Of a stretch of 64,000 bases of DNA, positions 1-64,000 are shown one piece after another (positions within the stretch are counted from its first letter, which is position 1; each line of letters starts with the position of its first letter). Source of the DNA: Dyadobacter tibetensis Y620-1 (GTDB lineage: Bacteria; Bacteroidota; Bacteroidia; Cytophagales; Spirosomataceae); contig NZ_AZQN01000003.1 of NCBI RefSeq assembly GCF_000566685.1, positions 434,001 through 498,000 on the forward strand, read 5' to 3'. Position numbers and translations under genes: made by a program. The notes under the pieces are model-generated. The model was not told the DNA's origin and searched no databases. It saw only the letters and a program-made list of their open reading frames with translations.

Positions 1-932
1 ACCAAAAGGAGTTGGAAAAACTGTTACAGTATGATTTGAATGCACTGTTAATGGATCTTAAAATAAGACTGGATAGCAGTAAAACGGATGGGAGCATTAT
101 CGTGGAAGACTTTAACGGGAGTCAGTATCTGAAAGAATCGGACGGTAAAGGGGGAGATTACGTAAGGGTTGACATCAATGGTGTACATATCAAATCGGAT
201 AGGGGTGCAGTTGCCGTGGAATCGGAAGAAGAAGAAGAAAAAGAAAATGGTGACTGGACAGACCATATGAATAAGGGACGTCACTTCTATAAAAAAGTAA
301 AGGGATCCAGTCCTCGGAAAGGATTCGATATTTCTCTGGGTTTCAATACCTATTCCAAAAACGAGTTAACACCTGGGTATACCAAAAGCGACTATGCCCT
401 ACGACCCTTCGGTTCGCGCTATGTGAAACTAGGCTACATAGCGAGCGGCCAATTGGTAAAATCGGAGAAGGTGGGTTTATTTCTCGATTTAGGAGCAGAT
501 TTTTCCTGGAATAACCTAATGTTTGAAAGTGATAAAACCATCATTAAAGGCGATGATCAGGTTCGTTACCAATCCGTCATCGATCAGAATGGGGCAGCTG
601 TTGAACTTAAAAAGAGCAAGCAGGTTTTACCTTATCTGAATGTTTCACTTATGCCTACATTATCTTTTTCTAATACTCTGGTCTCTTATGTCAGTGCAGG
701 CGTGTATGGTGGATACCGTTTAGGAGGTTATACCAAGGTACGTCAGGAAGGAACCAAAGATGTAGACAAGGTGCGGGCCGATTATTTCGTGAATGATTTG
801 CGATACGGTATATCGGCCGAAGTGGGCATCCGAAACTTCCTGAATTTATTTGTTCAGTACGATATCAATGATGTCTTTAAGGCGGACCATGGTCCTGCTG
901 TTCGAATGATAAATTTTGGAATCAAATTATAG
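1..932 (+). CDS. Outer-membrane beta-barrel protein, 5' end outside window
   Basis: The reading frame is already open at the left edge: codons before the TTG at position 12 are in frame without a stop, so this is the C-terminal part of a longer gene. About the first 100 visible residues are polar, with a run of acidic residues (EEEEEKE). The rest alternates hydrophobic and polar residues in amphipathic strands rich in Gly, Tyr and Phe, and ends in a hydrophobic strand with terminal Leu (INFGIKL), as in outer-membrane barrels of Bacteroidota. No enzyme motif is visible. Proteins of this build often sit beside anti-sigma factors, but the upstream neighbour is not visible. The family name is inference. 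Confidence 0.7.
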   Translation, partial: QKELEKLLQYDLNALLMDLKIRLDSSKTDGSIIVEDFNGSQYLKESDGKGGDYVRVDINGVHIKSDRGAVAVESEEEEEKENGDWTDHMNKGRHFYKKVKGSSPRKGFDISLGFNTYSKNELTPGYTKSDYALRPFGSRYVKLGYIASGQLVKSEKVGLFLDLGADFSWNNLMFESDKTIIKGDDQVRYQSVIDQNGAAVELKKSKQVLPYLNVSLMPTLSFSNTLVSYVSAGVYGGYRLGGYTKVRQEGTKDVDKVRADYFVNDLRYGISAEVGIRNFLNLFVQYDINDVFKADHGPAVRMINFGIKL

Positions 933-1101
933 TAGTATAAATATTTGTGAATCAATGTGATAATGGTCATATCAACGTTTTAAGAAAAAAAAGTTTAAAT
1001 TTTTTTCTTAAAACTGTTTGACAATATGAAAATTCAACCTAATTTTGCAGCTCCAAAAGTGAGACAAGAGGTTTTCACGGTTGTGTTGAAATATTGAAAA
1101 A

Positions 1102-1184
1102 GGGGGTGTACCAGAGTGGCCAAATGGGGCAGACTGTAAATCTGCTGGTGTATGCCTACGGTGGTTCGAATCCATCCGCCCCCA
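1102..1184 (+). tRNA. tRNA-Tyr (GTA)
   Basis: This is an 83-nt class II tRNA with a long variable arm. The 5' GGGGGTG pairs with 3' CGCCCCC (one G-T), the anticodon loop contains GTA (ACTGTAAAT), and the T loop is GGTTCGAATCC. The discriminator base is A and no CCA is encoded. It is the first tRNA of the cluster leading into tuf. Confidence 0.97.
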
Positions 1185-1243
1185 CAGTATATGCAAGCTT
1201 TAAGATTAGTTATACCAGTATCTAGTCATTGCATGTTACGATT

Positions 1244-1316
1244 GCGGAAGTAGCTCAGCTGGTAGAGCGATAGCCTTCCAAGCTATAGGTCGCGAGTTCG
1301 AACCTCGTCTTCCGCT
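1244..1316 (+). tRNA. tRNA-Gly (TCC)
   Basis: This is a 73-nt cloverleaf. The acceptor arms GCGGAAG and CTTCCGC pair perfectly, the anticodon TCC lies in CTTCCAA, and the T arm is GCGAGTTCGAACCTCGT. Discriminator T, no encoded CCA. It lies 59 nt after tRNA-Tyr. Confidence 0.97.
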
Positions 1317-1335
1317 CAATTTTAAAAGCACCGTC

Positions 1336-1384
1336 AAGCGATCAGCGAAAACATTCAATTCGAACCCTTTCGCTGATCGCTTTT
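1336..1384 (+). terminator. Intrinsic terminator after tRNA-Gly
   Basis: A 15-bp perfect inverted repeat (AAGCGATCAGCGAAA and its complement) surrounds a loop of about 17 nt and is followed by TTTTGG. The position just after tRNA-Gly suggests it ends the Tyr-Gly transcript. Confidence 0.75.
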
Positions 1385-1465
1385 GGTTGTTAAGGATAGC
1401 TGTCCTGGATTCAGGGTTTATCTGGTAGGTGTCTTTTGCTGATAGTGTTGCCAGAGTTTTTTGTT

Positions 1466-1726
<261 letters not shown>

Positions 1727-1843
1727 CATAAAAAATTTTGATTCCGATAGGGTCCAGTAAGTCCAAAGCGACTAGTCCCTATGTTGAGTCATTATATAGT
1801 GTTTAATAAATTCGTAATAACTTAATTTTAGCGTACTTAAGAC

Positions 1844-3031
1844 ATGGCAAAAGAGACGTTTGACCGCTCGAAACCCCACGTAAATATTGGTACTATCGGG
1901 CACGTTGACCACGGTAAAACTACCTTGACAGCGGCAATTACTACTGTATTGGCTAATCTAGGGTTGTCACAGAAACGTGATTTCTCTTCTATTGACAATG
2001 CACCTGAGGAAAAAGAGCGTGGTATTACCATTAATACATCACACGTAGAATACCAGACAGCAAATCGTCACTACGCACACGTTGACTGTCCAGGTCACGC
2101 GGATTATGTGAAGAACATGGTTACTGGTGCTGCGCAGATGGATGGAGCGATTATCGTGGTTGCGGCTACAGATGGTCCTATGCCACAGACTCGTGAGCAC
2201 ATTCTTTTGGCTCGTCAGGTAGGTGTACCTCAACTTGTTGTATTCATGAATAAAGTGGATATGGTTGATGACCCTGAGCTTCTTGAGCTTGTAGAAATGG
2301 AAATTCGTGAGCTATTGAGCTTCTACGAATATGATGGCGACAACATTCCTGTGATCCAAGGATCTGCCCTAGGTGGATTGAACGGAGAAGAGAAATGGGT
2401 TAAAACCATCGTGGATTTGATGGATGCTGTAGATAGCTACATTCCAATTCCTCCACGTATGACAGACCTTCCATTCTTGATGCCTGTTGAAGACGTATTC
2501 TCGATCACTGGTCGTGGTACTGTTGCAACTGGTCGTATCGAGCGTGGTGTGATTAACTCTGGAGATCCTGTAGATATCCTAGGTATGGGAGCTGAGAACT
2601 TGAAATCTACCGTAACAGGTGTGGAGATGTTCCGTAAGATCCTTGACCGTGGAGAAGCTGGTGACAACGTTGGTTTGTTGCTACGTGGTATTAACAAAGA
2701 GGATATCCGTCGTGGAATGGTAATCTGTAAGCCAGGTTCTGTGAAGCCTCATGCTGAGTTCAAAGGCGAGGTTTACGTACTTTCGAAAGAAGAAGGTGGA
2801 CGTCACACTCCTTTCTTTAACAAGTATCGCCCACAGTTCTACTTCCGTACTACGGACGTAACAGGTGAAATTACTCTTCCAGAAGGAGTTGAGATGGTTA
2901 TGCCTGGTGATAACATCACCATCAATGTAAAGTTGATCAACAAAATTGCTATGGAAAAAGGTCTTCGTTTCGCGATTCGTGAAGGTGGACGTACCGTAGG
3001 TGCTGGTCAGGTTACAGAGATTGCTGACTAA
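1844..3031 (+). CDS. tuf: Elongation factor Tu
   Basis: EF-Tu is the GTPase that brings aminoacyl-tRNA to the ribosomal A site. The 395-residue length is normal. G1 is GHVDHGKTT (residues 19-27), G3 is DCPGHADY (about 80-87), G4 is NKVD (about 135), and the GSAL G5 element follows near 173. Domains II and III follow without gaps, ending in a typical GAGQVTEI tail. The ATG start gives the canonical MAKETF N-terminus. It lies between tRNA-Thr and tRNA-Trp, upstream of secE-nusG, the tufB-type arrangement. A strong hairpin with a T run follows the stop. Confidence 0.99.
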
Positions 3032-3048
3032 TTCAAGATAAATAATTG

Positions 3049-3087
3049 AAAAACAAGTGCATTTCCTCTGAGGTGCACTTGTTTTTT
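3049..3087 (+). terminator. Terminator of tuf
   Basis: The inverted repeat AAACAAGTGCA / TGCACTTGTTT encloses a small CCTCTGAGG element and runs into six Ts. It lies 18 nt after the tuf stop. Confidence 0.85.
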
Positions 3088-3139
3088 ATAAGATATGTAA
3101 GTATCTTTGCAGCCCGAAACAATCGGATTGCGTCAAAAT

Positions 3140-3210
3140 ACGGGTGTAGTTCAAGGGTAGAATAGCGGTCTCCAAAACCGTTGATGGGAGTTCGAATCTC
3201 TCCACCCGTG
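3140..3210 (+). tRNA. tRNA-Trp (CCA)
   Basis: This is a 71-nt cloverleaf. Acceptor ACGGGTG pairs with CACCCGT, the anticodon CCA lies in CTCCAAAA, and the T arm is GGGAGTTCGAATCTCTC. Discriminator G. The next bases happen to read CCA, so the 3' CCA may be encoded here, unlike in the other tRNAs of this cluster. Confidence 0.96.
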
Positions 3211-3230
3211 CCAAAAAGTAAATAGGAAAC

Positions 3231-3422
3231 ATGGAAAAATTTACTTCGTTTATAAAAGCATCGTGGGAAGAAATCACCCAGCATGTGACGTGGCCTGGCT
3301 TCAAGGAGCTTCAGTCTAACACCACATTGGTGCTTGTAGGATCTCTTATTTTTGCCTTCGTGGTAGGCGTGATGGATCTTGTTTTTGAGAACGCCCTCAA
3401 ACTGTTTTATCAGTCTTTTTAA
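3231..3422 (+). CDS. secE: Preprotein translocase subunit SecE
   Basis: SecE stabilises the SecY channel in the inner membrane. At 63 residues it is the short, single-span form common outside Proteobacteria. An amphipathic N-terminal helix contains the family signature (SWEEITQHVTWPG), and one membrane segment follows (LVLVGSLIFAFVVGVMDLVF, about residues 33-52). It sits 20 nt after tRNA-Trp and 34 nt before nusG, the conserved secE-nusG-rplK order. Confidence 0.96.
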   Translation: MEKFTSFIKASWEEITQHVTWPGFKELQSNTTLVLVGSLIFAFVVGVMDLVFENALKLFYQSF

Positions 3423-3456
3423 AGGCTATTATTAAAGACAATCCCCCCAGTACGGT

Positions 3457-4011
3457 ATGAGTGGTCTAAATTGGTTTGTATTAAGAGCTGTGTCAGGGCA
3501 GGAGAAGAAGATCAAGTCCTACATAGAAAATGAAATTTCACGTCAGAACTTAACGGAACATGTTCCTCAAATTCTTATTCCTTCGGAGAAGATTTATGAG
3601 ATGCGTAACGGAAAGAAGCGGGTTCGTGAAAAGAATTTTTTTCCTGGATACATCATTATTTCGGCCGATCTTTCAAAAGGGGAGGTACTACACATTATCA
3701 CCAGCATTCCAGGGGTAATTGGATTTCTGGGTAATTCAGAAGGCAATTCCAAGGTTCCGGTGCCCTTGCGCCAGTCAGAAATCAACCGCATCTTAGGGAA
3801 GTTCGAAGAGGCCGATCAGGAAGAAGAAGCACCAAGCTTGTCCTTCTTGCAAGGTGAAACGGTTCAGGTGGTCGACGGTCCTTTCAGTGGCTTTATCGGC
3901 GTGGTTGAAGAGGTGTTCGATGAGAAAAAGAAACTCAATGTAGTTGTAAAAATATTCGGGCGTAATACACCCGTAGAACTTAGTTACGCACAAGTAGAAA
4001 AGGATAGTTGA
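3457..4011 (+). CDS. nusG: Transcription termination/antitermination protein NusG
   Basis: NusG binds RNA polymerase and links it to Rho or the ribosome. Its 184 residues comprise the NGN domain (WFVLRAVSGQEKKIKSYIE at the start, then FFPGYIII near residue 65) and a C-terminal KOW domain (VQVVDGPFSGFIGVVEEV, about 132-149). The protein is full length and the ATG start matches family members. It lies between secE and rplK in the conserved block, presumably co-transcribed with secE. Confidence 0.98.
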   Translation: MSGLNWFVLRAVSGQEKKIKSYIENEISRQNLTEHVPQILIPSEKIYEMRNGKKRVREKNFFPGYIIISADLSKGEVLHIITSIPGVIGFLGNSEGNSKVPVPLRQSEINRILGKFEEADQEEEAPSLSFLQGETVQVVDGPFSGFIGVVEEVFDEKKKLNVVVKIFGRNTPVELSYAQVEKDS

Positions 4012-4087
4012 GCGAATTAGCGGGCAGGGTAAGCTTCCACTTGCATGATACCGTTAACCATTCAATGAACCGACAAATTCCAAAACA

Positions 4088-4537
4088 ATGGCAAAAGAAA
4101 TAAGTGGATACGTCAAACTACAGGTAAAGGGTGGCCAAGCCAATCCTTCTCCTCCAATTGGACCTGCATTAGGTGCCAAGGGTTTGAATATCATGGAGTT
4201 TTGCAAGCAATTCAATGGCCGTACCCAGGATAAAATGGGTGTGGTATTGCCGGTAGTTATTACATACTATAAGGATAAGTCTTTTGACTTCGTCATTAAG
4301 ACCCCCCCGGCCGCAATTTTGCTTCTAGATGCATCAAAAGTAAAATCTGGTTCGGCTCAGCCTAACCGTGTAAAAGTTGGTTCCGTATCATGGGATCAGG
4401 TGCGCACGATTGCTGAAACAAAGATGCCGGATCTTAACTGTTTTACAATTGATTCAGCGATGAAAATGATTGCGGGAACGGCTCGTAGTATGGGTATTAC
4501 TGTAGCAGGCAAAGCCCCGTGGGAAGAAAACAACTAA
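4088..4537 (+). CDS. rplK: Large ribosomal subunit protein uL11
   Basis: L11 forms the GTPase-associated centre with 23S rRNA and the L10-L7/L12 stalk. The 149-residue length is normal for the family. The N-terminal domain has the signature [15 protein letters not shown] (about residues 15-29), and the C-terminal RNA-binding domain ends with the conserved [10 protein letters not shown]. It is followed after 30 nt by rplA. Transcribed with nusG and the other stalk genes. Confidence 0.98.
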
Positions 4538-4567
4538 GCGTATAATTTGCGCTAAAGAAAAAAAGAC

Positions 4568-5266
4568 ATGGGAAAACTGACCAAAAAGCAAAAAGAAGCT
4601 CTTTCGAAATTCGACGCAGAACAAGCTTATTCGCTTGAACAAGCAGCGGATGTACTGAAGACGATTTCCTATACTAAATTTGATTCTTCTGTAGATATCG
4701 ACGTTCGTTTGGGCGTAGATCCTCGGAAAGCAGATCAGATGGTGCGTGGTGTGGTAACACTCCCCCACGGTACTGGTAAAAACGTTCGTGTACTTGTTTT
4801 GTGTACTCCTGATAAGGAGGAAGAAGCGAAAGAAGCCGGAGCAGAATATGTAGGTCTTGACGAATATATCCAAAAGATAGAGCAAGGCTGGACCGACATT
4901 GACGTGATCATCACTATGCCTAGTGTAATGGCAAAGGTGGGTAGGTTAGGTAAGGTATTAGGTCCTCGTGGATTGATGCCAAATCCTAAATCGGGTACTG
5001 TTACACCTGAAGTTGGTAAAGCGGTAAAAGAAGTAAAAGCTGGTAAAATCGACTTTAAAGTCGACAAAACAGGAATTATTCATGCAAGTGTTGGAAAGGT
5101 TTCTTTTGGAACCGAGCAACTTGCACAGAACGCACAAGAAGTACTCAATACGTTAATTCGTTTGAAGCCTTCTTCAGCCAAAGGTACCTATGTAAAGAGC
5201 ATTCACTTGTCTAGCACGATGAGCCCGGGTGTTACTATTGATAAAAACACGATTCCAGGATTATAA
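4568..5266 (+). CDS. rplA: Large ribosomal subunit protein uL1
   Basis: L1 builds the mobile L1 stalk at the E site and, in other bacteria, represses its own operon by binding its mRNA. The length is 232 residues. Motifs include the central [16 protein letters not shown] (about residues 135-150) and the C-terminal LSSTMSPGV. The stop codon is separated from the rplJ ATG by only one base, so the two are probably translationally coupled. Autoregulation is known for the family; no leader structure was established here. Confidence 0.98.
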
Positions 5267-5267
5267 T

Positions 5268-5801
5268 ATGACACGGGAAGAGAAATCATTAATTATTGAC
5301 GAACTGAGTCAGAAATTCTCGAACACGCCATACTTTTACATTACTTCTGCGGCAGGAATGTCTGTAGGTGAGGTAAATGTCCTTCGGGGCCTATGCTTCG
5401 AGAAAGGTATCGAGTATCGCGTAGTAAAGAACACCCTGATTAAGAAAGCGCTAGAAACATTAGAAACAGATTATACCCCCTTCGATGCAGAAGTGTTGAA
5501 AGGATTCTCTGGGATAATGTTTCACCCGGAGTCAGGTAAAGTTCCTGCACAGCTGATCAAAGAATTCAAGAAGAAAACAGGTTCGGATAAACTCAAGTTC
5601 AAAGGAGCTTCTGTAGATTCCTCAGTTTTCGTTGGCGAAGCCCAGCTTGAAGTCCTTACCACCCTGAAATCAAAGCAGGAATTGGTTGGAGATGTGATCG
5701 CATTGTTGCAATCGCCTGCTAAAAATGTTATCGGTGCCCTTTCGAGTGGCGGTAGCAAATTGGCTGGTATCATCAAGACTTTGTCTGAGAAAGAAGACTA
5801 A
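5268..5801 (+). CDS. rplJ: Large ribosomal subunit protein uL10
   Basis: L10 is the stalk base that carries L7/L12 dimers. The ATG at 5268 (MTREEKS) is chosen rather than an upstream in-frame codon inside rplA because it gives the usual N-terminus and starts one base after the rplA stop; the product is 177 residues. The RNA-binding N-terminal domain contains FYITSAAGMSVGEV and YRVVKNTLIKKAL, and the C-terminal helix that binds L7/L12 ends GGSKLAGIIKTLSEKED. Confidence 0.97.
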   Translation: MTREEKSLIIDELSQKFSNTPYFYITSAAGMSVGEVNVLRGLCFEKGIEYRVVKNTLIKKALETLETDYTPFDAEVLKGFSGIMFHPESGKVPAQLIKEFKKKTGSDKLKFKGASVDSSVFVGEAQLEVLTTLKSKQELVGDVIALLQSPAKNVIGALSSGGSKLAGIIKTLSEKED

Positions 5802-5811
5802 TATCATTAGA

Positions 5812-5857
5812 AACCGGGTTGAGCTCCCCGGGGTTTATTTAAACAGAGCTCTTTTTT
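5812..5857 (+). terminator. Possible attenuator between rplJ and rplL
   Basis: A compact GC-rich structure (AAACCGGG pairing with a CCCGGGGTTT-type strand, plus GAGCTC at 5821 and again at 5846) is followed by six Ts at 5852-5857. Its place between rplJ and rplL fits partial termination, or processing that adjusts the L10:L12 ratio. The alternative pairings are not resolved, so the role is inference. Confidence 0.45.
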
Positions 5858-5895
5858 AATCATTCTATTGTATAATCACAAAATCAAAAATAAAA

Positions 5896-6279
5896 ATGGC
5901 AGATTTGAAAGCTTTCGCGGAACAGCTTGTTAACCTAACGGTTAAAGAAGTGAACGAATTGGCTACAATTCTTAAGGACGAGTACGGCATTGAACCAGCA
6001 GCAGCTGGTGCAGTGATGATGGCAGGTCCTGCTGGTGGTGCTGGTGAAGGCGCTGCTGTAGAAGAAAAATCATCTTTTGATGTTATCTTGAAGTCAGCCG
6101 GTGCTGGTAAACTTGCAGTTGTAAAATTAGTGAAAGACCTTACTGGCCTTGGCTTGAAAGAAGCTAAAGAACTAGTTGACGGTGCTCCTAAGGCCGTTAA
6201 AGAAGGAGTTGCTAAAGACGAAGCGGAAGCTTTGAAAAAACAACTTGAAGAAGCTGGTGCTGAAGTAGAGGTTAAGTAA
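5896..6279 (+). CDS. rplL: Large ribosomal subunit protein bL12 (L7/L12)
   Basis: L7/L12 forms the flexible stalk that recruits translation factors. The 127-residue acidic protein has an N-terminal dimerisation helix ([16 protein letters not shown]), an Ala/Gly-rich hinge (about residues 36-56) and the C-terminal factor-binding domain with [20 protein letters not shown]. Length and order are typical. A hairpin follows within 70 nt, before rpoB. Confidence 0.98.
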
Positions 6280-6314
6280 TTGACACTACAGGTTTCAATA
6301 CCTTCGATATAACC

Positions 6315-6347
6315 GAGAATAGGCCTGGCTTTCAGTCAGGTCTATTC
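6315..6347 (+). terminator. Hairpin after rplL
   Basis: An inverted repeat (AGAATAGGCCTGG ... TCAGGTCTATTCT, one G-T) precedes a modest T-rich stretch (TTATTTGCATTTT). In this position a partial terminator that lowers rpoBC expression relative to rplJL is plausible but unproven. Confidence 0.5.
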
Positions 6348-6623
6348 TTATTTGCATTTTAAAATTTGGCCTCTCTCTTCTTGGTCCAAATAAATCCCAT
6401 TGGCGTTCAGGCCCTAGTATCGTAGCCTGTGCTGCCTTTCTTCCAAGATTGGTCGATCCGAGACACTTCTTTACTCGTAGAAAAGAAGCATAGGGATGAC
6501 CCATCATTAGTTCTCTACGAGGCAATACGATTGCGGTTTTAAACTAATTTGCACAACGGCGTGTTGTATATTGCTACCTCTACGCTTTGTTTTTTGTTCT
6601 GTTAACCCAAATCAAACATAGCC
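6348..6623 (+). other. rplL-rpoB intergenic leader
   Basis: This is about 276 non-coding bases. I see no convincing ORF or RNA gene. The stretch is presumably the rpoB 5' leader. No Shine-Dalgarno sequence precedes the TTG at 6624. Confidence 0.4.
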
Positions 6624-9600
6624 TTGGCTACACAAATAATACCCAGAAAAAAATTTTCCAGAATCAATCCGATTCTCGATTATCCAGACCTTTTAGGAAT
6701 TCAGGTTCAATCTTTCCGCGATTTCTTTAGCCTTGACACTTCTGTCGAAGACCGTTCAGGCGAGGGATTGTACAAAGTTTTTGCCGAAAACTTCCCCATT
6801 GCTGACTCTCGCGATAACTTCGTTTTGGAGTTTATCGACTACCTTCTTGAGCCACCTAAGTATTCCGTCGATGAGTCTATTGACCGTGGACTTACTTATG
6901 CTGTGCCTCTAAAGGCTAAGTTACGACTGATCTGTAACGACGCCGATCATGAAGAATTCGAGACCATCGAACAGGAAGTTTTCCTAGGAAATATTCCTTA
7001 TATGACCGAGCGTGGATCCTTCGTGATCAATGGTGCTGAACGCGTTATCGTTTCTCAGCTTCACCGCTCCCCGGGTGTGTTCTTCTCTATGAGTAAGCAT
7101 ACCAACGGTTCTAAACTTTATTCTGCTCGTATCATACCTTTTAAAGGTTCATGGATCGAGTTCTCTACCGATGTAAATAACGTGATGTACGCTTACATCG
7201 ATCGGAAGAAAAAATTCCCTGTAACTACCCTGTTGCGGGCTATTGGTTTTGGTTCCGATAAAGATATACTTGACTTATTCGGTCTATCAGAAGAAATTAC
7301 CGCTACGCCTAGCAATCTTAAGAAAGCAGTGGGGCGCCGGTTGGCAGCGCGGGTATTACGTACCTGGACTGAAGATTTCGTAGATGAAGATACTGGAGAA
7401 GTAGTATCGATTCAGAGAAACGAAGTGCTTCTGGAGCGTGATTCTACCATCCAGCCCGAAGATATTGAGATTATCGTTGAATCGGGTCAGAAATCTGTCA
7501 TCCTGCATAAGGAAGACATGAATGTGGCCGATTATAATATTATCTATAATACGCTGCAAAAGGATAGCTCCAACTCCGATAAGGAAGCTGTTGAGCAGAT
7601 ATATCGTCAATTACGTAACGCAGAGGCTCCAGATGAGCAAACTGCACGTGATGTAATTCAAAGCCTATTCTTTAGCGACAAACGCTATGACCTAGGGGAT
7701 GTAGGTCGGTACCGTATCAACAAGAAATTGGGTTCTGATACCAGCCTGGATGTTCGGGTGTTGACCACTGGAGATATTGTCTCTATTGTGAAATACCTGA
7801 TTGGACTGATCAACGCCAAAGCCGTTGTCGATGATATTGATCACCTTTCCAACCGTCGTGTTCGTACGGTAGGCGAGCAGCTTTACGCTCAGTTTGGTGT
7901 TGGTTTGGCACGTATGGCACGTACCATCAAAGAAAGAATGAATGTTCGGGATAATGAGGACTTCAAGCCTGTCGATCTGATCAATGCCCGTACTCTATCG
8001 TCGGTGATTAACTCATTCTTTGGTACCAACCAGCTTTCGCAGTTTATGGATCAGACCAACCCTTTGGCTGAAATTACCCATAAACGTCGTATGTCCGCAC
8101 TTGGACCGGGTGGTCTTTCTCGAGAAAGAGCCGGTTTTGAGGTACGTGACGTTCACTATACCCATTACGGACGACTGTGTACGATTGAGACTCCTGAAGG
8201 TCCTAATATTGGACTGATTTCTTCCCTATGTGTATTTGCAAAAGTAAATGGCATGGGCTTTATCGAAACTCCCTACCGGGTTATCGATGGGTCAGGTAAG
8301 TTGACTAAGGAGTTGATTTATATGACTGCCGAAGAAGAAGATTCTAAATATATTGCCCAGGCTAATGCTTCGGTCGATGCAGAAGGGAACTTTACGGTAG
8401 AAAAAATTAAAACCCGTTTTGAAGGGGACTTCCCCATGGTTGATCCAGCCCAAGCTTCCTATATGGACGTTGCGGCTAACCAGATCGTTTCGGTAGCAGC
8501 CTCTTTGATTCCTTTCTTGGAGCACGATGATGCGAACCGGGCCTTGATGGGATCTAATATGCAGCGCCAAGGTGTTCCTTTGTTACGTCCTCAGGCTCCT
8601 ATTGTAGGGACCGGCCTGGAGAAGCGCGTAGCGATGGATTCCCGTGCTTTGGTGGTAGCAGAAGGAGATGGGGAAATTGAATTCGTAGATGCGACCAAGA
8701 TCGTTGTGAAGTACGACCGTACTGACGCCGATCGTCTGGTAAGCTTCATTGATGATAGCGTTTCATACAGCCTTGTGAAGTTCCGTCGCACCAACCAGGA
8801 TACTTGTTTGAACTTACAACCGATGGTGTTGAAGGGGCAGAAAGTGAAGAAGGGTGATCCGCTTTGTCAGGGATACGGTACCGAAGGCGGTGAACTTGCC
8901 TTGGGTCGTAACTTACTTGTGGCCTTCATGCCTTGGCAGGGATATAACTTTGAGGATGCGATTGTGATTTCTGAGAAGGTGGTTCGTGACGATATTTTCA
9001 CATCGATCCATATTGAAGAATTTGAACTGGAAGTTCGTGATACCAAACGTGGAGAAGAAGAATTAACGGCGGAGATTCCTAACGTGAGTGAGGAAACCGT
9101 TAAAAATCTTGACGAAAATGGTATCGTACAAGTGGGTACTGAAATCAAAGAAGGGGATATTTTGATTGGTAAAATCACCCCGAAAGGAGAATCGGATCCT
9201 ACTCCTGAAGAGAAGTTGTTGCGGGCCATCTTTGGAGACAAAGCGGGCGATGTGAAAGATGCTTCCAAAAAGGCACCTCCTTCGATGAAGGGCGTGGTTA
9301 TCGATACCAAATTGTTCTCTCGTCCTACCAAGGAGGAGCGTGCTAAGCATAAGGACGAGCTCCGTCTGTTAATGAAAAAATATGGTCGTGATCTTACTGC
9401 ACTTCGTGGCCGTGTAATTGAAAAGTTGGTACAACTTGTAGACGGTGCTACAAGCCAAGGAGTGAAGCATAAGTTTGGCGATGAGCTGATTAGCCAGGGC
9501 ATGAAGTTCAATGTGAGAAATATCTCTGAGAACTTATTCCCAGCCAACAACCCATACCGTGATGAGAGCCAATATGCCGTAGCCGAAGAGGTAAACCTTA

Positions 9601-10484
9601 TTGGTGATGTATTGACTGATAACTGGACGGAAGATCCGCAGGTAAATCAGCAAGTATCCTTGGTATTGAAAAATTACCTAAATGCTCGTAGTGAATTGAT
9701 GGGACGCTTTAAGCGTGATCGCTTCGCTCTTGAAGTAGGTGATGAACTCCCTGCAGGAATCGTAAAACTTGCGAAAGTCTACGTGGCTAAGAAACGTAAG
9801 CTGAAAGTAGGGGATAAGATGGCGGGTCGTCACGGAAACAAGGGGGTAGTTGCCCGTATTGTTCGCGATGAAGATATGCCATTCCTGGAAGATGGAACGC
9901 CGGTGAACATCGTGTTGAACCCACTAGGGGTACCTTCTCGTATGAACATCGGACAGATCTATGAAACCATTCTTGCCTGGGCCGGTCTTAAGCTGGGTCG
10001 TCGCTATGCGACACCAATTTTTGATGGTGCTACCGAAGAGGAGGTTGCGGCTGAACTTGCTGAGGCTGGACTGCCAGAATGGGGACGTACTTATCTGTAC
10101 AACGGTTTGACCGGTGATAAATTCGATCAGCCTGTTACGGTAGGTCTGATGTACATGATGAAACTTGGTCACTTAGTAGACGACAAAATGCACGCCCGTT
10201 CTATTGGGCCCTACTCGCTCATTACGCAGCAGCCGTTGGGTGGTAAGGCACAGTTTGGAGGTCAGCGTTTTGGAGAAATGGAAGTGTGGGCGCTCGAAGC
10301 ATTCGGTGCATCCCATATCCTTCAGGAAATTCTTACCGTAAAATCCGATGATGTAGTAGGCCGCGCCAAAGCATACGAAGCCATCGTGAAAGGAGAGAAC
10401 CTTCCGAAACCCAATATTCCGGAGTCATTCAACGTACTGGTTCACGAACTTCGTGGATTGGCATTGGAGATTACACTGGACTAA
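6624..10484 (+). CDS. rpoB: DNA-directed RNA polymerase subunit beta
   Basis: This is the catalytic beta subunit, 1286 residues, full length. Visible motifs are the rifampicin region [15 protein letters not shown]...[14 protein letters not shown], the [14 protein letters not shown] segment, and the C-terminal [21 protein letters not shown]. The residues usually mutated in rifampicin resistance (Asp in FMDQ, His in THKRR, Ser in MSALG) are all the sensitive type. The frame starts with TTG ([16 protein letters not shown]); no in-frame ATG upstream gives a better N-terminus, so the start is unusual but probably right. It is followed by rpoC after 78 nt. Confidence 0.98.
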
Positions 10485-10494
10485 TTTTTAGTCG

Positions 10495-10512
10495 TGGCGC
10501 CGAAAGGCGCCA
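10495..10512 (+). other. GAAA-tetraloop hairpin between rpoB and rpoC
   Basis: A perfect 7-bp stem TGGCGCC-GAAA-GGCGCCA starts 11 nt after the rpoB stop, with no T run after it. It could be an mRNA processing or stability element rather than a terminator. Confidence 0.55.
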
Positions 10513-10562
10513 AGAAATGAAATCTATTTGAGTTTCGACTAACAGACAAACGACTTTTTATT

Positions 10563-13500
10563 ATGTCTTTCAAAAAGAACAAAAAATTAAATAGTGATTT
10601 TTCCAGAATGACCATCAGTCTGGCCTCACCCGAATCGATCCTTGAGAGCTCCTTCGGTGAAGTGACCCAGCCTGAAACCATTAACTACCGGACTTATAAG
10701 CCGGAAATGGGAGGACTCTTCTGTGAGCGTATTTTTGGACCTGTAAAGGACTGGGAATGTCATTGTGGAAAATACAAGCGTATCCGTTACAAAGGGATTA
10801 TTTGTGACCGTTGCGGTGTTGAAGTAACCGAGAAAAAGGTACGTCGCGAGCGCATGGGTCATATCGAACTCGTTGTTCCGGTAGCGCATATCTGGTATTT
10901 CCGTAGTTTGCCAAACAAAATTGGTTACCTATTGGGTCTATCTACCAAGAAATTGGATCAGATCATTTATTACGAGCGGTATGCTGTTGTACAGGCGGGT
11001 GTGAAGGAAGAAGATGGCGTAAGCTACCTGGATTTCCTTACCGAAGACGAATACTTGGATATCGTAGATAAGCTTCCTCGCGAAAACCAAATGTTGCCCG
11101 ATACGGATCCCAACAAGTTTATCGCGAAAATGGGAGCCGATGCATTGGAAATGCTTCTTAGCCGTACCAACCTGGACGAGTTATCGTACCAGCTGAGGCA
11201 CCAAGCGGCTACCGACACTTCGCAGCAGCGTAAGGCGGAAGCCCTTAAACGCCTTAAGGTGGTTGAAGCTTTCCGTGATGCCAACACCCGTATCGAGAAC
11301 CGCCCTGAGTGGATGGTGATCCGTATGGTGCCGGTAATCCCACCAGAGCTTCGTCCATTGGTACCCTTGGATGGTGGGCGTTTTGCAACTTCAGATTTGA
11401 ATGACTTATACCGTCGGGTAATTATTCGTAATAATCGTCTGAAGCGACTGATCGAGATTAAAGCTCCGGAGGTGATCTTGCGGAACGAAAAGCGTATGTT
11501 GCAGGAAGCGGTTGATTCGCTTTTTGATAATAGTCGCAAGGTGAATGCAGTACGTTCTGAAGGTAACCGTGCATTAAAATCCCTTTCCGATATGTTGAAA
11601 GGTAAGCAGGGACGTTTCCGTCAGAACTTATTGGGTAAGCGTGTCGATTATTCTGGTCGTTCGGTTATTGTGGTAGGCCCTGAGCTGAAACTTCACGAAT
11701 GTGGACTTCCTAAAGACATGGCTGCTGAGCTTTTCAAGCCGTTTATTATCCGTAAGCTTATCGAGCGTGGCATCGTGAAGACGGTGAAATCTGCCAAGAA
11801 GATTGTGGATCGCAAGGATCCGGTAATCTGGGATATTTTGGAGAATGTGCTGAAAGGGCACCCTGTATTGCTCAACCGGGCTCCAACGCTTCACCGTTTA
11901 GGTATTCAAGCTTTCCAGCCGAAGCTGATTGAAGGAAAGGCTATACAGCTGCACCCATTGGTTTGTACGGCATTCAACGCCGACTTTGACGGTGACCAGA
12001 TGGCCGTTCACGTGCCATTGGGTCAGGAAGCCGTACTGGAAGCCTCTATGCTGATGTTGTCATCGCATAATATCCTTAACCCTGCCAATGGTGCCCCTAT
12101 TACGGTACCATCTCAGGACATGGTTTTGGGACTATATTATGTAACCAAAGGCCGTGTGCATACCCCTGAGTTCCCAATTATGGGCGAAGGTAAGATATTC
12201 TACGGTCCTGATGAGGTAATCATTGCCATCAACGAAGGCAAGTTGTCTAAGCATGCCAATATCAAGTGCCGCCTGCGCGTTCGCAATGATGATGGAAGCT
12301 TCGAAGAGAAAATTATTGACACCGTGGCCGGTCGTATCTTGTTCAATCAAGCTGTGCCAGAATCGGTAGGATATATTAATGAACTTCTGACCAAGAAAAA
12401 GCTTCAGCAAATAATTGGTCTGGTGTATAAAATGGCGGGCGTTGCACGTACTGCTCAGTTCCTGGATGAAATCAAAGAACTTGGTTTCCAAATGGCCTTT
12501 AAAGGTGGTCTGTCTATGGGATTGAACGACGTTATGGTGCCCGAAGAGAAAGAGAAACTGATCGAACAAGCCAAACTTGACGTTGAAAACGTTTGGAGTA
12601 ACTATTTGATGGGTCTTATTACTGAAAATGAGCGCTATAACCAGGTAATTGATATCTGGACGCGTGTCAATTCTCGTATTACAGAAACCCTGATGAAACA
12701 ACTTGAGACGGATCAAGGAGGCTTTAATTCAATCTATATGATGATGCACTCGGGAGCCCGTGGTTCACGAGAGCAAATTCGTCAGCTGGGTGGTATGAGG
12801 GGTCTTATGGCTAAGCCTCAGAAAAATATTGCTGGTGGTGCTGGAGAGATTATCGAAAACCCTATTCTTTCTAACTTTAAGGAAGGACTAGACGTTCTGG
12901 AATACTTTATCTCAACCCACGGTGCGCGGAAAGGTCTTGCCGATACAGCCCTTAAGACGGCTGATGCTGGTTACCTAACCCGTCGTTTGCATGATGTGGC
13001 CCAGGATGTAGTGGTAGTGGAAAATGACTGTGAAACGCTTCGCGGAATTCAAATTTCAGCCTTAAAAGATAACGAGGATATCGTTGAGCCCCTTTCGGAG
13101 CGTATCCTGGGACGTGTAAGTGTTCATGACATTTATGATCCGCTTAGCAATGAAATGATTGTTGAGTCAGGTGGTGAAATCACAGAAGAAATCGCTAATT
13201 ATATCGACGAAACCAGTATCGAAACGGTAGAAATTCGTTCGGTATTGACTTGCGAAACGCGTAATGGAGTCTGTGCTAAATGTTACGGACGGAGCCTTGC
13301 CTCAGCCAAGATGGTTAATATCGGTGAAGCCGTTGGCGTTATCGCTTCTCAGTCTATTGGTGAGCCAGGTACACAGCTTACACTTCGTACATTCCACGTG
13401 GGTGGTACGGCATCTAACATTTCTGTTGATGCCAATATCAAGTCCAAGTTCGATGGTGTGGTTCAGTTTGAAGACCTGAGAATGGTAAAATCCGTAAATC

Positions 13501-14885
13501 AGGATGGCGATGATATCACGGTAGTGATGGGCCGTTCGGGTGAGGTGAAAATCGTTCATCCAGAAACCAAGCAACTCCTAATTAGCAATAACGTACCTTA
13601 TGGTGCTCACTTGCTCGTTAAAGAGGGCGATATGGTTAGTAAAGGACAGGAACTTTGTACTTGGGACCCTTATCACGCCGTTATTCTATCCGAATTTACG
13701 GGTAAGGTAACATTTGATGCCATTGAAGAGGGTATCACTTACCGCGAGGAATTTGATGAGCAAACAGGCTTCCAGGAGTCCGTAATCATTGAAACTCGGG
13801 ATAAAACCAAAAACCCTGCAATCGTTGTTACAGGAAAGAGTACCCTTCTGAAAGATCAGACTGAAAAGGGTTATAACCTTCCTGTAGGTGCACGTTTGGT
13901 TGTGAAGAGCGGGGCTGCGGTGAAAGCTGGTCAGCCACTCGCAAAAATTCCACGTGTGGTGGGTAAAACCCGTGATATTACCGGGGGTCTTCCCCGTGTT
14001 ACCGAGCTTTTCGAAGCGCGTAACCCATCAAACCCAGCAACCGTTACTGAAATTGACGGAGTGGTATCCTATGGTGGTGTGAAAAGAGGTAACCGTGAGA
14101 TTCATATCGAATCAAGAGACGGAACGCAGCGTCGTTATATGGTAGCCTTATCTAAGCATATTTTGGTGCAGGATGGTGACTTCGTAAGAGCGGGTGATCC
14201 GCTTTCGGATGGTGCGATTACTCCTGCTGATATCCTTTCTATCAAAGGACCTACAGCAGTACAGGAGTATCTGGTTAATGAAATCCAGGAAGTATACCGT
14301 CTGCAAGGGGTAAAAATCAACGATAAGCATATCGAGTGTATCGTACGCCAGATGATGCAGAAAGTTGAAATCCTTGATGCCGGTGATACTAACTTCCTTG
14401 AGATGCAACCTGTCGACCGCGTAGTTTTCCGCGAGGATAACGACAAAATCATCGATATGAAAGTAGTAGAAGATGCTGGAGATTCGGAAACTCTTAAACC
14501 GGGTATGATCATATCGGTACGCCGTTTGCGCGACGAGAATTCGAGTTTGAAGCGTCGGGATATGAAACTGGTAGTAGCCAGAGATGCCCAGGCTGCCGTT
14601 GCCAAACCTACGTTGATGGGTATCACCCAGGCGTCACTTGGTACCGAAAGCTTCGTGTCTGCAGCTTCCTTCCAGGAGACTACCAAAGTACTGAGCGAAG
14701 CCGCTGTTCGTGGTAAGCGCGATGAACTGAAGGGTCTGAAAGAGAATGTAATCGTAGGTCACTTGATTCCTGCCGGAACGGGTATGCGTAAGTATACAAA
14801 TCTGATGGTAGGATCTCAGGATGAGTTCGATGCTCTAAATGAGTCCAAAGAAAAGCAAGCACGTAAAAAGCGTGAATTAGCTTAA
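10563..14885 (+). CDS. rpoC: DNA-directed RNA polymerase subunit beta'
   Basis: This is the catalytic beta' subunit, 1440 residues, full length. The N-terminal zinc site is [20 protein letters not shown] (about residues 61-80). The active-centre Mg-binding loop is [12 protein letters not shown] (about 474-485). The second zinc site has [11 protein letters not shown] (about 900-910). The trigger-loop region contains [16 protein letters not shown]. The protein ends KKRELA, and a strong terminator follows directly. Transcribed with rpoB. Confidence 0.98.
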
Positions 14886-14907
14886 TTGCACTCGCAGCCT
14901 ATAAATA

Positions 14908-14948
14908 TAAAAGAGGCCGGTTGACGTTATGTCGACCGGCCTCTTTTT
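14908..14948 (+). terminator. Terminator of the rpoBC operon
   Basis: A 17-bp stem AAAAGAGGCCGGTTGAC / GTCGACCGGCCTCTTTT (one G-T) with a 6-nt loop lies 23 nt after the rpoC stop and ends in a T run. Confidence 0.9.
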
Positions 14949-15253
14949 ATTAGTTCTAAGAGCCGGTTCATAAGCGTAGCGGGTGGGGTGTCGTCGAGCA
15001 TTTTAATTCTGCCTGCTCCTAGATAGATCCGCAGCTCCCCTGCTAAACATCTGCAGGAAAATATTAGAAAAATATTCATCATCTACTTTTCTCTTAAAGC
15101 CATTTTAGGCAAAGAATACCTTGATACTTTTGATGTAGAGGCATACGATTAGTGAAACAACTGAGATGTTTTCCTGAAAATTAACTTGAATAGGTTTTTA
15201 AATTTAGTAATTTTCAGGGCGGTGAGAAGTGACCTGAAAAATTAAATAATAAG
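14949..15253 (+). other. Intergenic region before the DUF3467 gene
   Basis: About 300 non-coding bases. The only structure seen is a 10-bp inverted repeat CCTGAAAATT (15173-15182) / AATTTTCAGG (15209-15218) with a third partial copy, CCTGAAAAATT, near 15233, just ahead of the gene. It may be a regulatory element; no RNA gene was recognised. Confidence 0.4.
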
Positions 15254-15583
15254 ATGGAAGAAATCAACAAGGAAAACGAGCAACAAATTAACGTAGAGCT
15301 ATCAGAAGAAATGGCGGAAGGAGTTTATTCCAATCTGGCTATGATCGCTCATTCTAATTCAGAATTTATTCTGGACTTTATCAGACTCATGCCCGGTGTT
15401 CCCAGGGCTAAGGTTAAGGCGAGAATCATTCTCACTCCAGAGCATGCGAAGCGACTGATTGGCGCACTCAGAGAGAATATAGAGAAATATGAGGATCAAT
15501 ATGGACCGATACAGCAAACTCAGGATAACGACCCTCGCATGGATTTTCCGATAAGCTTCGGAGGTCCGGGAGGAGAAGCCTGA
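15254..15583 (+). CDS. DUF3467 domain-containing protein
   Basis: This is a 109-residue acidic protein of the DUF3467 family. The core is conserved: YSNLAMIAHSNSEFILDF (about residues 25-42), then MPGVPRAKVKARIILTPEHAKRL. Proteins of this family commonly follow rpoC in Bacteroidota; their molecular function is unknown to me. There is no signal peptide or membrane segment, so it is probably cytoplasmic. It has its own transcription unit after the rpoC terminator and converges on murA across a shared hairpin. Confidence 0.9.
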   Translation: MEEINKENEQQINVELSEEMAEGVYSNLAMIAHSNSEFILDFIRLMPGVPRAKVKARIILTPEHAKRLIGALRENIEKYEDQYGPIQQTQDNDPRMDFPISFGGPGGEA

Positions 15584-15609
15584 TCTACTCCTGAGAGAAC
15601 AAATAAATT

Positions 15610-15641
15610 AGCCCTGCCTTGCACTTTGGCAAAACAGGGCT
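15610..15641. terminator. Hairpin between convergent DUF3467 and murA genes
   Basis: AGCCCTG (15610-15616) pairs with CAGGGCT (15635-15641). It lies between two converging genes and may act in both directions, although flanking T/A runs are weak. Confidence 0.5.
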
Positions 15642-15669
15642 GATTCTTATAAAATGAAAGTTTGTTCCT

Positions 15670-16977
15670 TTATAGGCGGATAATCTCGGCTCCAATTGCG
15701 TTGAGACGGCTATCGATATGCTGGTAGCCCCGGTCTATTTGCTCGATATTATCGATGATACTGACGCCCTTGGCCGACATGGCTGCAATCAATAAGGCTA
15801 CACCGGCGCGAATGTCCGGGGATGTCATACGTATCCCTCTTAACTGAGCCTCTCTATTATGCCCAATTACCGTGGCGCGATGCGGGTCGCATAAGATGAT
15901 TTGTGCACCCATTTCAATAAGTTTGTCAACAAAGAACAATCTGCTTTCAAACATCTTCTGGTGAATAAGTACGGTTCCCTGCGCCTGTATGGCTGTTACC
16001 AATACTATACTTAACAGGTCGGGGGTAAAGCCTGGCCAGGGGGCATCGGCTACTGAAAGAGTGGAACCGTCCAGATAGTTTTCGATTCGGTAATGTTCCT
16101 GAGCAGGGATAAAAATATCATCTCCTCTGAATTCCATCTTGATACCCAGTTTACTGAATACATCAGGGATTATCCCTAATTCCGGTATCTGGCAATCTTT
16201 GATGGTAATTTCTGATTGGGTCATGGCGGCAAGGCCGATAAAACTGCCTATTTCAATCATGTCGGGCAAAATCGTATGCTCCGTACCCTTAAGTTCAGAT
16301 ACGCCCTCAATGCGCAATAGATTGGAAGCAATTCCTGTTATTTTGGCCCCCATTCGATTCAGCATTTTTGCTAATTGCTGTAAATAGGGCTCACAGGCTG
16401 CGTTATAGATAGTTGTTTGGCCTTCGGCCATCACAGCAGCCATAAGCACATTGGCAGTACCGGTCACCGAAGCTTCGTCAAGTAGCATATAGGCACCTTT
16501 CAGATTGTCTGCATCGACCTTATAAAAGCCTCCGTCTTCCCGATCATAACTAAAGGTAGCGCCCAGTTTTTCAAAACCAAGAAAGTGGGTATCCATTTTT
16601 CTGCGGCCAATCTTATCGCCTCCAGGGCGTGGTATACGGCCCTTACGAAAGCGTGCCAGCATGGGTCCTAACAACATAACAGATCCTCTTAAGGCAGCCG
16701 CTTTGATTCGGTAATCTTCCGACTCCAAATGTTCCAGGTTAATATCGTCGGCCTGAAATTGAATACTGGATGGGCTCAGCCGATTTATTTTTACGCCCAG
16801 GTCCCCTAATAGACTGATAAGCTGATTTACATCTCGTATATCTGGGATGTTATGTATGGTCACCACCTCTTTGGTAAGCATTACAGCACATATTATCTGT
16901 AATGCTTCATTTTTTGCTCCCTGGGGCTGTATCTCGCCCTTTAGGCGGCGATCTCCTGTAATTTTAAATGAAGCCAT
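15670..16977 (-). CDS. murA: UDP-N-acetylglucosamine 1-carboxyvinyltransferase, Cys-to-Asp type
   Basis: MurA transfers enolpyruvate from PEP to UDP-GlcNAc, the first committed step of peptidoglycan synthesis in the cytoplasm. At 435 residues it is full length. The KNEAL element (residues 22-26) supplies the conserved Lys-Asn pair. The catalytic-loop position that is Cys115 in E. coli (PGGCAIG) reads PGGDKIG here, with Asp121 in place of Cys. In other bacteria such Asp variants are active and are not alkylated by fosfomycin, so natural fosfomycin insensitivity is expected (inference). It is followed on the same strand by upstream neighbour DUF4290, probably in one operon. Confidence 0.97.
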   Translation of the reverse strand: MASFKITGDRRLKGEIQPQGAKNEALQIICAVMLTKEVVTIHNIPDIRDVNQLISLLGDLGVKINRLSPSSIQFQADDINLEHLESEDYRIKAAALRGSVMLLGPMLARFRKGRIPRPGGDKIGRRKMDTHFLGFEKLGATFSYDREDGGFYKVDADNLKGAYMLLDEASVTGTANVLMAAVMAEGQTTIYNAACEPYLQQLAKMLNRMGAKITGIASNLLRIEGVSELKGTEHTILPDMIEIGSFIGLAAMTQSEITIKDCQIPELGIIPDVFSKLGIKMEFRGDDIFIPAQEHYRIENYLDGSTLSVADAPWPGFTPDLLSIVLVTAIQAQGTVLIHQKMFESRLFFVDKLIEMGAQIILCDPHRATVIGHNREAQLRGIRMTSPDIRAGVALLIAAMSAKGVSIIDNIEQIDRGYQHIDSRLNAIGAEIIRL

Positions 16978-17086
16978 GTATCTTTAAGACGAAATCTTGG
17001 TAAAAAAATGTGCACTGATGCTAACCACCATGCAAGGACTACAGATACAGTCCATGCAACAGGCTCTAAAGCTGAACCGGTAGAAA

Positions 17087-17779
17087 TTAGTTGCCCGTTT
17101 TCTTCCTGTTTCGATTGTTTTTATTGCTGAATTTATTGTTAGGTCTACTTCTGTTCTGTTGCCCCTGCGATCCGTATCGCTCCTGATTAGGATTCGGGGG
17201 ACGGAAATTAGCCTGGTTAGCCCTATTTCGTTCATGCACGTTGGTGTTGCGGTCCTTAGGCGTCGCATCAATTGGGCCATTAGCCCTTATATAGTCGATT
17301 TCGGCTTTTAGTTTACCTTTCGACAGATTTTCCAGTTGTCCCAAAATGACATGATCTTCCGGATTGTCTTTGTTCCAGGTATTGAAAAAAGAGCGCATTA
17401 ATTTGAAAATATAAGAAACAAAGGCCAGGCGATCGTCGGGATCTTCCGCTTGAATTGCTTTTTCCAATAGCAAATCAATATTCCGACCATAATGCCGATA
17501 AGACAAATTGTGCTGATTATAGCCCACCGTCAGTGGTTTTTTGCCAAGTAGCTCCTTGGATGGAGGGGGATAAGGACTATCTACGTCCAGTTCGAAGCCG
17601 GACATAATATAAAGGTCGTCCCATAGCTTATTGGTGTAATCCTGGTTATCCCTCATGTTCGGATGTATCTGTCTCATGAGTTCGACCAAAATATGGGCAT
17701 ATAAGGTTCGTTTGGACCGATCTTCCATTTTAACGATCTGATCGGCTAATTTTTGTACGTTACTACCGTATTCTTTCAA
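17087..17779 (-). CDS. DUF4290 domain-containing protein
   Basis: This is a 230-residue protein. Residues about 1-175 match the DUF4290 pattern (MKEYGSNVQKLADQI, GYNQHNLSYRHYGRNI). The tail is low-complexity and strongly basic, rich in Asn, Arg, Gln and Lys (NRSRPNNKFSNKNNRNRKK), and may bind nucleic acid. The family is typical of Bacteroidota and its gene is usually found next to murA, as here. Function unknown. Confidence 0.88.
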   Translation of the reverse strand: MKEYGSNVQKLADQIVKMEDRSKRTLYAHILVELMRQIHPNMRDNQDYTNKLWDDLYIMSGFELDVDSPYPPPSKELLGKKPLTVGYNQHNLSYRHYGRNIDLLLEKAIQAEDPDDRLAFVSYIFKLMRSFFNTWNKDNPEDHVILGQLENLSKGKLKAEIDYIRANGPIDATPKDRNTNVHERNRANQANFRPPNPNQERYGSQGQQNRSRPNNKFSNKNNRNRKKTGN

Positions 17780-17975
17780 GGAAATAGTATTTAAAGCTTA
17801 AGGAGCCTGTTAACATTCAGTATATATGCCGCAGCGTGCTTACACCTTGCCATTCTTCCTGAGCGATGGCTGTGCCATGCCCGCAGGAAATGCCTGCTTG
17901 ACTCAAAGAACTTAGGATCATCAAGTATACCTTACAAACAGGCTTTACAAAAATAAGAAGTTTTGATGAAACAAT

Positions 17976-19214
17976 TCATGGCATTCTATAATCGCTTTTA
18001 GATGGAAGACTTTGCCCGGTCATCAGCTGGAGGCGCAAAATGCCTTGTGGACTTACAGGTAGAAGCGTAATCCAGCTGATTAGCAGTATGACTAAGCCCA
18101 TAAAATGCAACTTTCGGCTTAATGTCTGGGTAGAAATGGATATTAAAAGTGCCCAGCATATTAAGGATGTAAAGGGAGCTAATAATCGATATCCCAACTG
18201 ATCAAAGGGGCTATAGATTCGTAAGATAAACAAAAATATCAGGTAAACGAAGCCCAGTGACGCGAGTTGCCACACCCAGCGACTGATCGTTTGCGACATA
18301 GGTTCCCATCGTCTTAAGATTCTGAAAATAACATAAAGGCCTAAAAGAATTTGGAAACACCGGGAAAAGTAGATGACCTCTTTCCAGGGCGGAGGATAAT
18401 TACTCCAAACATTTGCCCATAGAGCAATATCGGGCCAACTCCATGGACCGAAGATTGCTGTTGCTTCGGATGTGACGGAAAAGCGATCTCCCCCATAATA
18501 ACTTCCCGATTGCAGATAGTTATAAAACAGATACGCCATCATGGAGAAAGTCCATCCACAGATAATGAGCACTTGAAGGTGTGCACCCTCCCGGGTTCCG
18601 CACCTGTAATGGTGCCTAAGCTTCACGATACCCTGAAGGATAACAAAGGGTAGAATAAACACCCCTGCGTAACGAACAACAAACAATAACACCCCCAAAA
18701 GAAGGCTTATTAGAGCGAGATTTACGCTCTTTTTTTCCAAAAAGAGCGTATACCCCCTATGCCAGCTTATTACCACAAGTAGGAACAAAGGTTCGGACCA
18801 GCTATGGGCCCAAAGTTTTATAAATGGCCCCGACAATAGAAGACTACCCATTAATACAGCACGGTAAGGACCAAACCAATGGCGAAAACAATAAAGCAGT
18901 AGGGCAGAAGCAGCTAAGTTTACACATTTGGAAGCCCAAAGCACCGAAAGGCCTGTGATCTGGGCCATAGCGGCTATGCTTATTGAGTAGCCAATAGGAA
19001 AAGTACTATTCCAACTCAATACCCCATTTTGCAGGACCTTGTACCCCTTTCCATTCAAAATGTTCTGGGCACCTTCCAGATAATATCTGGAGTCGACTGT
19101 AGTATAATGATTGGGATTGCTACAGGCGAGCCCCAGCACAAGTGACACTTGCAGGAGCCATATTGCCAGCAGATAGTGGTCGAAAGAGTCGGTTACCAGC
19201 TTAGGTTGCATCAC
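17976..19214 (-). CDS. Polytopic membrane protein, GT-C glycosyltransferase-like
   Basis: This is a 412-residue hydrophobic protein with about ten predicted membrane segments (for example LLAIWLLQVSLVLGLAC and FILPFVILQGIV). An acidic first loop (TTVDSRYYLEGAQNILNGKG, about residues 39-58) resembles the Asp-containing loop of lipid-linked-sugar GT-C transferases (PMT/ArnT-like). That loop is the only functional hint, and no donor or acceptor can be named. It follows the PorU2-type gene by 23 nt on the same strand and is probably co-transcribed with it. Confidence 0.6.
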   Translation of the reverse strand: MMQPKLVTDSFDHYLLAIWLLQVSLVLGLACSNPNHYTTVDSRYYLEGAQNILNGKGYKVLQNGVLSWNSTFPIGYSISIAAMAQITGLSVLWASKCVNLAASALLLYCFRHWFGPYRAVLMGSLLLSGPFIKLWAHSWSEPLFLLVVISWHRGYTLFLEKKSVNLALISLLLGVLLFVVRYAGVFILPFVILQGIVKLRHHYRCGTREGAHLQVLIICGWTFSMMAYLFYNYLQSGSYYGGDRFSVTSEATAIFGPWSWPDIALWANVWSNYPPPWKEVIYFSRCFQILLGLYVIFRILRRWEPMSQTISRWVWQLASLGFVYLIFLFILRIYSPFDQLGYRLLAPFTSLICWALLISISTQTLSRKLHFMGLVILLISWITLLPVSPQGILRLQLMTGQSLPSKSDYRMP

Positions 19215-19237
19215 GACTATAGTTTTCAGAAAATGTC

Positions 19238-22200
19238 TTATGGTAGGTAATCAAGCCGGCCTGCCGACAAAGTGTACCCCCAGTTGATGTTCGGATCAAT
19301 GATTTGGATGCGGTAAAAGTAGCTGCCAGCAGTAAGTCCGCGTGGTAACCATAACCATCTGTTTAGGCCTATAATGGGTAAACCATGATGCCGAATAATG
19401 CACCGGCCACTTGCGTCCCATACTTCCACTTGCCAGCCAGGAGGAGGGTGTTCCCCTTCTAATGTCCATTCGAAGACCACCCAATCTTTGGAGGGATTGG
19501 GATACACGCGATAATCATGGATAGGTTGGGGCGTAAGAACTTTCAGTTTTACCTCGTATGGTTTCGCCCAATTATGGCTACGGTCCCGGGCATAAACCTG
19601 CAGCAGATAGGTGCCAGCGACTAGGGGAAGGCCGGGACGGGTTGTGATCTTTAAAGTACCGGATGGGGAAAGTTCCCAACCTGCTGATGCCAGATACAGA
19701 CGTTCGGCATAGCAGCCATAACACTCCCGGGTAAGATAAACGAGTAGTGCTGAAGTGTCTGTGGGAGGATAAGTAAGATGATTATCGATAATCTGGAATT
19801 CGAAAATTGCTTCCGGATGTATGGCCTCATAATTCTTGACCAGTCGTCCGTCTACACGTACTTGCAATACCGGTGGAGCCAGGTCGGGTATTACCTCAAA
19901 TTCATGGTGCCAGATGTTATTATGGTAGCTCAATTCCGCTATGCGGCTGCTGTTAAATTCAATTCTAAGCTTATTTTGACCTACTTTACCGAGGGTAGGT
20001 AATTGGATCGTCAATTCAGCTTCTGCATAGGGAGCGGGTGGTGGGAATGTATAAATCGTTTCTGAGAATTTTCCGCCAGCTTGCCAGGTTTGACTAACTT
20101 TTATAGAGTCTGTAAATTCAATGGGTGCGAGATTCCTGAATACAATGATGGAGGAGAAAGGGGCTCCTTCCATTACTTGCCTAATAGCACCTGAAGTAGG
20201 TAGCGCAATCCCTTCAGGCAGTGCTGGGGTGGAGGGCGAAAATGGGGTTTGCTGACTGATACTACGCCAGGGAGACGATTTATTCCCTTCTCCTGCCATA
20301 CTAACCCTCCAATAGAGGGTAGAGTTAATTGGGAGGATTTGGCGGGAACTTGCTAAAGCGTCCCTAGCCGACACCAGTTGTTGCTGATAGTCTGGGCTGG
20401 TAAAACTACTGTCGGAATCCCATTCAAATTTAATTAGACCATCTGGAAACCCATTTGCAGTTTGAGCCATTACCGTTACTTCAGTAGCTCCGGTAGTAAA
20501 ATTTGTTCCAGGCCATAGAGGTTGGGCCCCTGCAGGAGGGAGATACCAGGTATGAGAAACGCTGTTATTGCTTTTATCGCTTTCCGTTAACAAATGGTCA
20601 GGGTCTATAGTTAAAAACCATTGCTCGTTTCCACCCGATAATATCCTGTTTGGAATAATAATATCCAGCAATTTTTTAGACCTGGGAGCTTCCGTGCGAA
20701 GGTTCTCAACTTGAATCAGCTGTTTCTCCTGATATCTGGAAACGTTGATAGAAAGGCTGTCGGGCCGATATATTCCTTGATTGGATAGATTGATTTGCAA
20801 TCTTAAGCTGTCATGCCCGGCCGAAGCTTCGCTGCTGGATACTGAGGTAATGCGAAGGTGTCCAGGTGGCCAGATGTAATCGGGCAGGGTGGCAGGAAAA
20901 ATTTTTATTGCCGGATCACCTTGAAGGGCCATTTGTGTGCTGGTAATGCCATCAAGTATATGCGGATAACGCTCCATATTTCGTTTGATGGCTTCCAGTT
21001 GAATGTCACCGAAGCCTTTAGAGCGGAAAGATGAGTCGGCGAGAACCTCATAGAAACTGTCGGTATAATGTTTTAACTGAGCTGTTAATCCATTATGTGT
21101 ATGTGCGATCGCTAAAACTGCTCCCTTGCCCTTCGCCAGTATCCAGTCGTTGGTCAGGGTGGGTTGGCTATAGTAGAAGTTACCTATCGCGCAGCCATTA
21201 ACCAGCAGGGCAGGATAAAAAGGATGGTTCTGGTAAAGGCGGCGGGGGTCTGAGGCTAGGCCTATATCAATATCGGAGCGGTTGAGGCCGGTATGGCCAA
21301 ATAAAGTCATAAGGGCTACTCCCCGATTGACCGGTTCATGGATTCCAAATTGTTCGGATGCTTGTTCTCCTTGTTTGGAAATAGTAGATATATCGGGCAC
21401 CAGATTTGAGGCCTCGAGTTTTCCTGCAAAAGCATCGACATATTCCCGAAAAACAGATCGCTCCGCTAGGCTAAGTCCTCCGCTAAGGTGCAGAATGCGT
21501 TTGCGCCAAGCTGCAGTTACAGGCTCCCCCTCTATTCCTTTTACCTTTTCCATATAATCTAGAATGTGGAGAGGATTGTCGGTATTTAGGCGGCCGACAG
21601 GGATTAAGGGGATAAATTCACCTCTTCCATTAAGCGCCGTTGTCAAAGGGAGGTCAGATCCGGGCCAGCCTGCACTGGGCACCTGATCCAGGCTTTCTCT
21701 TTTGGTGGATTTACGGGCCGTTTGAGGGTCTATGGATTTTCCAATGATGAAAACATAGCGGAGGGATGGAAGGGAAGTAATAAGCTTACGAATCCCTAAA
21801 GGTCCCCTATCACCATATTGAAATCGGTCGGCGACCTCATCCATGTTCATCATTAGTACTCGAAAGTTCCCTCCATTGGCCGATTGCCGGTAGTTGGCAT
21901 ATTCTTGGACGGCATCCTTCCCTTCTAGGGGGCGACGCAAGGAACCATGTGTAAGAATAAGATAGTCGACCGATTGGAATGGCAGAGAGGGAAAGTGTAC
22001 TAATTTTGGGAAAGAAATATTGAGAGGCTCGCTCATGGCAAGAACTCTGGTTCCCTTCCAGGATAGTATCTCCTGTTTTGCACTGATTCTCTCGGGAGTC
22101 GTTGGGTGGCTTATATCATAAAAGTGCCATGAGGGGTCTTTATCAATTTTCCAGCTCTTAGCTCCGGGTTCGAAATGACAAATATGTTGACCTTGTCCCA

Positions 22201-23146
22201 AAGAGAATATACTTTTTTTTGGATATCGGAGCAGGGCATAGGATAGGGACACGACACTTTTGTCCAGATTGGAATGTATTTCTAACCTCAATTCCTTTGC
22301 GTTGAAAAAGTCGGTAATCGATAAGGAGGTATCATAGACCAGGGTGTGGTAGCCACTCCATTGTTGTATTCCTAACATTCGGGCTGAACCATCGGCCAAT
22401 CTGACAAAGAGGGTAGTACGGTGCTGCCCTGCCGATCTTCCTGCCAATAACAACTTTAAATGTATACTGGAATCTGAGTAAAATAGGGCCTGGTCTAAGG
22501 GGATAGACCAGATGTAAGGGATATTTTGTTTGATGGCGGGCCCTGTCCAGCCTTCACCAAGGTCATACTCTGTTCGGACCGATCCATTAGAATATCCGCT
22601 CTCAGGAGGGTAAAATTGCCCGGCAACATAGTCGGTTGTCAGCATGTTTAAATGCTCATGAAGATGATGGTCGATAACTTGGTAACTGCCCGAATCTTGG
22701 GAATCTTTTATCCTCTGTGCTGGCTCGGGTCTATGGTGCCAGGCAAGAAAATGAACGGCGGTGTCACTGTAAAGACTGTAGAATGGATGCGGAAGATATT
22801 CTGGCTTAAGGTATAATGCCGCTTCGTGGCGACCATCATTTTTTTCAGCATAGAATCCTAAAGATTGAAAACTTCCATCTTTTGATTTTTTTACTTCCAG
22901 AGAGAGCTCTTGCCCTCGTCTATAAAGCCTGATTTGGTCTATGTCGACCTGGTCTACCGGCACTCCTGCCAGAAGCAGTGACGCACGGGAGATTTGATAA
23001 AAACCCGTTTGTACTATGGGAATCCGTAGATATGATTGATCAGACTCTGTCCAGTCTAGGGTACAATCGGGTTGAGCTCTGAGTAAATTACTTCCCCACA
23101 GTAGAATCCAGATGGATAAGCCCCCAAGCGATTGAGCGAAGTTCAT
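19238..23146 (-). CDS. Gingipain-type C25 cysteine peptidase, PorU2-like, with T9SS sorting tail
   Basis: This is a 1302-residue secreted protein. An N-terminal hydrophobic segment (about residues 10-24) is followed by a beta-rich propeptide-like region. The caspase-like C25 domain runs from about 390 to 740, with the putative catalytic His in LFGHTG (residue 618) and Cys in NGCAIG (residue 652). Ig-like and CARDB-like segments follow. The end is a type A T9SS sorting domain beginning YRVYPNPSKDWVVFEW (about residue 1218). In the related PorU the C25 domain is the sortase that cleaves sorting tails at the cell surface; PorU2 homologues are less well understood. The sorting tail on this protein itself implies export through T9SS. 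No por genes adjoin it. Confidence 0.8.
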   Translation of the reverse strand: MNFAQSLGGLSIWILLWGSNLLRAQPDCTLDWTESDQSYLRIPIVQTGFYQISRASLLLAGVPVDQVDIDQIRLYRRGQELSLEVKKSKDGSFQSLGFYAEKNDGRHEAALYLKPEYLPHPFYSLYSDTAVHFLAWHHRPEPAQRIKDSQDSGSYQVIDHHLHEHLNMLTTDYVAGQFYPPESGYSNGSVRTEYDLGEGWTGPAIKQNIPYIWSIPLDQALFYSDSSIHLKLLLAGRSAGQHRTTLFVRLADGSARMLGIQQWSGYHTLVYDTSLSITDFFNAKELRLEIHSNLDKSVVSLSYALLRYPKKSIFSLGQGQHICHFEPGAKSWKIDKDPSWHFYDISHPTTPERISAKQEILSWKGTRVLAMSEPLNISFPKLVHFPSLPFQSVDYLILTHGSLRRPLEGKDAVQEYANYRQSANGGNFRVLMMNMDEVADRFQYGDRGPLGIRKLITSLPSLRYVFIIGKSIDPQTARKSTKRESLDQVPSAGWPGSDLPLTTALNGRGEFIPLIPVGRLNTDNPLHILDYMEKVKGIEGEPVTAAWRKRILHLSGGLSLAERSVFREYVDAFAGKLEASNLVPDISTISKQGEQASEQFGIHEPVNRGVALMTLFGHTGLNRSDIDIGLASDPRRLYQNHPFYPALLVNGCAIGNFYYSQPTLTNDWILAKGKGAVLAIAHTHNGLTAQLKHYTDSFYEVLADSSFRSKGFGDIQLEAIKRNMERYPHILDGITSTQMALQGDPAIKIFPATLPDYIWPPGHLRITSVSSSEASAGHDSLRLQINLSNQGIYRPDSLSINVSRYQEKQLIQVENLRTEAPRSKKLLDIIIPNRILSGGNEQWFLTIDPDHLLTESDKSNNSVSHTWYLPPAGAQPLWPGTNFTTGATEVTVMAQTANGFPDGLIKFEWDSDSSFTSPDYQQQLVSARDALASSRQILPINSTLYWRVSMAGEGNKSSPWRSISQQTPFSPSTPALPEGIALPTSGAIRQVMEGAPFSSIIVFRNLAPIEFTDSIKVSQTWQAGGKFSETIYTFPPPAPYAEAELTIQLPTLGKVGQNKLRIEFNSSRIAELSYHNNIWHHEFEVIPDLAPPVLQVRVDGRLVKNYEAIHPEAIFEFQIIDNHLTYPPTDTSALLVYLTRECYGCYAERLYLASAGWELSPSGTLKITTRPGLPLVAGTYLLQVYARDRSHNWAKPYEVKLKVLTPQPIHDYRVYPNPSKDWVVFEWTLEGEHPPPGWQVEVWDASGRCIIRHHGLPIIGLNRWLWLPRGLTAGSYFYRIQIIDPNINWGYTLSAGRLDYLP

Positions 23147-23191
23147 GTCTCCAGACGCTTTCAGGTCTTAATATACACAAAAACTTAGTCA

Positions 23192-23692
23192 TTATTTAGT
23201 CTTTCTCTCAAATACGTTCATAGAAAAAGCATAGACATGCTCCTGGTCAATTCCATGGTATTCAGATGTTGTAAGTTCCCATTGGTCCCTGTTGACAGAT
23301 GGGAAAAAGGCATCCCCATCCAGATGTGCATGTACGACCGTCAGATATAATCGCTGAGCCCTATCGATCGCCTGTTCGAATACGCTTGCTCCTCCCAATA
23401 TAAATATCTCCTTTTCATCTTGAAGCAGTTCTAGAGCGGTATCTAGGTCTGGTGCTAATGTGCTATCGGGAATATTTGCGCCACTCCTGCTGAGAACGAC
23501 ATTCTTGTAAGTAGAATGAAGCGCGTCGGGTGCCTCAAAGCTTTTTCGTCCAGTGATAAAGGCCTTCCCGTCTGTTATTCTCCTAAAATGTTTCCACTCA
23601 TCTGGTAAGTGCCACGGAAGTCTATTGGCTTTGCCTATTACGTGGTTCTCACTCATGGCAGCAATGATGTATATTTTTGGTATCGCTTTCAC
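23192..23692 (-). CDS. folA: Dihydrofolate reductase
   Basis: It reduces dihydrofolate to tetrahydrofolate with NADPH. Its 166 residues are typical. The N-terminus is IIAAMSENHVIGKANRLPWHLPDEW, split here as IIAAMSENHVIG then NRLPWHLPDEW with the catalytic acid in PDEW (about residue 31). The NADPH-binding elements ITGRKSFE (about 46-53) and IFILGGASVFEQA (about 96-108) are clear. It is the first gene of the minus-strand group and is divergent from padR. Confidence 0.97.
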   Translation of the reverse strand: MKAIPKIYIIAAMSENHVIGKANRLPWHLPDEWKHFRRITDGKAFITGRKSFEAPDALHSTYKNVVLSRSGANIPDSTLAPDLDTALELLQDEKEIFILGGASVFEQAIDRAQRLYLTVVHAHLDGDAFFPSVNRDQWELTTSEYHGIDQEHVYAFSMNVFERKTK

Positions 23693-23821
23693 AGATATTA
23701 GATCCCGTTAATTCAGTCATCAATATATTAATAAATATTATAAAATACGTTTTTGATCTCCATATTGCCACCTATCCTGAAAACCGTCCATTTAACAGAA
23801 AAATAAAATATAATTAACACA

Positions 23822-23857
23822 GTACCTTGCATCGCAAAGTACCTGTGTATACCTTTG
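23822..23857 (+). promoter_or_regulatory. padR promoter with overlapping palindromic operator
   Basis: A near-perfect inverted repeat, GTACCTTGC-ATC-GCAAAGTAC (23822-23842; one mismatch), overlaps a -33 TTG (23827-23829). A -7 element TACCTTTG (23850-23857) follows 20 nt later. This fits the Bacteroidota TTG-N19/20-TAnnTTTG promoter, and the palindrome lies where a repressor would block polymerase. Binding by the downstream PadR protein is inferred. Confidence 0.65.
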
Positions 23858-23940
23858 TAGTGTTGGTTGTGAGAACCAATGACGCTTGCAGCTATTAGCC
23901 ATGAAAAAAATTAAGCAAGATTTTAAAATAATTCAAAGAT

Positions 23941-24303
23941 ATGAAGATAGAAAATGCCCAGGTGCAGATGCGAAAGGGAATTCTCGAATTCTGCATTCTG
24001 CATATCATATCGCGCGGGGAGGTATATGCTTCCGACATGCTGGATGAGTTGACATCGGCCAAGATGATGGTGGTAGAGGGGACCCTTTATCCCTTATTGA
24101 CCCGATTGAAAAATTCAGGCTGGCTGGATTACAAATGGGTTGAATCTTCATCTGGTCCGCCGCGCAAGTATTACGTACTAACCGAAGAGGGGAAGATTTT
24201 TATGAAGGCGATGGAGGCCACTTGGTTCGAGCTAGTCGATTCGGTAACATTTGTTATTAAGCGCACAGAGGAAGTACGGAAGAGCGACTCCGAGATATCC
24301 TGA
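23941..24303 (+). CDS. PadR family transcriptional regulator
   Basis: This is a 120-residue winged-helix repressor. The PadR core is clear: MRKGILEFCILHIISRGEVY, then MVVEGTLYPLLTRLKNSGWL (wing helix, about residues 43-62) and KYYVLTEEGK. PadR proteins sense small molecules or envelope state through a C-terminal helix; this one is short (subfamily 1 size). It is 39 nt upstream of the PspC/GIN gene, and the pair PadR plus PspC/GIN recurs in Bacteroidota, so it probably controls the two downstream envelope genes and itself. Confidence 0.93.
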   Translation: MKIENAQVQMRKGILEFCILHIISRGEVYASDMLDELTSAKMMVVEGTLYPLLTRLKNSGWLDYKWVESSSGPPRKYYVLTEEGKIFMKAMEATWFELVDSVTFVIKRTEEVRKSDSEIS

Positions 24304-24342
24304 ACCTAACGATCCTTATACAGATATTTGATTATCAGCATC

Positions 24343-26865
24343 ATGAAAAAGACAATTAGCATCAATATTGGTGGCATGATCTTCCACATAGAAGAAGACG
24401 GCTACGACAAATTAAAAAATTATTTAGCGTCGATACAGCGTTACTTCAGTTCCTTTGCCGATAGTAAGGAGATTGTCTCTGATATTGAAGCGCGAGTAGC
24501 AGAGCGCTTTTATAGCAAACAAAAGTCGGAAGCCAAGCAGGTAATTTCTCTGGAGGATGTAGAGGAGTTAATTACGGCAATGGGGACAGTGGCCGACTTT
24601 CAGGAATTAGAAGAGTCGGAGGATATCATGGCCGATCCACTGGAAGTTTCCGGTGAGGATCAATCAGAGCCTAAACCGGCCTTCGAAACGGCAGAGCAGG
24701 AAAAGGCTCGGTTCGCACCGAGAACCGGTCCACGTAAGTTATATCGGGATTTACGACGTAAACTGATCGGAGGGGTAGCAGCTGGGCTGGGTAATTATTT
24801 CGCTATCGATGCTATTTGGGTTCGATTAGGCTTCTTAATTGGTGTGGTAGGGCTTCCTGCAGGCTCTGGCATGATGCACCTTAATATGGAAGATGAGTTT
24901 GGTTCGTTGTCGGGACTGATCGTAATCTTATATATTGCCATGTGGGTGGCTTTTCCAGGATCTGCCACTTTAGAAGAGGATGTTAATATCAAGAAATTTT
25001 ATCGTAATCCCGACCGGAAGGTAGTAGGCGGGGTAGCAGCAGGTATAGCTTCCTATTTTGGAATAGACGTTGGGGTAGCCCGCTTCCTGTGGGTTATATC
25101 AATATTATTTTTCGGTACTGGATTACTAATTTATATCGTTCTCTGGGTTATTGCTCCATCGGCCAATACCCTTACGGAGAAGATGGAAATGCAAGGGGAG
25201 CCTATTACCCTGTCTAATATTGAATCTAATATCAAACAAAGTCTTAATCTGGATGCGGGTGCAGGGGAAGAGCCGGCACTTTCTAAAATCGTGCTATTCC
25301 CATTTCGTGCCATTGCCATGATCATAGGGGCTTTGGGTAAGCTATTTAAGGGCCTTGGCCCAGTGCTTAGGGTATTGGTAGGGGTGTTGCTGGTCGGTTT
25401 TTCGGCCTCTTCTCTGCTCGGACTCATTATTGGAGCCAGCGTGGTTTTGGGTCTGACGAGCTGGGTTCCACTGGATGGTATGCCCGTCTTTTTTCTGATC
25501 TTTCAGGAGTTGCCTGGAACACTTATCCTGTTTGGGATTCTGACTGCAGCCATACCACTTATTGTATTTTTACTATTAGGACTTACTCTATTATCCAACC
25601 GCCGGATAGCTCCCCCATCCGTATGGTTGACTCTTGCCGGGCTCTGGATCGTGGGGATCATTGGCGCGACCATTGGCGGGATTTCTTATCAGCGCAACTT
25701 TGCTACCCGAGGTGAAGTCCTTCAAACCGAGTCTTTTGAAATGCCATCAGGGACACTGACTTTAGACAGAGCCGAAGATTATGAATCCGATCACTTAGAT
25801 CTGGAAGTTCATCTGGCTGGTTTTGCAGTAGAAGACAGCATCCGAATCGAGAAAAGGTTACATTCTCGAGGACGCAGCAGAGAAGATGCCCGACGCATTG
25901 CAGGTAAACTGGACTACCAGGTAGGCTGGCATGACTCTACTCTGGTAGTGAACGAAGGGCCGACATTAGGTGCGCTGTCTAATTTTAGAAACCAGCGTAT
26001 CGACCTCACCATTTACGTTCCCTATGGTAAAACATTTATCATGAGTCAGAATTTCTACCATGCCAGTCAGCATTGGGGTGATGCTCAATCGGCAGCGAAA
26101 CGCTATAACCTTGATGACGGGGATGTCAACTGGAAATCTCTTCGCTGGGTCATGCTCCGCGATTCAGGTCTAGTATGTACCAATATGCCAGAACGCTTCC
26201 TGAGGACAGAAGAGGAGCAATCCGGTGAGTCTTATTCCTATGAAGATGATTCAAATAGTGAAGTGGAACTCGGCGAGAGGGGTACGTATATCAAGCAATT
26301 TCCAGTAAGAGATTTTAATAGCCTAGATCTGGGTGGGGCCTATGCCATTAGCATTCGACAAGGGGCTGAATATAGCCTGACCGTAGACGGAGATATGGAA
26401 GATGTGGATGATATGGAGGTAACTGTGGAAGGAGGCACTCTACGGGTCAGCCGATCCGACGATTTCAGTATTTTTGGGAATAATAAATGGAGAAGGGTAG
26501 GATTAGTAATTACTACACCCAGTCTGGAACGTCTCGAGTTATCCGGGGCCAACAAAGCACGTGTATCTGGGTTTAAGGGCCTGAATAAGCTCTATATCGA
26601 TGTAAGTGGAGCTACGCAATCGGAGGTAGATGTAGAAACGGAGCAGCTCGTTGTAGACATGTCGGGAGCTTCCAAATTGACCTTAAAAGGGACGGCCAAT
26701 CAGGTCGAAATGGATATTTCGGGAGCTTGTAAGGTAGATGCCACCCGCATGCGGATAGAAAGAGCGGATGTTTCTGCCTCAGGAGCTTCCCGTGCCGAAA
26801 TGGGCCGGGTAGGAAATATGGAAAAGCATACCTCTGGGGCTAGTAAGGTGGAAGTGAACCAATAA
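24343..26865 (+). CDS. PspC-domain and GIN-domain (DUF2807) envelope protein
   Basis: The start is set at ATG 24343 (MKKTISINIGG), 840 residues. The N-terminal about 110 residues form a soluble segment. Two PspC domains follow (RKLIGGVAAGLGNYFAIDAI near residue 145 and RKVVGGVAAGIASYFGIDVG near 225). Three or four further membrane helices span about 325-455. The exported C-terminal half ends in a GIN/DUF2807 beta-solenoid with repeated SGA[SNTC] turns. PspC proteins respond to envelope stress in other bacteria. The mix of membrane sensor and surface solenoid suggests an envelope role, but the ligand is unknown. Under PadR control by position. Confidence 0.88.
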   Translation: MKKTISINIGGMIFHIEEDGYDKLKNYLASIQRYFSSFADSKEIVSDIEARVAERFYSKQKSEAKQVISLEDVEELITAMGTVADFQELEESEDIMADPLEVSGEDQSEPKPAFETAEQEKARFAPRTGPRKLYRDLRRKLIGGVAAGLGNYFAIDAIWVRLGFLIGVVGLPAGSGMMHLNMEDEFGSLSGLIVILYIAMWVAFPGSATLEEDVNIKKFYRNPDRKVVGGVAAGIASYFGIDVGVARFLWVISILFFGTGLLIYIVLWVIAPSANTLTEKMEMQGEPITLSNIESNIKQSLNLDAGAGEEPALSKIVLFPFRAIAMIIGALGKLFKGLGPVLRVLVGVLLVGFSASSLLGLIIGASVVLGLTSWVPLDGMPVFFLIFQELPGTLILFGILTAAIPLIVFLLLGLTLLSNRRIAPPSVWLTLAGLWIVGIIGATIGGISYQRNFATRGEVLQTESFEMPSGTLTLDRAEDYESDHLDLEVHLAGFAVEDSIRIEKRLHSRGRSREDARRIAGKLDYQVGWHDSTLVVNEGPTLGALSNFRNQRIDLTIYVPYGKTFIMSQNFYHASQHWGDAQSAAKRYNLDDGDVNWKSLRWVMLRDSGLVCTNMPERFLRTEEEQSGESYSYEDDSNSEVELGERGTYIKQFPVRDFNSLDLGGAYAISIRQGAEYSLTVDGDMEDVDDMEVTVEGGTLRVSRSDDFSIFGNNKWRRVGLVITTPSLERLELSGANKARVSGFKGLNKLYIDVSGATQSEVDVETEQLVVDMSGASKLTLKGTANQVEMDISGACKVDATRMRIERADVSASGASRAEMGRVGNMEKHTSGASKVEVNQ

Positions 26866-26940
26866 ATTTTATAATTCTTGAATAGGAATCCGTGCAACCT
26901 TTTGGGAAATCGGACATCTATTATAGAAACAACTGAAATT

Positions 26941-27627
26941 ATGAAAACCAATATTCTTACTTTATTATTTTTACTGGCACTATCATGCGTTGCAAATGGC
27001 CAAGAGACCCGCCGATTCTCGGAAAAAGGATTCTCAAGGATATCACTAGGTAGTGCCTTTAAAGTGGAGATAGTGCAAGGCGCTGAATATGATATTGTAG
27101 CCACTGGAAGCCAAGAAGACCTTTCGGCCCTTCGGTCTACTGTAAAAGGAGGGACCTTCAGTCTGGGTTATGATAAAAATATTAAACAAAACCGACGTAA
27201 TGAAGTTAGGCTACATATTACTATGCCCTCCCTGGAGGCTATTAGTTTCTCAGGGGCCAGTAATGCCCAGATAGCACGGTTTAGCGGAACGAAAAATATG
27301 AATGTGGAGGTGTCTGGAGCGTCTAAGGTAGTCATGGATTTGTCGGCCGAAAAAGTTTCTCTGGAGCTAAGTGGGGCGTCTGGATTAGTCCTTAAAGGAT
27401 CCTGCACACTGCTGAATGGAGAAATATCGGGTGCATCCTCCCTAAAAGCACAGGAGCTTGTCTGTGAAGAGGTTAATCTGGAAGCGTCTGGGGCCAGCAA
27501 TGGCCATGTGGTTGCTCAGCAAAAACTACGTGCCCATGCTAGTGGAGCGAGTAGCATTCGGTATGCTGGTACGGTTAAAGATATACAATCACATACTTCG
27601 GGTGCTAGTTCTGTAAAGCGGAAATAA
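26941..27627 (+). CDS. Secreted GIN-domain protein (DUF2807)
   Basis: The ATG at 26941 is chosen because it opens a clear signal peptide (MKTNILTLLFLLALSCVANG-Q); an upstream in-frame start would bury it. The 228-residue product is one DUF2807 'putative auto-transporter adhesin head GIN' domain with regularly spaced SGAS turns, a parallel beta-solenoid. It resembles the C-terminal domain of the preceding protein, from which it may derive by duplication. It lies 75 nt downstream and ends at a strong terminator, so the three genes form one unit. Confidence 0.9.
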   Translation: MKTNILTLLFLLALSCVANGQETRRFSEKGFSRISLGSAFKVEIVQGAEYDIVATGSQEDLSALRSTVKGGTFSLGYDKNIKQNRRNEVRLHITMPSLEAISFSGASNAQIARFSGTKNMNVEVSGASKVVMDLSAEKVSLELSGASGLVLKGSCTLLNGEISGASSLKAQELVCEEVNLEASGASNGHVVAQQKLRAHASGASSIRYAGTVKDIQSHTSGASSVKRK

Positions 27628-27640
27628 CCGTTTTTATTTA

Positions 27641-27680
27641 TAAACAAGGGAAGTCGGCGTAAGCCGACTTCCCTTGTTTA
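27641..27680. terminator. Perfect hairpin closing the padR-GIN unit
   Basis: An 18-bp perfect inverted repeat (TAAACAAGGGAAGTCGGC and its complement, loop GTAA) begins 13 nt after the stop. The Ts before and after make it usable in both directions. Confidence 0.85.
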
Positions 27681-27822
27681 TAAGCCTTTTTGACCCAATA
27701 AAGTTAGTTTGCTACCTATGAGGTTGGTCTGATTCAGAGAAGGGTATTTTTGCTTTTATAGATATTTCTAAGCTGCAATTCAGTTTTTTAAGAAGGCTTG
27801 CCAATTGGGCGCTAATTGGAAC

Positions 27823-27962
27823 CAACGATAATATTTTCAAACTTTACCCAACCTCAGTATATATCTTCATTATGGATATTTTTGACCTTGTCACGACCGA
27901 TTTTTTATGATGAATTTAATAACCAATAGGCAGTAGCAATCAACGCGAAAATCGTTTTCGGG
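27823..27962 (-). repeat. Left flanking direct repeat of the RHS island
   Basis: These 140 bases recur with scattered substitutions at 47129-47269 in the same orientation. The repeat begins AAYRATAATATTTTC and ends in the hairpin-like CGAAAATCGTTTTCGGG. Its minus strand carries the degraded 3' end of an IS200-like transposase gene. Confidence 0.85.
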
Positions 27963-28394
27963 CTTATCGGCCAAATTCCTGCGCTCATGGAATGGATCGT
28001 AGTGAATATATCTTATTTTCTGCTCCAATTTTGTCATAGTGTCCATTAATACCGCCACAGGATCTCGTTGCCAAATCCTATGAGGTCTTTCTTTATCATT
28101 TAGTTAAAAAAAAGGAAGAATTTTGGGATGGTTTAACTGTAAATCTTTTAAAATCTTATGATTGGTAAATTTGTTGAAACTTGCGTGAGCCATTTTATTA
28201 CCGTTTGGTTCTTTCATTTCCCAAACTACATGCAGGTGATTAGGCATGAATATAAATGCATAAATCTTAATCATTTCCCTACTAACTAATTAACGCCATG
28301 AGGCAAGGATGCTTTCCTTATATTTTGTTGGTTTCAACAGAAGTTTCCAGTCTTTAATTGTATCCGTCCAAAAATAAACCCTATCAAATTCCAT
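27904..28394 (-). pseudogene. REP-associated/IS200-like tyrosine transposase remnant
   Basis: Read on the minus strand from ATG 28394, the frame gives MEFDRVYFWTDTIKDW, an in-frame TAA after LASWR, then MIKIYAFIFMPNHLHVVWEM. That last segment is the HxH metal-binding motif (HLH) of the Y1 transposase family. HASFNKFTNHKILKDL follows. After a frame break at an A/T run, WQRDPVAVL and IHYDPFHERRNLADKPE form the usual C-terminal part. The stop and frame break make it non-functional. The family is known to act on REP hairpins, and small hairpins occur nearby. It marks the left edge of the RHS island. Confidence 0.75.
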
Positions 28395-28474
28395 ACGTGC
28401 GTTTCGAAATTGGCTTGGCTGATGTTTCAAATGTTAACAATATACACTTCTATGCGTAAATTGCTTTATATTAA

Positions 28475-28496
28475 TGGTCTGTGAAGACACAGACCA
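28475..28496. repeat. REP-like hairpin
   Basis: TGGTCTGTG-AAGA-CACAGACCA is a perfect 9-bp stem with a 4-nt loop at the end of RHS module 11, close to the tyrosine transposase remnant. The motif GACCACGG next to it recurs in the inverted repeat at 29661-29772. Confidence 0.55.
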
Positions 28497-28550
28497 CGGT
28501 CTGGAGACGCCTTTCTCCATGCCTTTGCGGGTAATGGAAGTAACGATCCC

Positions 28551-28573
28551 GCGTGCCCGGGGTCGCGCACGAC
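28551..28573. repeat. GC-rich micro-insertion, site 2, module 11
   Basis: On the plus strand, GCCCGGGGTCGCGCACGAC replaces six core bases between the codons for FE/FD and GNVTS. The same replacement occurs in modules 8 and 5, while module 1 (46553-46570) keeps the uninterrupted FDVRGNVTS sequence. Confidence 0.8.
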
Positions 28574-28831
28574 TCGAAAATTTGAGATTCTCCGTAATAA
28601 TCCACAGGATCGATACCGCCTGCTCCAGGGTAATTGTAATATCTTGAAGTGGTAAGCCGGTCCAGGCAATCATAGGTAAACCCGTAGTTATAAGCCGCTC
28701 TGCCTTTCACCTGCCAGGTCATCTGGCCAATGTTTCCGCTGTTCTGGGAAGTTGCACCGACTGCCGTGGTGTTGGTATTATATCTGAGTTCCTGCCGGAA
28801 AAAGATGATCATTTGTAGCGGAAAAGGTGGG

Positions 28832-29491
28832 TTATTGCTTTACGATTTTCTTAGTTATCAAAGATCCATCCGCAATTAAAATCTTGACCAGATAAACACC
28901 AACGGATAAATTGCTCATCTCAATCCCTTCTGTTGGTATATTGTCAGCACTGTAAACCACTTTACCCGCATTGTTGATTAACTGTATTTTCCCGGTGCTA
29001 GCACCCTTTATTTTCAGCAGGTCTTTAACCGGGTTGGGATAAAAAGTAATCGCATTGGCTTCCGTTTGAAAACCAAAATCCAGGCTTTGGATGCGACTGT
29101 ATGCAAATGTACCATCCTTATCGATCATTTTAAGCCGGTACAGGTTTTCTCCGGGCCGCGTTCGGTCATCCAAAGGCACTTTGTCTACAAATACATACCT
29201 AGAAGCTTTATCCCCATTTGCCGCAACACTTCCAAGAACCATCCACTTCTTACCGTCCTGGCTTCTCTCCACTTCGAAACGGTCAGAATTAATTTCAGAG
29301 GATGTCTGCCAATTCAACAATGCTGTTGTGCCTTCTTTGTTAGCAGTAAAACTTATTAATGTGACAGGGAGGGGAGGTGAAGAATATAATCTTTTGATCC
29401 GATTTCCGGATGTATCATATGAATATATTGTTTGCGCCGATGCTAATCGGGAAACAAACAAAAACAATATTAGTACGCATAATTTTTGCAT
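28832..29491 (-). CDS. Small secreted protein with one YD motif and a T9SS sorting tail
   Basis: The ATG at 29491 starts a signal peptide (MQKLCVLILFLFVSRLASA-Q); 220 residues. The mature N-terminus holds a single RHS/YD-like unit (IYSYDTSGNRIKRLY). A fibronectin-like domain follows with LPVTLISFTANKEG and LNWQTSSEINSDRFEVERS. The end is a type A sorting domain (ITFYPNPVKDLLKIKG ... GVYLVKILIADG, final KKIVKQ). It is therefore probably exported by T9SS. It sits inside the RHS island, immediately upstream of module 11, and such small YD/T9SS proteins may once have preceded a full RHS gene (inference). Confidence 0.85.
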   Translation of the reverse strand: MQKLCVLILFLFVSRLASAQTIYSYDTSGNRIKRLYSSPPLPVTLISFTANKEGTTALLNWQTSSEINSDRFEVERSQDGKKWMVLGSVAANGDKASRYVFVDKVPLDDRTRPGENLYRLKMIDKDGTFAYSRIQSLDFGFQTEANAITFYPNPVKDLLKIKGASTGKIQLINNAGKVVYSADNIPTEGIEMSNLSVGVYLVKILIADGSLITKKIVKQ

Positions 29492-29660
29492 ATCAGTTTT
29501 TAGTCTATTTAATTTTAATAAAAATGTAGCTCGTGGTGAGTAACTGGGTGATCCACAAATTTTCATCGAGGAACCTTTATTTTCTTATAAAACCAATATA
29601 CATTACTCAAACTATCTTAACTATTTGCGTTTTCCAAAAGGATAGTAATTGGTTTCTCAA

Positions 29661-29772
29661 CCGTGGTCTTTACAGATTTTTCGCATTGTGAAGTTTCCAG
29701 TTTCGATGGTAAAATGAACTCGAAATCAGTTTGCATTCAAACTATGCTTTGGAAATCTGTGGGAGACCACGG
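29661..29772. repeat. Long-range imperfect inverted repeat
   Basis: CCGTGGTCTTTACAGATTT (29661-29679) pairs imperfectly with AAATCTGTGGGAGACCACGG (29753-29772) around about 73 nt. It shares the GACCACGG motif with the hairpin near 28490. The stretch 29567-29810 holds no gene. It could be a REP/BIME-like element or the leftover ends of a small insertion. Confidence 0.5.
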
Positions 29773-29810
29773 AATAGATTCTAATGCTCGTCTTAGCAGT
29801 AAATTAGCTT

Positions 29811-30020
29811 CTACACATCTTCATCCTCAAAAAAATCAGGATGCAGTGGTATAGATTTAAAAATCTTTTCTACAAAATGATTTTTATGAGAAAAGAGTTG
29901 TTGGCTCTCTTTACTTTCAATATTAGGATAAATACTTAATACTAATGCATCTTTTAAAGGAAGATAATTTCCACAAAAACAACACATCACTTCTGAATTA
30001 TTATTCAACTGACCATCCAT
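29811..30020 (-). CDS. Putative immunity protein of module 10
   Basis: This is a 69-residue protein whose ATG lies 20 nt inside the end of the module 10 toxin frame, so the pair is translationally coupled. It begins MDGQLNNNSEVMCCFCGNYL, with a CxxC-type cluster (CCFC), then DALVLSIYP, and ends acidic (FFEDEDV). No family was recognised. The immunity role rests on position and size, matching the other nine pairs. Confidence 0.55.
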   Translation of the reverse strand: MDGQLNNNSEVMCCFCGNYLPLKDALVLSIYPNIESKESQQLFSHKNHFVEKIFKSIPLHPDFFEDEDV

Positions 30021-30816
30021 GATTTTTTCCCATTCTATTAATTGATTTTTTTGACCAATTATTCATTGTTGTTATAAGCTTACCTGTATTTTGATTTTCT
30101 ATAAACCCACTAAATTTTCCAGGCGAAACTTCATGAATAAAAACTTTTGCTCCATCGCCTTGTATAATCGGATTTTTAACTAGTGATTTAATAGCACCTA
30201 CTTCTTCCAAAGAAAGCACCCCACCTCTTGTTGCCGCTGCACCGGCTATTCTCTCTGCTCCATGCGCAGTGAGCTCAACTCCGCGTTTAGCGGCAACTCT
30301 TGCTAACCACTGTGCTCTAATCAACCCAACAAGCGGCTTGGCTAACCATTCTATCGGCTTGGCTAATGGTATCACCATAAATTCAATAGTATGGTCACTT
30401 TCAATACCATCAATGGCTGGCATTGGTTGCCCGGGTTTCCATCCAGCTGCTGCCAGTTTTGCTTCTATGGAATTTTCCTTTTCTTGCTCCCTGCCTTTTT
30501 TCTTATCATCATTCTTCTCTCTAAATCTCTGACTAGCCGCCTCGTTTTGCGCAGCCATCTCAGCCGAAGACGTAAACCCACCATAAGCCGAGCTCTCCCG
30601 TCCATCCGGATCAATAAACCGAACCGGATTATTGTTTCCATAAGCATAAGGTGACCATCTTCTCGAAACCTCACTAGCCGGATCCACCTCCCACCAGCTC
30701 CCTAACCTTGGATCCAGCCACCTAGCCCCATAATCATAGAAATTAAGGTCAAACTCTTCACTCAGTTCTTTACCATTATAAAGATACTTATACTTTGAAT
30801 CCGTAGTTGCAACCAA
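30001..30816 (-). CDS. RHS module 10: short core with C-terminal toxin-like tip
   Basis: The frame is open from 30816 (TTG) and starts inside the RHS core (SKYKYLYNGKELSEEFDL), so the N-terminal core is missing. The core ends FIDPDGRES. The linker YGGFTSSAEMAAQ is shared with module 9 only. The tip (about residues 180-271) contains LTAHGAERIAGAAATRGG and VFIHEVSPGKFSGFIENQN. Its HGAERI..RGG pattern is reminiscent of small RNase-like DUF4258-type toxins, but I do not recognise it firmly. The end overlaps its immunity gene. No signal peptide or start region is present, so expression is doubtful in place. Confidence 0.6.
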   Translation of the reverse strand: MVATTDSKYKYLYNGKELSEEFDLNFYDYGARWLDPRLGSWWEVDPASEVSRRWSPYAYGNNNPVRFIDPDGRESSAYGGFTSSAEMAAQNEAASQRFREKNDDKKKGREQEKENSIEAKLAAAGWKPGQPMPAIDGIESDHTIEFMVIPLAKPIEWLAKPLVGLIRAQWLARVAAKRGVELTAHGAERIAGAAATRGGVLSLEEVGAIKSLVKNPIIQGDGAKVFIHEVSPGKFSGFIENQNTGKLITTMNNWSKKSINRMGKNHGWSVE

Positions 30817-30818
30817 AA

Positions 30819-31145
30819 TTATGCATCTTTTATCCTATATTCTAGTAGCCTTTCAGCGATTTCCAGGTTTGAATATCCTCTATTTTTCAATTCTAAATCA
30901 GATTCAATTAAGTCTATTGCATGATCAACTGGAAAGAGCTGAACATACTGAATATCGCCTTTTTCGAAAACAAGATCGTCGTCAGTTTCCTCTATTTCGA
31001 AAAATTTTATTTCAGATTCGATATCCAGCGAATTTTCCATATAGATTAATAAAGCCTCAGAATCAGTATTTAATCCTTCTTCTCGGTACAAAACTTCTAA
31101 CTTTTTTGGATTAATTAGAAAGTCTATCAAATTAACTAATTTCAT
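30819..31145 (-). CDS. Putative immunity protein of module 9
   Basis: This is a 108-residue, strongly acidic protein (FFEIEETDDDLVFEKGD), as expected for a protein that neutralises a basic nuclease. It starts 13 nt after the WHH-type toxin stop and its own stop is two bases before module 10. No named family was recognised. Confidence 0.6.
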   Translation of the reverse strand: MKLVNLIDFLINPKKLEVLYREEGLNTDSEALLIYMENSLDIESEIKFFEIEETDDDLVFEKGDIQYVQLFPVDHAIDLIESDLELKNRGYSNLEIAERLLEYRIKDA

Positions 31146-31157
31146 AATAATGATATT

Positions 31158-32612
31158 TTATTTGTTCCCCCAAATTGACATACCACCAAGCCCCCCTGGG
31201 TGTAGAATATTCCAAAATGTACTGCCTGTCGAGTGCTGTGCTTTGGGAACAAGCTGCATTACTCCAGACTCAATATTGTGATGCCATACCCAATTCGCAG
31301 GTGAAGTCCCTAGAATATTTCCTGTTGGTGATACAGGAACTGATATACCCAATTCTGTCATTGATTTTGCAAAAGCCGCATCTGAAGACATAGCATTGCT
31401 AAGGGCCGTATTTGCTGCTTTAAAGTGACTATAATATCCCTTTCCTGGATAAAGATTATTTGCTAATCTCATTTCATACGCTACCGAGTAATATGCACTC
31501 TTAGCAACCGATACACCTACTTTCCCCAGTTTTGCAAATTTACCAACCGGCAAAATAGTGGCCAAGTTAAAAGTGGCTTCACCACTAGACATTGCTTCAC
31601 CGTTAACATTGGTGCCTGTAAGATATGCTTTAATAGAATTGACACCAATAGCAAGCGGGTTCAATTCATTCATCGTTGTAAAAGCCAAATGAACAGGTCC
31701 ACCATCTTCTAAAAGTCCCGGTCCTTCTTCTTTACTCTTGCTTTTTTTCTTATCATCGTCCTGGGCTTTCTGTACAAACCGCTCACTCGCAGCCGCGTGT
31801 TGCGCAGCCATCTCAGCCGAAGACGTAAACCCACCATAAGCCGAGCTCTCTCGTCCATCCGGATCAATAAACCGTATTGGATTGTTATTCCCATAAGCAT
31901 AAGGTGACCATCTTCTTGAAAGCTCACTGGCAGGATCCACCTCCCACCAGGATCCAAGTCCTGGATCGAGCCACCTAGCCCCATAATCATAAAAGTTTAG
32001 ATCAAATTCTTCGCTTAACTCCTTACCATTATAGAGATAACGGTACTTTCCTGCCGTAGCATCATTGTACCAGGCGCCGTCAAACGCTTTTCCAAAAGGA
32101 TAGTAGTGAGTTTTGCCAAGGATCTCAGTATGATCAATGGTTCCGCTTCCGTTTTTATCCGAAAACACTACCCTGGTATTGCCCAAGTGATCACGCAGCA
32201 CGTATTCATAACGAAACGTTCCGCCATTATTAAATGCACGTCCTTCTTCATTATACACCGCCTCCACGACATTGTTTTTCAGCTCAATGCCGCCCAAATA
32301 ATCCTGGGTTATAGTTGTGGTTCCTGAGGTTTTAACAGTTTTACGGAGCTTGTTGCCCAATCCGTCATAAAGCAAGTCGATGGTATTATTGGAGCCAAAA
32401 TCAAATTTGTTTGGCAGGTTCAGATAGTTGTGCGGTGCATCCAGATTGATATGACTGGCCGGGATGCTGCTGGCGCCGGTACTTTGTGTGGTAAGGTTTC
32501 CACCGGCTGGTATGGTCAATGCCTGGTTGTCAATGATGGAATTCGTGTATCTGCTGGAGCCTTTCACCATACCATTGCGGGTGATCGAAGTAACGTTTCC
32601 CCGGACATCATA
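31158..32612 (-). CDS. RHS module 9: core with WHH/HNH-type nuclease tip
   Basis: RHS homology begins at about 32612 (YDVRGNVTSI) without a start region; the longest conventional frame starts at 32570. The core is uninterrupted (HLGNTRVVFSDKNGSG, NGKELSEEFDLNFYDYGARW) and lacks both GC-rich insertions. It ends FIDPDGRES plus the YGGFTSSAEMAAQ linker shared with module 10. A pretoxin region follows (LPVGKFAKLGKVG). The tip ends NWVWHHNIESGVMQLVPK and HPGGLGG, which fits the WHH branch of HNH/EndoVII nuclease toxins: His-His metal site, LVP and a following His. DNase activity is inferred. Immunity gene 12 nt downstream. Confidence 0.75.
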   Translation of the reverse strand, partial: YDVRGNVTSITRNGMVKGSSRYTNSIIDNQALTIPAGGNLTTQSTGASSIPASHINLDAPHNYLNLPNKFDFGSNNTIDLLYDGLGNKLRKTVKTSGTTTITQDYLGGIELKNNVVEAVYNEEGRAFNNGGTFRYEYVLRDHLGNTRVVFSDKNGSGTIDHTEILGKTHYYPFGKAFDGAWYNDATAGKYRYLYNGKELSEEFDLNFYDYGARWLDPGLGSWWEVDPASELSRRWSPYAYGNNNPIRFIDPDGRESSAYGGFTSSAEMAAQHAAASERFVQKAQDDDKKKSKSKEEGPGLLEDGGPVHLAFTTMNELNPLAIGVNSIKAYLTGTNVNGEAMSSGEATFNLATILPVGKFAKLGKVGVSVAKSAYYSVAYEMRLANNLYPGKGYYSHFKAANTALSNAMSSDAAFAKSMTELGISVPVSPTGNILGTSPANWVWHHNIESGVMQLVPKAQHSTGSTFWNILHPGGLGGMSIWGNK

Positions 32613-32623
32613 AGCATGCTTTA

Positions 32624-33163
32624 TTACTTACATTCATAAAACCACTTATCATCTACCTTTTGCAACTTACTAAATTTGTCTTTCCAATAAGGCGTTAAGG
32701 TGCTGGAATCTTCTAAGTAATAAACCTTGCACCTTTCATCTAACGTAAATTCTATGAAACGTCCAAGTTTAGGTGTTGATTCTAAATCTATTACCCCCAA
32801 TTCTCTGTATATTTTGTCCAACTTTTTGGCATATTCTTTTGCGTAATTGAATGGCGAATTTTCATTAACCCCTTTGAATTTGAGGAGTTTAATGAAAGTT
32901 TTGTTATAGGTACTACTATCACTTTTATAAAAATTATCAAAACACTCAAAAGCAGGTATTGTTAATGTTTCATTTTCTATTTTAGTATGAGAATAATAAT
33001 AATGAAGTGAATCATTTCTCTCATTTCTTGCTTCAATAGAAACATTTAAAAGAATACCTAAATCTTTATTATTAAACCTTTGAATAAAAGCTAGTGGTTC
33101 TTCTTTTCGGCTACTACAAGAGCCAAGAAAAGAAATTAATATTATTGCTATAAAATTTTTCAT
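32624..33163 (-). CDS. Putative immunity lipoprotein of module 8
   Basis: This is a 179-residue lipoprotein with the signal FIAIILISFLGSC (lipobox LGSC, Cys about residue 16). Its ATG overlaps the toxin stop (ATGA), so the two are coupled. The rest is polar, without a recognised family. The membrane-anchored location would suit interception of an incoming toxin in the periplasm. Confidence 0.6.
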   Translation of the reverse strand: MKNFIAIILISFLGSCSSRKEEPLAFIQRFNNKDLGILLNVSIEARNERNDSLHYYYSHTKIENETLTIPAFECFDNFYKSDSSTYNKTFIKLLKFKGVNENSPFNYAKEYAKKLDKIYRELGVIDLESTPKLGRFIEFTLDERCKVYYLEDSSTLTPYWKDKFSKLQKVDDKWFYECK

Positions 33164-34059
33164 CTGTGCAACCCTCTTGGTTTTCTAATCCAATAATTAT
33201 AACCGTTTCTTATTGCTCTTTGGTCGCCTGGTGAATCTAAAACGTGGTATGGCTTGCCAGGATTATCAGACCGGCTATTAAAAGCATTATTAATATGCGA
33301 TGCTGCTCTCAAAGTGCGGTATGAAAAACCTAATTGCTTTCCACCTTGCCCCCAAAGGAAATTACCATAATCAGGGTTATTATATGCAACACCATCGACA
33401 ACATTTAGACTATTGTAATTTCTTTGAGTAATGTTTTGATAATCCATTTTGCCACTACTTTTGCCATCAGATAATACCCCTTCAAAACCGATTGGTCGGC
33501 TTTCCCTTTCAATATATGACCATGCATTATCCCTGTTGCCTTGTTCCATTACCCCACTTTCAACCATAGCACTATTAATTTCATCGTTACCAACAAATCT
33601 TAATTCTAATTTCCCTGTTTTTATACCCGCCATGTCATCGGCATAATCATTAAAACCAAAACTTTGTCCACCTGTGAAAGTTTCTTTTCCATCTTTACCA
33701 GTCGTGCTTTTTTGATTGAAACCTGTAATTTCCGTTTTGCCATTGTCCATAATTCCCACATACATCCCATTTTTGAATAATATTAAGCTATCCCCATTTA
33801 TATCTATATATTTCAATGGGTTTCCGCCGGCAAACGAATAAGGAGATAGAGAGTAATATTTCTCTGAAAATCTGTCAACCTCCCACCAGCTCACCATTCC
33901 CGGATCCAACCATCTCGCTCCATAATCGTAGAAGTTCAGATCAAATTCTTCACTGAGCTCCTTACCATTATAAAGATACTTATACTTAGAAGCCGTTGCA
34001 TCATTATACCATGCACCATCAAAAGATTTCCCAAAAGGATAATAATGTGTTTCGCCCAA
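33160..34059 (-). CDS. RHS module 8: tip of the toxin-44-like kind
   Basis: The translatable part (299 residues) starts inside the core (GETHYYPFGKSFDGAWYNDA) after the GC-rich insertion at 34108 breaks the upstream frame. The core end differs from the other modules: LDPGMVSWWEVDRFSEKYYS, then SPYSFAGGNPLKYIDINGDS. The tip carries YGNFLWGQGGKQLGFSYRT and a closing SPGDQRAIRNGYNYW. These resemble the 'polymorphic toxin type 44' pattern (GN..WG, then D..DQ.AI..GY). Catalytic residues are not established. It overlaps its lipoprotein immunity gene by 4 nt. Confidence 0.65.
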   Translation of the reverse strand: MGETHYYPFGKSFDGAWYNDATASKYKYLYNGKELSEEFDLNFYDYGARWLDPGMVSWWEVDRFSEKYYSLSPYSFAGGNPLKYIDINGDSLILFKNGMYVGIMDNGKTEITGFNQKSTTGKDGKETFTGGQSFGFNDYADDMAGIKTGKLELRFVGNDEINSAMVESGVMEQGNRDNAWSYIERESRPIGFEGVLSDGKSSGKMDYQNITQRNYNSLNVVDGVAYNNPDYGNFLWGQGGKQLGFSYRTLRAASHINNAFNSRSDNPGKPYHVLDSPGDQRAIRNGYNYWIRKPRGLHR

Positions 34060-34107
34060 AATCTCAGTATGATCAATACTGCCACTTCCGTTTTTATCCG
34101 AAAAGAC

Positions 34108-34129
34108 CAGTGGAGCGCCACCCCGGCCG
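34108..34129. repeat. GC-rich micro-insertion, site 1, module 8
   Basis: Plus strand GTGGAGCGCCACCCCGGCC sits where intact modules (1, 9, 6) have six bases within the HLGNTR-VFSDKN codons. Net gain 16 nt. Identical in modules 5 and 3. It contains GTGG-AGCG-CCAC and the palindrome CCCGGCCGGG. Confidence 0.85.
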
Positions 34130-34556
34130 GGTATTCCCCAAGTGATCCCTTAAAACATATTCATACCGGAATGTTCCACCGTTATTAAAAGCACGGCCCT
34201 CCTCGTTATATACCGCTTCTACGGTGTTGTTTTTTAGTTCTATGCCGTCGAGATAATCCTGGGTCAGTGTTACGGTTCCGGAGGTTTTAACGGTTTTACG
34301 GAGCTTGTTGCCTAATCCATCATAAAGAAGTTCGATGGTATTATTTGAGCCAAAATCAAACTTGGTGGGCAGGTTCAGATAGTTGTGCGGTGCATCCAGA
34401 TTGATATGACTGGCCGGGATGCTGCTGGCGCCGGTACTTTGCGTGGTAAGGTTTCCACCGGCTGGTATGGTCAATGCCTGGTTGTCAATGGTGGAATTCG
34501 TGTATCTGCTGGAGCCTTTCACCATACCATTGCGGGTGATCGAAGTAACGTTCCCC

Positions 34557-34578
34557 CACGCCCGGGGTCGCGCACGAC
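34557..34578. repeat. GC-rich micro-insertion, site 2, module 8
   Basis: Plus strand GCCCGGGGTCGCGCACGAC replaces the six bases CGAACG seen at this place in module 1. Net gain 16 nt. The reverse complement of the site-1 insert (GGCCGGGGTGGCGCTCCAC) aligns to it. Confidence 0.85.
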
Positions 34579-35018
34579 TCAAAATTCATAGACTCTCCAT
34601 AGTAATCCACAGGATCGATTCCGCCTGCTGCGGTGTAATTAGAATATCTTGAAGTGGTGAGCCGGTCCAAGTAATCATAGGTGAAGCCGTATGCCTGGGC
34701 AGCCCTGCCCTTTACCTGCCAGATCATCTGGCCAATGTATCCGCTGTTCTGGGAAGTTGCACCGACTGCCGTGGTGTTGGTATTATATCGGAGTTCCTGG
34801 CGGAACAGGTCGTCATTGGTGGCGGCAAAGGCAGGAAGGCCAAAGCCTGTTGTCATGCTGTTGACCCCCATTGCGGTGCCGCTCAATGCCGCCGTTCCGT
34901 TGATGGAGCTGAGCAGACTTCTGTAATTTCATTATTTCAAAGAACGATAGGCAAAGTATAAACCCACCAGCTTGTAAAGACAGATTAAAATACCAAATCT
35001 AACATTTTTAAGCTCGTC

Positions 35019-35095
35019 GATAAAATGCTTACCAACAAGAAGTTTAAAGAGTTCTTTAATCAAAATGTGGCGGCACTGTAATAACAAAACGCCCC
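35019..35095 (-). repeat. Inter-cassette spacer repeat, copy A
   Basis: This stretch shares an uninterrupted block (CAACAAGAAGTTTAAAGAG continuing through TTCTTTAATCAAAATGTGGCGG) with 40364-40454. On the minus strand it reads as a gene fragment, RHILIKELFKLLVGKHF, continuing to YKLVGLYFAYRSLK just before module 8. It lies between the terminator of immunity gene 7 and the start of module 8. Confidence 0.7.
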
Positions 35096-35117
35096 GGGTG
35101 ACCCAGGGTGTTTTGTA
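35083..35117 (-). terminator. Terminator after immunity gene 7
   Basis: CAAAACGCCC pairs with GGGTGTTTTG (one G-T) around a loop containing CGGGTGACCCA. Read on the minus strand it lies about 20 nt after the immunity stop. Confidence 0.65.
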
Positions 35118-35138
35118 TTTGTTCATTCCAAGCAAGTA

Positions 35139-35648
35139 TTAATGACCTACTTTACCATCAGGGGGTAGAAATTTCAATGTGTCCGGTATTAAATGATCAG
35201 GATAATAATTGAACGGTTCCCCTCCATAATTTTTAAGGGCATAAATTCCATTTTTCTCAATAATGGTTGAAATTTCCGTAGAACAACCATCGGGACGCTT
35301 TTCCATTATTGCAGTTTTTAATGTATCTGTATATATAATGTACTGTTCAGCGCCCGTATAAACTTTGAATTCAATCCCATTTATATTGGTTGTCATAACA
35401 GGGGTCGGTCTTGGAGTATATTTGACCATATAGCCTCCGACCCTCACAGTAAACCTTGTACTGTCGGGAGAAATACGATCTATAAAAATCTCGTTTTCAC
35501 ATTGTTTATAGTCCCCTTCGTTACATATTTCTGTAAGTATTTTAATTAAATTTTTATCAAGGGTCACTCCAATAGCTTCTTTGGAAGCTCGTTTCTGACA
35601 ACAAACTAAAAGTGTCATTGTTAGAAATAATACAAATTTCGACATCAT
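35139..35648 (-). CDS. Putative immunity lipoprotein of module 7
   Basis: This is a 169-residue lipoprotein: signal MMSKFVLFLTMTLLVCC with a cysteine at about residue 16-17. It is a clear paralogue of the module 6 immunity protein; both share IFIDRI/LFIDRI..PDST.FTVRV.GYM, YTGAE and the identical end FLPPDGKVGH. Its ATG overlaps the toxin stop (ATGA). The paralogous immunity proteins go with paralogous toxin tips, which supports the pairing. Confidence 0.7.
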   Translation of the reverse strand: MMSKFVLFLTMTLLVCCQKRASKEAIGVTLDKNLIKILTEICNEGDYKQCENEIFIDRISPDSTRFTVRVGGYMVKYTPRPTPVMTTNINGIEFKVYTGAEQYIIYTDTLKTAIMEKRPDGCSTEISTIIEKNGIYALKNYGGEPFNYYPDHLIPDTLKFLPPDGKVGH

Positions 35649-36583
35649 TTCCTCGAGTTTGGTGCTACATATTTGAATTGTTGCCCGTAATAGCGTAGGT
35701 TAATCCTTTGGCCTTTTAAAACCTCCGAGACACGTATATTTTGAAAATCTGCTCTAATAAACATAGAATATCTTAAAGACCCGGTAGCCCTATCAGCAGT
35801 AATTCCACGCAAATAATTATCATGTCCAAAAACAAAGTTCATCTTACCTGGAATATTCCTTCCACCGAAGCTTGCATCGGAACCGCCGCCAAGATTTAAA
35901 TAACTTGGGCTTGCTTCACCTCCCTTATCCGGGTGCGTGTGAACCATGGCCACTAGTTCTTTGGTTTTTCCATCCACAGCATCAACCAAATTTCCGCCTT
36001 CAAATTTATACCCATACCTTCCCGGATCAGCGGTAGTGCTGTTGTTATCATAACTTGGCAAAACCAGGACGCCATTTTTAAGTATAGCCGCCGCTTCTTC
36101 GTGTGTTCCTCCGGCTGTTGAATTGCTCGCTATCCGGTTATAAGCATCGGTTTGGTTACTATACATGATACTGCCGTCTTTTCTGTAATTGACAGTTCCA
36201 TTGTCTGTTTTATCGTTGTAAGTTCTACCAACATACGACTGACCTTCTCCTACATCCTTTTTGCTTTTGATTTTTGGGTCATACTGCATCGTACCGTCTG
36301 TGGTCTTGTACCAATCCATTCCATTGGGATCAATATTCACAATCGGGTTATTTCCCGCATATACATACGGGGAATCGTGATAATATTTCTCGCTCAACGG
36401 ATCCACCCCCATGAACCGACCAACCGTCGGATCGTAAAACCTTGCTTGCAGATCAATATACCCGGAGGCAACCTGCGTTTCCTTCCCAAGGAAGTTGTAT
36501 CGGTTAACGGCATTACGTGTCGCAGGCGTCTGAATAGGACTGTTCCTATCTATCTCCAACCCAAAGGGGTAATAATTTAAATA
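35645..36583 (-). CDS. RHS module 7: different core type, JAB/DUF4329-like tip
   Basis: Core homology opens at about 36583 (NYYPFGLEIDRNSPIQ) without a start. Its core (NRYNFLGKETQVASGYIDL, ARFYDPTVGRFMGVDPLSE) is a second RHS subtype, unlike the YNGKELSEEFDLNFYDYG core of every other module. From EKYYHDSPYVYAGNNP onward it matches module 6 almost throughout. The tip has VAMVHTHPDKGG, the HxH...D-like metal-binding pattern of JAB/MPN (DUF4329-type) domains, at about residue 200. Peptidase activity is inferred. Coupled to a lipoprotein immunity gene. Confidence 0.75.
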   Translation of the reverse strand, partial: YLNYYPFGLEIDRNSPIQTPATRNAVNRYNFLGKETQVASGYIDLQARFYDPTVGRFMGVDPLSEKYYHDSPYVYAGNNPIVNIDPNGMDWYKTTDGTMQYDPKIKSKKDVGEGQSYVGRTYNDKTDNGTVNYRKDGSIMYSNQTDAYNRIASNSTAGGTHEEAAAILKNGVLVLPSYDNNSTTADPGRYGYKFEGGNLVDAVDGKTKELVAMVHTHPDKGGEASPSYLNLGGGSDASFGGRNIPGKMNFVFGHDNYLRGITADRATGSLRYSMFIRADFQNIRVSEVLKGQRINLRYYGQQFKYVAPNSRK

Positions 36584-36600
36584 GATTTTTCGAAATTTTA

Positions 36601-36774
36601 CAGGCTTTTCATAGTTCTGATCTGAAACTCGACAAGCCGATCCTGGACCGGATGCAGGAGGTGGTTTCTAAAATACCGAACGCGGCCCGGCCCGAAGCTG
36701 ACTGGAAACAGATTTTTATGGTCATTGATGCGCTCATACGTGATTTTAATGCCAAAAGACAATATGCTACATAA
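36601..36774 (+). pseudogene. Plus-strand gene fragment between modules 6 and 7
   Basis: One frame reads through 57 codons to a TAA with plausible protein sequence: KLDKPILDRMQEVVSKIPN, then EADWKQIFMVIDALIRDFN, ending KRQYAT. The composition is more GC-rich than the neighbouring tips and the strand is opposite to the array. I do not recognise the family. It looks like the 3' end of a lost gene, perhaps a transposase, left at a recombination junction. Confidence 0.4.
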
Positions 36775-36821
36775 AAATCCCGGACCTGCTGGGCTTTGCT
36801 GTTGTTCATTCCAAGAAAGTA

Positions 36822-37325
36822 TCAATGACCTACTTTACCATCAGGGGGTAAAAATTTCGGATTTTTCACTATCAAAGAATCTGGGAAATACACATAAGGC
36901 TCATTGCCATGTTTATCAATAACATAATTCCCGTTTTTTTCAAAGATAGTCCATATAGATTCGACACATTTATTTTCTCTTTCAATGTAACTTTTAAATG
37001 TTGAATCAGGCTTCAGATATTTTTCAGCTCCAGTATACACATAGAAGATATTTCCATTGATGTTGAAGGTGAAAAATGGGGGTGGTTCAGCTCTATATTC
37101 AGACATGTACCCTCTAACCCGGACGGTAAATATTGTACTGTCAGGGTTTATCCGGTCAATAAATAATTCTTTTAAGCAGTTTTGACAATTTTCAATTTCA
37201 CAGAATTCAGCTAAAATCTTAGATATTTTTGGGTTGGCATCTAAATTAATCGGCGATTTGTGATTTTGTGTTTCACCACATCCTAATATTAGGAGGCATA
37301 AAACTATTGGCACAAGGTATTTCAT
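36822..37325 (-). CDS. Putative immunity lipoprotein of module 6
   Basis: This is a 167-residue lipoprotein with signal MKYLVPIVLCLLILGC (lipobox LILGC). It is paralogous to the module 7 immunity protein (FIDRINPDSTIFTVRVRGYM; same FLPPDGKVGH end). It starts right after the stop of the module 6 toxin. An N-terminal CENCQNC-like cysteine pair is present in the mature part. Confidence 0.7.
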   Translation of the reverse strand: MKYLVPIVLCLLILGCGETQNHKSPINLDANPKISKILAEFCEIENCQNCLKELFIDRINPDSTIFTVRVRGYMSEYRAEPPPFFTFNINGNIFYVYTGAEKYLKPDSTFKSYIERENKCVESIWTIFEKNGNYVIDKHGNEPYVYFPDSLIVKNPKFLPPDGKVGH

Positions 37326-37326
37326 A

Positions 37327-38328
37327 TTATCGTGGGCTAATATATTTGAATTGTGATCCGTGATATCGAAGATCGATTCTCTTGTATTTTAGGACATCTG
37401 TTACCTTCGCGTTATTCAGGTCTGCTGGTTTATAGATCCTTGCGTTCAGAATTCCATTTTGGTCCCTGAATGCTACCATGCCATACAGGCCATTGTCGTG
37501 TCCAAAAACATATCCCATTTTGCCTGGTATGTATTTCGCTTGGAACTTAGCATCTGTCGGTCCGCCAACTGAATATTTACTTGGACTTGCAGATCCTCCT
37601 TTATCCGGGTGCGTATGTACCATGGCTACCAGTTCTTTGGTTTTCCCATCCACGGCATCAACCAAATTGCCGCCTTCAAATTTATAGCCGTATTTTCCCG
37701 GATCAGCGGTAGTGCTGTTGTTATCATAACTTGGCAAAACCAGGACGCCATTTTTAAGTATAGCCGCCGATTCTTCATGGGTTGTTCCCACTGTTGAATT
37801 ACTCGCTATCCTGTTATAAGCATCTGTTTGGTCACTGTACATGATACTACCGTCTTTTCTGTAGTTCACTGATCCATTGTCTGTTTTATCGTTGTAAGTT
37901 CTACCAACATACGACTGACCTTCGCCAACATCCTTCTTGCTTTTGATGTTTGGGTCATACTGCATCGTACCGTCTGTGGTCTTGTACCAATCCATTCCAT
38001 TGGGATCAATATTCACAATCGGGTTATTTCCCGCATATACATACGGAGAATCGTGATAATATTTCTCTGCCAACGGATCCACCTCCCACCAGCTTCCCAT
38101 TCCCGGATCCAGCCACCTAGCCCCATAATCGTAGAAATTAAGGTCAAATTCTTCGCTTAACTCCTTACCATTATAAAGATAACGATACTTCCCAGCCGTC
38201 GCATCATTGTACCAGGCACCTTCAAAAGTTTTTCCAAAAGGATAGTAGTGTGTCTCGCCAAGGATCTCAGTATTACCAATATTACCTGAGTTGTTTTTAT
38301 CAGTAAATACCAATCTTGTATTCCCCAA
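37327..38328 (-). CDS. RHS module 6: common core with JAB/DUF4329-like tip
   Basis: RHS homology starts near 38411 (VEAVYNEEGRAFNNGG); a one-base deletion near 38335 breaks the frame, so the usable frame starts at 38328 (MGNTRLVFTDKNNSG). The core is the common type up to WWEVDPLAEKYYHDSPYVYA. The tip is nearly the same as module 7: MDWYKTTDGTMQYDP, then MVHTHPDKGGSASPS and IPGKMGYVFGHDN. The tail after that differs (GILNARIYKPADLNNAKV). The site-1 region is intact. A JAB-type metallopeptidase fold is suggested, not proven. Confidence 0.72.
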   Translation of the reverse strand: MGNTRLVFTDKNNSGNIGNTEILGETHYYPFGKTFEGAWYNDATAGKYRYLYNGKELSEEFDLNFYDYGARWLDPGMGSWWEVDPLAEKYYHDSPYVYAGNNPIVNIDPNGMDWYKTTDGTMQYDPNIKSKKDVGEGQSYVGRTYNDKTDNGSVNYRKDGSIMYSDQTDAYNRIASNSTVGTTHEESAAILKNGVLVLPSYDNNSTTADPGKYGYKFEGGNLVDAVDGKTKELVAMVHTHPDKGGSASPSKYSVGGPTDAKFQAKYIPGKMGYVFGHDNGLYGMVAFRDQNGILNARIYKPADLNNAKVTDVLKYKRIDLRYHGSQFKYISPR

Positions 38329-38501
38329 ATGATCTCTAAAACATATTTATACCGATATGTGCCGCCATTATTAAATGCCCGGCCCTCCTCGTTATATACC
38401 GCTTCAACGGCTCTTGTCATTGATTTTTCTATAAAGGGAGTTATATATTCATTAAACAGATTTTCTAATTCTCTTATAGTAAAATTACCTTTATAATTCA
38501 T
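38157..38501 (-). pseudogene. Truncated immunity-like gene fused to RHS module 6 core
   Basis: An ATG at 38501, overlapping the end of immunity gene 5 by 11 nt, opens MNYKGNFTIRELENLFNEY and ITPFIEKSMTR. The frame then runs straight into RHS core (AVEAVYNEEGRAFNNGG) and goes out of frame near 38335. The first about 30 residues look like the N-terminus of a second small immunity-type protein cut off by the arrival of module 6. Confidence 0.55.
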
Positions 38502-38724
38502 CCTCCTTTGGAGGCCTAACAAGACTTTTGAATTTTTGGTCTATAACTCCAAATTTGTTGAAGTTTTCCTGACTTATTCTTAGAGATATTAAATTAGGGC
38601 CGCCGTCATCATCGATATATTTCTCCTGAAAGATATCCTTTTGCCAGAAGCAAACAGGACATATGTCGGAAATACCTTCGATGGAGTGATAACCACAGCA
38701 TATACATTGTTTTTTACTTTCCAT
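38491..38724 (-). CDS. CPCC-family cysteine-rich putative immunity protein of module 5
   Basis: This is a 77-residue protein with CICCGYHSI, CPVCFWQKD and GGPNLISLRISQENF, then VRPPKEDEL. This matches the cysteine-rich CPCC family, whose members are frequent immunity proteins beside polymorphic toxins. The two Cys pairs could bind zinc. It overlaps the end of the module 5 toxin frame by 11 nt. The gene is intact although its toxin is frameshifted. Confidence 0.75.
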   Translation of the reverse strand: MESKKQCICCGYHSIEGISDICPVCFWQKDIFQEKYIDDDGGPNLISLRISQENFNKFGVIDQKFKSLVRPPKEDEL

Positions 38725-39679
38725 ATTTAGCTACCTGTTCTGCCCAGTACGCGGCTGGATCTTTTAATCTTCTATAAAATGTCTCTACCACTCCGTTGGG
38801 ACGCATAATTCCAAATTCTCCCGTTTGCATATTCATCCGAAAAGTATAACCAGCATTATTGGTAAAATCTTCAATTTTACCGCCAATAGGCCCTTCTAGC
38901 AAAGATAATGCTCTTTTGTAATACGCTCCTTTGTTATTCCACCCCATTCAATTGCATGTTTACCAAAATGATATTCAAATCTTGAAAATCTGCTAAAAGC
39001 TACGGGTAACATTTTCGCTGGTGCACTTATTTGACCAAATCCAGGAAACATCCCAAATTGAGCCATCATTTTCTCAAACCGTAATGCTCTTGGCTCTAGT
39101 CCCCATCTATGATTTCTTCTAGGAACCTCATTGGTTTGTTCTCCATTCTTTTTTTTTATCAGAATTTTCCTTTTGGGTATCACCGTCTTTTTTGTTTGTA
39201 TCAATAGAAATAGATCCCGCAATATCACTATCATCAATAACAACATTATTTCCATTTAAATCCTGAATGGTGCGTTGATTTAAACTCCCCATCTCTGTGG
39301 CACTACCTGTCCCAGCACCAGTAACCCCGTAACCATTGCTTCCGGTCAATTCAAAAGCACTCATTCCATCCGGATCAATAAACCTAACTGGGTTATTATT
39401 TCCATAAACATAAGGGCTCCATCTTCTATTTACCTCACTGGCTGGATCGACCTCCCACCAGCTACCAAGACCCGGATCCAGCCACCGCGCTCCGTAATCA
39501 TAAAAATTTAGATCAATCTCCTCGCTTAACTCCTTCCCGTTATAAAGATACTTATACTTGGAAGCCGTTGCATCATTATACCACGCACCATCAAAGGCCT
39601 TTCCAAAAGGATAGTAGTGAGTTTCGCCAAGGATCTCAGTATGATCAATACTGCCGCTTCCGTTTTTATCCGTAAATAC

Positions 39680-39701
39680 CAGTGGAGCGCCACCCCGGCC
39701 G
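39680..39701. repeat. GC-rich micro-insertion, site 1, module 5
   Basis: Same 22-base sequence as in modules 8 and 3 (plus strand GTGGAGCGCCACCCCGGCC within it), at the same codon position of the core. Confidence 0.85.
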
Positions 39702-40129
39702 GGTATTGCCCAAATGATCACGCAGGGCATATTCATACCGGAAGGTCCCGCCATTGTTAAAAGCCCGGCCCTCCTCGTTATATACCGCTTCTACGGTGTT
39801 GTTTTTTAGTTCTATGCCATCTAGATAGTCCTGGGTTAAAGTCGTTGTTCCAGCCGTTTTAACGGTTTTACGAAGTATATTGCCCAGTCCGTCATACAAG
39901 AGTTCAATGGTATTGCCGGTTCCGAAGTCAAACTTGGTGGGCAGGTTCAGATAATTGTGCGGCGTATTCAGATTGATATGACTGGCCGGGATGCTGCTGG
40001 CGCCGGTACTTTGCGTGGTAAGGTTTCCACCGGCTGGTATGGTCAATGCCTGGTTGTCAATGATGGAATTCGTGTATCTGCTGGAGCCTTTCGCCATACC
40101 ATTGCGGGTGATCGAAGTAACGTTTCCCC

Positions 40130-40150
40130 ACGCCCGGGGTCGCGCACGAC
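40130..40150. repeat. GC-rich micro-insertion, site 2, module 5
   Basis: Plus strand GCCCGGGGTCGCGCACGAC, at the same position as in modules 8 and 11. Confidence 0.85.
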
Positions 40151-40363
40151 TCGAAATTCAGAGATTCTCCGTAATAATCCACCGGATCGATACCGCCTGC
40201 TGCGGTATAATTTGAATATCTTGAAGTGGTAAGCCGGTCCAGATAATCATAGGTAAATCCGTAAGCCTGGGCAGCCCTGCCCTTTACCTGCCAGATTATC
40301 TGACCGATATTGCCGCTGTTATTGAATTAGATACCCAAAGATGGTACATACGTTTTAAATTGA

Positions 40364-40454
40364 TCGATAGAATGCTCACCAAAAGATGTTTTCACCAACA
40401 AGAAGTTTAAAGAGTTCTTTAATCAAAATGTGGCGGTCTTATAATAACAAAACC
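40364..40454 (-). repeat. Inter-cassette spacer repeat, copy B
   Basis: It matches copy A at 35019-35095, with about 14 extra bases (AAAAGATGTTTTCA-like) inside. It lies between the terminator of immunity gene 4 and module 5, just as copy A lies between immunity gene 7 and module 8. Confidence 0.7.
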
Positions 40455-40472
40455 CCGATCTCTCGGGGCTTT
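40449..40472 (-). terminator. Terminator after immunity gene 4
   Basis: CCCCGA-TCTC-TCGGGG flanked by AAAA and a T-rich end; read on the minus strand it follows the immunity stop directly. Confidence 0.75.
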
Positions 40473-40475
40473 GGC

Positions 40476-40949
40476 TTATTCTGCTAATTTAAGTATATCT
40501 AACTTTTGCACTTCGTTATAGGAAGTTTCTACTTCTCGCTTATTACCCACATGGTATTCCATAAATTTCAAAAGTTCGTCAGTCTTTACGTTCTTAATTA
40601 CAGACCCAACAGTACCGCCGTAAGCAAAAACAACGCTTGTATCTTTTACATTTCTCAATACTGGATAATAGGGCAGCAGATTTTTCTTATTGATTTCTTC
40701 GTAATAAAACATCGGCATCTTGCTCCAACCATCATTGGAAGGCAACTGTGTTTTCAAAACTCCATTTGGAGGGATTTTATAGAGCCGTTTACCTCCTTCA
40801 TATTGGGCGGGTACTCCTGACGGCTGATTGAATATAATAAGTACGTTGCCCTTAAATCCCTTAGGAACAATAATAATTTCTTCATCGGCAGAATAGCAGC
40901 CAAAAAAGAATAGGCTGAGAGAAATTAAAAAGAAGTATGAATTTTTCAT
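40476..40949 (-). CDS. Putative immunity lipoprotein of module 4
   Basis: This is a 157-residue lipoprotein, signal FFLISLSLFFFGC (lipobox FFGC, Cys about residue 18). The mature part starts with an acidic stretch, then IIVPKGFKGNVLIIFNQPSG and KRLYKIPPNGVLKTQ. This IVP.gf.G pattern occurs in small Bacteroidota lipoproteins (DUF6843-like). The start overlaps the toxin stop (ATGA). The immunity role is by position. Confidence 0.6.
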   Translation of the reverse strand: MKNSYFFLISLSLFFFGCYSADEEIIIVPKGFKGNVLIIFNQPSGVPAQYEGGKRLYKIPPNGVLKTQLPSNDGWSKMPMFYYEEINKKNLLPYYPVLRNVKDTSVVFAYGGTVGSVIKNVKTDELLKFMEYHVGNKREVETSYNEVQKLDILKLAE

Positions 40950-41917
40950 TTGTTAAAGCCCTCCTGCACTTTTTTGTTCCAGTCTGATACCGAATAGTTT
41001 ATGTCACCCTGTCTTACTCCGGTAAAGTTACCTTTGCTATCAAAATTGACTTGCATATTCACATTAAACAAAGGCTGTTTGTTATCTCCCACCAAATCTT
41101 TGAGTCCACCTTGTTCCATCTGGGCACCTAAAAACAGTTTCCCTTTGCCCGATTGATCCGTAATAAACGCTTCTGTACTTGGGAATTGGTCACCAGTGAA
41201 AGAACCCGTTATGTTCAATGTGCCTTTTTTCATATCCACATTGAACGAAAGACCGGCATGTACATCTAAGGCTGGTGTTAGAGGTTGAAAAGTAATCGGG
41301 TCTTTACCCGAGTGGCTAAAATCAAAGGACGCCGTATTATTTGAGAATGCAATATTTTCGTTTTTCCCCTTTGGTGAGCCTCTATGGACTATGGGTGAAA
41401 TATAGGTAGCCCCAACCATAGCACCATAGAAAATAGTTTCGTTACTTCTTGAAACAGGCTGGGTTACAACTTTATTGGTAGGATCAACAGTAAAGTTTGA
41501 ATAAACCCTTGAAGTACCCGTAAAAGAAGCACCTCTCCCATCACCATAGAAAAAACCACCCCCAGCAGATGATGCCGAAATAAAAGACCGAACATTGACT
41601 GACCACGGCCACATCCCATCCGGGTCAATAAACCGCATGGGGTTATTAAACGCATAATTGTATGGAGACCACCGCCTTCCCTGTTCGCTCAACGGATCCA
41701 CCTCCCACCAACTCCCCATACCTGGATCCAGCCACCTCGCGCCATAATCATAAAAATTTAGATCAAATTCTTCGCTTAACTCTTTACCGTTATAAAGATA
41801 ACGATACTTCCCAGCCGTTGCATCATTATACCATGCTCCATCAAAAGATTTCCCAAAAGGATAATAATGCGTTTCGCTTAAAATCTCGGTGTTGTCAATA
41901 ACGCCGCTATAAGTAGT
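40946..41917 (-). CDS. RHS module 4: core with unrecognised tip
   Basis: Core homology begins at about 41917 (TYSGVIDNTEILSETHYYP), soon after the stop of immunity gene 3, and has no start codon of its own. The core ends FNNPMRFIDPDGMWPWSVN. The tip is Gly/Ser/Asn-rich with beta character: IVHRGSPKGKNENIAFSNN, LDVHAGLSFNVDMKKGTLN, GDQFPSTEAFITDQSGKG. I recognise no catalytic motif. The strand-rich build would suit a binding or pore-type effector as well as an enzyme. Coupled to a lipoprotein immunity gene. Confidence 0.6.
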   Translation of the reverse strand, partial: TTYSGVIDNTEILSETHYYPFGKSFDGAWYNDATAGKYRYLYNGKELSEEFDLNFYDYGARWLDPGMGSWWEVDPLSEQGRRWSPYNYAFNNPMRFIDPDGMWPWSVNVRSFISASSAGGGFFYGDGRGASFTGTSRVYSNFTVDPTNKVVTQPVSRSNETIFYGAMVGATYISPIVHRGSPKGKNENIAFSNNTASFDFSHSGKDPITFQPLTPALDVHAGLSFNVDMKKGTLNITGSFTGDQFPSTEAFITDQSGKGKLFLGAQMEQGGLKDLVGDNKQPLFNVNMQVNFDSKGNFTGVRQGDINYSVSDWNKKVQEGFNK

Positions 41918-41926
41918 TTTATATAT

Positions 41927-42178
41927 TCATTCTTTAACTGAGTATGATTCTAAGAAATATGAATAGTTACCAAAGTCAAAAGCAAAGGAAGGTATATACT
42001 TATTAATCAAATTGGATTGTTCTAAATTGATTTCGTATGGGTCATACATCAAAGGATCATCTTCTTTTGGAGAAAATATAGATATTATCTCTTCAAAAGG
42101 GATATCATCTACGTTGAAATCTTCATGGAAACTGTCATCCATATTGTTGTAGGAAGTAATAACTCTTTCTATTTTCAT
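41927..42178 (-). CDS. Putative immunity protein of module 3
   Basis: This is an 83-residue very acidic protein (MDDSFHEDFNVDDIPFEE; FSPKEDDPLMYDP). It has the size and charge of the colicin E3 immunity protein (84 residues, acidic). It starts 11 nt after the stop of the E3-like toxin. Homology to that immunity family is not evident by eye, so the pairing rests on position and charge. Confidence 0.65.
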   Translation of the reverse strand: MKIERVITSYNNMDDSFHEDFNVDDIPFEEIISIFSPKEDDPLMYDPYEINLEQSNLINKYIPSFAFDFGNYSYFLESYSVKE

Positions 42179-42189
42179 TTTATTTATTC

Positions 42190-43227
42190 TTAATTTGGTG
42201 TTGTTCTGCCTGGAACTTTTGGTTTAATTGTCTCTCCTGAATTTGGATCGGCAACTCGCTTATGTTTTCCTCGCTTATCATAAACCTCTATTTCACCATG
42301 TTGAGAATCCCATTCCAAAATATCTCCATCCGGTGTAACCCATCTTGCTCTTCCAGCTTTTGGTATAACTTTTCTTGCTCCTGGAAATCCAGGTAAAACA
42401 GTTGGTGGGGATTCATAGTATCTTATTTCTGGGTTTACACCCGGAGCCTGAGCCTGTGTCGGGGTCAAGACAAAAGCTAATGTCATCAAAGGTATTGTGG
42501 CGGCCACTTTAAGGCTATTTAAGCTTATTTGAGGAATATTTTCGGTAAAAGCCCCCAAACTATACCACCAAGGCAGACCTATTGTTGTTGCTTGGCTTTC
42601 TCGCTTTCCGTAAACGGTTGCCCCTTTGCCATCTCCATTAACCACAATACCAGTTTTGTTGTCATAGGTAAACAGTGCATCTGAATCCCGATAAATATCA
42701 TAAGTTTTATTTTTTGGACAAGTTTCACATTTTGCTATAACGTCATTTCTGTTCAAAATATCTCTTTCCGTGGAATTGTCAGTCTCAGCACCAGTAACCC
42801 CGTAACCATTGCTTCCGGTCAATTCAAAAGCACTCATTCCATCTGGATCAATAAACCTTACCGGATTATTATTCCCATAAGCATAAGGGCTCCATCTTCT
42901 ATTTCCTTCACTGGCCGGATCAACTTCCCACCATGATCCTATCCCCGGATCCAGCCACCTAGCTCCGTAATCATAAAAATTTAGATCAAATTCCTCGCTT
43001 AACTCTTTACCATTATAAAGATAACGATACTTTGAAGCATTTGAGTCACCATACCAGGCACCGTCAAACGCTTTTCCAAAGGGGTAATAGTGGGTTTCGC
43101 TTATTATCTCAGAATTGTCAATACTACCCGAATTGTTTTTATCCGAAAACACCAGTGGAGCGCCACCCCGGCCGGGTATTGCCCAAATGATCACGCAGGG
43201 CATATTCATACCGGAAGGTCCCGCCAT
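42190..43227 (-). CDS. RHS module 3: colicin E3-like rRNase tip
   Basis: The usable frame starts after the site-1 insertion and runs through the common core to FIDPDGMSAFELTGSNGYG, the linker shared with module 5. A hydrophobic stretch (SLKVAATIPLMTLAFVLTP) precedes the tip. The last 75 residues carry GRARWVTPDGDILEWDSQHG, EIEVYDKRGKHKRVADPNSG and PKVPGRTTP. This matches the cytotoxic domain of colicin E3 (EWDSQHG..E.Y..RGKH.G..DP.TG), which cuts 16S rRNA in the decoding centre; the catalytic Asp, His and Glu positions are present. This is the most secure tip assignment in the array. Confidence 0.85.
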   Translation of the reverse strand: MAGPSGMNMPCVIIWAIPGRGGAPLVFSDKNNSGSIDNSEIISETHYYPFGKAFDGAWYGDSNASKYRYLYNGKELSEEFDLNFYDYGARWLDPGIGSWWEVDPASEGNRRWSPYAYGNNNPVRFIDPDGMSAFELTGSNGYGVTGAETDNSTERDILNRNDVIAKCETCPKNKTYDIYRDSDALFTYDNKTGIVVNGDGKGATVYGKRESQATTIGLPWWYSLGAFTENIPQISLNSLKVAATIPLMTLAFVLTPTQAQAPGVNPEIRYYESPPTVLPGFPGARKVIPKAGRARWVTPDGDILEWDSQHGEIEVYDKRGKHKRVADPNSGETIKPKVPGRTTPN

Positions 43228-43497
43228 TGTTAAAAGCCCGGCCCTCCTCGTTATATACCGCTTCTACGGTGTTGTTTTTTAGTTCTATGCCGTCGAGATA
43301 ATCCTGGGTCAGTGTTACGGTTCCTGAGGTTTTAACTGTTTTACGAAGTTTATTGCCCAATCCGTCATAAAGCAAGTCGATGGTATTATTGGAGCCAAAG
43401 TCAAACTTGGTGGGCAGGTTTAGATGGTTATGCGGGGCCTCCAGATTAGTATGTGAAGTTGGGATGCTGCTTTTGCCATTACTCTGCGTGGATAAAT
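43139..43497 (-). pseudogene. RHS module 3: upstream core, frame-broken
   Basis: It begins at about 43497 with NLSTQSNGKSSIPTSHTNL (a more diverged copy of NLTTQSTGASSIPASHINL), continues LYDGLGNKLRKTVKTSG and ends out of frame in GNTRPGWRSTG at the site-1 insertion. No start region. Confidence 0.75.
43153..43174. repeat. GC-rich micro-insertion, site 1, module 3
   Basis: Same 22 bases as in modules 5 and 8. Module 3 starts downstream of site 2, so only this insertion can be present. Confidence 0.85.
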
Positions 43498-43513
43498 TAC
43501 TAAACGATAGGAA

Positions 43514-43843
43514 TTAATATTTTTCTAATTTGCCTATCAATACATATTTACTATTGTCTTCCATAAATTTTTCAGTCTTATGCTCGAAATCTGTCAGTAA
43601 GAATAATGCACCTCCAACAATACATTCATAGCCATTTTCTATAAATAGCTGTTCTTCATACCTTGGTACCAGAATTAATATGTCTCCTTTTAAGTCTCCG
43701 AAGCTTATCAAATGGTCTGACTTAAAAATTAATTTTGATGGAGAAAATACTTTAAAAATTTCTCCTACTATTAGATTTGTTCCAGCTGGCCCATCAAAAT
43801 TCCAGGGTTCGCTTACCACTATTTTATACTTTGCTTTTTCCAT
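43514..43843 (-). CDS. Putative immunity protein of module 2
   Basis: This is a 109-residue soluble protein (KYKIVVSEPWNFDGPAGTN, FKVFSPSKLIFKSDHLISF). No signal peptide or known family. It starts 5 nt after the module 2 toxin stop; module 3 begins 16 nt after its own stop. Confidence 0.6.
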   Translation of the reverse strand: MEKAKYKIVVSEPWNFDGPAGTNLIVGEIFKVFSPSKLIFKSDHLISFGDLKGDILILVPRYEEQLFIENGYECIVGGALFLLTDFEHKTEKFMEDNSKYVLIGKLEKY

Positions 43844-43848
43844 GAAAT

Positions 43849-44768
43849 TTAATGTCCTAATGGTTGCCAGTTAATCAATCTTACATTTACAGGATCGGTA
43901 GTCAAAAATTCTGCACCCTTCCCAGGCATCCCAAATGCTGATTGTACTTTTGTTCCTTTTCGTATTATGTTAGGATTATTTAATATTTCAAATTCAACAC
44001 GATGTGTTGGTGTACTGGGCAATGCTAATCGCTGTTGAACTTTTGACGCAGATTTATATAAATCTTTCGTATAAAACGTCTCTCCAGGTCGTCCCCCTCT
44101 TAACAATCCCGTCTCTCGGATTGCGTTTAATTCTCCTTCTGTCATGTAACGGAATCCCATTTCGCTCGCCTTAGAAGCGGCCCTTAACGAGCGTATAATT
44201 TTCCCAACTTTAACAATTGCTATCTCACCACCCACCATTTCCAACCCCAAAGATACCCCTTCAACCCCCGCCTGTTCATGTGGCAGAAGCCGGGAGTCCG
44301 CATTGGACAGTGTACCTTGATCTCTTTGGGGCAAGGTTACTCCACCAGTGGCTAACTGCGGTGTTACGGAACTGGCCCGCCCTGTTGCATCCGCTTTTGC
44401 AATCGTTTGTGGACAATTAGGTGGGCAGCCTCCATTATCACTCGATGCAGCATAATCATTATCTCCAACAGTTTGTGCTTTGTCGTCAAAGTCATAAATT
44501 GTTTGGGAAGCCATCCCATCCGGATCAATTTTGGAAACCGGATTGTTCTCCGCAAAATTATAGGGAGTCAGACTTGGAAACTTCTCTGCCAACGGATCCA
44601 CCTCCCACCAGCTCCCTAACCCTGGATCCAGCCACCGCGCTCCGTAATCATAAAAATTTAGATCAAATTCCTCGCTTAACTCCTTCCCGTTATAAAGATA
44701 CTTATACTTTGAAGCTGTAGCATCATTGTACCAGGCACCATCAAAAGATTTCCCAAATGGATAGTAAT
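43849..44768 (-). CDS. RHS module 2: short core with ART-like tip
   Basis: Core homology starts at about 44768 (YYPFGKSFDGAWYNDATAS), no start codon; the first ATG-type frame would begin at 44601. After the core (KIDPDGMASQTIYDFDDKA) comes a linker of about 80 residues nearly identical to module 1 (SDNGGCPPNCPQTIAKADA, LPQRDQGTLSNADSRLLPH). The tip diverges from module 1 immediately after HEQAG. It reads GFRYMTEGELNAIRETGLL, ETFYTKDLYKSASKVQQRL, then GMPGKGAEFLTTDP. The build resembles ADP-ribosyltransferase-fold toxins (an R/Y-type start, a central STS-like strand, a C-terminal E), but the assignment is by look only. Confidence 0.68.
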
Positions 44769-44813
44769 ACAGTATCTCAAAGAACGATTGACAAAAGGCA
44801 CTATTTGCCTCAC

Positions 44814-45062
44814 CTACGTGATACTATTATCAAAGTAAATAAATTTTTCTCCTAATGTGTAAGGCAATTCTAGACTATCAATAATTGTTCTTGTTAATGT
44901 CCCCTTACTTTCAATACGGTTTTCATAATTATATTTTTCAAGTATTTCTTTCAACTTTTTTAATTGGGGCTCTAAACTTTCTAATTGATCTGTTTTTGAC
45001 AAACATAGATCAATAAACTGTTTTAGTTTTTCCTTTTTATTAAGAAATGAAGTTTCAGTCAT
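44814..45062 (-). CDS. Putative immunity protein of module 1
   Basis: This is an 82-residue protein from ATG 45062 (MTETSFLNKKEKLKQFIDL), highly charged and helical (LKKLKEILEKYNYENRIES), ending LGEKFIYFDNSIT. It starts 5 nt after the toxin stop. No family was recognised. Confidence 0.6.
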   Translation of the reverse strand: MTETSFLNKKEKLKQFIDLCLSKTDQLESLEPQLKKLKEILEKYNYENRIESKGTLTRTIIDSLELPYTLGEKFIYFDNSIT

Positions 45063-45067
45063 TATTT

Positions 45068-46723
45068 TTATTTTATTAAGTTTCCTAAATTGGGTACGTA
45101 CATTTGGTAGCTTCCTCCTGTATAAATACCTCCCTGAGACGCAGCCCTGCCATATATATAGGTTGAGCCGGGAGCAATTTGAAATTGTGAAATACCCGAC
45201 ATAGTGTTCCATTTGGCAGGCAATGCTAAACCAACTCTATTGGTATAACTTGTAAATGTAGGAAATAAATACCTTCCACTTTCACTTGCTGCACCACCAT
45301 AAAATCGAAGACCAAATGTATTCATATTTGCAATTCTTAATGAAATGGTTTCTGTCTCAAAACTCTGTAATATCTCCTTTCTATAAGATCTTGGAATGCC
45401 TATTTCTTGCAAATAATTCGAAGCTTGTTTAACTCCACTATATAAATTTTGTGAACCGCTACCTAGACTTTTTCCTCTAACCAATGCTACTACATATTTA
45501 CCCGCCGCAGCAAGCGCCGTCTCAGTCGCAATTGTTTGCAATCCTATGATTATCCCAATAGTCCCCGCCTGTTCATGTGGCAGAAGCCGGGAGTCCGCAT
45601 TGGACAGTGTACCTTGATCTCTTTGGGGCAAGGTTACTCCACCAGTGGCTAGCTGCGGTGTTACTGAACTAGCCCGCCCTGTTGCATCCGCTTTTGCAAT
45701 CGTTTGTGGACAATTAGGTGGGCAGCCCCCATTATCACTCGATGCAGCATAATCATTATCTCCAACAGTTTGTGCTTTGCCGTCAAAGTCATAAATTGTT
45801 TGGGAAGCCATCCCATCAGGATCAATGAACCTGATGGGATTGTTTTCTGCAAAATTATAGGGAGTCAGACTTGGAAATTGGTCTGCCAGCGGATCCACCT
45901 CCCACCAGCTCCCCATCCCCGGATCCAACCACCTAGCCCCATAATCATAAAAGTTCAGATCAAATTCCTCGCTTAACTCCTTCCCGTTATAAAGATAACG
46001 ATACTTTGAAGCATTTGAGTCACTATACCAGGCACCGTCAAAACTTTTCCCGAAGGGATAGTAATGTGTTTCGCTTAAAATCTCGGTGTTATCAATACTA
46101 CCACTTCCATTTTTATCAGAAAACACTACCCGAGTATTGCCCAAGTGATCACGCAGCACGTATTCATAACGAAACGTTCCGCCATTATTAAATGCACGTC
46201 CTTCTTCATTATACACCGCCTCCACGACATTGTTTTTCAGCTCAATGCCGCCCAAATAATCCTGGGTTATAGTTGTGGTTCCTGAGGTTTTAACAGTTTT
46301 ACGGAGCTTGTTGCCCAATCCGTCATAAAGCAAGTCGATGGTATTATTGGAGCCAAAATCAAATTTGTTTGGCAGGTTCAGATAGTTGTGCGGTGCATCC
46401 AGATTGATATGACTGGCCGGGATGCTGCTGGCGCCGGTACTTTGTGTGGTAAGGTTTCCACCGGCTGGTATGGTCAATGCCTGGTTGTCAATGGTGGTAT
46501 TTGTGTATCTGCTGGAGCCTTTCACCATACCATTGCGGGTGATGGAAGTAACGTTCCCCCGAACGTCAAAATTCATAGACTCTCCATAGTAATCCACAGG
46601 ATCGATACCGCCTGCTGCGGTGTAATTAGAATATCTTGAAGTGGTGAGCCGGTCCAAGTAATCATAGGTGAAGCCGTATGCCTGGGCAGCCCTGCCTGGA
46701 CGCTGAACCCGAAACCCGCCCAA
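45068..46723 (-). CDS. RHS module 1: core and toxin tip at the promoter end of the array
   Basis: This is the most complete uninterrupted core (GRAAQAYGFTYDYLDRLTTS, FDVRGNVTSITRNGMVKG, HLGNTRVVFSDKNGSGS, YNGKELSEEFDLNFYDYG) without either insertion. The shared MASQTIYDFDGKA linker and the NCPQTIAKADA segment lead to a unique tip: VKQASNYLQEIGIPRSYRKE, LRFYGGAASESGRYLFP, RVGLALPAKWNTMSGISQF, then SQGGIYTGGSYQMYV. The Arg/GG..SGRY, LALP.W and GG..Q elements recall ADP-ribosyl or NAD-glycohydrolase toxin folds; not certain. The N-terminal region in another frame overlaps its start (46690-47005), so as it stands the product lacks a proper beginning. Confidence 0.7.
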   Translation of the reverse strand: MGGFRVQRPGRAAQAYGFTYDYLDRLTTSRYSNYTAAGGIDPVDYYGESMNFDVRGNVTSITRNGMVKGSSRYTNTTIDNQALTIPAGGNLTTQSTGASSIPASHINLDAPHNYLNLPNKFDFGSNNTIDLLYDGLGNKLRKTVKTSGTTTITQDYLGGIELKNNVVEAVYNEEGRAFNNGGTFRYEYVLRDHLGNTRVVFSDKNGSGSIDNTEILSETHYYPFGKSFDGAWYSDSNASKYRYLYNGKELSEEFDLNFYDYGARWLDPGMGSWWEVDPLADQFPSLTPYNFAENNPIRFIDPDGMASQTIYDFDGKAQTVGDNDYAASSDNGGCPPNCPQTIAKADATGRASSVTPQLATGGVTLPQRDQGTLSNADSRLLPHEQAGTIGIIIGLQTIATETALAAAGKYVVALVRGKSLGSGSQNLYSGVKQASNYLQEIGIPRSYRKEILQSFETETISLRIANMNTFGLRFYGGAASESGRYLFPTFTSYTNRVGLALPAKWNTMSGISQFQIAPGSTYIYGRAASQGGIYTGGSYQMYVPNLGNLIK

Positions 46724-47005
46724 CTGGCCAGTTCTCCCACTTTAAGCCCACTTGCATGATAGGACAAAGAAACGGGAAGGCTTATCGGGCCATCCGTTAC
46801 CGTGTAAATGGGAATGTTCACACTGGGTACACCGGTATAATAACTGACGGGGATATCTCCAAATTTTCCAAGGCTGGATGCTGTGGGCCCTGGCATTACG
46901 ACATCTTTTATGGCATTATTATTATTGACTGGCTGGGCAATCAGTTTGGTATCGAAAGTAACCAGTAGCAGATATGCACTATAACCCTTCTGGAAGACTC
47001 ATCAT
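46690..47005 (-). pseudogene. Broken N-terminus of the parental RHS gene
   Basis: ATG-ATG at 47005-47000 gives MMSLPEG and then a stop. One base out of frame, the sequence continues YSAYLLLVTFDTKLIAQPV (signal-peptide-like), NNNNAIKDVVMPGPTASS, LGKFGDIPVSYYTGVPSVN and GWAGFGFSVQAG-type residues, the standard beginning of long Bacteroidota RHS proteins. Near 46690 it jumps, out of frame, to the late core segment GRAAQAYGF. So there is a frameshift in the signal peptide and a large internal deletion of RHS repeats. It marks the 5' end and probable promoter side of the array. Confidence 0.8.
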
Positions 47006-47128
47006 TTTAGTTTAGAATTTGATACTTTATTATTACCTAGTAATATTCTCATTGCTGCGAATGATTATTCACGTGGCTATATGAAATTTAAACTAAATGA
47101 TTGTTAAGTCATTTCGTATAAGCCCTAT

Positions 47129-47269
47129 AACAATAATATATTTTCAAACTTTACCCAACTTCAGTATATTTCTTCGTTATGGATATATTTGACCTTGTCA
47201 CGACCGATTTTGTATGATGAATATGATAACCAATATGCAGTAGCAATCAACCCGAAAATCGTTTTCGGG
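47129..47269 (-). repeat. Right flanking direct repeat of the RHS island
   Basis: Matches 27823-27962 in the same orientation and ends in the hairpin CCCGAAAA-TCG-TTTTCGGG. It is the 3' end of the same IS200-like transposase gene; the rest of that gene is absent on this side. Confidence 0.85.
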
Positions 47270-47418
47270 AAGAGTTTGACGGCCGATAGCAGATAGCCGA
47301 CTGCCGATTGCAATTCTAAACAAGTCGTGACAAAGTTTATTCCATGTATAATTTTACAAAAAGGTAGCAATTTACCTTGACCCGGCGCATATTTGTGTCC
47401 AGACTTAGAAAATACACT

Positions 47419-48261
47419 ATGAAGTATCGCATACTATTCTACATTATTTTTCTCTATAGTATTACAAGCCAGACCTTTTCGCAGGGATATGGCAATGCCG
47501 GCCAGCGCTATGTTCAGCCTTTTGGCCTGATGAGTGTGACTGCTGGGCTGGGAGTAGCCTATTATATGGGTGATCTGCGCGATGGGATCGATATGAAGCA
47601 CTTGGGTCTTGGCCCTTCGATTTCTCTGGGAGGGCAGTTTAGGTTCACCGAAAATTTTAGTGCTCGAGGCGAGATACGTTTTTATCAGGTAAAAGCCGAT
47701 CAACAATATTCCAAGAATTACCAAAATAACCTTTCGTTCAGAACCCGTAACCCGGACATCAATCTCGGTATTCAGGCCGACTTATTTGGCTATAACCGCC
47801 ATGCACCCATCAATCCCTATTTGTTTGCGGGGTTGGGTGCTACCTTTATGACGCCCAAGGCGCAGCTAGGAGACAACTGGTATAGCCTGGCCCCTCTGAT
47901 GACCGAAGGGGAAAAGTACAACCGTCTACCATTGGTGTTCACCGGAGGGATAGGGGTGTCGGTTAAAACAACGGAGAGGCTAAGTTTGGGCCTGGAGCTG
48001 TGCAATAACTTTGTGAACTCCGATTATCTGGACGATGTCAGTACATTTTATCCTGATCCCGATGCATTGGCCTCTGATCTAGCGCGTCAGCTTTCCGATC
48101 GGTCGCCTGAAATAGGCCTGCCTCCCCGGCAGGTGGGCGGAATGCGGGGTGGTGCCGAGGTGAAGGATAGTTATCTGTTTTTTCAAGTTCGAGCAAAATA
48201 TCTGCTAGGTAACCGCCAGCAGGCTAGGGAGCGTAAAAAGTTAAAATGCTTTACTCCTTAA
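47419..48261 (+). CDS. DUF6089-type outer-membrane beta-barrel protein
   Basis: The ATG at 47419 starts a signal peptide (MKYRILFYIIFLYSITSQTF-SQG) and is preferred to an upstream in-frame ATG at 47377. The product is 280 residues. It contains MSVTAGLGVAYYMGDLRDG and LGPSISLGGQFRFTENFSA, then NPYLFAGLGATFMTPKAQ, the DUF6089 pattern of an eight-strand-like porin fold. The C-terminal part has an insertion (DALASDLARQL) before the last strand. First gene right of the RHS island; function unknown. Confidence 0.85.
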   Translation: MKYRILFYIIFLYSITSQTFSQGYGNAGQRYVQPFGLMSVTAGLGVAYYMGDLRDGIDMKHLGLGPSISLGGQFRFTENFSARGEIRFYQVKADQQYSKNYQNNLSFRTRNPDINLGIQADLFGYNRHAPINPYLFAGLGATFMTPKAQLGDNWYSLAPLMTEGEKYNRLPLVFTGGIGVSVKTTERLSLGLELCNNFVNSDYLDDVSTFYPDPDALASDLARQLSDRSPEIGLPPRQVGGMRGGAEVKDSYLFFQVRAKYLLGNRQQARERKKLKCFTP

Positions 48262-48274
48262 AATAAGGGGCGCT

Positions 48275-49129
48275 TTAGGTCGCATGATTGCTGCGCTTAA
48301 AGTGCTGAATCGTGGTGTTATAATGTTTCTTAAAAGTTTTCGACAGGTGGCTCGAGTCGGTAAAGCCAAGCATATAGGCAATTTCCTTGATCGAGTAGGC
48401 ACTATGCGTAAAATAACTCTCCGCTAACTTGAGCTTTGTCTTAATTAAATACTCCTGAAAGGTATAACCCGAATGCTTTTTGAAATACTCACTGAAATAG
48501 GTGGGTGACACACTAAACTCGCCGCTAAGATGCTCCAGGCTGACTTTGTCTTTCTGATAGATATTATGCTGGATGTAGCGGACGATCTCTCCAAATTTGT
48601 AATCCTTGTGATGGTTAGCATCCACATATCGCTTTTCAATATTCCGAGCCAAAATGTTCAGAATGCTCACCATGAGGCTCTCGATAATGCTTTCGGAGTA
48701 GCCGTCCTTAGAGAGGCATTCCTGATGTATTTGCTTGATGAGGTTGATCAATAATTCACGCTCAAGTGAGCTTCGGTGCTGAATAATATCGCCCGCTACC
48801 CTGTTGTAGTTCGATAACACATACGATAGTTTTTTAAACCATTCCTTATAATTGCCAGTCGGGGCCTCTTTGGTGAAGTACAAGTCAGTAAACCGGATAA
48901 AGTAAAACCTGGTTTTTTCCTGAATTTTAAACGAATGGCAATCCAAAGGAGGTAATAAGAAAATATTCCCAGTCGAGTAGCCAAACTCGCTCTGATTGAT
49001 GCACTGTAAGCCACTACCCATGTCGATGTATACCAATTCGAAAAAATTATGCTGATGCGGGCGCTTTTCCCACTGCTCCAATTCTTCTATTTGTATTTCA
49101 AAAGGTTTATATGTTTGTTCTATGAACAT
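48275..49129 (-). CDS. AraC family transcriptional regulator
   Basis: This is a 284-residue protein. The N-terminal cupin ligand domain contains QHNFFELVYIDMGSG and FLLPPLDCHSFKI. The C-terminal double helix-turn-helix (about residues 185-280) contains VSLEHLSGEFSVSPTYFSEYF and IAYMLGFTDSSHLSKTFKKH. It is transcribed away from the downstream dehydrogenase genes, with 177 nt between the two starts, so it may control the divergent reductase and semialdehyde dehydrogenase genes. Ligand unknown. Confidence 0.92.
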   Translation of the reverse strand: MFIEQTYKPFEIQIEELEQWEKRPHQHNFFELVYIDMGSGLQCINQSEFGYSTGNIFLLPPLDCHSFKIQEKTRFYFIRFTDLYFTKEAPTGNYKEWFKKLSYVLSNYNRVAGDIIQHRSSLERELLINLIKQIHQECLSKDGYSESIIESLMVSILNILARNIEKRYVDANHHKDYKFGEIVRYIQHNIYQKDKVSLEHLSGEFSVSPTYFSEYFKKHSGYTFQEYLIKTKLKLAESYFTHSAYSIKEIAYMLGFTDSSHLSKTFKKHYNTTIQHFKRSNHAT

Positions 49130-49306
49130 AATCTGGCTATTTTGGGCATTTAATGCGGTAAACTTACTGTTATTGAAACAAATATTATTATGAATATAGT
49201 TTCAAACCTTTTTTTATACCTAGAATACCCATTTTGATACATGGCATGCTCCGGGTATCCCCCCTACATTTGCAGCATCACTTTAGTACTTTAAAAACAA
49301 AGCATT

Positions 49307-50320
49307 ATGAAAGCTATAGGATTTAAGCAATCGTTACCCATCACGGAAGAAAACAGTTTTATAGCCTTTGAAACGGAAACACCGATCGCCTCGGGATATG
49401 ACTTGCTGGTGAAAATTTCTGCCATATCGGTAAACCCGGTAGATTTTAAGATCCGGCAAAATGCAGCCAAGGATACGGTTTTGGATATGCCCAAGATAAT
49501 TGGATGGGATGCAGTTGGGGTAGTGGAAGCAATAGGGGATCAGGTTTCTCGTTTTCAAATTGGAGATGAGGTGTACTATGCGGGGGATCTTACCAGAAGT
49601 GGGAGCAATGCTGAATATCAATTGGTAGACGAACGTATTGTTGGTCGCAAGCCGACATCCTTAACCAATGCGGAAGCAGCAGCTCTGCCTCTCACCGCTC
49701 TTACGGCTTGGGAATCTTTATTCGATCGTATTAAAGTAAACTCTACTACCGACAAGGGCAAGACGGTGTTGATATTGGCCGGAGCAGGTGGGGTTGGCTC
49801 TATTGCCATTCAGATTGCGAAAAAAGTGGCTGGGCTAACTGTAATAGCCACGGCCTCGCGTCCCGAAACGGTAGCATGGTGTGAGGGACTAGGCGCCGAT
49901 TTTGTGGTGAATCATCGCCACTTGAAAGCTGATTTGGAAAAAATTGGTCACGGACAAGTCGATTATATTTTAGACTTTGTGGATCTGGAGGGCTATTGGG
50001 ATCTTGCCGCCGAACTGATCAAGCCACAGGGGCATATCGTGTCCATTACTGGTAGTAACTCTCCATTGAACCTGAATATTCTCAAAACCAAAAGTGTTAC
50101 ATTTTCATGGGAGCTGATGTACACCCGCTCGATGTATACTACAGCAGATATGGCACGCCAGCACGAGATTTTAAATGAAGTAGCCGATTTGATAGATGCA
50201 GGCGTATTGAAGTCTACTTTAACTACTACCTTGCAGGGCTTTACGGTGGATCATTTGAAGAAAGCACATCGGATGCAGGAATCAGGAACGACCATAGGAA
50301 AAACTGTAATTGAGTTCTAG
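49307..50320 (+). CDS. Zinc-type alcohol dehydrogenase-like / quinone oxidoreductase family protein
   Basis: This is a 337-residue medium-chain reductase. The N-terminal GroES-like domain (DLLVKISAISVNPVDFKIRQ) and the NAD(P)-binding Rossmann motif AGAGGVGSIAIQIAKK (about residues 153-168) are clear. Structural zinc ligands (four Cys) are absent, so it is of the zinc-independent quinone oxidoreductase/enoyl reductase type. It starts a plus-strand run after the divergent AraC regulator, and the next gene is an aldehyde dehydrogenase, which suggests carbonyl metabolism. Substrate unknown. Confidence 0.88.
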   Translation: MKAIGFKQSLPITEENSFIAFETETPIASGYDLLVKISAISVNPVDFKIRQNAAKDTVLDMPKIIGWDAVGVVEAIGDQVSRFQIGDEVYYAGDLTRSGSNAEYQLVDERIVGRKPTSLTNAEAAALPLTALTAWESLFDRIKVNSTTDKGKTVLILAGAGGVGSIAIQIAKKVAGLTVIATASRPETVAWCEGLGADFVVNHRHLKADLEKIGHGQVDYILDFVDLEGYWDLAAELIKPQGHIVSITGSNSPLNLNILKTKSVTFSWELMYTRSMYTTADMARQHEILNEVADLIDAGVLKSTLTTTLQGFTVDHLKKAHRMQESGTTIGKTVIEF

Positions 50321-50437
50321 GAGTAACAAACGCAGGAATTGGTTGTTTTAGCCTCTTAATTTTGGGATGTAATATTACCTTGGAGGTTAACTGGGTACAA
50401 TTATTGCTCACTTTACTGAAACCAAAAGGAAAATACG

Positions 50438-51805
50438 ATGTCAAGTACGATCTCTATAAACCCAGCAACGGGCGAAAAAATTAGCGAATATCAACGTATT
50501 GAGCTGACGGAAGCCCTAACCAAAGTACAGCTTGCTAAAAATACTTACGACTCATGGAAGGGGAAACCCTTCTCTGAGCGATCCAGATTAATGCACAGTC
50601 TGGCCGATGTGCTGGAGACCCACAAGGAGGAATATGCCCAGCTGGCCACCAATGAAATGGGGAAAATGATTGGCCAGGCTCGAAAAGAGATAGAAAAATG
50701 TATCTGGGTCTGTCGGTATTATGCCGATAAAGCCGAAGCGCTACTAGCCAATAAGCCTGTCGAAACGGAGGCTGCCAAGAGCTACGTTACTTTTCAACCG
50801 CTGGGCGTGGTGCTGGCAGTGATGCCTTGGAATTTTCCATTTTATCAGGTTATTCGTTTTGCCGCCCCTGCGCTCATGGCGGGGAATACGGGCATATTAA
50901 AGCACGCCTCCAATGTGCAGGGCTGCGCATGTGCCTTGGAGAATGCCTTCAAAGAGGCAGGTTTCCCTGAGGGAGCATTTGCAAACCTGAACTTGGATTC
51001 CAAACACATTAAAGACATTATAGAAGATAAGAATATCGTAGCCGTTACGCTCACGGGCAGCGACCCTGCCGGACGTTCGGTGGCCTCCATTGCGGGGCAA
51101 AATCTGAAGAAAACAGTCATGGAGCTGGGAGGAAGTGACGCCTATATCATACTGGAAGATGCCGACTTGGAAATGGCTACAGATCTTGCCCTATTGGGCC
51201 GTTTACAAAATAATGGACAGACCTGCATTGCCGCCAAGCGGTTTGTAGTGGTAGATCAGATTTACGACGCCTTTTTAGATCGATACACAGAAAAGATGAG
51301 GGTAGCCAAAATGGGGGATCCCCAAGATGAAAGTAGTTATTACGGACCAATGGCCCGCGCCGATTTGCGCGACGAACTCCATGAGCAGGTACTTAAGTCC
51401 GTGGAGCAGGGTGGGCGATTGATAATGGGAGGAGTGATCCCCGATCGCCCTGGTGCCTATTATCCTGCAACAATTTTGGCCGATATCAAACCAGGCATGG
51501 AAGCATTTGACAACGAAATGTTTGGGCCAGTGGCTTCAGTAATCAGGGCCAAAGACGAAAGACATGCGATAGCCTTGGCCAATAATTCGCAGTATGGATT
51601 GGGTTCAGGAGTAGTCACCAGTAATAAGGAACGCGGAGAGCAAGTTGCTCTGCAGTTGGAGGCAGGGAGCAGTTTCGTCAACAAGCTGGTGGCATCGGAT
51701 CCTCGTATGCCTTTTGGTGGTATCAAAAATAGTGGCTATGGACGGGAGCTATCAGGTTATGGTATACAAGAGTTTGTAAATACTAAATCCATCTGGATCG
51801 ACTAA
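50438..51805 (+). CDS. NAD(P)-dependent succinate-semialdehyde dehydrogenase
   Basis: Member of the aldehyde dehydrogenase superfamily, 455 residues, the shorter form typical of GabD-like bacterial enzymes. It has PWNFPFYQVIRFAAPALMAG (substrate/cofactor tunnel), the glutamate motif MELGGSDAYIIL (Glu about 229) and the catalytic cysteine in NNGQTCIAAKR (Cys263). The family oxidises succinate semialdehyde to succinate, linking GABA or related compounds to the TCA cycle. Exact substrate and NAD/NADP preference cannot be read from the sequence. Co-directional with the reductase upstream (117-nt gap). Confidence 0.88.
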   Translation: MSSTISINPATGEKISEYQRIELTEALTKVQLAKNTYDSWKGKPFSERSRLMHSLADVLETHKEEYAQLATNEMGKMIGQARKEIEKCIWVCRYYADKAEALLANKPVETEAAKSYVTFQPLGVVLAVMPWNFPFYQVIRFAAPALMAGNTGILKHASNVQGCACALENAFKEAGFPEGAFANLNLDSKHIKDIIEDKNIVAVTLTGSDPAGRSVASIAGQNLKKTVMELGGSDAYIILEDADLEMATDLALLGRLQNNGQTCIAAKRFVVVDQIYDAFLDRYTEKMRVAKMGDPQDESSYYGPMARADLRDELHEQVLKSVEQGGRLIMGGVIPDRPGAYYPATILADIKPGMEAFDNEMFGPVASVIRAKDERHAIALANNSQYGLGSGVVTSNKERGEQVALQLEAGSSFVNKLVASDPRMPFGGIKNSGYGRELSGYGIQEFVNTKSIWID

Positions 51806-51865
51806 TATCCTTATTTTTTTATGCTGTTACAATAAAGTCTTTTACACAAGTAGTATATTCGCCCC

Positions 51866-52162
51866 ATGGCAAATCAGCAATTAACCGTAGTGGCCCGCAT
51901 ATTGGCCAAAGAAGAAAATTTGGAATTAGTAAAGGGAGAGCTTATCAAGCTTATTGCGACTACTAGGACTGAAGAAGGATGTATCGATTATGTCCTGCAT
52001 CAGGATAATGAGAATCCGAACTTATTTCTGTTCTATGAAAACTGGTCGAACAGGGAGCTATGGCAAGCGCATATGCAAGCCTCTCATGTCATTGATTTTG
52101 GAAAAGCTATTGAAGGGGCAGTGCAAGAGGTGGTACTGAATGAAATGACTCCGATCGGCTAA
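51866..52162 (+). CDS. Putative quinol monooxygenase (ABM domain)
   Basis: This is a 98-residue single-domain protein of the antibiotic-biosynthesis-monooxygenase fold. The pattern is AKEENLELVKGELIKLIATT, REEGCIDYVLHQ-type (here TRTEEGCIDYVLHQD), then NPNLFLFYENWSNRELWQAH. The YgiN-like family forms dimers and acts on quinols without a cofactor. Follows the semialdehyde dehydrogenase by 60 nt. Confidence 0.85.
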   Translation: MANQQLTVVARILAKEENLELVKGELIKLIATTRTEEGCIDYVLHQDNENPNLFLFYENWSNRELWQAHMQASHVIDFGKAIEGAVQEVVLNEMTPIG

Positions 52163-52203
52163 TATCAGGACATTTGGTTTTTCTTAACAGACAACTTATC
52201 GCT

Positions 52204-52722
52204 ATGCTCAATCCCAAGAAGCCAGAACAGTCGGATGTTACCATGACAGAAATGGTGCTTCCTAATGATACCAATACCTTGAATAATTTAATGGGCGGAC
52301 GCCTCTTGCATTGGATGGATATCTGTGCTGCTATTGCTGCCCAGAAACATTCCAACCGCATTGTTGTAACGGCCTCGGTCGACAATGTGTCTTTTACGGA
52401 GCCTATACGGCTGGGCAATATCGTAACCATGCAAGCCAAGGTGACCAGGGCATTTAATTCTTCCATGGAAGTTCATCTGCAAGTATGGGCCGAAGATATA
52501 CCTGCCGGCAAACGGGTCAGTACCAACAGTGCTTTTTACACCTTTGTGGCCGTAGATCAGAATGGCCGACCCATTGAGGTGCCCGCTTTGGTACCAGAAA
52601 GCCCTGAAGAAATTGACTTATTTGACAGCGCCCTACGACGACGCCAGCTGCGGCTCGTACTAGCAGGACGGATGAAGCCAGCCGACGCCAAAGAGTTGCG
52701 GGCGCTTTTTGAAACAGAATAA
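52204..52722 (+). CDS. Acyl-CoA thioesterase (hotdog fold)
   Basis: 172 residues from ATG 52204; an upstream TTG would add ten poorly conserved residues. The hotdog core reads MTEMVLPNDTNTLNNLMGG, LLHWMDICAAIAAQKHSN (catalytic Asp in WMD, about residue 40) and TASVDNVSFTEPIRLGN. The YciA/BACH-type family hydrolyses acyl-CoA. The C-terminal extension (RLVLAGRMKPADAKELRAL) is usual in Bacteroidota homologues. Its neighbours suggest only general metabolism. Confidence 0.9.
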   Translation: MLNPKKPEQSDVTMTEMVLPNDTNTLNNLMGGRLLHWMDICAAIAAQKHSNRIVVTASVDNVSFTEPIRLGNIVTMQAKVTRAFNSSMEVHLQVWAEDIPAGKRVSTNSAFYTFVAVDQNGRPIEVPALVPESPEEIDLFDSALRRRQLRLVLAGRMKPADAKELRALFETE

Positions 52723-52831
52723 AGTCGATACTTGCCGTAATTTTTGATAATTTTGCCAGATCATAATTCAGGTGCCAGCAGCCTAATAATCCACCAGGGT
52801 AATAGGCTACTGTTAAAATCAATACTAAAAA

Positions 52832-53200
52832 ATGGCGAAAGAAATAATTTATTCCGATAAGGCTCCTGAGCCCATAGGGCCCTACAGTCAGGCTGTAAAA
52901 AGCAATGGTACTTTATATGTGTCAGGCCAGATCGCTGCTGAGCTTGCCAAGTCGGGCGATATTCAGGCAGAGACAGGTTTGGTGATGCAGCAAATCGGGC
53001 ATATCCTTGGCGCGGCTGGAATGTCCTTTTCTCAGGTGGTAAAGGCTTCAATATTCTTGAAAAATATGGATGATTTCGCCGCCGTAAACGAAATATATGG
53101 CGGTTACTTTACTAGTGAACCTCCTGCCAGGGAGACCGTTCAGGTGGCCAAGCTGCCCAAAGATGTCAATGTGGAGATTTCTGTAATTGCCGTAGAGTAA
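52832..53200 (+). CDS. RidA family enamine/imine deaminase
   Basis: 122 residues. RidA removes reactive 2-aminoacrylate-type enamines made by PLP enzymes. Motifs: EPIGPYSQAVKSNGTLYVSG, the loop NMDDFAAVNEIYGGYF, and the active-site arginine in PPARETVQVAKLP (about residue 103). Full length, trimeric family, cytoplasmic. Confidence 0.95.
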   Translation: MAKEIIYSDKAPEPIGPYSQAVKSNGTLYVSGQIAAELAKSGDIQAETGLVMQQIGHILGAAGMSFSQVVKASIFLKNMDDFAAVNEIYGGYFTSEPPARETVQVAKLPKDVNVEISVIAVE

Positions 53201-53303
53201 GGCTATTAGAGGCCTTTCCTTAAAATATAATGGATACCACCTTACTCTTCTACCAGGGAGTACAGTGGTATCTACTTCTATACTTATAATACCAAATAAT
53301 CCA

Positions 53304-54854
53304 ATGAGTGATCAACCTGTAAGGGTGCGCTTTGCCCCTAGTCCCACCGGTCCTTTACATGCCGGTGGCGTGCGTACCGCCCTATATAATTATTTATTTG
53401 CCCGTCAGACCGGCGGACAGATGCTCCTCAGAATAGAGGATACTGACCAAACCCGGTTTGTACCTGGGGCAGAGGCCTATATTCTAGAGGCGTTGGAGTG
53501 GCTGGGAATTACCATTGACGAAGGGCTTGGAAAAGGCGGACCTCATGCTCCGTACCGACAGTCGGAGCGTAAACCTTTGTATCGACAATATGCCGACCAG
53601 CTTATTGCGGAGGGAAAGGCCTACTATGCCTTTGATACTGCGGAGGAGCTAGATGCAATGCGCAAGAGGTTGGAAGCTGCCAAGGTTGCCGCAGTTCAGT
53701 ATAATGCTATTACCCGGATGGAGATGAACAATTCTCTTACCCTTTCTCCGGCTGAAACGCAGAGGCGCCTGGATAATGGAGATCCCTATGTTATCAGGAT
53801 GAAAATTATGCCAAAAGAGGACATACGATTCAACGATCTGATTCGCGGATGGGTGGTGGTTCACTCCAGCCAGATTGACGACAAGGTGTTATTGAAATCG
53901 GACGGCATGCCTACCTATCATTTGGCCAATATTGTAGATGACCATCTGATGGGCATAACCCATGTGATCCGGGGAGAAGAATGGTTGCCTTCTGCTCCTT
54001 TGCATGTATTGCTTTACCGCTATTTGGGCTGGGAGTCTACCATGCCTAAGTTTGCTCATCTTCCATTATTACTTAAGCCCGATGGTAACGGTAAGCTGTC
54101 CAAACGGGATGCCGATTTGGGTGGGTTCCCCATATTTCCCCTGCAGTGGACCGATCCGGTTACGGGTGATGTAGCCAGAGGTTTTAGGGAAGAAGGCTAT
54201 TTCCCCGATGCAACTGCCAACTTCCTGGCCCTATTGGGTTGGAACGCAGGAACGGAGCAAGAGCTTTTTAGCATGGAGGATTTGATAAACGCCTTTAGCT
54301 TTGAGCGGGTTCATAAGGCGGGCGCTCGATTCGATATTCAAAAAGCCAACTGGTTTAACCAGCAATATCTGAAAGATCGTCCAGTGGCGGAACTTGCTAA
54401 GGAGATAAAACCATTATTTGATGCCAGGGGAATTAATATCTCGGATCAGCAGGTAACAAAAATTATTTATTTGCTTAAAGATCGGGTGACCTTTGTCAAA
54501 GATATCGTAAACGAGTCACTCTTTTTATTTGCGGCTCCTCAGGTCTATGACCAGGATGTGGCCCTCAAGAAGTGGAATGAAGAGGCGGTTGCCGCTATTT
54601 CTGGACTAACAGATGCCTTCACGTCCTATGAGGCTGCTTTTGAAGCGGAATCTATCAAAACGTTAATTTCAGAAACATTAGGGGCTATGTCCATTAAAAT
54701 GGGGAAAGTGATGCAGCCGCTTCGCTTGGCTTTGACAGGGGTGGGCACCGGACCGGACCTGATGGTGACCATGGAAATACTGGGTAAGGAGGAAGTATGC
54801 AGCCGCTTGAAAGGGGCTATCGACCGTTTACCAGCCCAAATTCGCCTGGCCTAA
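53304..54854 (+). CDS. gltX: Glutamate--tRNA ligase
   Basis: Attaches glutamate to tRNA-Glu. The start at ATG 53304 (MSDQPVRVRFAPSPTG) is chosen over an in-frame upstream codon at 53265 because it gives the standard N-terminus; 516 residues. The HIGH-equivalent is APSPTGPLHAGG (about residues 9-20), the KMSKS-equivalent is GKLSKRDAD (about 261), and the anticodon-binding domain is complete. It is not clearly tied to an operon. Confidence 0.97.
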   Translation: MSDQPVRVRFAPSPTGPLHAGGVRTALYNYLFARQTGGQMLLRIEDTDQTRFVPGAEAYILEALEWLGITIDEGLGKGGPHAPYRQSERKPLYRQYADQLIAEGKAYYAFDTAEELDAMRKRLEAAKVAAVQYNAITRMEMNNSLTLSPAETQRRLDNGDPYVIRMKIMPKEDIRFNDLIRGWVVVHSSQIDDKVLLKSDGMPTYHLANIVDDHLMGITHVIRGEEWLPSAPLHVLLYRYLGWESTMPKFAHLPLLLKPDGNGKLSKRDADLGGFPIFPLQWTDPVTGDVARGFREEGYFPDATANFLALLGWNAGTEQELFSMEDLINAFSFERVHKAGARFDIQKANWFNQQYLKDRPVAELAKEIKPLFDARGINISDQQVTKIIYLLKDRVTFVKDIVNESLFLFAAPQVYDQDVALKKWNEEAVAAISGLTDAFTSYEAAFEAESIKTLISETLGAMSIKMGKVMQPLRLALTGVGTGPDLMVTMEILGKEEVCSRLKGAIDRLPAQIRLA

Positions 54855-55010
54855 TTCAAAAGCACCGTTTACTCAATATCTATTGCCCTTACCTGATGGC
54901 TTTCGTAATTTCATAACCAGATAGGCCAGAGTCATGATTGAAATGGATAAGGGTATGAATTTTTTGAGCCGTAAGTGAAAAAGTGATATCCAGCATTAAA
55001 CAGACATGAG

Positions 55011-55274
55011 ATGGCAAAGAAAAAGAAAACCAGCAGCGCAAAACCTACCGAGGGAAAACCCAGGGTTCATAAGGATCTGGATGGCTTTGATATCAAAATC
55101 AATTCCTTTGGCGAAATTACGACCAGTTATGATATGGATCGTATCAACGAGTTTCTGAATAAGAATGTTGACGACAAGAAACTGAGAGATCGTGAAGATA
55201 TTCCTGGTCGAGATGCCAAACCTGAGGAGGATGAGGATTTAGACACCGACGCTTTTTTGGACGAAGAAGAATAA
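55011..55274 (+). CDS. Small acidic hypothetical protein
   Basis: This is an 87-residue protein with a basic start (MAKKKKTSSAKPTEGKPR), a short conserved-looking middle (GFDIKINSFGEITTSYDMD, then INEFLNKNVDD) and a very acidic end (EEDEDLDTDAFLDEEE). Similar small proteins occur in Cytophagales; no function is known to me. It precedes the AIM24 gene by 71 nt in the same direction. Confidence 0.75.
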   Translation: MAKKKKTSSAKPTEGKPRVHKDLDGFDIKINSFGEITTSYDMDRINEFLNKNVDDKKLRDREDIPGRDAKPEEDEDLDTDAFLDEEE

Positions 55275-55345
55275 TGCTTCCTGGAAGAGCACTGCGCTGC
55301 TTAGGCAAGTAAACTGCTTTTAAACCATAATTTTTTTTGTAAAAA

Positions 55346-56125
55346 ATGAGATCACACGAGATAGATTATAAGATTATTGGTGATGATATCCAGGTTGCTG
55401 AAATAGAGCTGGATCCTATGGAGACAGTTATAGCAGAGGCGGGCGCCATGCTATTTATGGAAGATGGAATCCATTTCGAAACGAAAATGGGAGATGGTTC
55501 TGAGGCCAATCAGAGCATTATGGGCAAAATTTTTCAGGCAGGGACTCGCATTCTTACTGGGGAGTCCTTGTTTATGACTCATTTTACCAACAGGGGAGTG
55601 GGCAAAAGAAAAGTCGCCTTTTCAGCTCCATATCCCGGTACCATCATGCCGATCGATCTTTCGAAAATCTATGGAAATGAATTAATCGTGCAGAAAGACG
55701 GCTTCTTATGTGCAGCTATGGGAACGAGTATGAAAATCCATTTTAACAGACGTTTTGGGTCTGGACTGTTTGGTGGCGAGGGATTTATCCTTCAGAAACT
55801 AAAGGGTGACGGTATGGCCTTTGTTCATGCCGGTGGGGTTATGATCGAGCGTCAGCTAAATAACGAAACCTTGCGGGTCGACACCGGATGTGTGGTCGCT
55901 TTTGAGCAGTCCCTAAGCTTCGATATACAACGTTCAGGTGGTCTGAAGTCAATGGTGTTCGGAGGGGAAGGCATGTTCCTGGCCACTTTACAGGGGACAG
56001 GTCGCGTGTGGATTCAGTCGATGCCCATCTCGAAATTGATACAACGCCTAGCCGTTGGCGGACCAAATTCAAATAAAGAAAGTGGCTCGGTGATCGGAAA
56101 ACTGGGCAACCTTTTTGAAGATTAA
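55346..56125 (+). CDS. TIGR00266/AIM24 family protein
   Basis: 259 residues, all-beta double-stranded helix family. Characteristic segments: [54 protein letters not shown] and [17 protein letters not shown]. Widespread in bacteria and related to mitochondrial AIM24; molecular role unresolved. Ends at a terminator shared with the convergent susD. Confidence 0.93.
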
Positions 56126-56143
56126 CCAGCCCTGAAAAATAGC

Positions 56144-56180
56144 AAAGCCCCAGTGAAGCAATTCTCACTGGGGCTTTTTT
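56144..56180. terminator. Bidirectional terminator between AIM24 and susD genes
   Basis: AAAGCCCCAGTGA pairs with TCACTGGGGCTTT around an 8-nt loop, with A and T runs on the two sides. It serves both converging genes. Confidence 0.88.
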
Positions 56181-56196
56181 GTAATCTATTTTTGGA

Positions 56197-57774
56197 CTAT
56201 TGCTCGTAACCTGGATTCTGCGGTCGCAGGTTAGGGCTGTTTAGCATTTCCTGCACGCCTAAAGGAAATAATAGATGTTTTTCCTTTAATGCAACCCCAC
56301 TTCCAATATTCAAGTTGATATGGCCTACGAAATTATCAAAGCCTTTCGTTTTTTCGTTAAAGACCTTGCGAAGGCGTACCATGTCGAACCAGGTGATACC
56401 CTCGTAGCAGAATTCATACCATCTTTCTCTCCAAACGGCTTCTCTAAAAGTCGACTGTGAAAAAGTTCCCATGGCTGGGGTGGTAAGCTGGGCCCGATCC
56501 CGGATGCGTTTATAAGCTTCATATGCTTCTGTGTTAAGTCCTCCGGCTTCGTTTTGAGCTTCTGCATAGATCAGCAGTACTTCAGCAAAGCGAATGAGGT
56601 TAACATTCAGGTTATTAAGTTTGGTAGGGTTAACTCCCTTACCCCCTAGGGCAGCAATATTGAAATATTTAAACACATAGGGTGCTCCCAGATCGAATGG
56701 TTCGCCATTCCCGTTCATATAATAGCTCGTATAAAACCAGCCTTCCTGATCTTTTGTCCGGAGGTCCCCAGGTTCGAAAGAATTATAAAACGACAAAGTA
56801 GGTACTGTGCTTCCCGTTCCGCCAGGTCCTGCAAAAGTGACAGGCTTGAAATTGGGAAAAAAGTCGTTTAGCGGAAAACTTGCCACAGTTGAATTGTACT
56901 GGATCTGAAAGAGATGCTCTAATTTATTTTTCTGCGTCTCATCATGAATTTTCTTGTAGTTATCAAACAAATTGACAGTCGACGGATTCGCTTTCGAATA
57001 GTCTATTACCTCCTTCGCCTTGGCAGCCGCCAAAGTGTAATGAGAGGCTCCTTTACTAAGAGGGAAACCGGCCATGGTTAGGTAAACTTTCGAAAGAAGT
57101 GCTTTTACTGCCATTTGCGAAGCACGTCCACTGGTTTCAAAGACGGGCAATCCAGCAGCCTCCGCTGCTTTTAGGTCCTCTACGATAAGGTTGTACACCT
57201 GTTCCTGAGGCGTTCTTTGTGGAAAGAAATCTTCGGAAGAAGCAGATTGAGGCTTAGTAATAAGAGGGGCATCTCCCCATAGTCTGACCACATTGAAGTA
57301 TGCCCAGGCTCTCAAAAATTTTGCTTCCCCTATTAACTTGGTTTTTTGTGCTTCCGTAGCCGGCGCAACAAATTTAATACCAGGTATTTTCTCCAGTGCC
57401 AGGTTGGCATTCGCAATGATTTTGTACAAACCGTTCCACCAGTTGCTGATATGCTCAGTATTACCATCGTAGCTCAGAGAGTACAAATTGTTTAGATTGG
57501 AATTTTGTCCGGTTTCGGTGGTGGCCGTACCGGTTACAGCCTCCAGCATTTGCCAGTTAGCCGAGAAGATTCCTGCCCCACTTCCATAAAACCGAAGGTC
57601 GGAATAAGTAGCGGCAATAGCAGCTTCGGCATGATCGGGGATAGTATAAAAACTATCGGGTGTCAGGTTAGAAGGATCCTTTTCATCTAGGAAGTCGGAG
57701 CAGCTCGTAGGAGCCAGCATCATAACCCCAGAGATCATGGCCAGTCCAAGTTTTTTGATATGGTATAATTTCAT
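56197..57774 (-). CDS. RagB/SusD family nutrient-uptake outer-membrane lipoprotein
   Basis: 525 residues. Lipoprotein signal with lipobox PTSC (LAMISGVMMLAPTSCSDFL, Cys about 27), then FLDEKDPSNLTPDSFY, the usual SusD start. The TPR-like core includes KFLRAWAYFNVVRLWGDAPL (about residues 152-171) and the C-terminus ends LRPQNPGYEQ. SusD caps its partner SusC and captures substrate at the cell surface. It follows susC by 36 nt, one operon. Substrate not inferable: no glycosidase or peptidase is adjacent. Confidence 0.95.
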   Translation of the reverse strand: MKLYHIKKLGLAMISGVMMLAPTSCSDFLDEKDPSNLTPDSFYTIPDHAEAAIAATYSDLRFYGSGAGIFSANWQMLEAVTGTATTETGQNSNLNNLYSLSYDGNTEHISNWWNGLYKIIANANLALEKIPGIKFVAPATEAQKTKLIGEAKFLRAWAYFNVVRLWGDAPLITKPQSASSEDFFPQRTPQEQVYNLIVEDLKAAEAAGLPVFETSGRASQMAVKALLSKVYLTMAGFPLSKGASHYTLAAAKAKEVIDYSKANPSTVNLFDNYKKIHDETQKNKLEHLFQIQYNSTVASFPLNDFFPNFKPVTFAGPGGTGSTVPTLSFYNSFEPGDLRTKDQEGWFYTSYYMNGNGEPFDLGAPYVFKYFNIAALGGKGVNPTKLNNLNVNLIRFAEVLLIYAEAQNEAGGLNTEAYEAYKRIRDRAQLTTPAMGTFSQSTFREAVWRERWYEFCYEGITWFDMVRLRKVFNEKTKGFDNFVGHINLNIGSGVALKEKHLLFPLGVQEMLNSPNLRPQNPGYEQ

Positions 57775-57810
57775 ATTATATGTCTTTATTGAAATAAGTA
57801 AATCAGCCTC

Positions 57811-60800
57811 TTACAAAGTGATTTGTAAGCCCCCTGTGAAGGTGGATGGTTTTGGGTATCCGTGCCAGATCATACCTTGCGAAAATACGTTGTCTCCGTC
57901 TCCACCACGAATCGGTGTCATTTCAGGGTCTCCATGAGGATATTTTGTTAATAGGAAGAAATTCTGAGCCGATACATACACCTTAAGTCTGCTTAGCTTA
58001 ATCTTATTGATCATGTCGGATGGGAAGGTATATCCCAACACGAGGTTTCTACCACGCAGGAATGAGCCGTCAAATATCCATCGGGTGTCTACATTGGTAA
58101 CATAACCCGCTTTGGTATCACGAAGTTGTGCAATAGGAGTGTCCTGATTGGTAGGAGTCCAGGCGTCCAGAACCGTGGCATAGCTGTTGGCAAGAGATAC
58201 ACGGTCTTCGCTAGCGTGAAGGTTCATGTCCATTACATCGTTACCATAGGAATATTGCAGATCGAGCATCAAGTCAAAATTGCCATAACGAATCGTGTTG
58301 GTAAGGGATCCCCAGCCTTTTGGACTTCCATTTCCAATAATACTGCGGTCGGCGTCAGTGATTACGCCATCGTTATTAACATCCTTATATTTGATGTCTC
58401 CTGGCAGCATGGTAAGACTAGCGCGATAGCTGGTAAACTTGGCTGCCTCATCTTTTTCCGCTTCGCTCCAGGTTCCCAAACGCGTAAGCCCCCAGAAAGC
58501 TCCTACCGGTTCTCCAATACGGATCACACTGGTTTGGTTGGTAATTCCGGGTCCACCTACTCCAAATATGTCTGCGGGAGTGGCCAGAGAAAGTACCTTA
58601 CTTTTGTTTAGAGAGATATTAAAGCTTGTGTTCCAGCTAAAAGCGCCCCTTTCAATATTGACGGTATTTAAGGTGAATTCAAATCCCTTGTTCTCCATAG
58701 AGCCAATGTTCTTGCGGATAACCGCGTAACCGCTCGTACGTGGTACGGGCGCATCCAGAAGCATATCAGTGGTTTTTCTGTAATAATAGTCGGCTTCAAT
58801 GGCTATACGGCCTTTTAGGAAGCTGATTTCTATACCAGCATCGGTCTGGGCTGTCTTCTCCCATTTCAGGTCATTATTGGCAAGCCTGTTGATACCTGTA
58901 CCATTTACTCTGGCATCCCCATAAACAGTAGCATAATTAGAGCTTAACAGGGACAGAGACGAATAGGATGGTATTTCTGAGTTTCCGGTCAAACCGTAAC
59001 TGGTTCTCAATTTCAGGTTGGAAATCAATGAACTGCTTTTTAAAAAATCTTCATCTGAAACTTTCCATGCTAAAGCTGCAGAAGGGAAGAAAGCATATTT
59101 ATGATTGTTTCCGAATTTGGAAGAGCCATCGGCCCGCCCTGTTACCGTCAGCAGATATTTGTCCAGAAGCGTATAGTTGATACGACCGAAATAGGAGTTA
59201 AAAGCAAACCGCGATGCTCCTGAAGAAACGCCGGGTAGTGTGGCTCCTGCACCCAGGTTGTCAAATCCGAAATAATCAGTAGAAAAATTCCTAACGCTTG
59301 CCCCGGTGGTGGCTATATTGGTTTCTTGCCAGGATATCCCTAGTAAGGCATTTAAAGCGTGTATGCCGTCGAAAGTTTTATTATAAGTCAAATAATTTTC
59401 AAACGACCAAAACTGTTCCTTGCGGTTGTTTTTACTGGCTAATCCTGATTCACCAATACGCAGGGTCCTAGTTTCCGACTGGTTGATTTCTTGATTTAAA
59501 ATATTTACCCCTAATACAGAGCGCATTTCAAGGCCGGGGGCCAGGGTGATATTAGAATAGATACTTCCTAAAGTGGTTTGGGTATTCTGGATATACTGGC
59601 GACCCATGAGGCGGTGTACTGAGCTGAACGAACCTTCCGCTCCTGGGTAATCTCTGTTATTAGCATATGTTCCGTCTTTGTATTTTACGGGTAAGAAAGG
59701 GAAATCTTCCACCATCTGACGAGGAACTGCATCATTGATATCTACCAGATTTTCAGCTTGGTTATTATAGCTGAGCGTAGCTCCTATTTTTAACCATTTC
59801 TTTACCTGGTCGTCAATGCTAAACCGGGTAGAATATCGCTTTAAATAAGAAGTTTTGATCAACCCTTGATCATCCCGGTAATTGAGAGATAAAGCATACG
59901 TAGTCCTTTCGTTTCCTCCGCTAAAACCAAGTTGATGATTTTGGGAAAGTTTACTCTGAGTAGCTTCTTTGAACCAATCCGTATCATAATTGGGAGCGTA
60001 AGTCCCGTCTGGACGCACGGTGAAGATTTCAGGATATTTTGCTTGCAGAGCGGCACGCCTTACTTGTGGATTATGCGTCAAGTACTTGCCCGCTGCCCAT
60101 CCTGACGGGTCAAATTTTTCCATATTTTTATAGGCAATATCTTCTACCTCCAGATATTCCTGGGCATTGAGTACTTTTGCTCTTTTTGGGCCAGGAGTGG
60201 CTACACTAAAGTCGACCCCATAGGTAATCGAACCTTCCCCCGATTTTCCTTTTTTGGTCGTCACTAGGATTACCCCGTTGGCTCCCCTTGCACCATATAT
60301 GGCCGTTGAGGAGGCATCTTTAAGGACCTCCACCGATACGATGTCGTTCGGATTGATGAAATCGATGGCCTGACTTTGCTGATTTTGATTTCCCTGAGGT
60401 AACATCACACCATCCACAACATATAAAGGGTTGTTGGAGGAGTTGATGGAGCTAAACCCACGGATACGCACGTTACCGCGCCCCCCGGGACGTCCTGAGT
60501 TGACGTTAACCTGCACCCCGGATATTTTACCTTGTAATGCCTGGTTTAATGAAGGGGCCGGGCGCTCCTTAAGCTGATCTTCCTTTACAGTGCCTACCGA
60601 TCCGGTAAGGTCCGACTTCTTAGCCGTACCGTACCCGATCACGACTACTTCACTCAAGGCCTTCGTGTCGGAGTCCAGGGCCAGGTTGATCACTGATCTG
60701 GAGCCGATCGTAACCTCTTTGCTAAGGAAGCCTACAAAGCTGAATACGAGCGTGGTACTGTTGTCCGCTACATCGAGTCTATAGGTGCCATCTACCCCAG

Positions 60801-61047
60801 TGGTAGTACCTTGGCTGGTACCTTTCACCACTACATTTACCCCCGGTAAGGCGTCTCCCGTAGAGGAGTCGGTAACCTTACCTGTAATTATTTTATCGAT
60901 GGCCTTGGTTGTCAGCGTAGTTCCCGATGCGGGTGTAAGGCTGGGAGCTGCGTAAAGCGGGCTGGCTAGTAGCAGCATGGCCGGCAGAAATTTGCTCCTT
61001 ATGAACTGACTTCCCCCCCAGTAGTTGTGCGTAATTTTTTTTGTCAT
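57811..61047 (-). CDS. SusC/RagA family TonB-linked outer-membrane transporter
   Basis: 1078 residues from ATG 61047 (MTKKITHNYWGG); an upstream in-frame start at 61107 would put 20 residues before the signal. Signal segment FLPAMLLLASPLYAAPS. The carboxypeptidase-regulatory-like domain contains ITGKVTDSSTGDALPGVNVV. The plug contains QALQGKISGVQVNVNSGRPG and VEVLKDASSTAIYGARGANG. A long beta-barrel ends FTGGLQITL. Pairs with the SusD gene downstream. A LacI-type palindrome lies about 290 nt upstream of the start. Confidence 0.96.
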   Translation of the reverse strand: MTKKITHNYWGGSQFIRSKFLPAMLLLASPLYAAPSLTPASGTTLTTKAIDKIITGKVTDSSTGDALPGVNVVVKGTSQGTTTGVDGTYRLDVADNSTTLVFSFVGFLSKEVTIGSRSVINLALDSDTKALSEVVVIGYGTAKKSDLTGSVGTVKEDQLKERPAPSLNQALQGKISGVQVNVNSGRPGGRGNVRIRGFSSINSSNNPLYVVDGVMLPQGNQNQQSQAIDFINPNDIVSVEVLKDASSTAIYGARGANGVILVTTKKGKSGEGSITYGVDFSVATPGPKRAKVLNAQEYLEVEDIAYKNMEKFDPSGWAAGKYLTHNPQVRRAALQAKYPEIFTVRPDGTYAPNYDTDWFKEATQSKLSQNHQLGFSGGNERTTYALSLNYRDDQGLIKTSYLKRYSTRFSIDDQVKKWLKIGATLSYNNQAENLVDINDAVPRQMVEDFPFLPVKYKDGTYANNRDYPGAEGSFSSVHRLMGRQYIQNTQTTLGSIYSNITLAPGLEMRSVLGVNILNQEINQSETRTLRIGESGLASKNNRKEQFWSFENYLTYNKTFDGIHALNALLGISWQETNIATTGASVRNFSTDYFGFDNLGAGATLPGVSSGASRFAFNSYFGRINYTLLDKYLLTVTGRADGSSKFGNNHKYAFFPSAALAWKVSDEDFLKSSSLISNLKLRTSYGLTGNSEIPSYSSLSLLSSNYATVYGDARVNGTGINRLANNDLKWEKTAQTDAGIEISFLKGRIAIEADYYYRKTTDMLLDAPVPRTSGYAVIRKNIGSMENKGFEFTLNTVNIERGAFSWNTSFNISLNKSKVLSLATPADIFGVGGPGITNQTSVIRIGEPVGAFWGLTRLGTWSEAEKDEAAKFTSYRASLTMLPGDIKYKDVNNDGVITDADRSIIGNGSPKGWGSLTNTIRYGNFDLMLDLQYSYGNDVMDMNLHASEDRVSLANSYATVLDAWTPTNQDTPIAQLRDTKAGYVTNVDTRWIFDGSFLRGRNLVLGYTFPSDMINKIKLSRLKVYVSAQNFFLLTKYPHGDPEMTPIRGGDGDNVFSQGMIWHGYPKPSTFTGGLQITL

Positions 61048-61751
61048 AGTTAGGTAATGGTTAGTAAATTTTTTTAAAGATTCAATGCAGCAAAAGCTGT
61101 TTAGCAAAAAGGTTTTAGCATAAGGTGGTATTTAGGATTGAGAGAATAATTAATTTACAGAAATTTAGATTGAGAAAAGCTAATGGTATTTGTCTTCATT
61201 ATAATTTTAGCACTAAAATCCTACGTTTAAATGAATAATTGGAAGTTTCATTGGTAGAATTTTAAGTAAAATTAAAGAATAGTGCCAAATAAACTAAAAT
61301 ATTTTCAAAAACAAAACCCGAATGATTTTACCGTTTTATTGCAAACGTTTGCATGAAATAAAAACTCTGAATTAATCGGGCTTTTCTGAGGTTTTATAAA
61401 GAATTTATAAGAGATAAGCTTTATTTGCTGAGGAGAATGTACTGTGGAGGATCGGTTTTGCGCAATATGATATAAATGTTAAATTCTCATTTTCAATTAT
61501 GGTCTATTAGCTCTGCCGAGAAGGCAGAGGTACTGACTGGCACAGGGGAGAGATGCGGGTTATAAAAGAAGAAATAATAAGTAGATCGATGTATTTTACA
61601 GGACTTAGACGTAGTAGGGCTAATTCAGCTCAATCCGGCAATTAGATAGCCCCTCAACACCTCATTAGCCAGTATTCTGATGTTCGGCCTAATGCCATTT
61701 TGAAGAGCCCATAACCCTGTCTACCGTTCAGGGCTATGGGCTGGTAATGGA
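61048..61751 (-). other. Promoter region of the first SusCD operon
   Basis: About 700 bases without a gene separate susC from the next unit to the right. Apart from the palindrome at 61340-61353 it is AT-rich and holds no ORF or RNA that I recognise. It is long enough for an extended leader. Confidence 0.5.
61340..61353. promoter_or_regulatory. LacI/GalR-type operator palindrome
   Basis: TGCAAACGTTTGCA is a perfect 14-bp palindrome with the central CG typical of LacI-family operators. It lies 293 nt upstream of the susC start. The regulator is not in the window; control of the SusCD operon is inferred. Confidence 0.6.
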
Positions 61752-62267
61752 TTACTTTACGGAAAGCATGCCAAAATCTATTACTGCCGGCTTAAATTGT
61801 TTGTCCTGATATCCATGATTGGTCACTACAACTACCAGATTGAAATCTCCGGCATCGGGATAGGTGTAATTACAGTACCATCCATCGCTGGAGAGGGTAG
61901 TTTTTAATCCCCGGGCCCCAATCAAACCATAGTCTGTATACCTATCACTCTTCACCAGGACAGGATTGTTAAACATGTCAATCGAGTCGGCAAAGGTTAC
62001 ACCTCCATCACTGCTTATTTTCTTTTTCATGATTTCCCGGATGCCTCCGGGCCATACTGAACACATGTCAGCATCGGTATCCACTACAATTTTTACTGTT
62101 TTCCCTTTTACAGGTGAGCCAATAAGTGAGTCCTTCCCTTGCGCATCATTCATATAGTACTTGACGCTTTTGATACCTGGAGTGGCCACGATGTCTTCCC
62201 TCAGACAGGAGGAGAAAATCACTGCTCCCAGGAGCATTATGACTGCTTTGAACGAGTTATTTTTCAT
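61752..62267 (-). CDS. Hypothetical lipoprotein of the second SusCD locus
   Basis: 171 residues with a lipoprotein signal (VIMLLGAVIFSSC, lipobox FSSC, Cys about 21). The mature part begins LREDIVATPGIKSVKYYMND, then GSPVKGKTVKIVVDTDADMC. It ends in a beta-sandwich-like stretch (GWYCNYTYPDAGDFNLVVVV). No family was recognised. It follows susD by 19 nt, the position that SusE/SusF-like surface lipoproteins take, so a substrate-binding role is possible. Confidence 0.7.
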   Translation of the reverse strand: MKNNSFKAVIMLLGAVIFSSCLREDIVATPGIKSVKYYMNDAQGKDSLIGSPVKGKTVKIVVDTDADMCSVWPGGIREIMKKKISSDGGVTFADSIDMFNNPVLVKSDRYTDYGLIGARGLKTTLSSDGWYCNYTYPDAGDFNLVVVVTNHGYQDKQFKPAVIDFGMLSVK

Positions 62268-62286
62268 ATCTATTACTTTACAAATA

Positions 62287-63747
62287 TTAATAGCCAGGAT
62301 TTTGTGGTAAGGTTTGGTCTTTTTCGATTTCCGCCACCGGAATAGGTAAAAGCAGCTGTTCTTGTGGAATAGGGGCTGAAATGGTAATATTCGTGTCGTA
62401 ATCTACCTTGGTCATCAGTACCTTCGTCAGGACATCGATCGCTTTTCCAGTTCTTACCAGGTCGAAGTATCTATGACCTTCGTAGGCTAGTTCCACTCTT
62501 CTTTCGTGAAGAATGGTGTCCATATTTAAATCTTCTACCTTCACAGCGGGCATATTCACCCTTGAACGCACCTGATTGAGATAAATTAAGGCCTCGTCCT
62601 TTTTACCTGTAACCATTAAGGCTTCGGCATACATTAACAAGGCGTCAGCATAGCGGGTGATAATATAGTTGTTATCGGTACCGGTATTATTATACTGCTT
62701 TAATTGGGCAGGAGGAGGGGTATGTTTGATCACCCAGCCTTGCACCGGAATAGTACTGGAAGCGATATAGCCTGAATCTATGGCCGTGCTGTAGCGAACA
62801 GACTCTCCATTATCCACAAATTCTCTCATCAAGTTATGCTCTACCAGTAAATTAGTAGCTCCACCCACTCCCCAGATCAGGCCAACGTCATTATTGACCC
62901 AGCGGAACCAGTAGCTGGGCTGACCGGCCGCAATATTAAAGTTCACTTCGAAGATGGATTCATTATGGAATTTATTGGTCGACTGAAAAACATTTTTGAA
63001 ATCGGGTAGCAGAGCATAAGCGCCCGCTTCTTTGTCTACGATGAGCCTTTTAAGGGTTTCCGACGCTTTTGGATGGTTATTCATTGTTAAATAAACCTTG
63101 CCCAGCATCGTTAATGCTGCTCCCTTGGAAGCCCTAGCTTCTTCTCCTTTCAGTGCTGTTTTGGTCAGACAATTTATCGTAGCATATTCCAGATCGGGAA
63201 TAATTAAATTATTATAAATCTCGTTGACAGGCGTTCGACCTATTCCAAATGCTTTTGTGAGATCCGTAAAGGTTTCTGAAACCATGGGAACCGGACCATA
63301 AATCCTTACTAAATTAAAATAGGCTAAGGCACGCAGAAAAGAGGCCTCCGCTTTATAGGCTTTTACTAATTTTTCTTCTTCTGCATTTTTAGGAGTATAC
63401 CTATCAATGATACCAATAATCGTATTGCAGTTGGCTATCATTTTAAAGTTGTTATTCCATATGCCCGGCTGGGAATCAGAGTTAGTTTTCTTGAAGGTCT
63501 GCCAAACGCCTGTCCGGAACCGATCCTTTCCATCGTCGGACATCAGTTCGATGATCAGGGGAAGGTCAGTCTGGTTATAAATGTTTTGAAGTACCTTATA
63601 ACAGCCTACGAGACCAGATTTAATTTCTGCCGGATTCCTATAAAAAGTGCCTGGCGACAGCGTATCTTCTGGTTGCCGGTCCAAAAAATCTTCGGAACAA
63701 GATAATAGCAAAAAAGACAGGGCTATAATTGAGAATATTTTTTTCAT
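62287..63747 (-). CDS. RagB/SusD family nutrient-uptake outer-membrane lipoprotein
   Basis: 486 residues. Lipoprotein signal MKKIFSIIALSFLLLSC (lipobox LLSC, Cys17), then SEDFLDRQPEDTLSPGTFY. The core has EASFLRALAYFNLVRIYGPV (about residues 134-153) and the C-terminus ends EKDQTLPQNPGY. Only weakly similar to the first SusD in the window, so the two loci probably handle different substrates. It follows the partial susC by 11 nt. Confidence 0.95.
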   Translation of the reverse strand: MKKIFSIIALSFLLLSCSEDFLDRQPEDTLSPGTFYRNPAEIKSGLVGCYKVLQNIYNQTDLPLIIELMSDDGKDRFRTGVWQTFKKTNSDSQPGIWNNNFKMIANCNTIIGIIDRYTPKNAEEEKLVKAYKAEASFLRALAYFNLVRIYGPVPMVSETFTDLTKAFGIGRTPVNEIYNNLIIPDLEYATINCLTKTALKGEEARASKGAALTMLGKVYLTMNNHPKASETLKRLIVDKEAGAYALLPDFKNVFQSTNKFHNESIFEVNFNIAAGQPSYWFRWVNNDVGLIWGVGGATNLLVEHNLMREFVDNGESVRYSTAIDSGYIASSTIPVQGWVIKHTPPPAQLKQYNNTGTDNNYIITRYADALLMYAEALMVTGKKDEALIYLNQVRSRVNMPAVKVEDLNMDTILHERRVELAYEGHRYFDLVRTGKAIDVLTKVLMTKVDYDTNITISAPIPQEQLLLPIPVAEIEKDQTLPQNPGY

Positions 63748-63758
63748 TTCTTTATCAA

Positions 63759-64000
63759 TTAAAAAGATAAGTTCACACCAAACGAAATGGACCGGGCCAT
63801 AGGATAAGAGTCGCGGTTGATACCCTGAGACAATGCATTGTCTCCCTGAAAATTAGCTTCAGGATTGTAGCCTGGAAATTTGGTGATATACAGGGCATTA
63901 ATAATAGATGTATACACCCGAATTCGAGACATGGATAATTTCTGAATGATATGTTGCGGGAGGGTATAGCCCAAGGCAATATTCTGAATATTGACGAAGG
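63759..64000 (-). CDS. SusC/RagA family transporter, C-terminal end only
   Basis: The frame runs off the right edge. The visible 80 residues are FVNIQNIALGYTLPQHIIQK, IRVYTSIINALYITKFPGYN, PEANFQGDNALSQGINRDSY and end ISFGVNLSF. This is the usual C-terminus of SusC barrels (R.Y.S..N...I.K..GY.PE) with a terminal Phe. It pairs with the SusD gene downstream. Confidence 0.93.
   Translation of the reverse strand, partial: FVNIQNIALGYTLPQHIIQKLSMSRIRVYTSIINALYITKFPGYNPEANFQGDNALSQGINRDSYPMARSISFGVNLSF

What the first reader, a model, noticed from the sequence alone, without database searches (positions are those of the whole stretch)
28450..47005. Array of eleven displaced RHS modules with ten toxin/immunity pairs
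All modules are on the minus strand, each is a 3' piece of one RHS core of varying length joined to a distinct or divergent tip, and each of the ten tips is followed within 0-13 nt (or overlapped) by a small gene. Three pairs share an ATGA overlap (modules 8, 7 and 4). No module has a signal peptide and complete core. Orphan Rhs tips are known in Enterobacteria; an archive of ten in one T9SS-bearing Bacteroidota locus, with lipoprotein immunities for at least four, is unusual. I infer a store of cassettes that can recombine through the shared core with an expressed RHS gene elsewhere in the genome.
Basis: partly seen in the sequence, partly recalled or inferred. Interest (0 to 1): 0.86.

Follow-up and report, generated by a model that had tools for sequence, protein, structure and literature searches.

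The report
Headless RHS toxin-immunity island with hairpin insertions
A 19-kb stretch of a Dyadobacter genome holds ten pairs of predicted toxin ends and immunity genes, likely left over from RHS weapon genes, while the genome assembly holds no intact RHS gene, so the stretch would serve as a store of immunities rather than a weapon; six 17-letter hairpin insertions break the carrier part of four of its modules.

Summary
Ten RHS core-end/tip modules on the minus strand are each followed by a small gene; an eleventh core fragment has no tip. The tip of module 5 is broken.

The proposed partner gene is absent: all ten Rhs_assc_core matches of this assembly lie in the array. The array's own head keeps about 95 N-terminal residues, lacks the original start and has lost about 1,480 codons.

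Two congeners (one is D. jejuensis) have the intact homologue, open frames of 2,105 and 2,139 codons, with displaced core ends behind it. In 45 of 47 congeners where it could be measured, the island's site is a gap of at most 2.2 kb; here a 132-bp direct repeat brackets the island. It is best read as a relocated, headless set of C-terminally displaced modules. Nine of ten tips and all ten small genes are open; relatives of four tips end long RHS frames in other Dyadobacter.

Orphan arrays of this size are known (eleven cdi pairs in E. coli). Unexpected is a 17-nt hairpin, a net 16-nt insertion, whose six copies break cores of modules 3, 5, 8 and 11. It recurs in displaced RHS copies and in surplus copies beside intact tRNA-Arg and 5S genes.

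The parts
27831..27962 (+). left copy of the 132-bp direct repeat that brackets the island (locus sequence plus half of a dispersed repeat)
   Evidence: 123 of 132 identical to 47138-47269
47138..47269 (+). right copy of the 132-bp direct repeat
   Evidence: 47124-47178 matches the island-free site of D. jejuensis
28107..28289 (-). piece of a broken REP-associated tyrosine transposase remnant (whole remnant about 27960-28430)
   Evidence: NF047646, E 8.4e-5, below the curated cut-off; no Pfam match; stops in frame
28573..28830 (-). module 11: core fragment without tip, hairpin insertion at its end
   Evidence: core residues 18-103
28557..28573 (+). 17-nt hairpin insertion, site 1, module 11
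28832..29566 (-). T9SS type A sorting-domain protein at the array's 3' end
   Evidence: TIGR04183 E 4.5e-12; 73% identical homologue at the same end of the D. jejuensis array
29811..30020 (-). immunity 10 (predicted)
   Evidence: overlaps tip by 20 nt; homologue 73.5% next to an M10-like tip in L121
30001..30816 (-). module 10: core end plus tip
   Evidence: TIGR03696 4.9e-15; tip relatives in L121, L134-L137
30819..31145 (-). immunity 9 (predicted)
   Evidence: 12 nt after tip
31158..32570 (-). module 9: core plus HNH/colicin-DNase-like tip
   Evidence: PF12639 1.9e-7, PF14414 5.8e-7
32624..33163 (-). immunity 8 (predicted), lipoprotein-like
   Evidence: ATGA overlap
33160..34059 (-). module 8: core end plus Ntox44 tip (core piece spans 33793-34886)
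   Evidence: PF15607 2.1e-8; core residues 1-354 in three frames
34110..34126 (-). 17-nt hairpin insertion, site 2, module 8
34562..34578 (+). 17-nt hairpin insertion, site 1, module 8
35139..35648 (-). immunity 7 (predicted), lipoprotein-like
   Evidence: ATGA overlap
35645..36559 (-). module 7: divergent core end plus JAB-like tip
   Evidence: TIGR03696 9.1e-16; PF14464 only 0.067, below cut-off; 91.8% DNA identity to M6 over 511 bp
36822..37325 (-). immunity 6 (predicted), lipoprotein-like
   Evidence: 1 nt after tip
37327..38328 (-). module 6: core end plus JAB-like tip; core frame broken upstream
38491..38724 (-). immunity 5 (predicted; Cys_rich_CPCC)
   Evidence: PF14206 4.7e-23
38714..39754 (-). 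module 5 tip region, split over three frames
39362..40362 (-). module 5 core, three frames
39682..39698 (-). 17-nt hairpin insertion, site 2, module 5
40134..40150 (+). 17-nt hairpin insertion, site 1, module 5
40476..40949 (-). immunity 4 (predicted), lipoprotein-like, DUF6843
   Evidence: PF20862 3e-13; ATGA overlap
40946..41719 (-). module 4: core end plus tip of unknown class
   Evidence: 34% relative directly behind the core of a long RHS frame in L128/G006
41927..42178 (-). immunity 3 (predicted), DUF7683
   Evidence: PF24731 3.2e-18
42190..43227 (-). module 3: core plus Cytotoxic tip (core piece 42835-43498)
   Evidence: PF09000 2.9e-16; 60-70% relatives directly behind long RHS frames
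43155..43171 (-). 17-nt hairpin insertion, site 2, module 3
43514..43843 (-). immunity 2 (predicted)
   Evidence: 68% homologue next to an M2-like tip in L160
43849..44601 (-). module 2: core end plus tip (core piece 44512-44778)
   Evidence: 62.6% tip relative in L160
44814..45062 (-). immunity 1 (predicted)
   Evidence: 5 nt after tip
45068..46723 (-). module 1: core plus tip, joined out of frame to the N-terminal remnant of the head gene
   Evidence: TIGR03696 1.5e-13
46690..46980 (-). N-terminal remnant of the RHS head gene, original start codon missing
   Evidence: 76% identical to residues 11-105 of the full-length RHS frame of G004

Best explanation
The island is an apparently relocated array of ten RHS tip/predicted-immunity pairs that most likely arose by successive C-terminal displacement of an RHS gene whose own head is broken, so that it would act mainly as a repertoire of immunities (and unlaunched toxin ends), not as a working weapon. 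How it would work: an incoming RHS 3' end recombines in the shared core and pushes the previous core-end/tip/immunity segment downstream; repeating this leaves a train of modules (inferred from anatomy and relatives). The train was then moved as one island into a site between an adhesin-like gene and a PorG-like gene (inferred from island-free sites in congeners and the flanking direct repeat). The head gene lacks its original start and about 1,480 core codons that relatives have (shown). Nine of ten tip frames and ten of ten immunity frames are open (shown), more than a simple neutral-decay model expects (modelled). The likely reason is that the immunity proteins protect against relatives that still launch related tips (inferred).
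For: Ten core-end/tip/small-gene modules with varying core start points. Full-length open frames of 2,105 and 2,139 codons with the same core in two congeners, with displaced core ends behind them. No full-length gene here; residues 106-1542 of it have no match in the genome. The gap between the flanking genes is 198-2157 bp in the 45 of 47 congeners where it could be measured, against 19,818 bp here. Direct repeat 123 of 132. Homologous array with the same T9SS gene and a core fragment at its 3' end, but at another chromosomal place, in D. jejuensis. Relatives of the M2, M3, M4 and M10 tips directly behind long RHS frames of other Dyadobacter. One tip on two core ends, M6/M7. Neutral decay scaled to the repeat divergence would leave 0.1-5.7 of nine tips and 1.3-7.9 of ten small genes open, depending on assumed rates; nine and ten are.
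Against: The decay model assumes that the direct repeat arose when the island landed, and it leaves out the broken M5 tip. At the mildest setting P is only 0.017 for tips and 0.09 for small genes. Tips are about as intact as immunities, which a pure immunity store does not predict. There are no expression data. Low dN/dS between modules (0.02-0.42) may reflect selection before displacement. The genome is a draft of 33 contigs.
Confidence: 0.68

Rival explanations
1. Cassette store for an expressed RHS gene of the same genome: modules recombine through the shared core onto a working head gene.
For: Shared core and linkers; one tip on two core ends. Full-length heads with the same core exist in two congeners.
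Against: No head gene in this assembly. Six cores are interrupted: hairpin frameshifts in M3, M5, M8, M11, another frameshift in M6, and the deletion join in M1.
Confidence: 0.1
2. A decaying remnant without function: the island lost its head and is drifting to extinction.
For: Broken head, broken M5 tip, interrupted cores, degenerate transposase remnant beside it. A second, smaller remnant on contig C8.
Against: Nine of ten tips and all ten small genes are open despite 6.8% divergence of the flanking repeat.
Confidence: 0.18
3. The orphan tips are translated inside the cell from internal starts and act with their immunities as toxin-antitoxin pairs.
For: A Salmonella orphan rhs is reported to act as a type II toxin-antitoxin module (PMC7043789, title and start of abstract seen in the listing). 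Open frames begin at internal start codons (mechanical).
Against: No expression evidence; four small genes look like lipoproteins, which suits toxins that arrive from outside (N-terminal sequences).
Confidence: 0.04
4. Misassembly of several RHS loci into one array.
For: Draft assembly of 33 contigs, repeated core.
Against: Core copies differ by dS 0.4 up to saturation; the array lies inside a 1.24-Mb contig; D. jejuensis has an array with the same end.
Confidence: 0.02

Closest known systems
Orphan cdiA-CT/cdiI and rhs-CT/rhsI arrays (PMC3150448, passages seen)
   Same: Tip/immunity pairs, mostly without start signals, behind a carrier gene; [quoted passage not shown] coli EC869; orphan tips match tips of full-length genes of other strains.
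   Different: There the arrays follow the cdi or rhs genes; here the head is broken and no intact carrier with this core was found in the assembly.
Rhs C-terminal displacement arrays of bee gut bacteria, with Apibacter (PMC8125069, passages seen)
   Same: [quoted passage not shown] Apibacter is also a Bacteroidota and most of its rhs genes sit next to T9SS type A sorting-domain genes, as here.
   Different: There arrays are described downstream of an intact gene; here the array has no intact head and sits at a locus with only a short gap in the congeners measured.
Orphan immunity arrays of Vibrio cholerae T6SS clusters (PMC5361080, abstract and section list seen)
   Same: Sequential displacement; retention explained by protection against kin.
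   Different: There effectors are lost and immunities kept; here nine of ten tips are still open.
Tox-JAB-1 with Imm65 (PMC3482391, passages seen)
   Same: Bacteroidetes RHS tip with HxH motif and a lipobox immunity, like M6/M7 with I6/I7.
   Different: Membership not tested with their profiles; Pfam JAB scores are below cut-off.
REP palindromes, GTAG- and CGTC-tagged (PMC3733652, passages seen)
   Same: Short hairpins, sometimes inside coding regions; a weak RAYT remnant lies beside the island.
   Different: The 17-nt hairpin has no GTAG or CGTC at either end, and its pattern has seven exact matches in this genome, six of them in the array.

Membership tests
RHS C-terminal displacement (orphan tip) array | several core-3'-end/tip segments in tandem on one strand | tested here: met
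RHS C-terminal displacement (orphan tip) array | each tip followed by its own small gene | tested here: met
   ten of ten, spacing -20 to 12 nt
RHS C-terminal displacement (orphan tip) array | array lies behind an intact full-length gene with the same core | tested here: not met
   head is a remnant of about 95 residues; no intact gene in the assembly. Met in G004 and D. jejuensis. Hence filed as a variant
RHS C-terminal displacement (orphan tip) array | orphan tips occur as tips of full-length genes elsewhere | tested here: met
   relatives of 4 of 10 tips directly behind long RHS frames: M3 60-70%, M2 62.6% (971-codon frame on a short contig), M10 41-47% over part of the tip, M4 34%. M8, M9 and M6 relatives only in displaced or unclear places; none for M1 beyond its linker, M5 end, M7
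RHS C-terminal displacement (orphan tip) array | tips are toxic and the small genes neutralise them | not testable with these tools
   toxin-family profiles hit 3 of 10 tips above cut-off: M3, M8, M9
T9SS-linked RHS locus (as in Apibacter) | type A sorting-domain gene adjacent | tested here: met
   28832-29566, TIGR04183
REP family (for the 17-nt hairpin) | GTAG or CGTC tag at one end | tested here: not met
   12 distinct forms read, none has either tag at an end of the 17 nt
REP family (for the 17-nt hairpin) | high copy number, mainly between genes | tested here: not met
   seven exact pattern matches in this genome, six in the array

The most novel reading that the evidence does not exclude
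A 17-nt hairpin, adding a net 16 nt, is a minimal mobile or enzyme-written mark of this bacterial family that lands in the surplus copies of duplicated genes (displaced RHS modules, second copies of tRNA-Arg genes, a second 5S rRNA) and spares the working copy, in effect a duplicate-silencing system.
Probability: 0.15. Interest if true: 0.88.

Novelty: new variant of a known kind. Interest (0 to 1): 0.56.

Why it matters
A headless, relocated tip/immunity array lets one ask directly whether such arrays are kept for immunity alone, because no launcher with this core was found in the genome. The hairpin insertions matter separately: the same short stem-loop, with compensatory changes in its stem, recurs at like sites in surplus gene copies of several genera of one bacterial family. 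That would be either an unusually small mobile element or a process that marks duplicates.

Tried and rejected
Rejected: a full-length RHS with this core elsewhere in the assembly; misassembly; the hairpin as an ordinary genome-wide REP; the island as a known RNA family (no match at gathering score). PF05593 was a poor probe, with no match in this genome. PDB sequence searches found nothing for the M10 and M2 tips. A head-versus-displaced test for the hairpin (0 of 7 long-frame copies, 10 of 29 displaced copies, in four genomes, counted) points the expected way but is not significant (Fisher P 0.15); many displaced copies are too short to contain the sites, and one G013 hairpin lies near a copy not in that table. 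On first writing I had put the M8 tip relative (L143) at the end of a long RHS frame; it lies 1,540 bp behind the core, in a displaced place, and this is corrected. Not used: structure prediction, the large protein search, viral scans. Whether the hairpin is bypassed in translation or removed from RNA was considered and not tested.
Full report
What is there. The window is part of a 5.31-Mb, 33-contig genome. The genome may be D. tibetensis Y620-1: 5.31 Mb and 43.45% GC are printed for it (PMC6680632, passages) and the window is 43.46% GC. This name is an inference. On the minus strand between 28573 and 46980 lie a broken RHS N-terminus, ten modules made of a core end, a tip and a small gene, a T9SS sorting-domain gene and a tip-less core fragment. 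Tip classes by profile: Cytotoxic (M3), Ntox44 (M8) and HNH/colicin-DNase (M9) above cut-off, JAB-like (M6, M7) below cut-off; the other tips had no informative match. Of the ten small genes one matches DUF7683 (I3), one DUF6843 (I4) and one Cys_rich_CPCC (I5) above cut-off.

The head is gone. All ten Rhs_assc_core matches of the genome are in the array. A search with the first 1,542 residues of the full-length frame of G004 found only residues 11-105, at 46690-46980. Module 1 resumes about 1,480 codons later in another frame. None of the 34 codons between the preceding stop and the first ATG of this remnant is a start codon. So the array cannot reload a head in this genome unless the assembly has lost one.

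The array moved. The genes on both sides are separated (match edge to match edge) by 198-2157 bp in 45 other Dyadobacter genomes and by 19,818 bp here. In the other two of 47 the genes lie on different contigs and no gap could be read. A 132-bp direct repeat brackets 27963-47137. It consists of locus sequence, partly present at the island-free site of D. jejuensis, plus half of a dispersed repeat with four weaker copies elsewhere in the genome. A REP-associated transposase remnant lies at the 3' end; its match is weak, E 8.4e-5 and below the cut-off, and Pfam shows none. D. jejuensis carries an array with the same 3' end (T9SS gene 73% identical, then a core fragment) at another chromosomal place, in which none of these tips was found at E up to 1e-4.

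Tips are exchanged. M6 and M7 carry nearly the same tip (91.8% over 511 bp) on two different core ends. M1/M2, M3/M5 and M9/M10 share a linker but not a tip. Among the fetched loci of relatives, tip relatives stand 1 to 91 bp behind the core of long RHS frames for M3 (60-70%, L131, L123, L121), M2 (62.6%, L160, with its neighbour gene at 68%; that frame is 971 codons on a short contig), M10 (41-47% over part of the tip, L134-L137) and M4 (34%, L128). In displaced places, about 1.5 kb behind a core, stand an M10 relative (52.5%, with I10 at 73.5%, L121) and an M8 relative (36%, L143). M9 has displaced relatives in G004 (L072). M6 has one weak match (32%). M1 matches only in its linker part; M7 and the M5 end have none.

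Are they kept? Core copies show dN/dS 0.02-0.42 between modules where it could be computed, but this can date from before displacement. Scaling neutral decay to the 6.8% divergence of the flanking repeat, the model expects 5.7 down to 0.1 of nine tips, and 7.9 down to 1.3 of ten small genes, to stay open, depending on rate and indel share. Nine and ten are open; the broken M5 tip was left out of the model. At the mildest setting the probabilities are 0.017 and 0.09. This favours retention but rests on the assumption that the repeat arose at insertion.

The hairpin in RHS. Modules 5, 8 and 11 carry one 17-nt form at a YD-motif Asp codon, and modules 3, 5 and 8 another form at NTR|LVF. Where aligned to a clean copy it adds a net 16 nt and shifts the frame. 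M5 and M8 differ by dS 0.82 in the core, yet both insertions are identical in them. Neutral inheritance would leave 17 of 17 identical with a probability of about 8e-6 per site, so the insertions are younger than the split of the copies, were homogenised, or are themselves constrained. In D. jejuensis the nine exact 16-nt sites lie inside, or within about 330 bp upstream of, displaced RHS core copies. G013 has two at what reads as the same NxR|LVF site. None occurs in 72 other RHS records fetched, four of which are contained in others.

The hairpin outside RHS. Degenerate copies beside an intact tRNA-Arg(CCT) gene (CCG in two genomes) carry it, as does a degenerate 5S copy beside an intact 5S. 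In the 17 RNA records examined, 16 distinct places because L085 and L112 are the same, the intact gene never carried it. The fit of the flanks to the intact gene is weak in L118, one-sided in L086 and L088, and partial for some sites of L079 and L111.

How far this reaches. Over all distinct contexts in the fetched DNA, 67 of 68 keep both variable stem pairs complementary. On all 12 distinct forms the covariation score and the paired share exceed 500 of 500 shuffles, while the counts of pairs and pair types are reached by 41 and 29 of 500 (an earlier run with 10 forms). The search patterns fix much of the sequence, so this speaks for the variable pairs only. A scan of 390 genomes of the order found the pattern in 33, 32 of them in this genome's own family, against seven hits for the reversed pattern. 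The family is Spirosomaceae by recall.

Most of those places were not read. Twenty were fetched: five (L101, L115, L117, L119, L120) show neither a tRNA gene nor an RNA-like flank by eye, and L102 and L107 have tRNA-like flanks but no intact tRNA within the 3 kb held. Four more D. jejuensis matches lie beside a tRNA-Met gene and were not analysed. The match of this genome at C9:233140 lies in a stretch without a recognised RNA gene. These weaken the duplicate-only reading. No description of such an element was found in the paper searches (listings read; passages of PMC3733652); that library lacks most subscription journals.

Verdict. The array is a real, headless and apparently relocated variant of a known kind: orphan RHS tip/immunity arrays made by C-terminal displacement. 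Eleven orphan pairs are in print for the cdi locus of E. coli EC869 (PMC3150448, passages), and long rhs arrays are described for bee gut bacteria (PMC8125069, passages). The hairpin insertions are the part that is not explained.

Noticed in passing
L082, L081, L079, L084, L085, L088, L103-L106, L111, L113, L116: Degenerate extra copies near an intact tRNA-Arg, often in tandem, carrying one or two 17-nt hairpins; in the L082 copy they sit in the anticodon loop and the T loop (net 16 nt each).
   Followed up: partly
L083 2607-2800: Degenerate second 5S rRNA directly behind an intact 5S gene (2495-2606), with the same hairpin, followed by short GC-rich tandem repeats.
   Followed up: partly
L161 1609-2374 (D. 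jejuensis C1:832109-832874): Four 17-nt hairpin matches in a row next to a tRNA-Met gene (2492-2566).
   Followed up: no
L035 4725-6818 (G000 contig C8): Second remnant in the same genome: a RHS core piece and a decayed homologue of the T9SS gene, apparently the relic of another array.
   Followed up: partly
window 47179-47334 and 27881-27962; L038-L041: Dispersed repeat of about 150 bp with inverted ends (TTTGACCTTGTCACGAC ... GTCGTGACAAAG), MITE-like; the left copy is only half of it.
   Followed up: partly
L072 14023-15021 and L073 6257-7279: A gene that reads as related stands directly before both full-length RHS genes; the L072 one matches peptidase M43 (PF05572). Its presence in the window's genome was not tested.
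   Followed up: no
window about 34990-35080 and 40370-40450: A shared stretch of some tens of bases, seen only in the translations, follows immunities 7 and 4 before the next core piece; possibly part of the exchanged cassette.
   Followed up: no
L086 about 2966-3010; L080 about 2597-2640: Fourteen-base GC-rich tandem repeats run into the hairpin, in G013 near a tRNA-His gene and in the window's own genome on contig C9.
   Followed up: no
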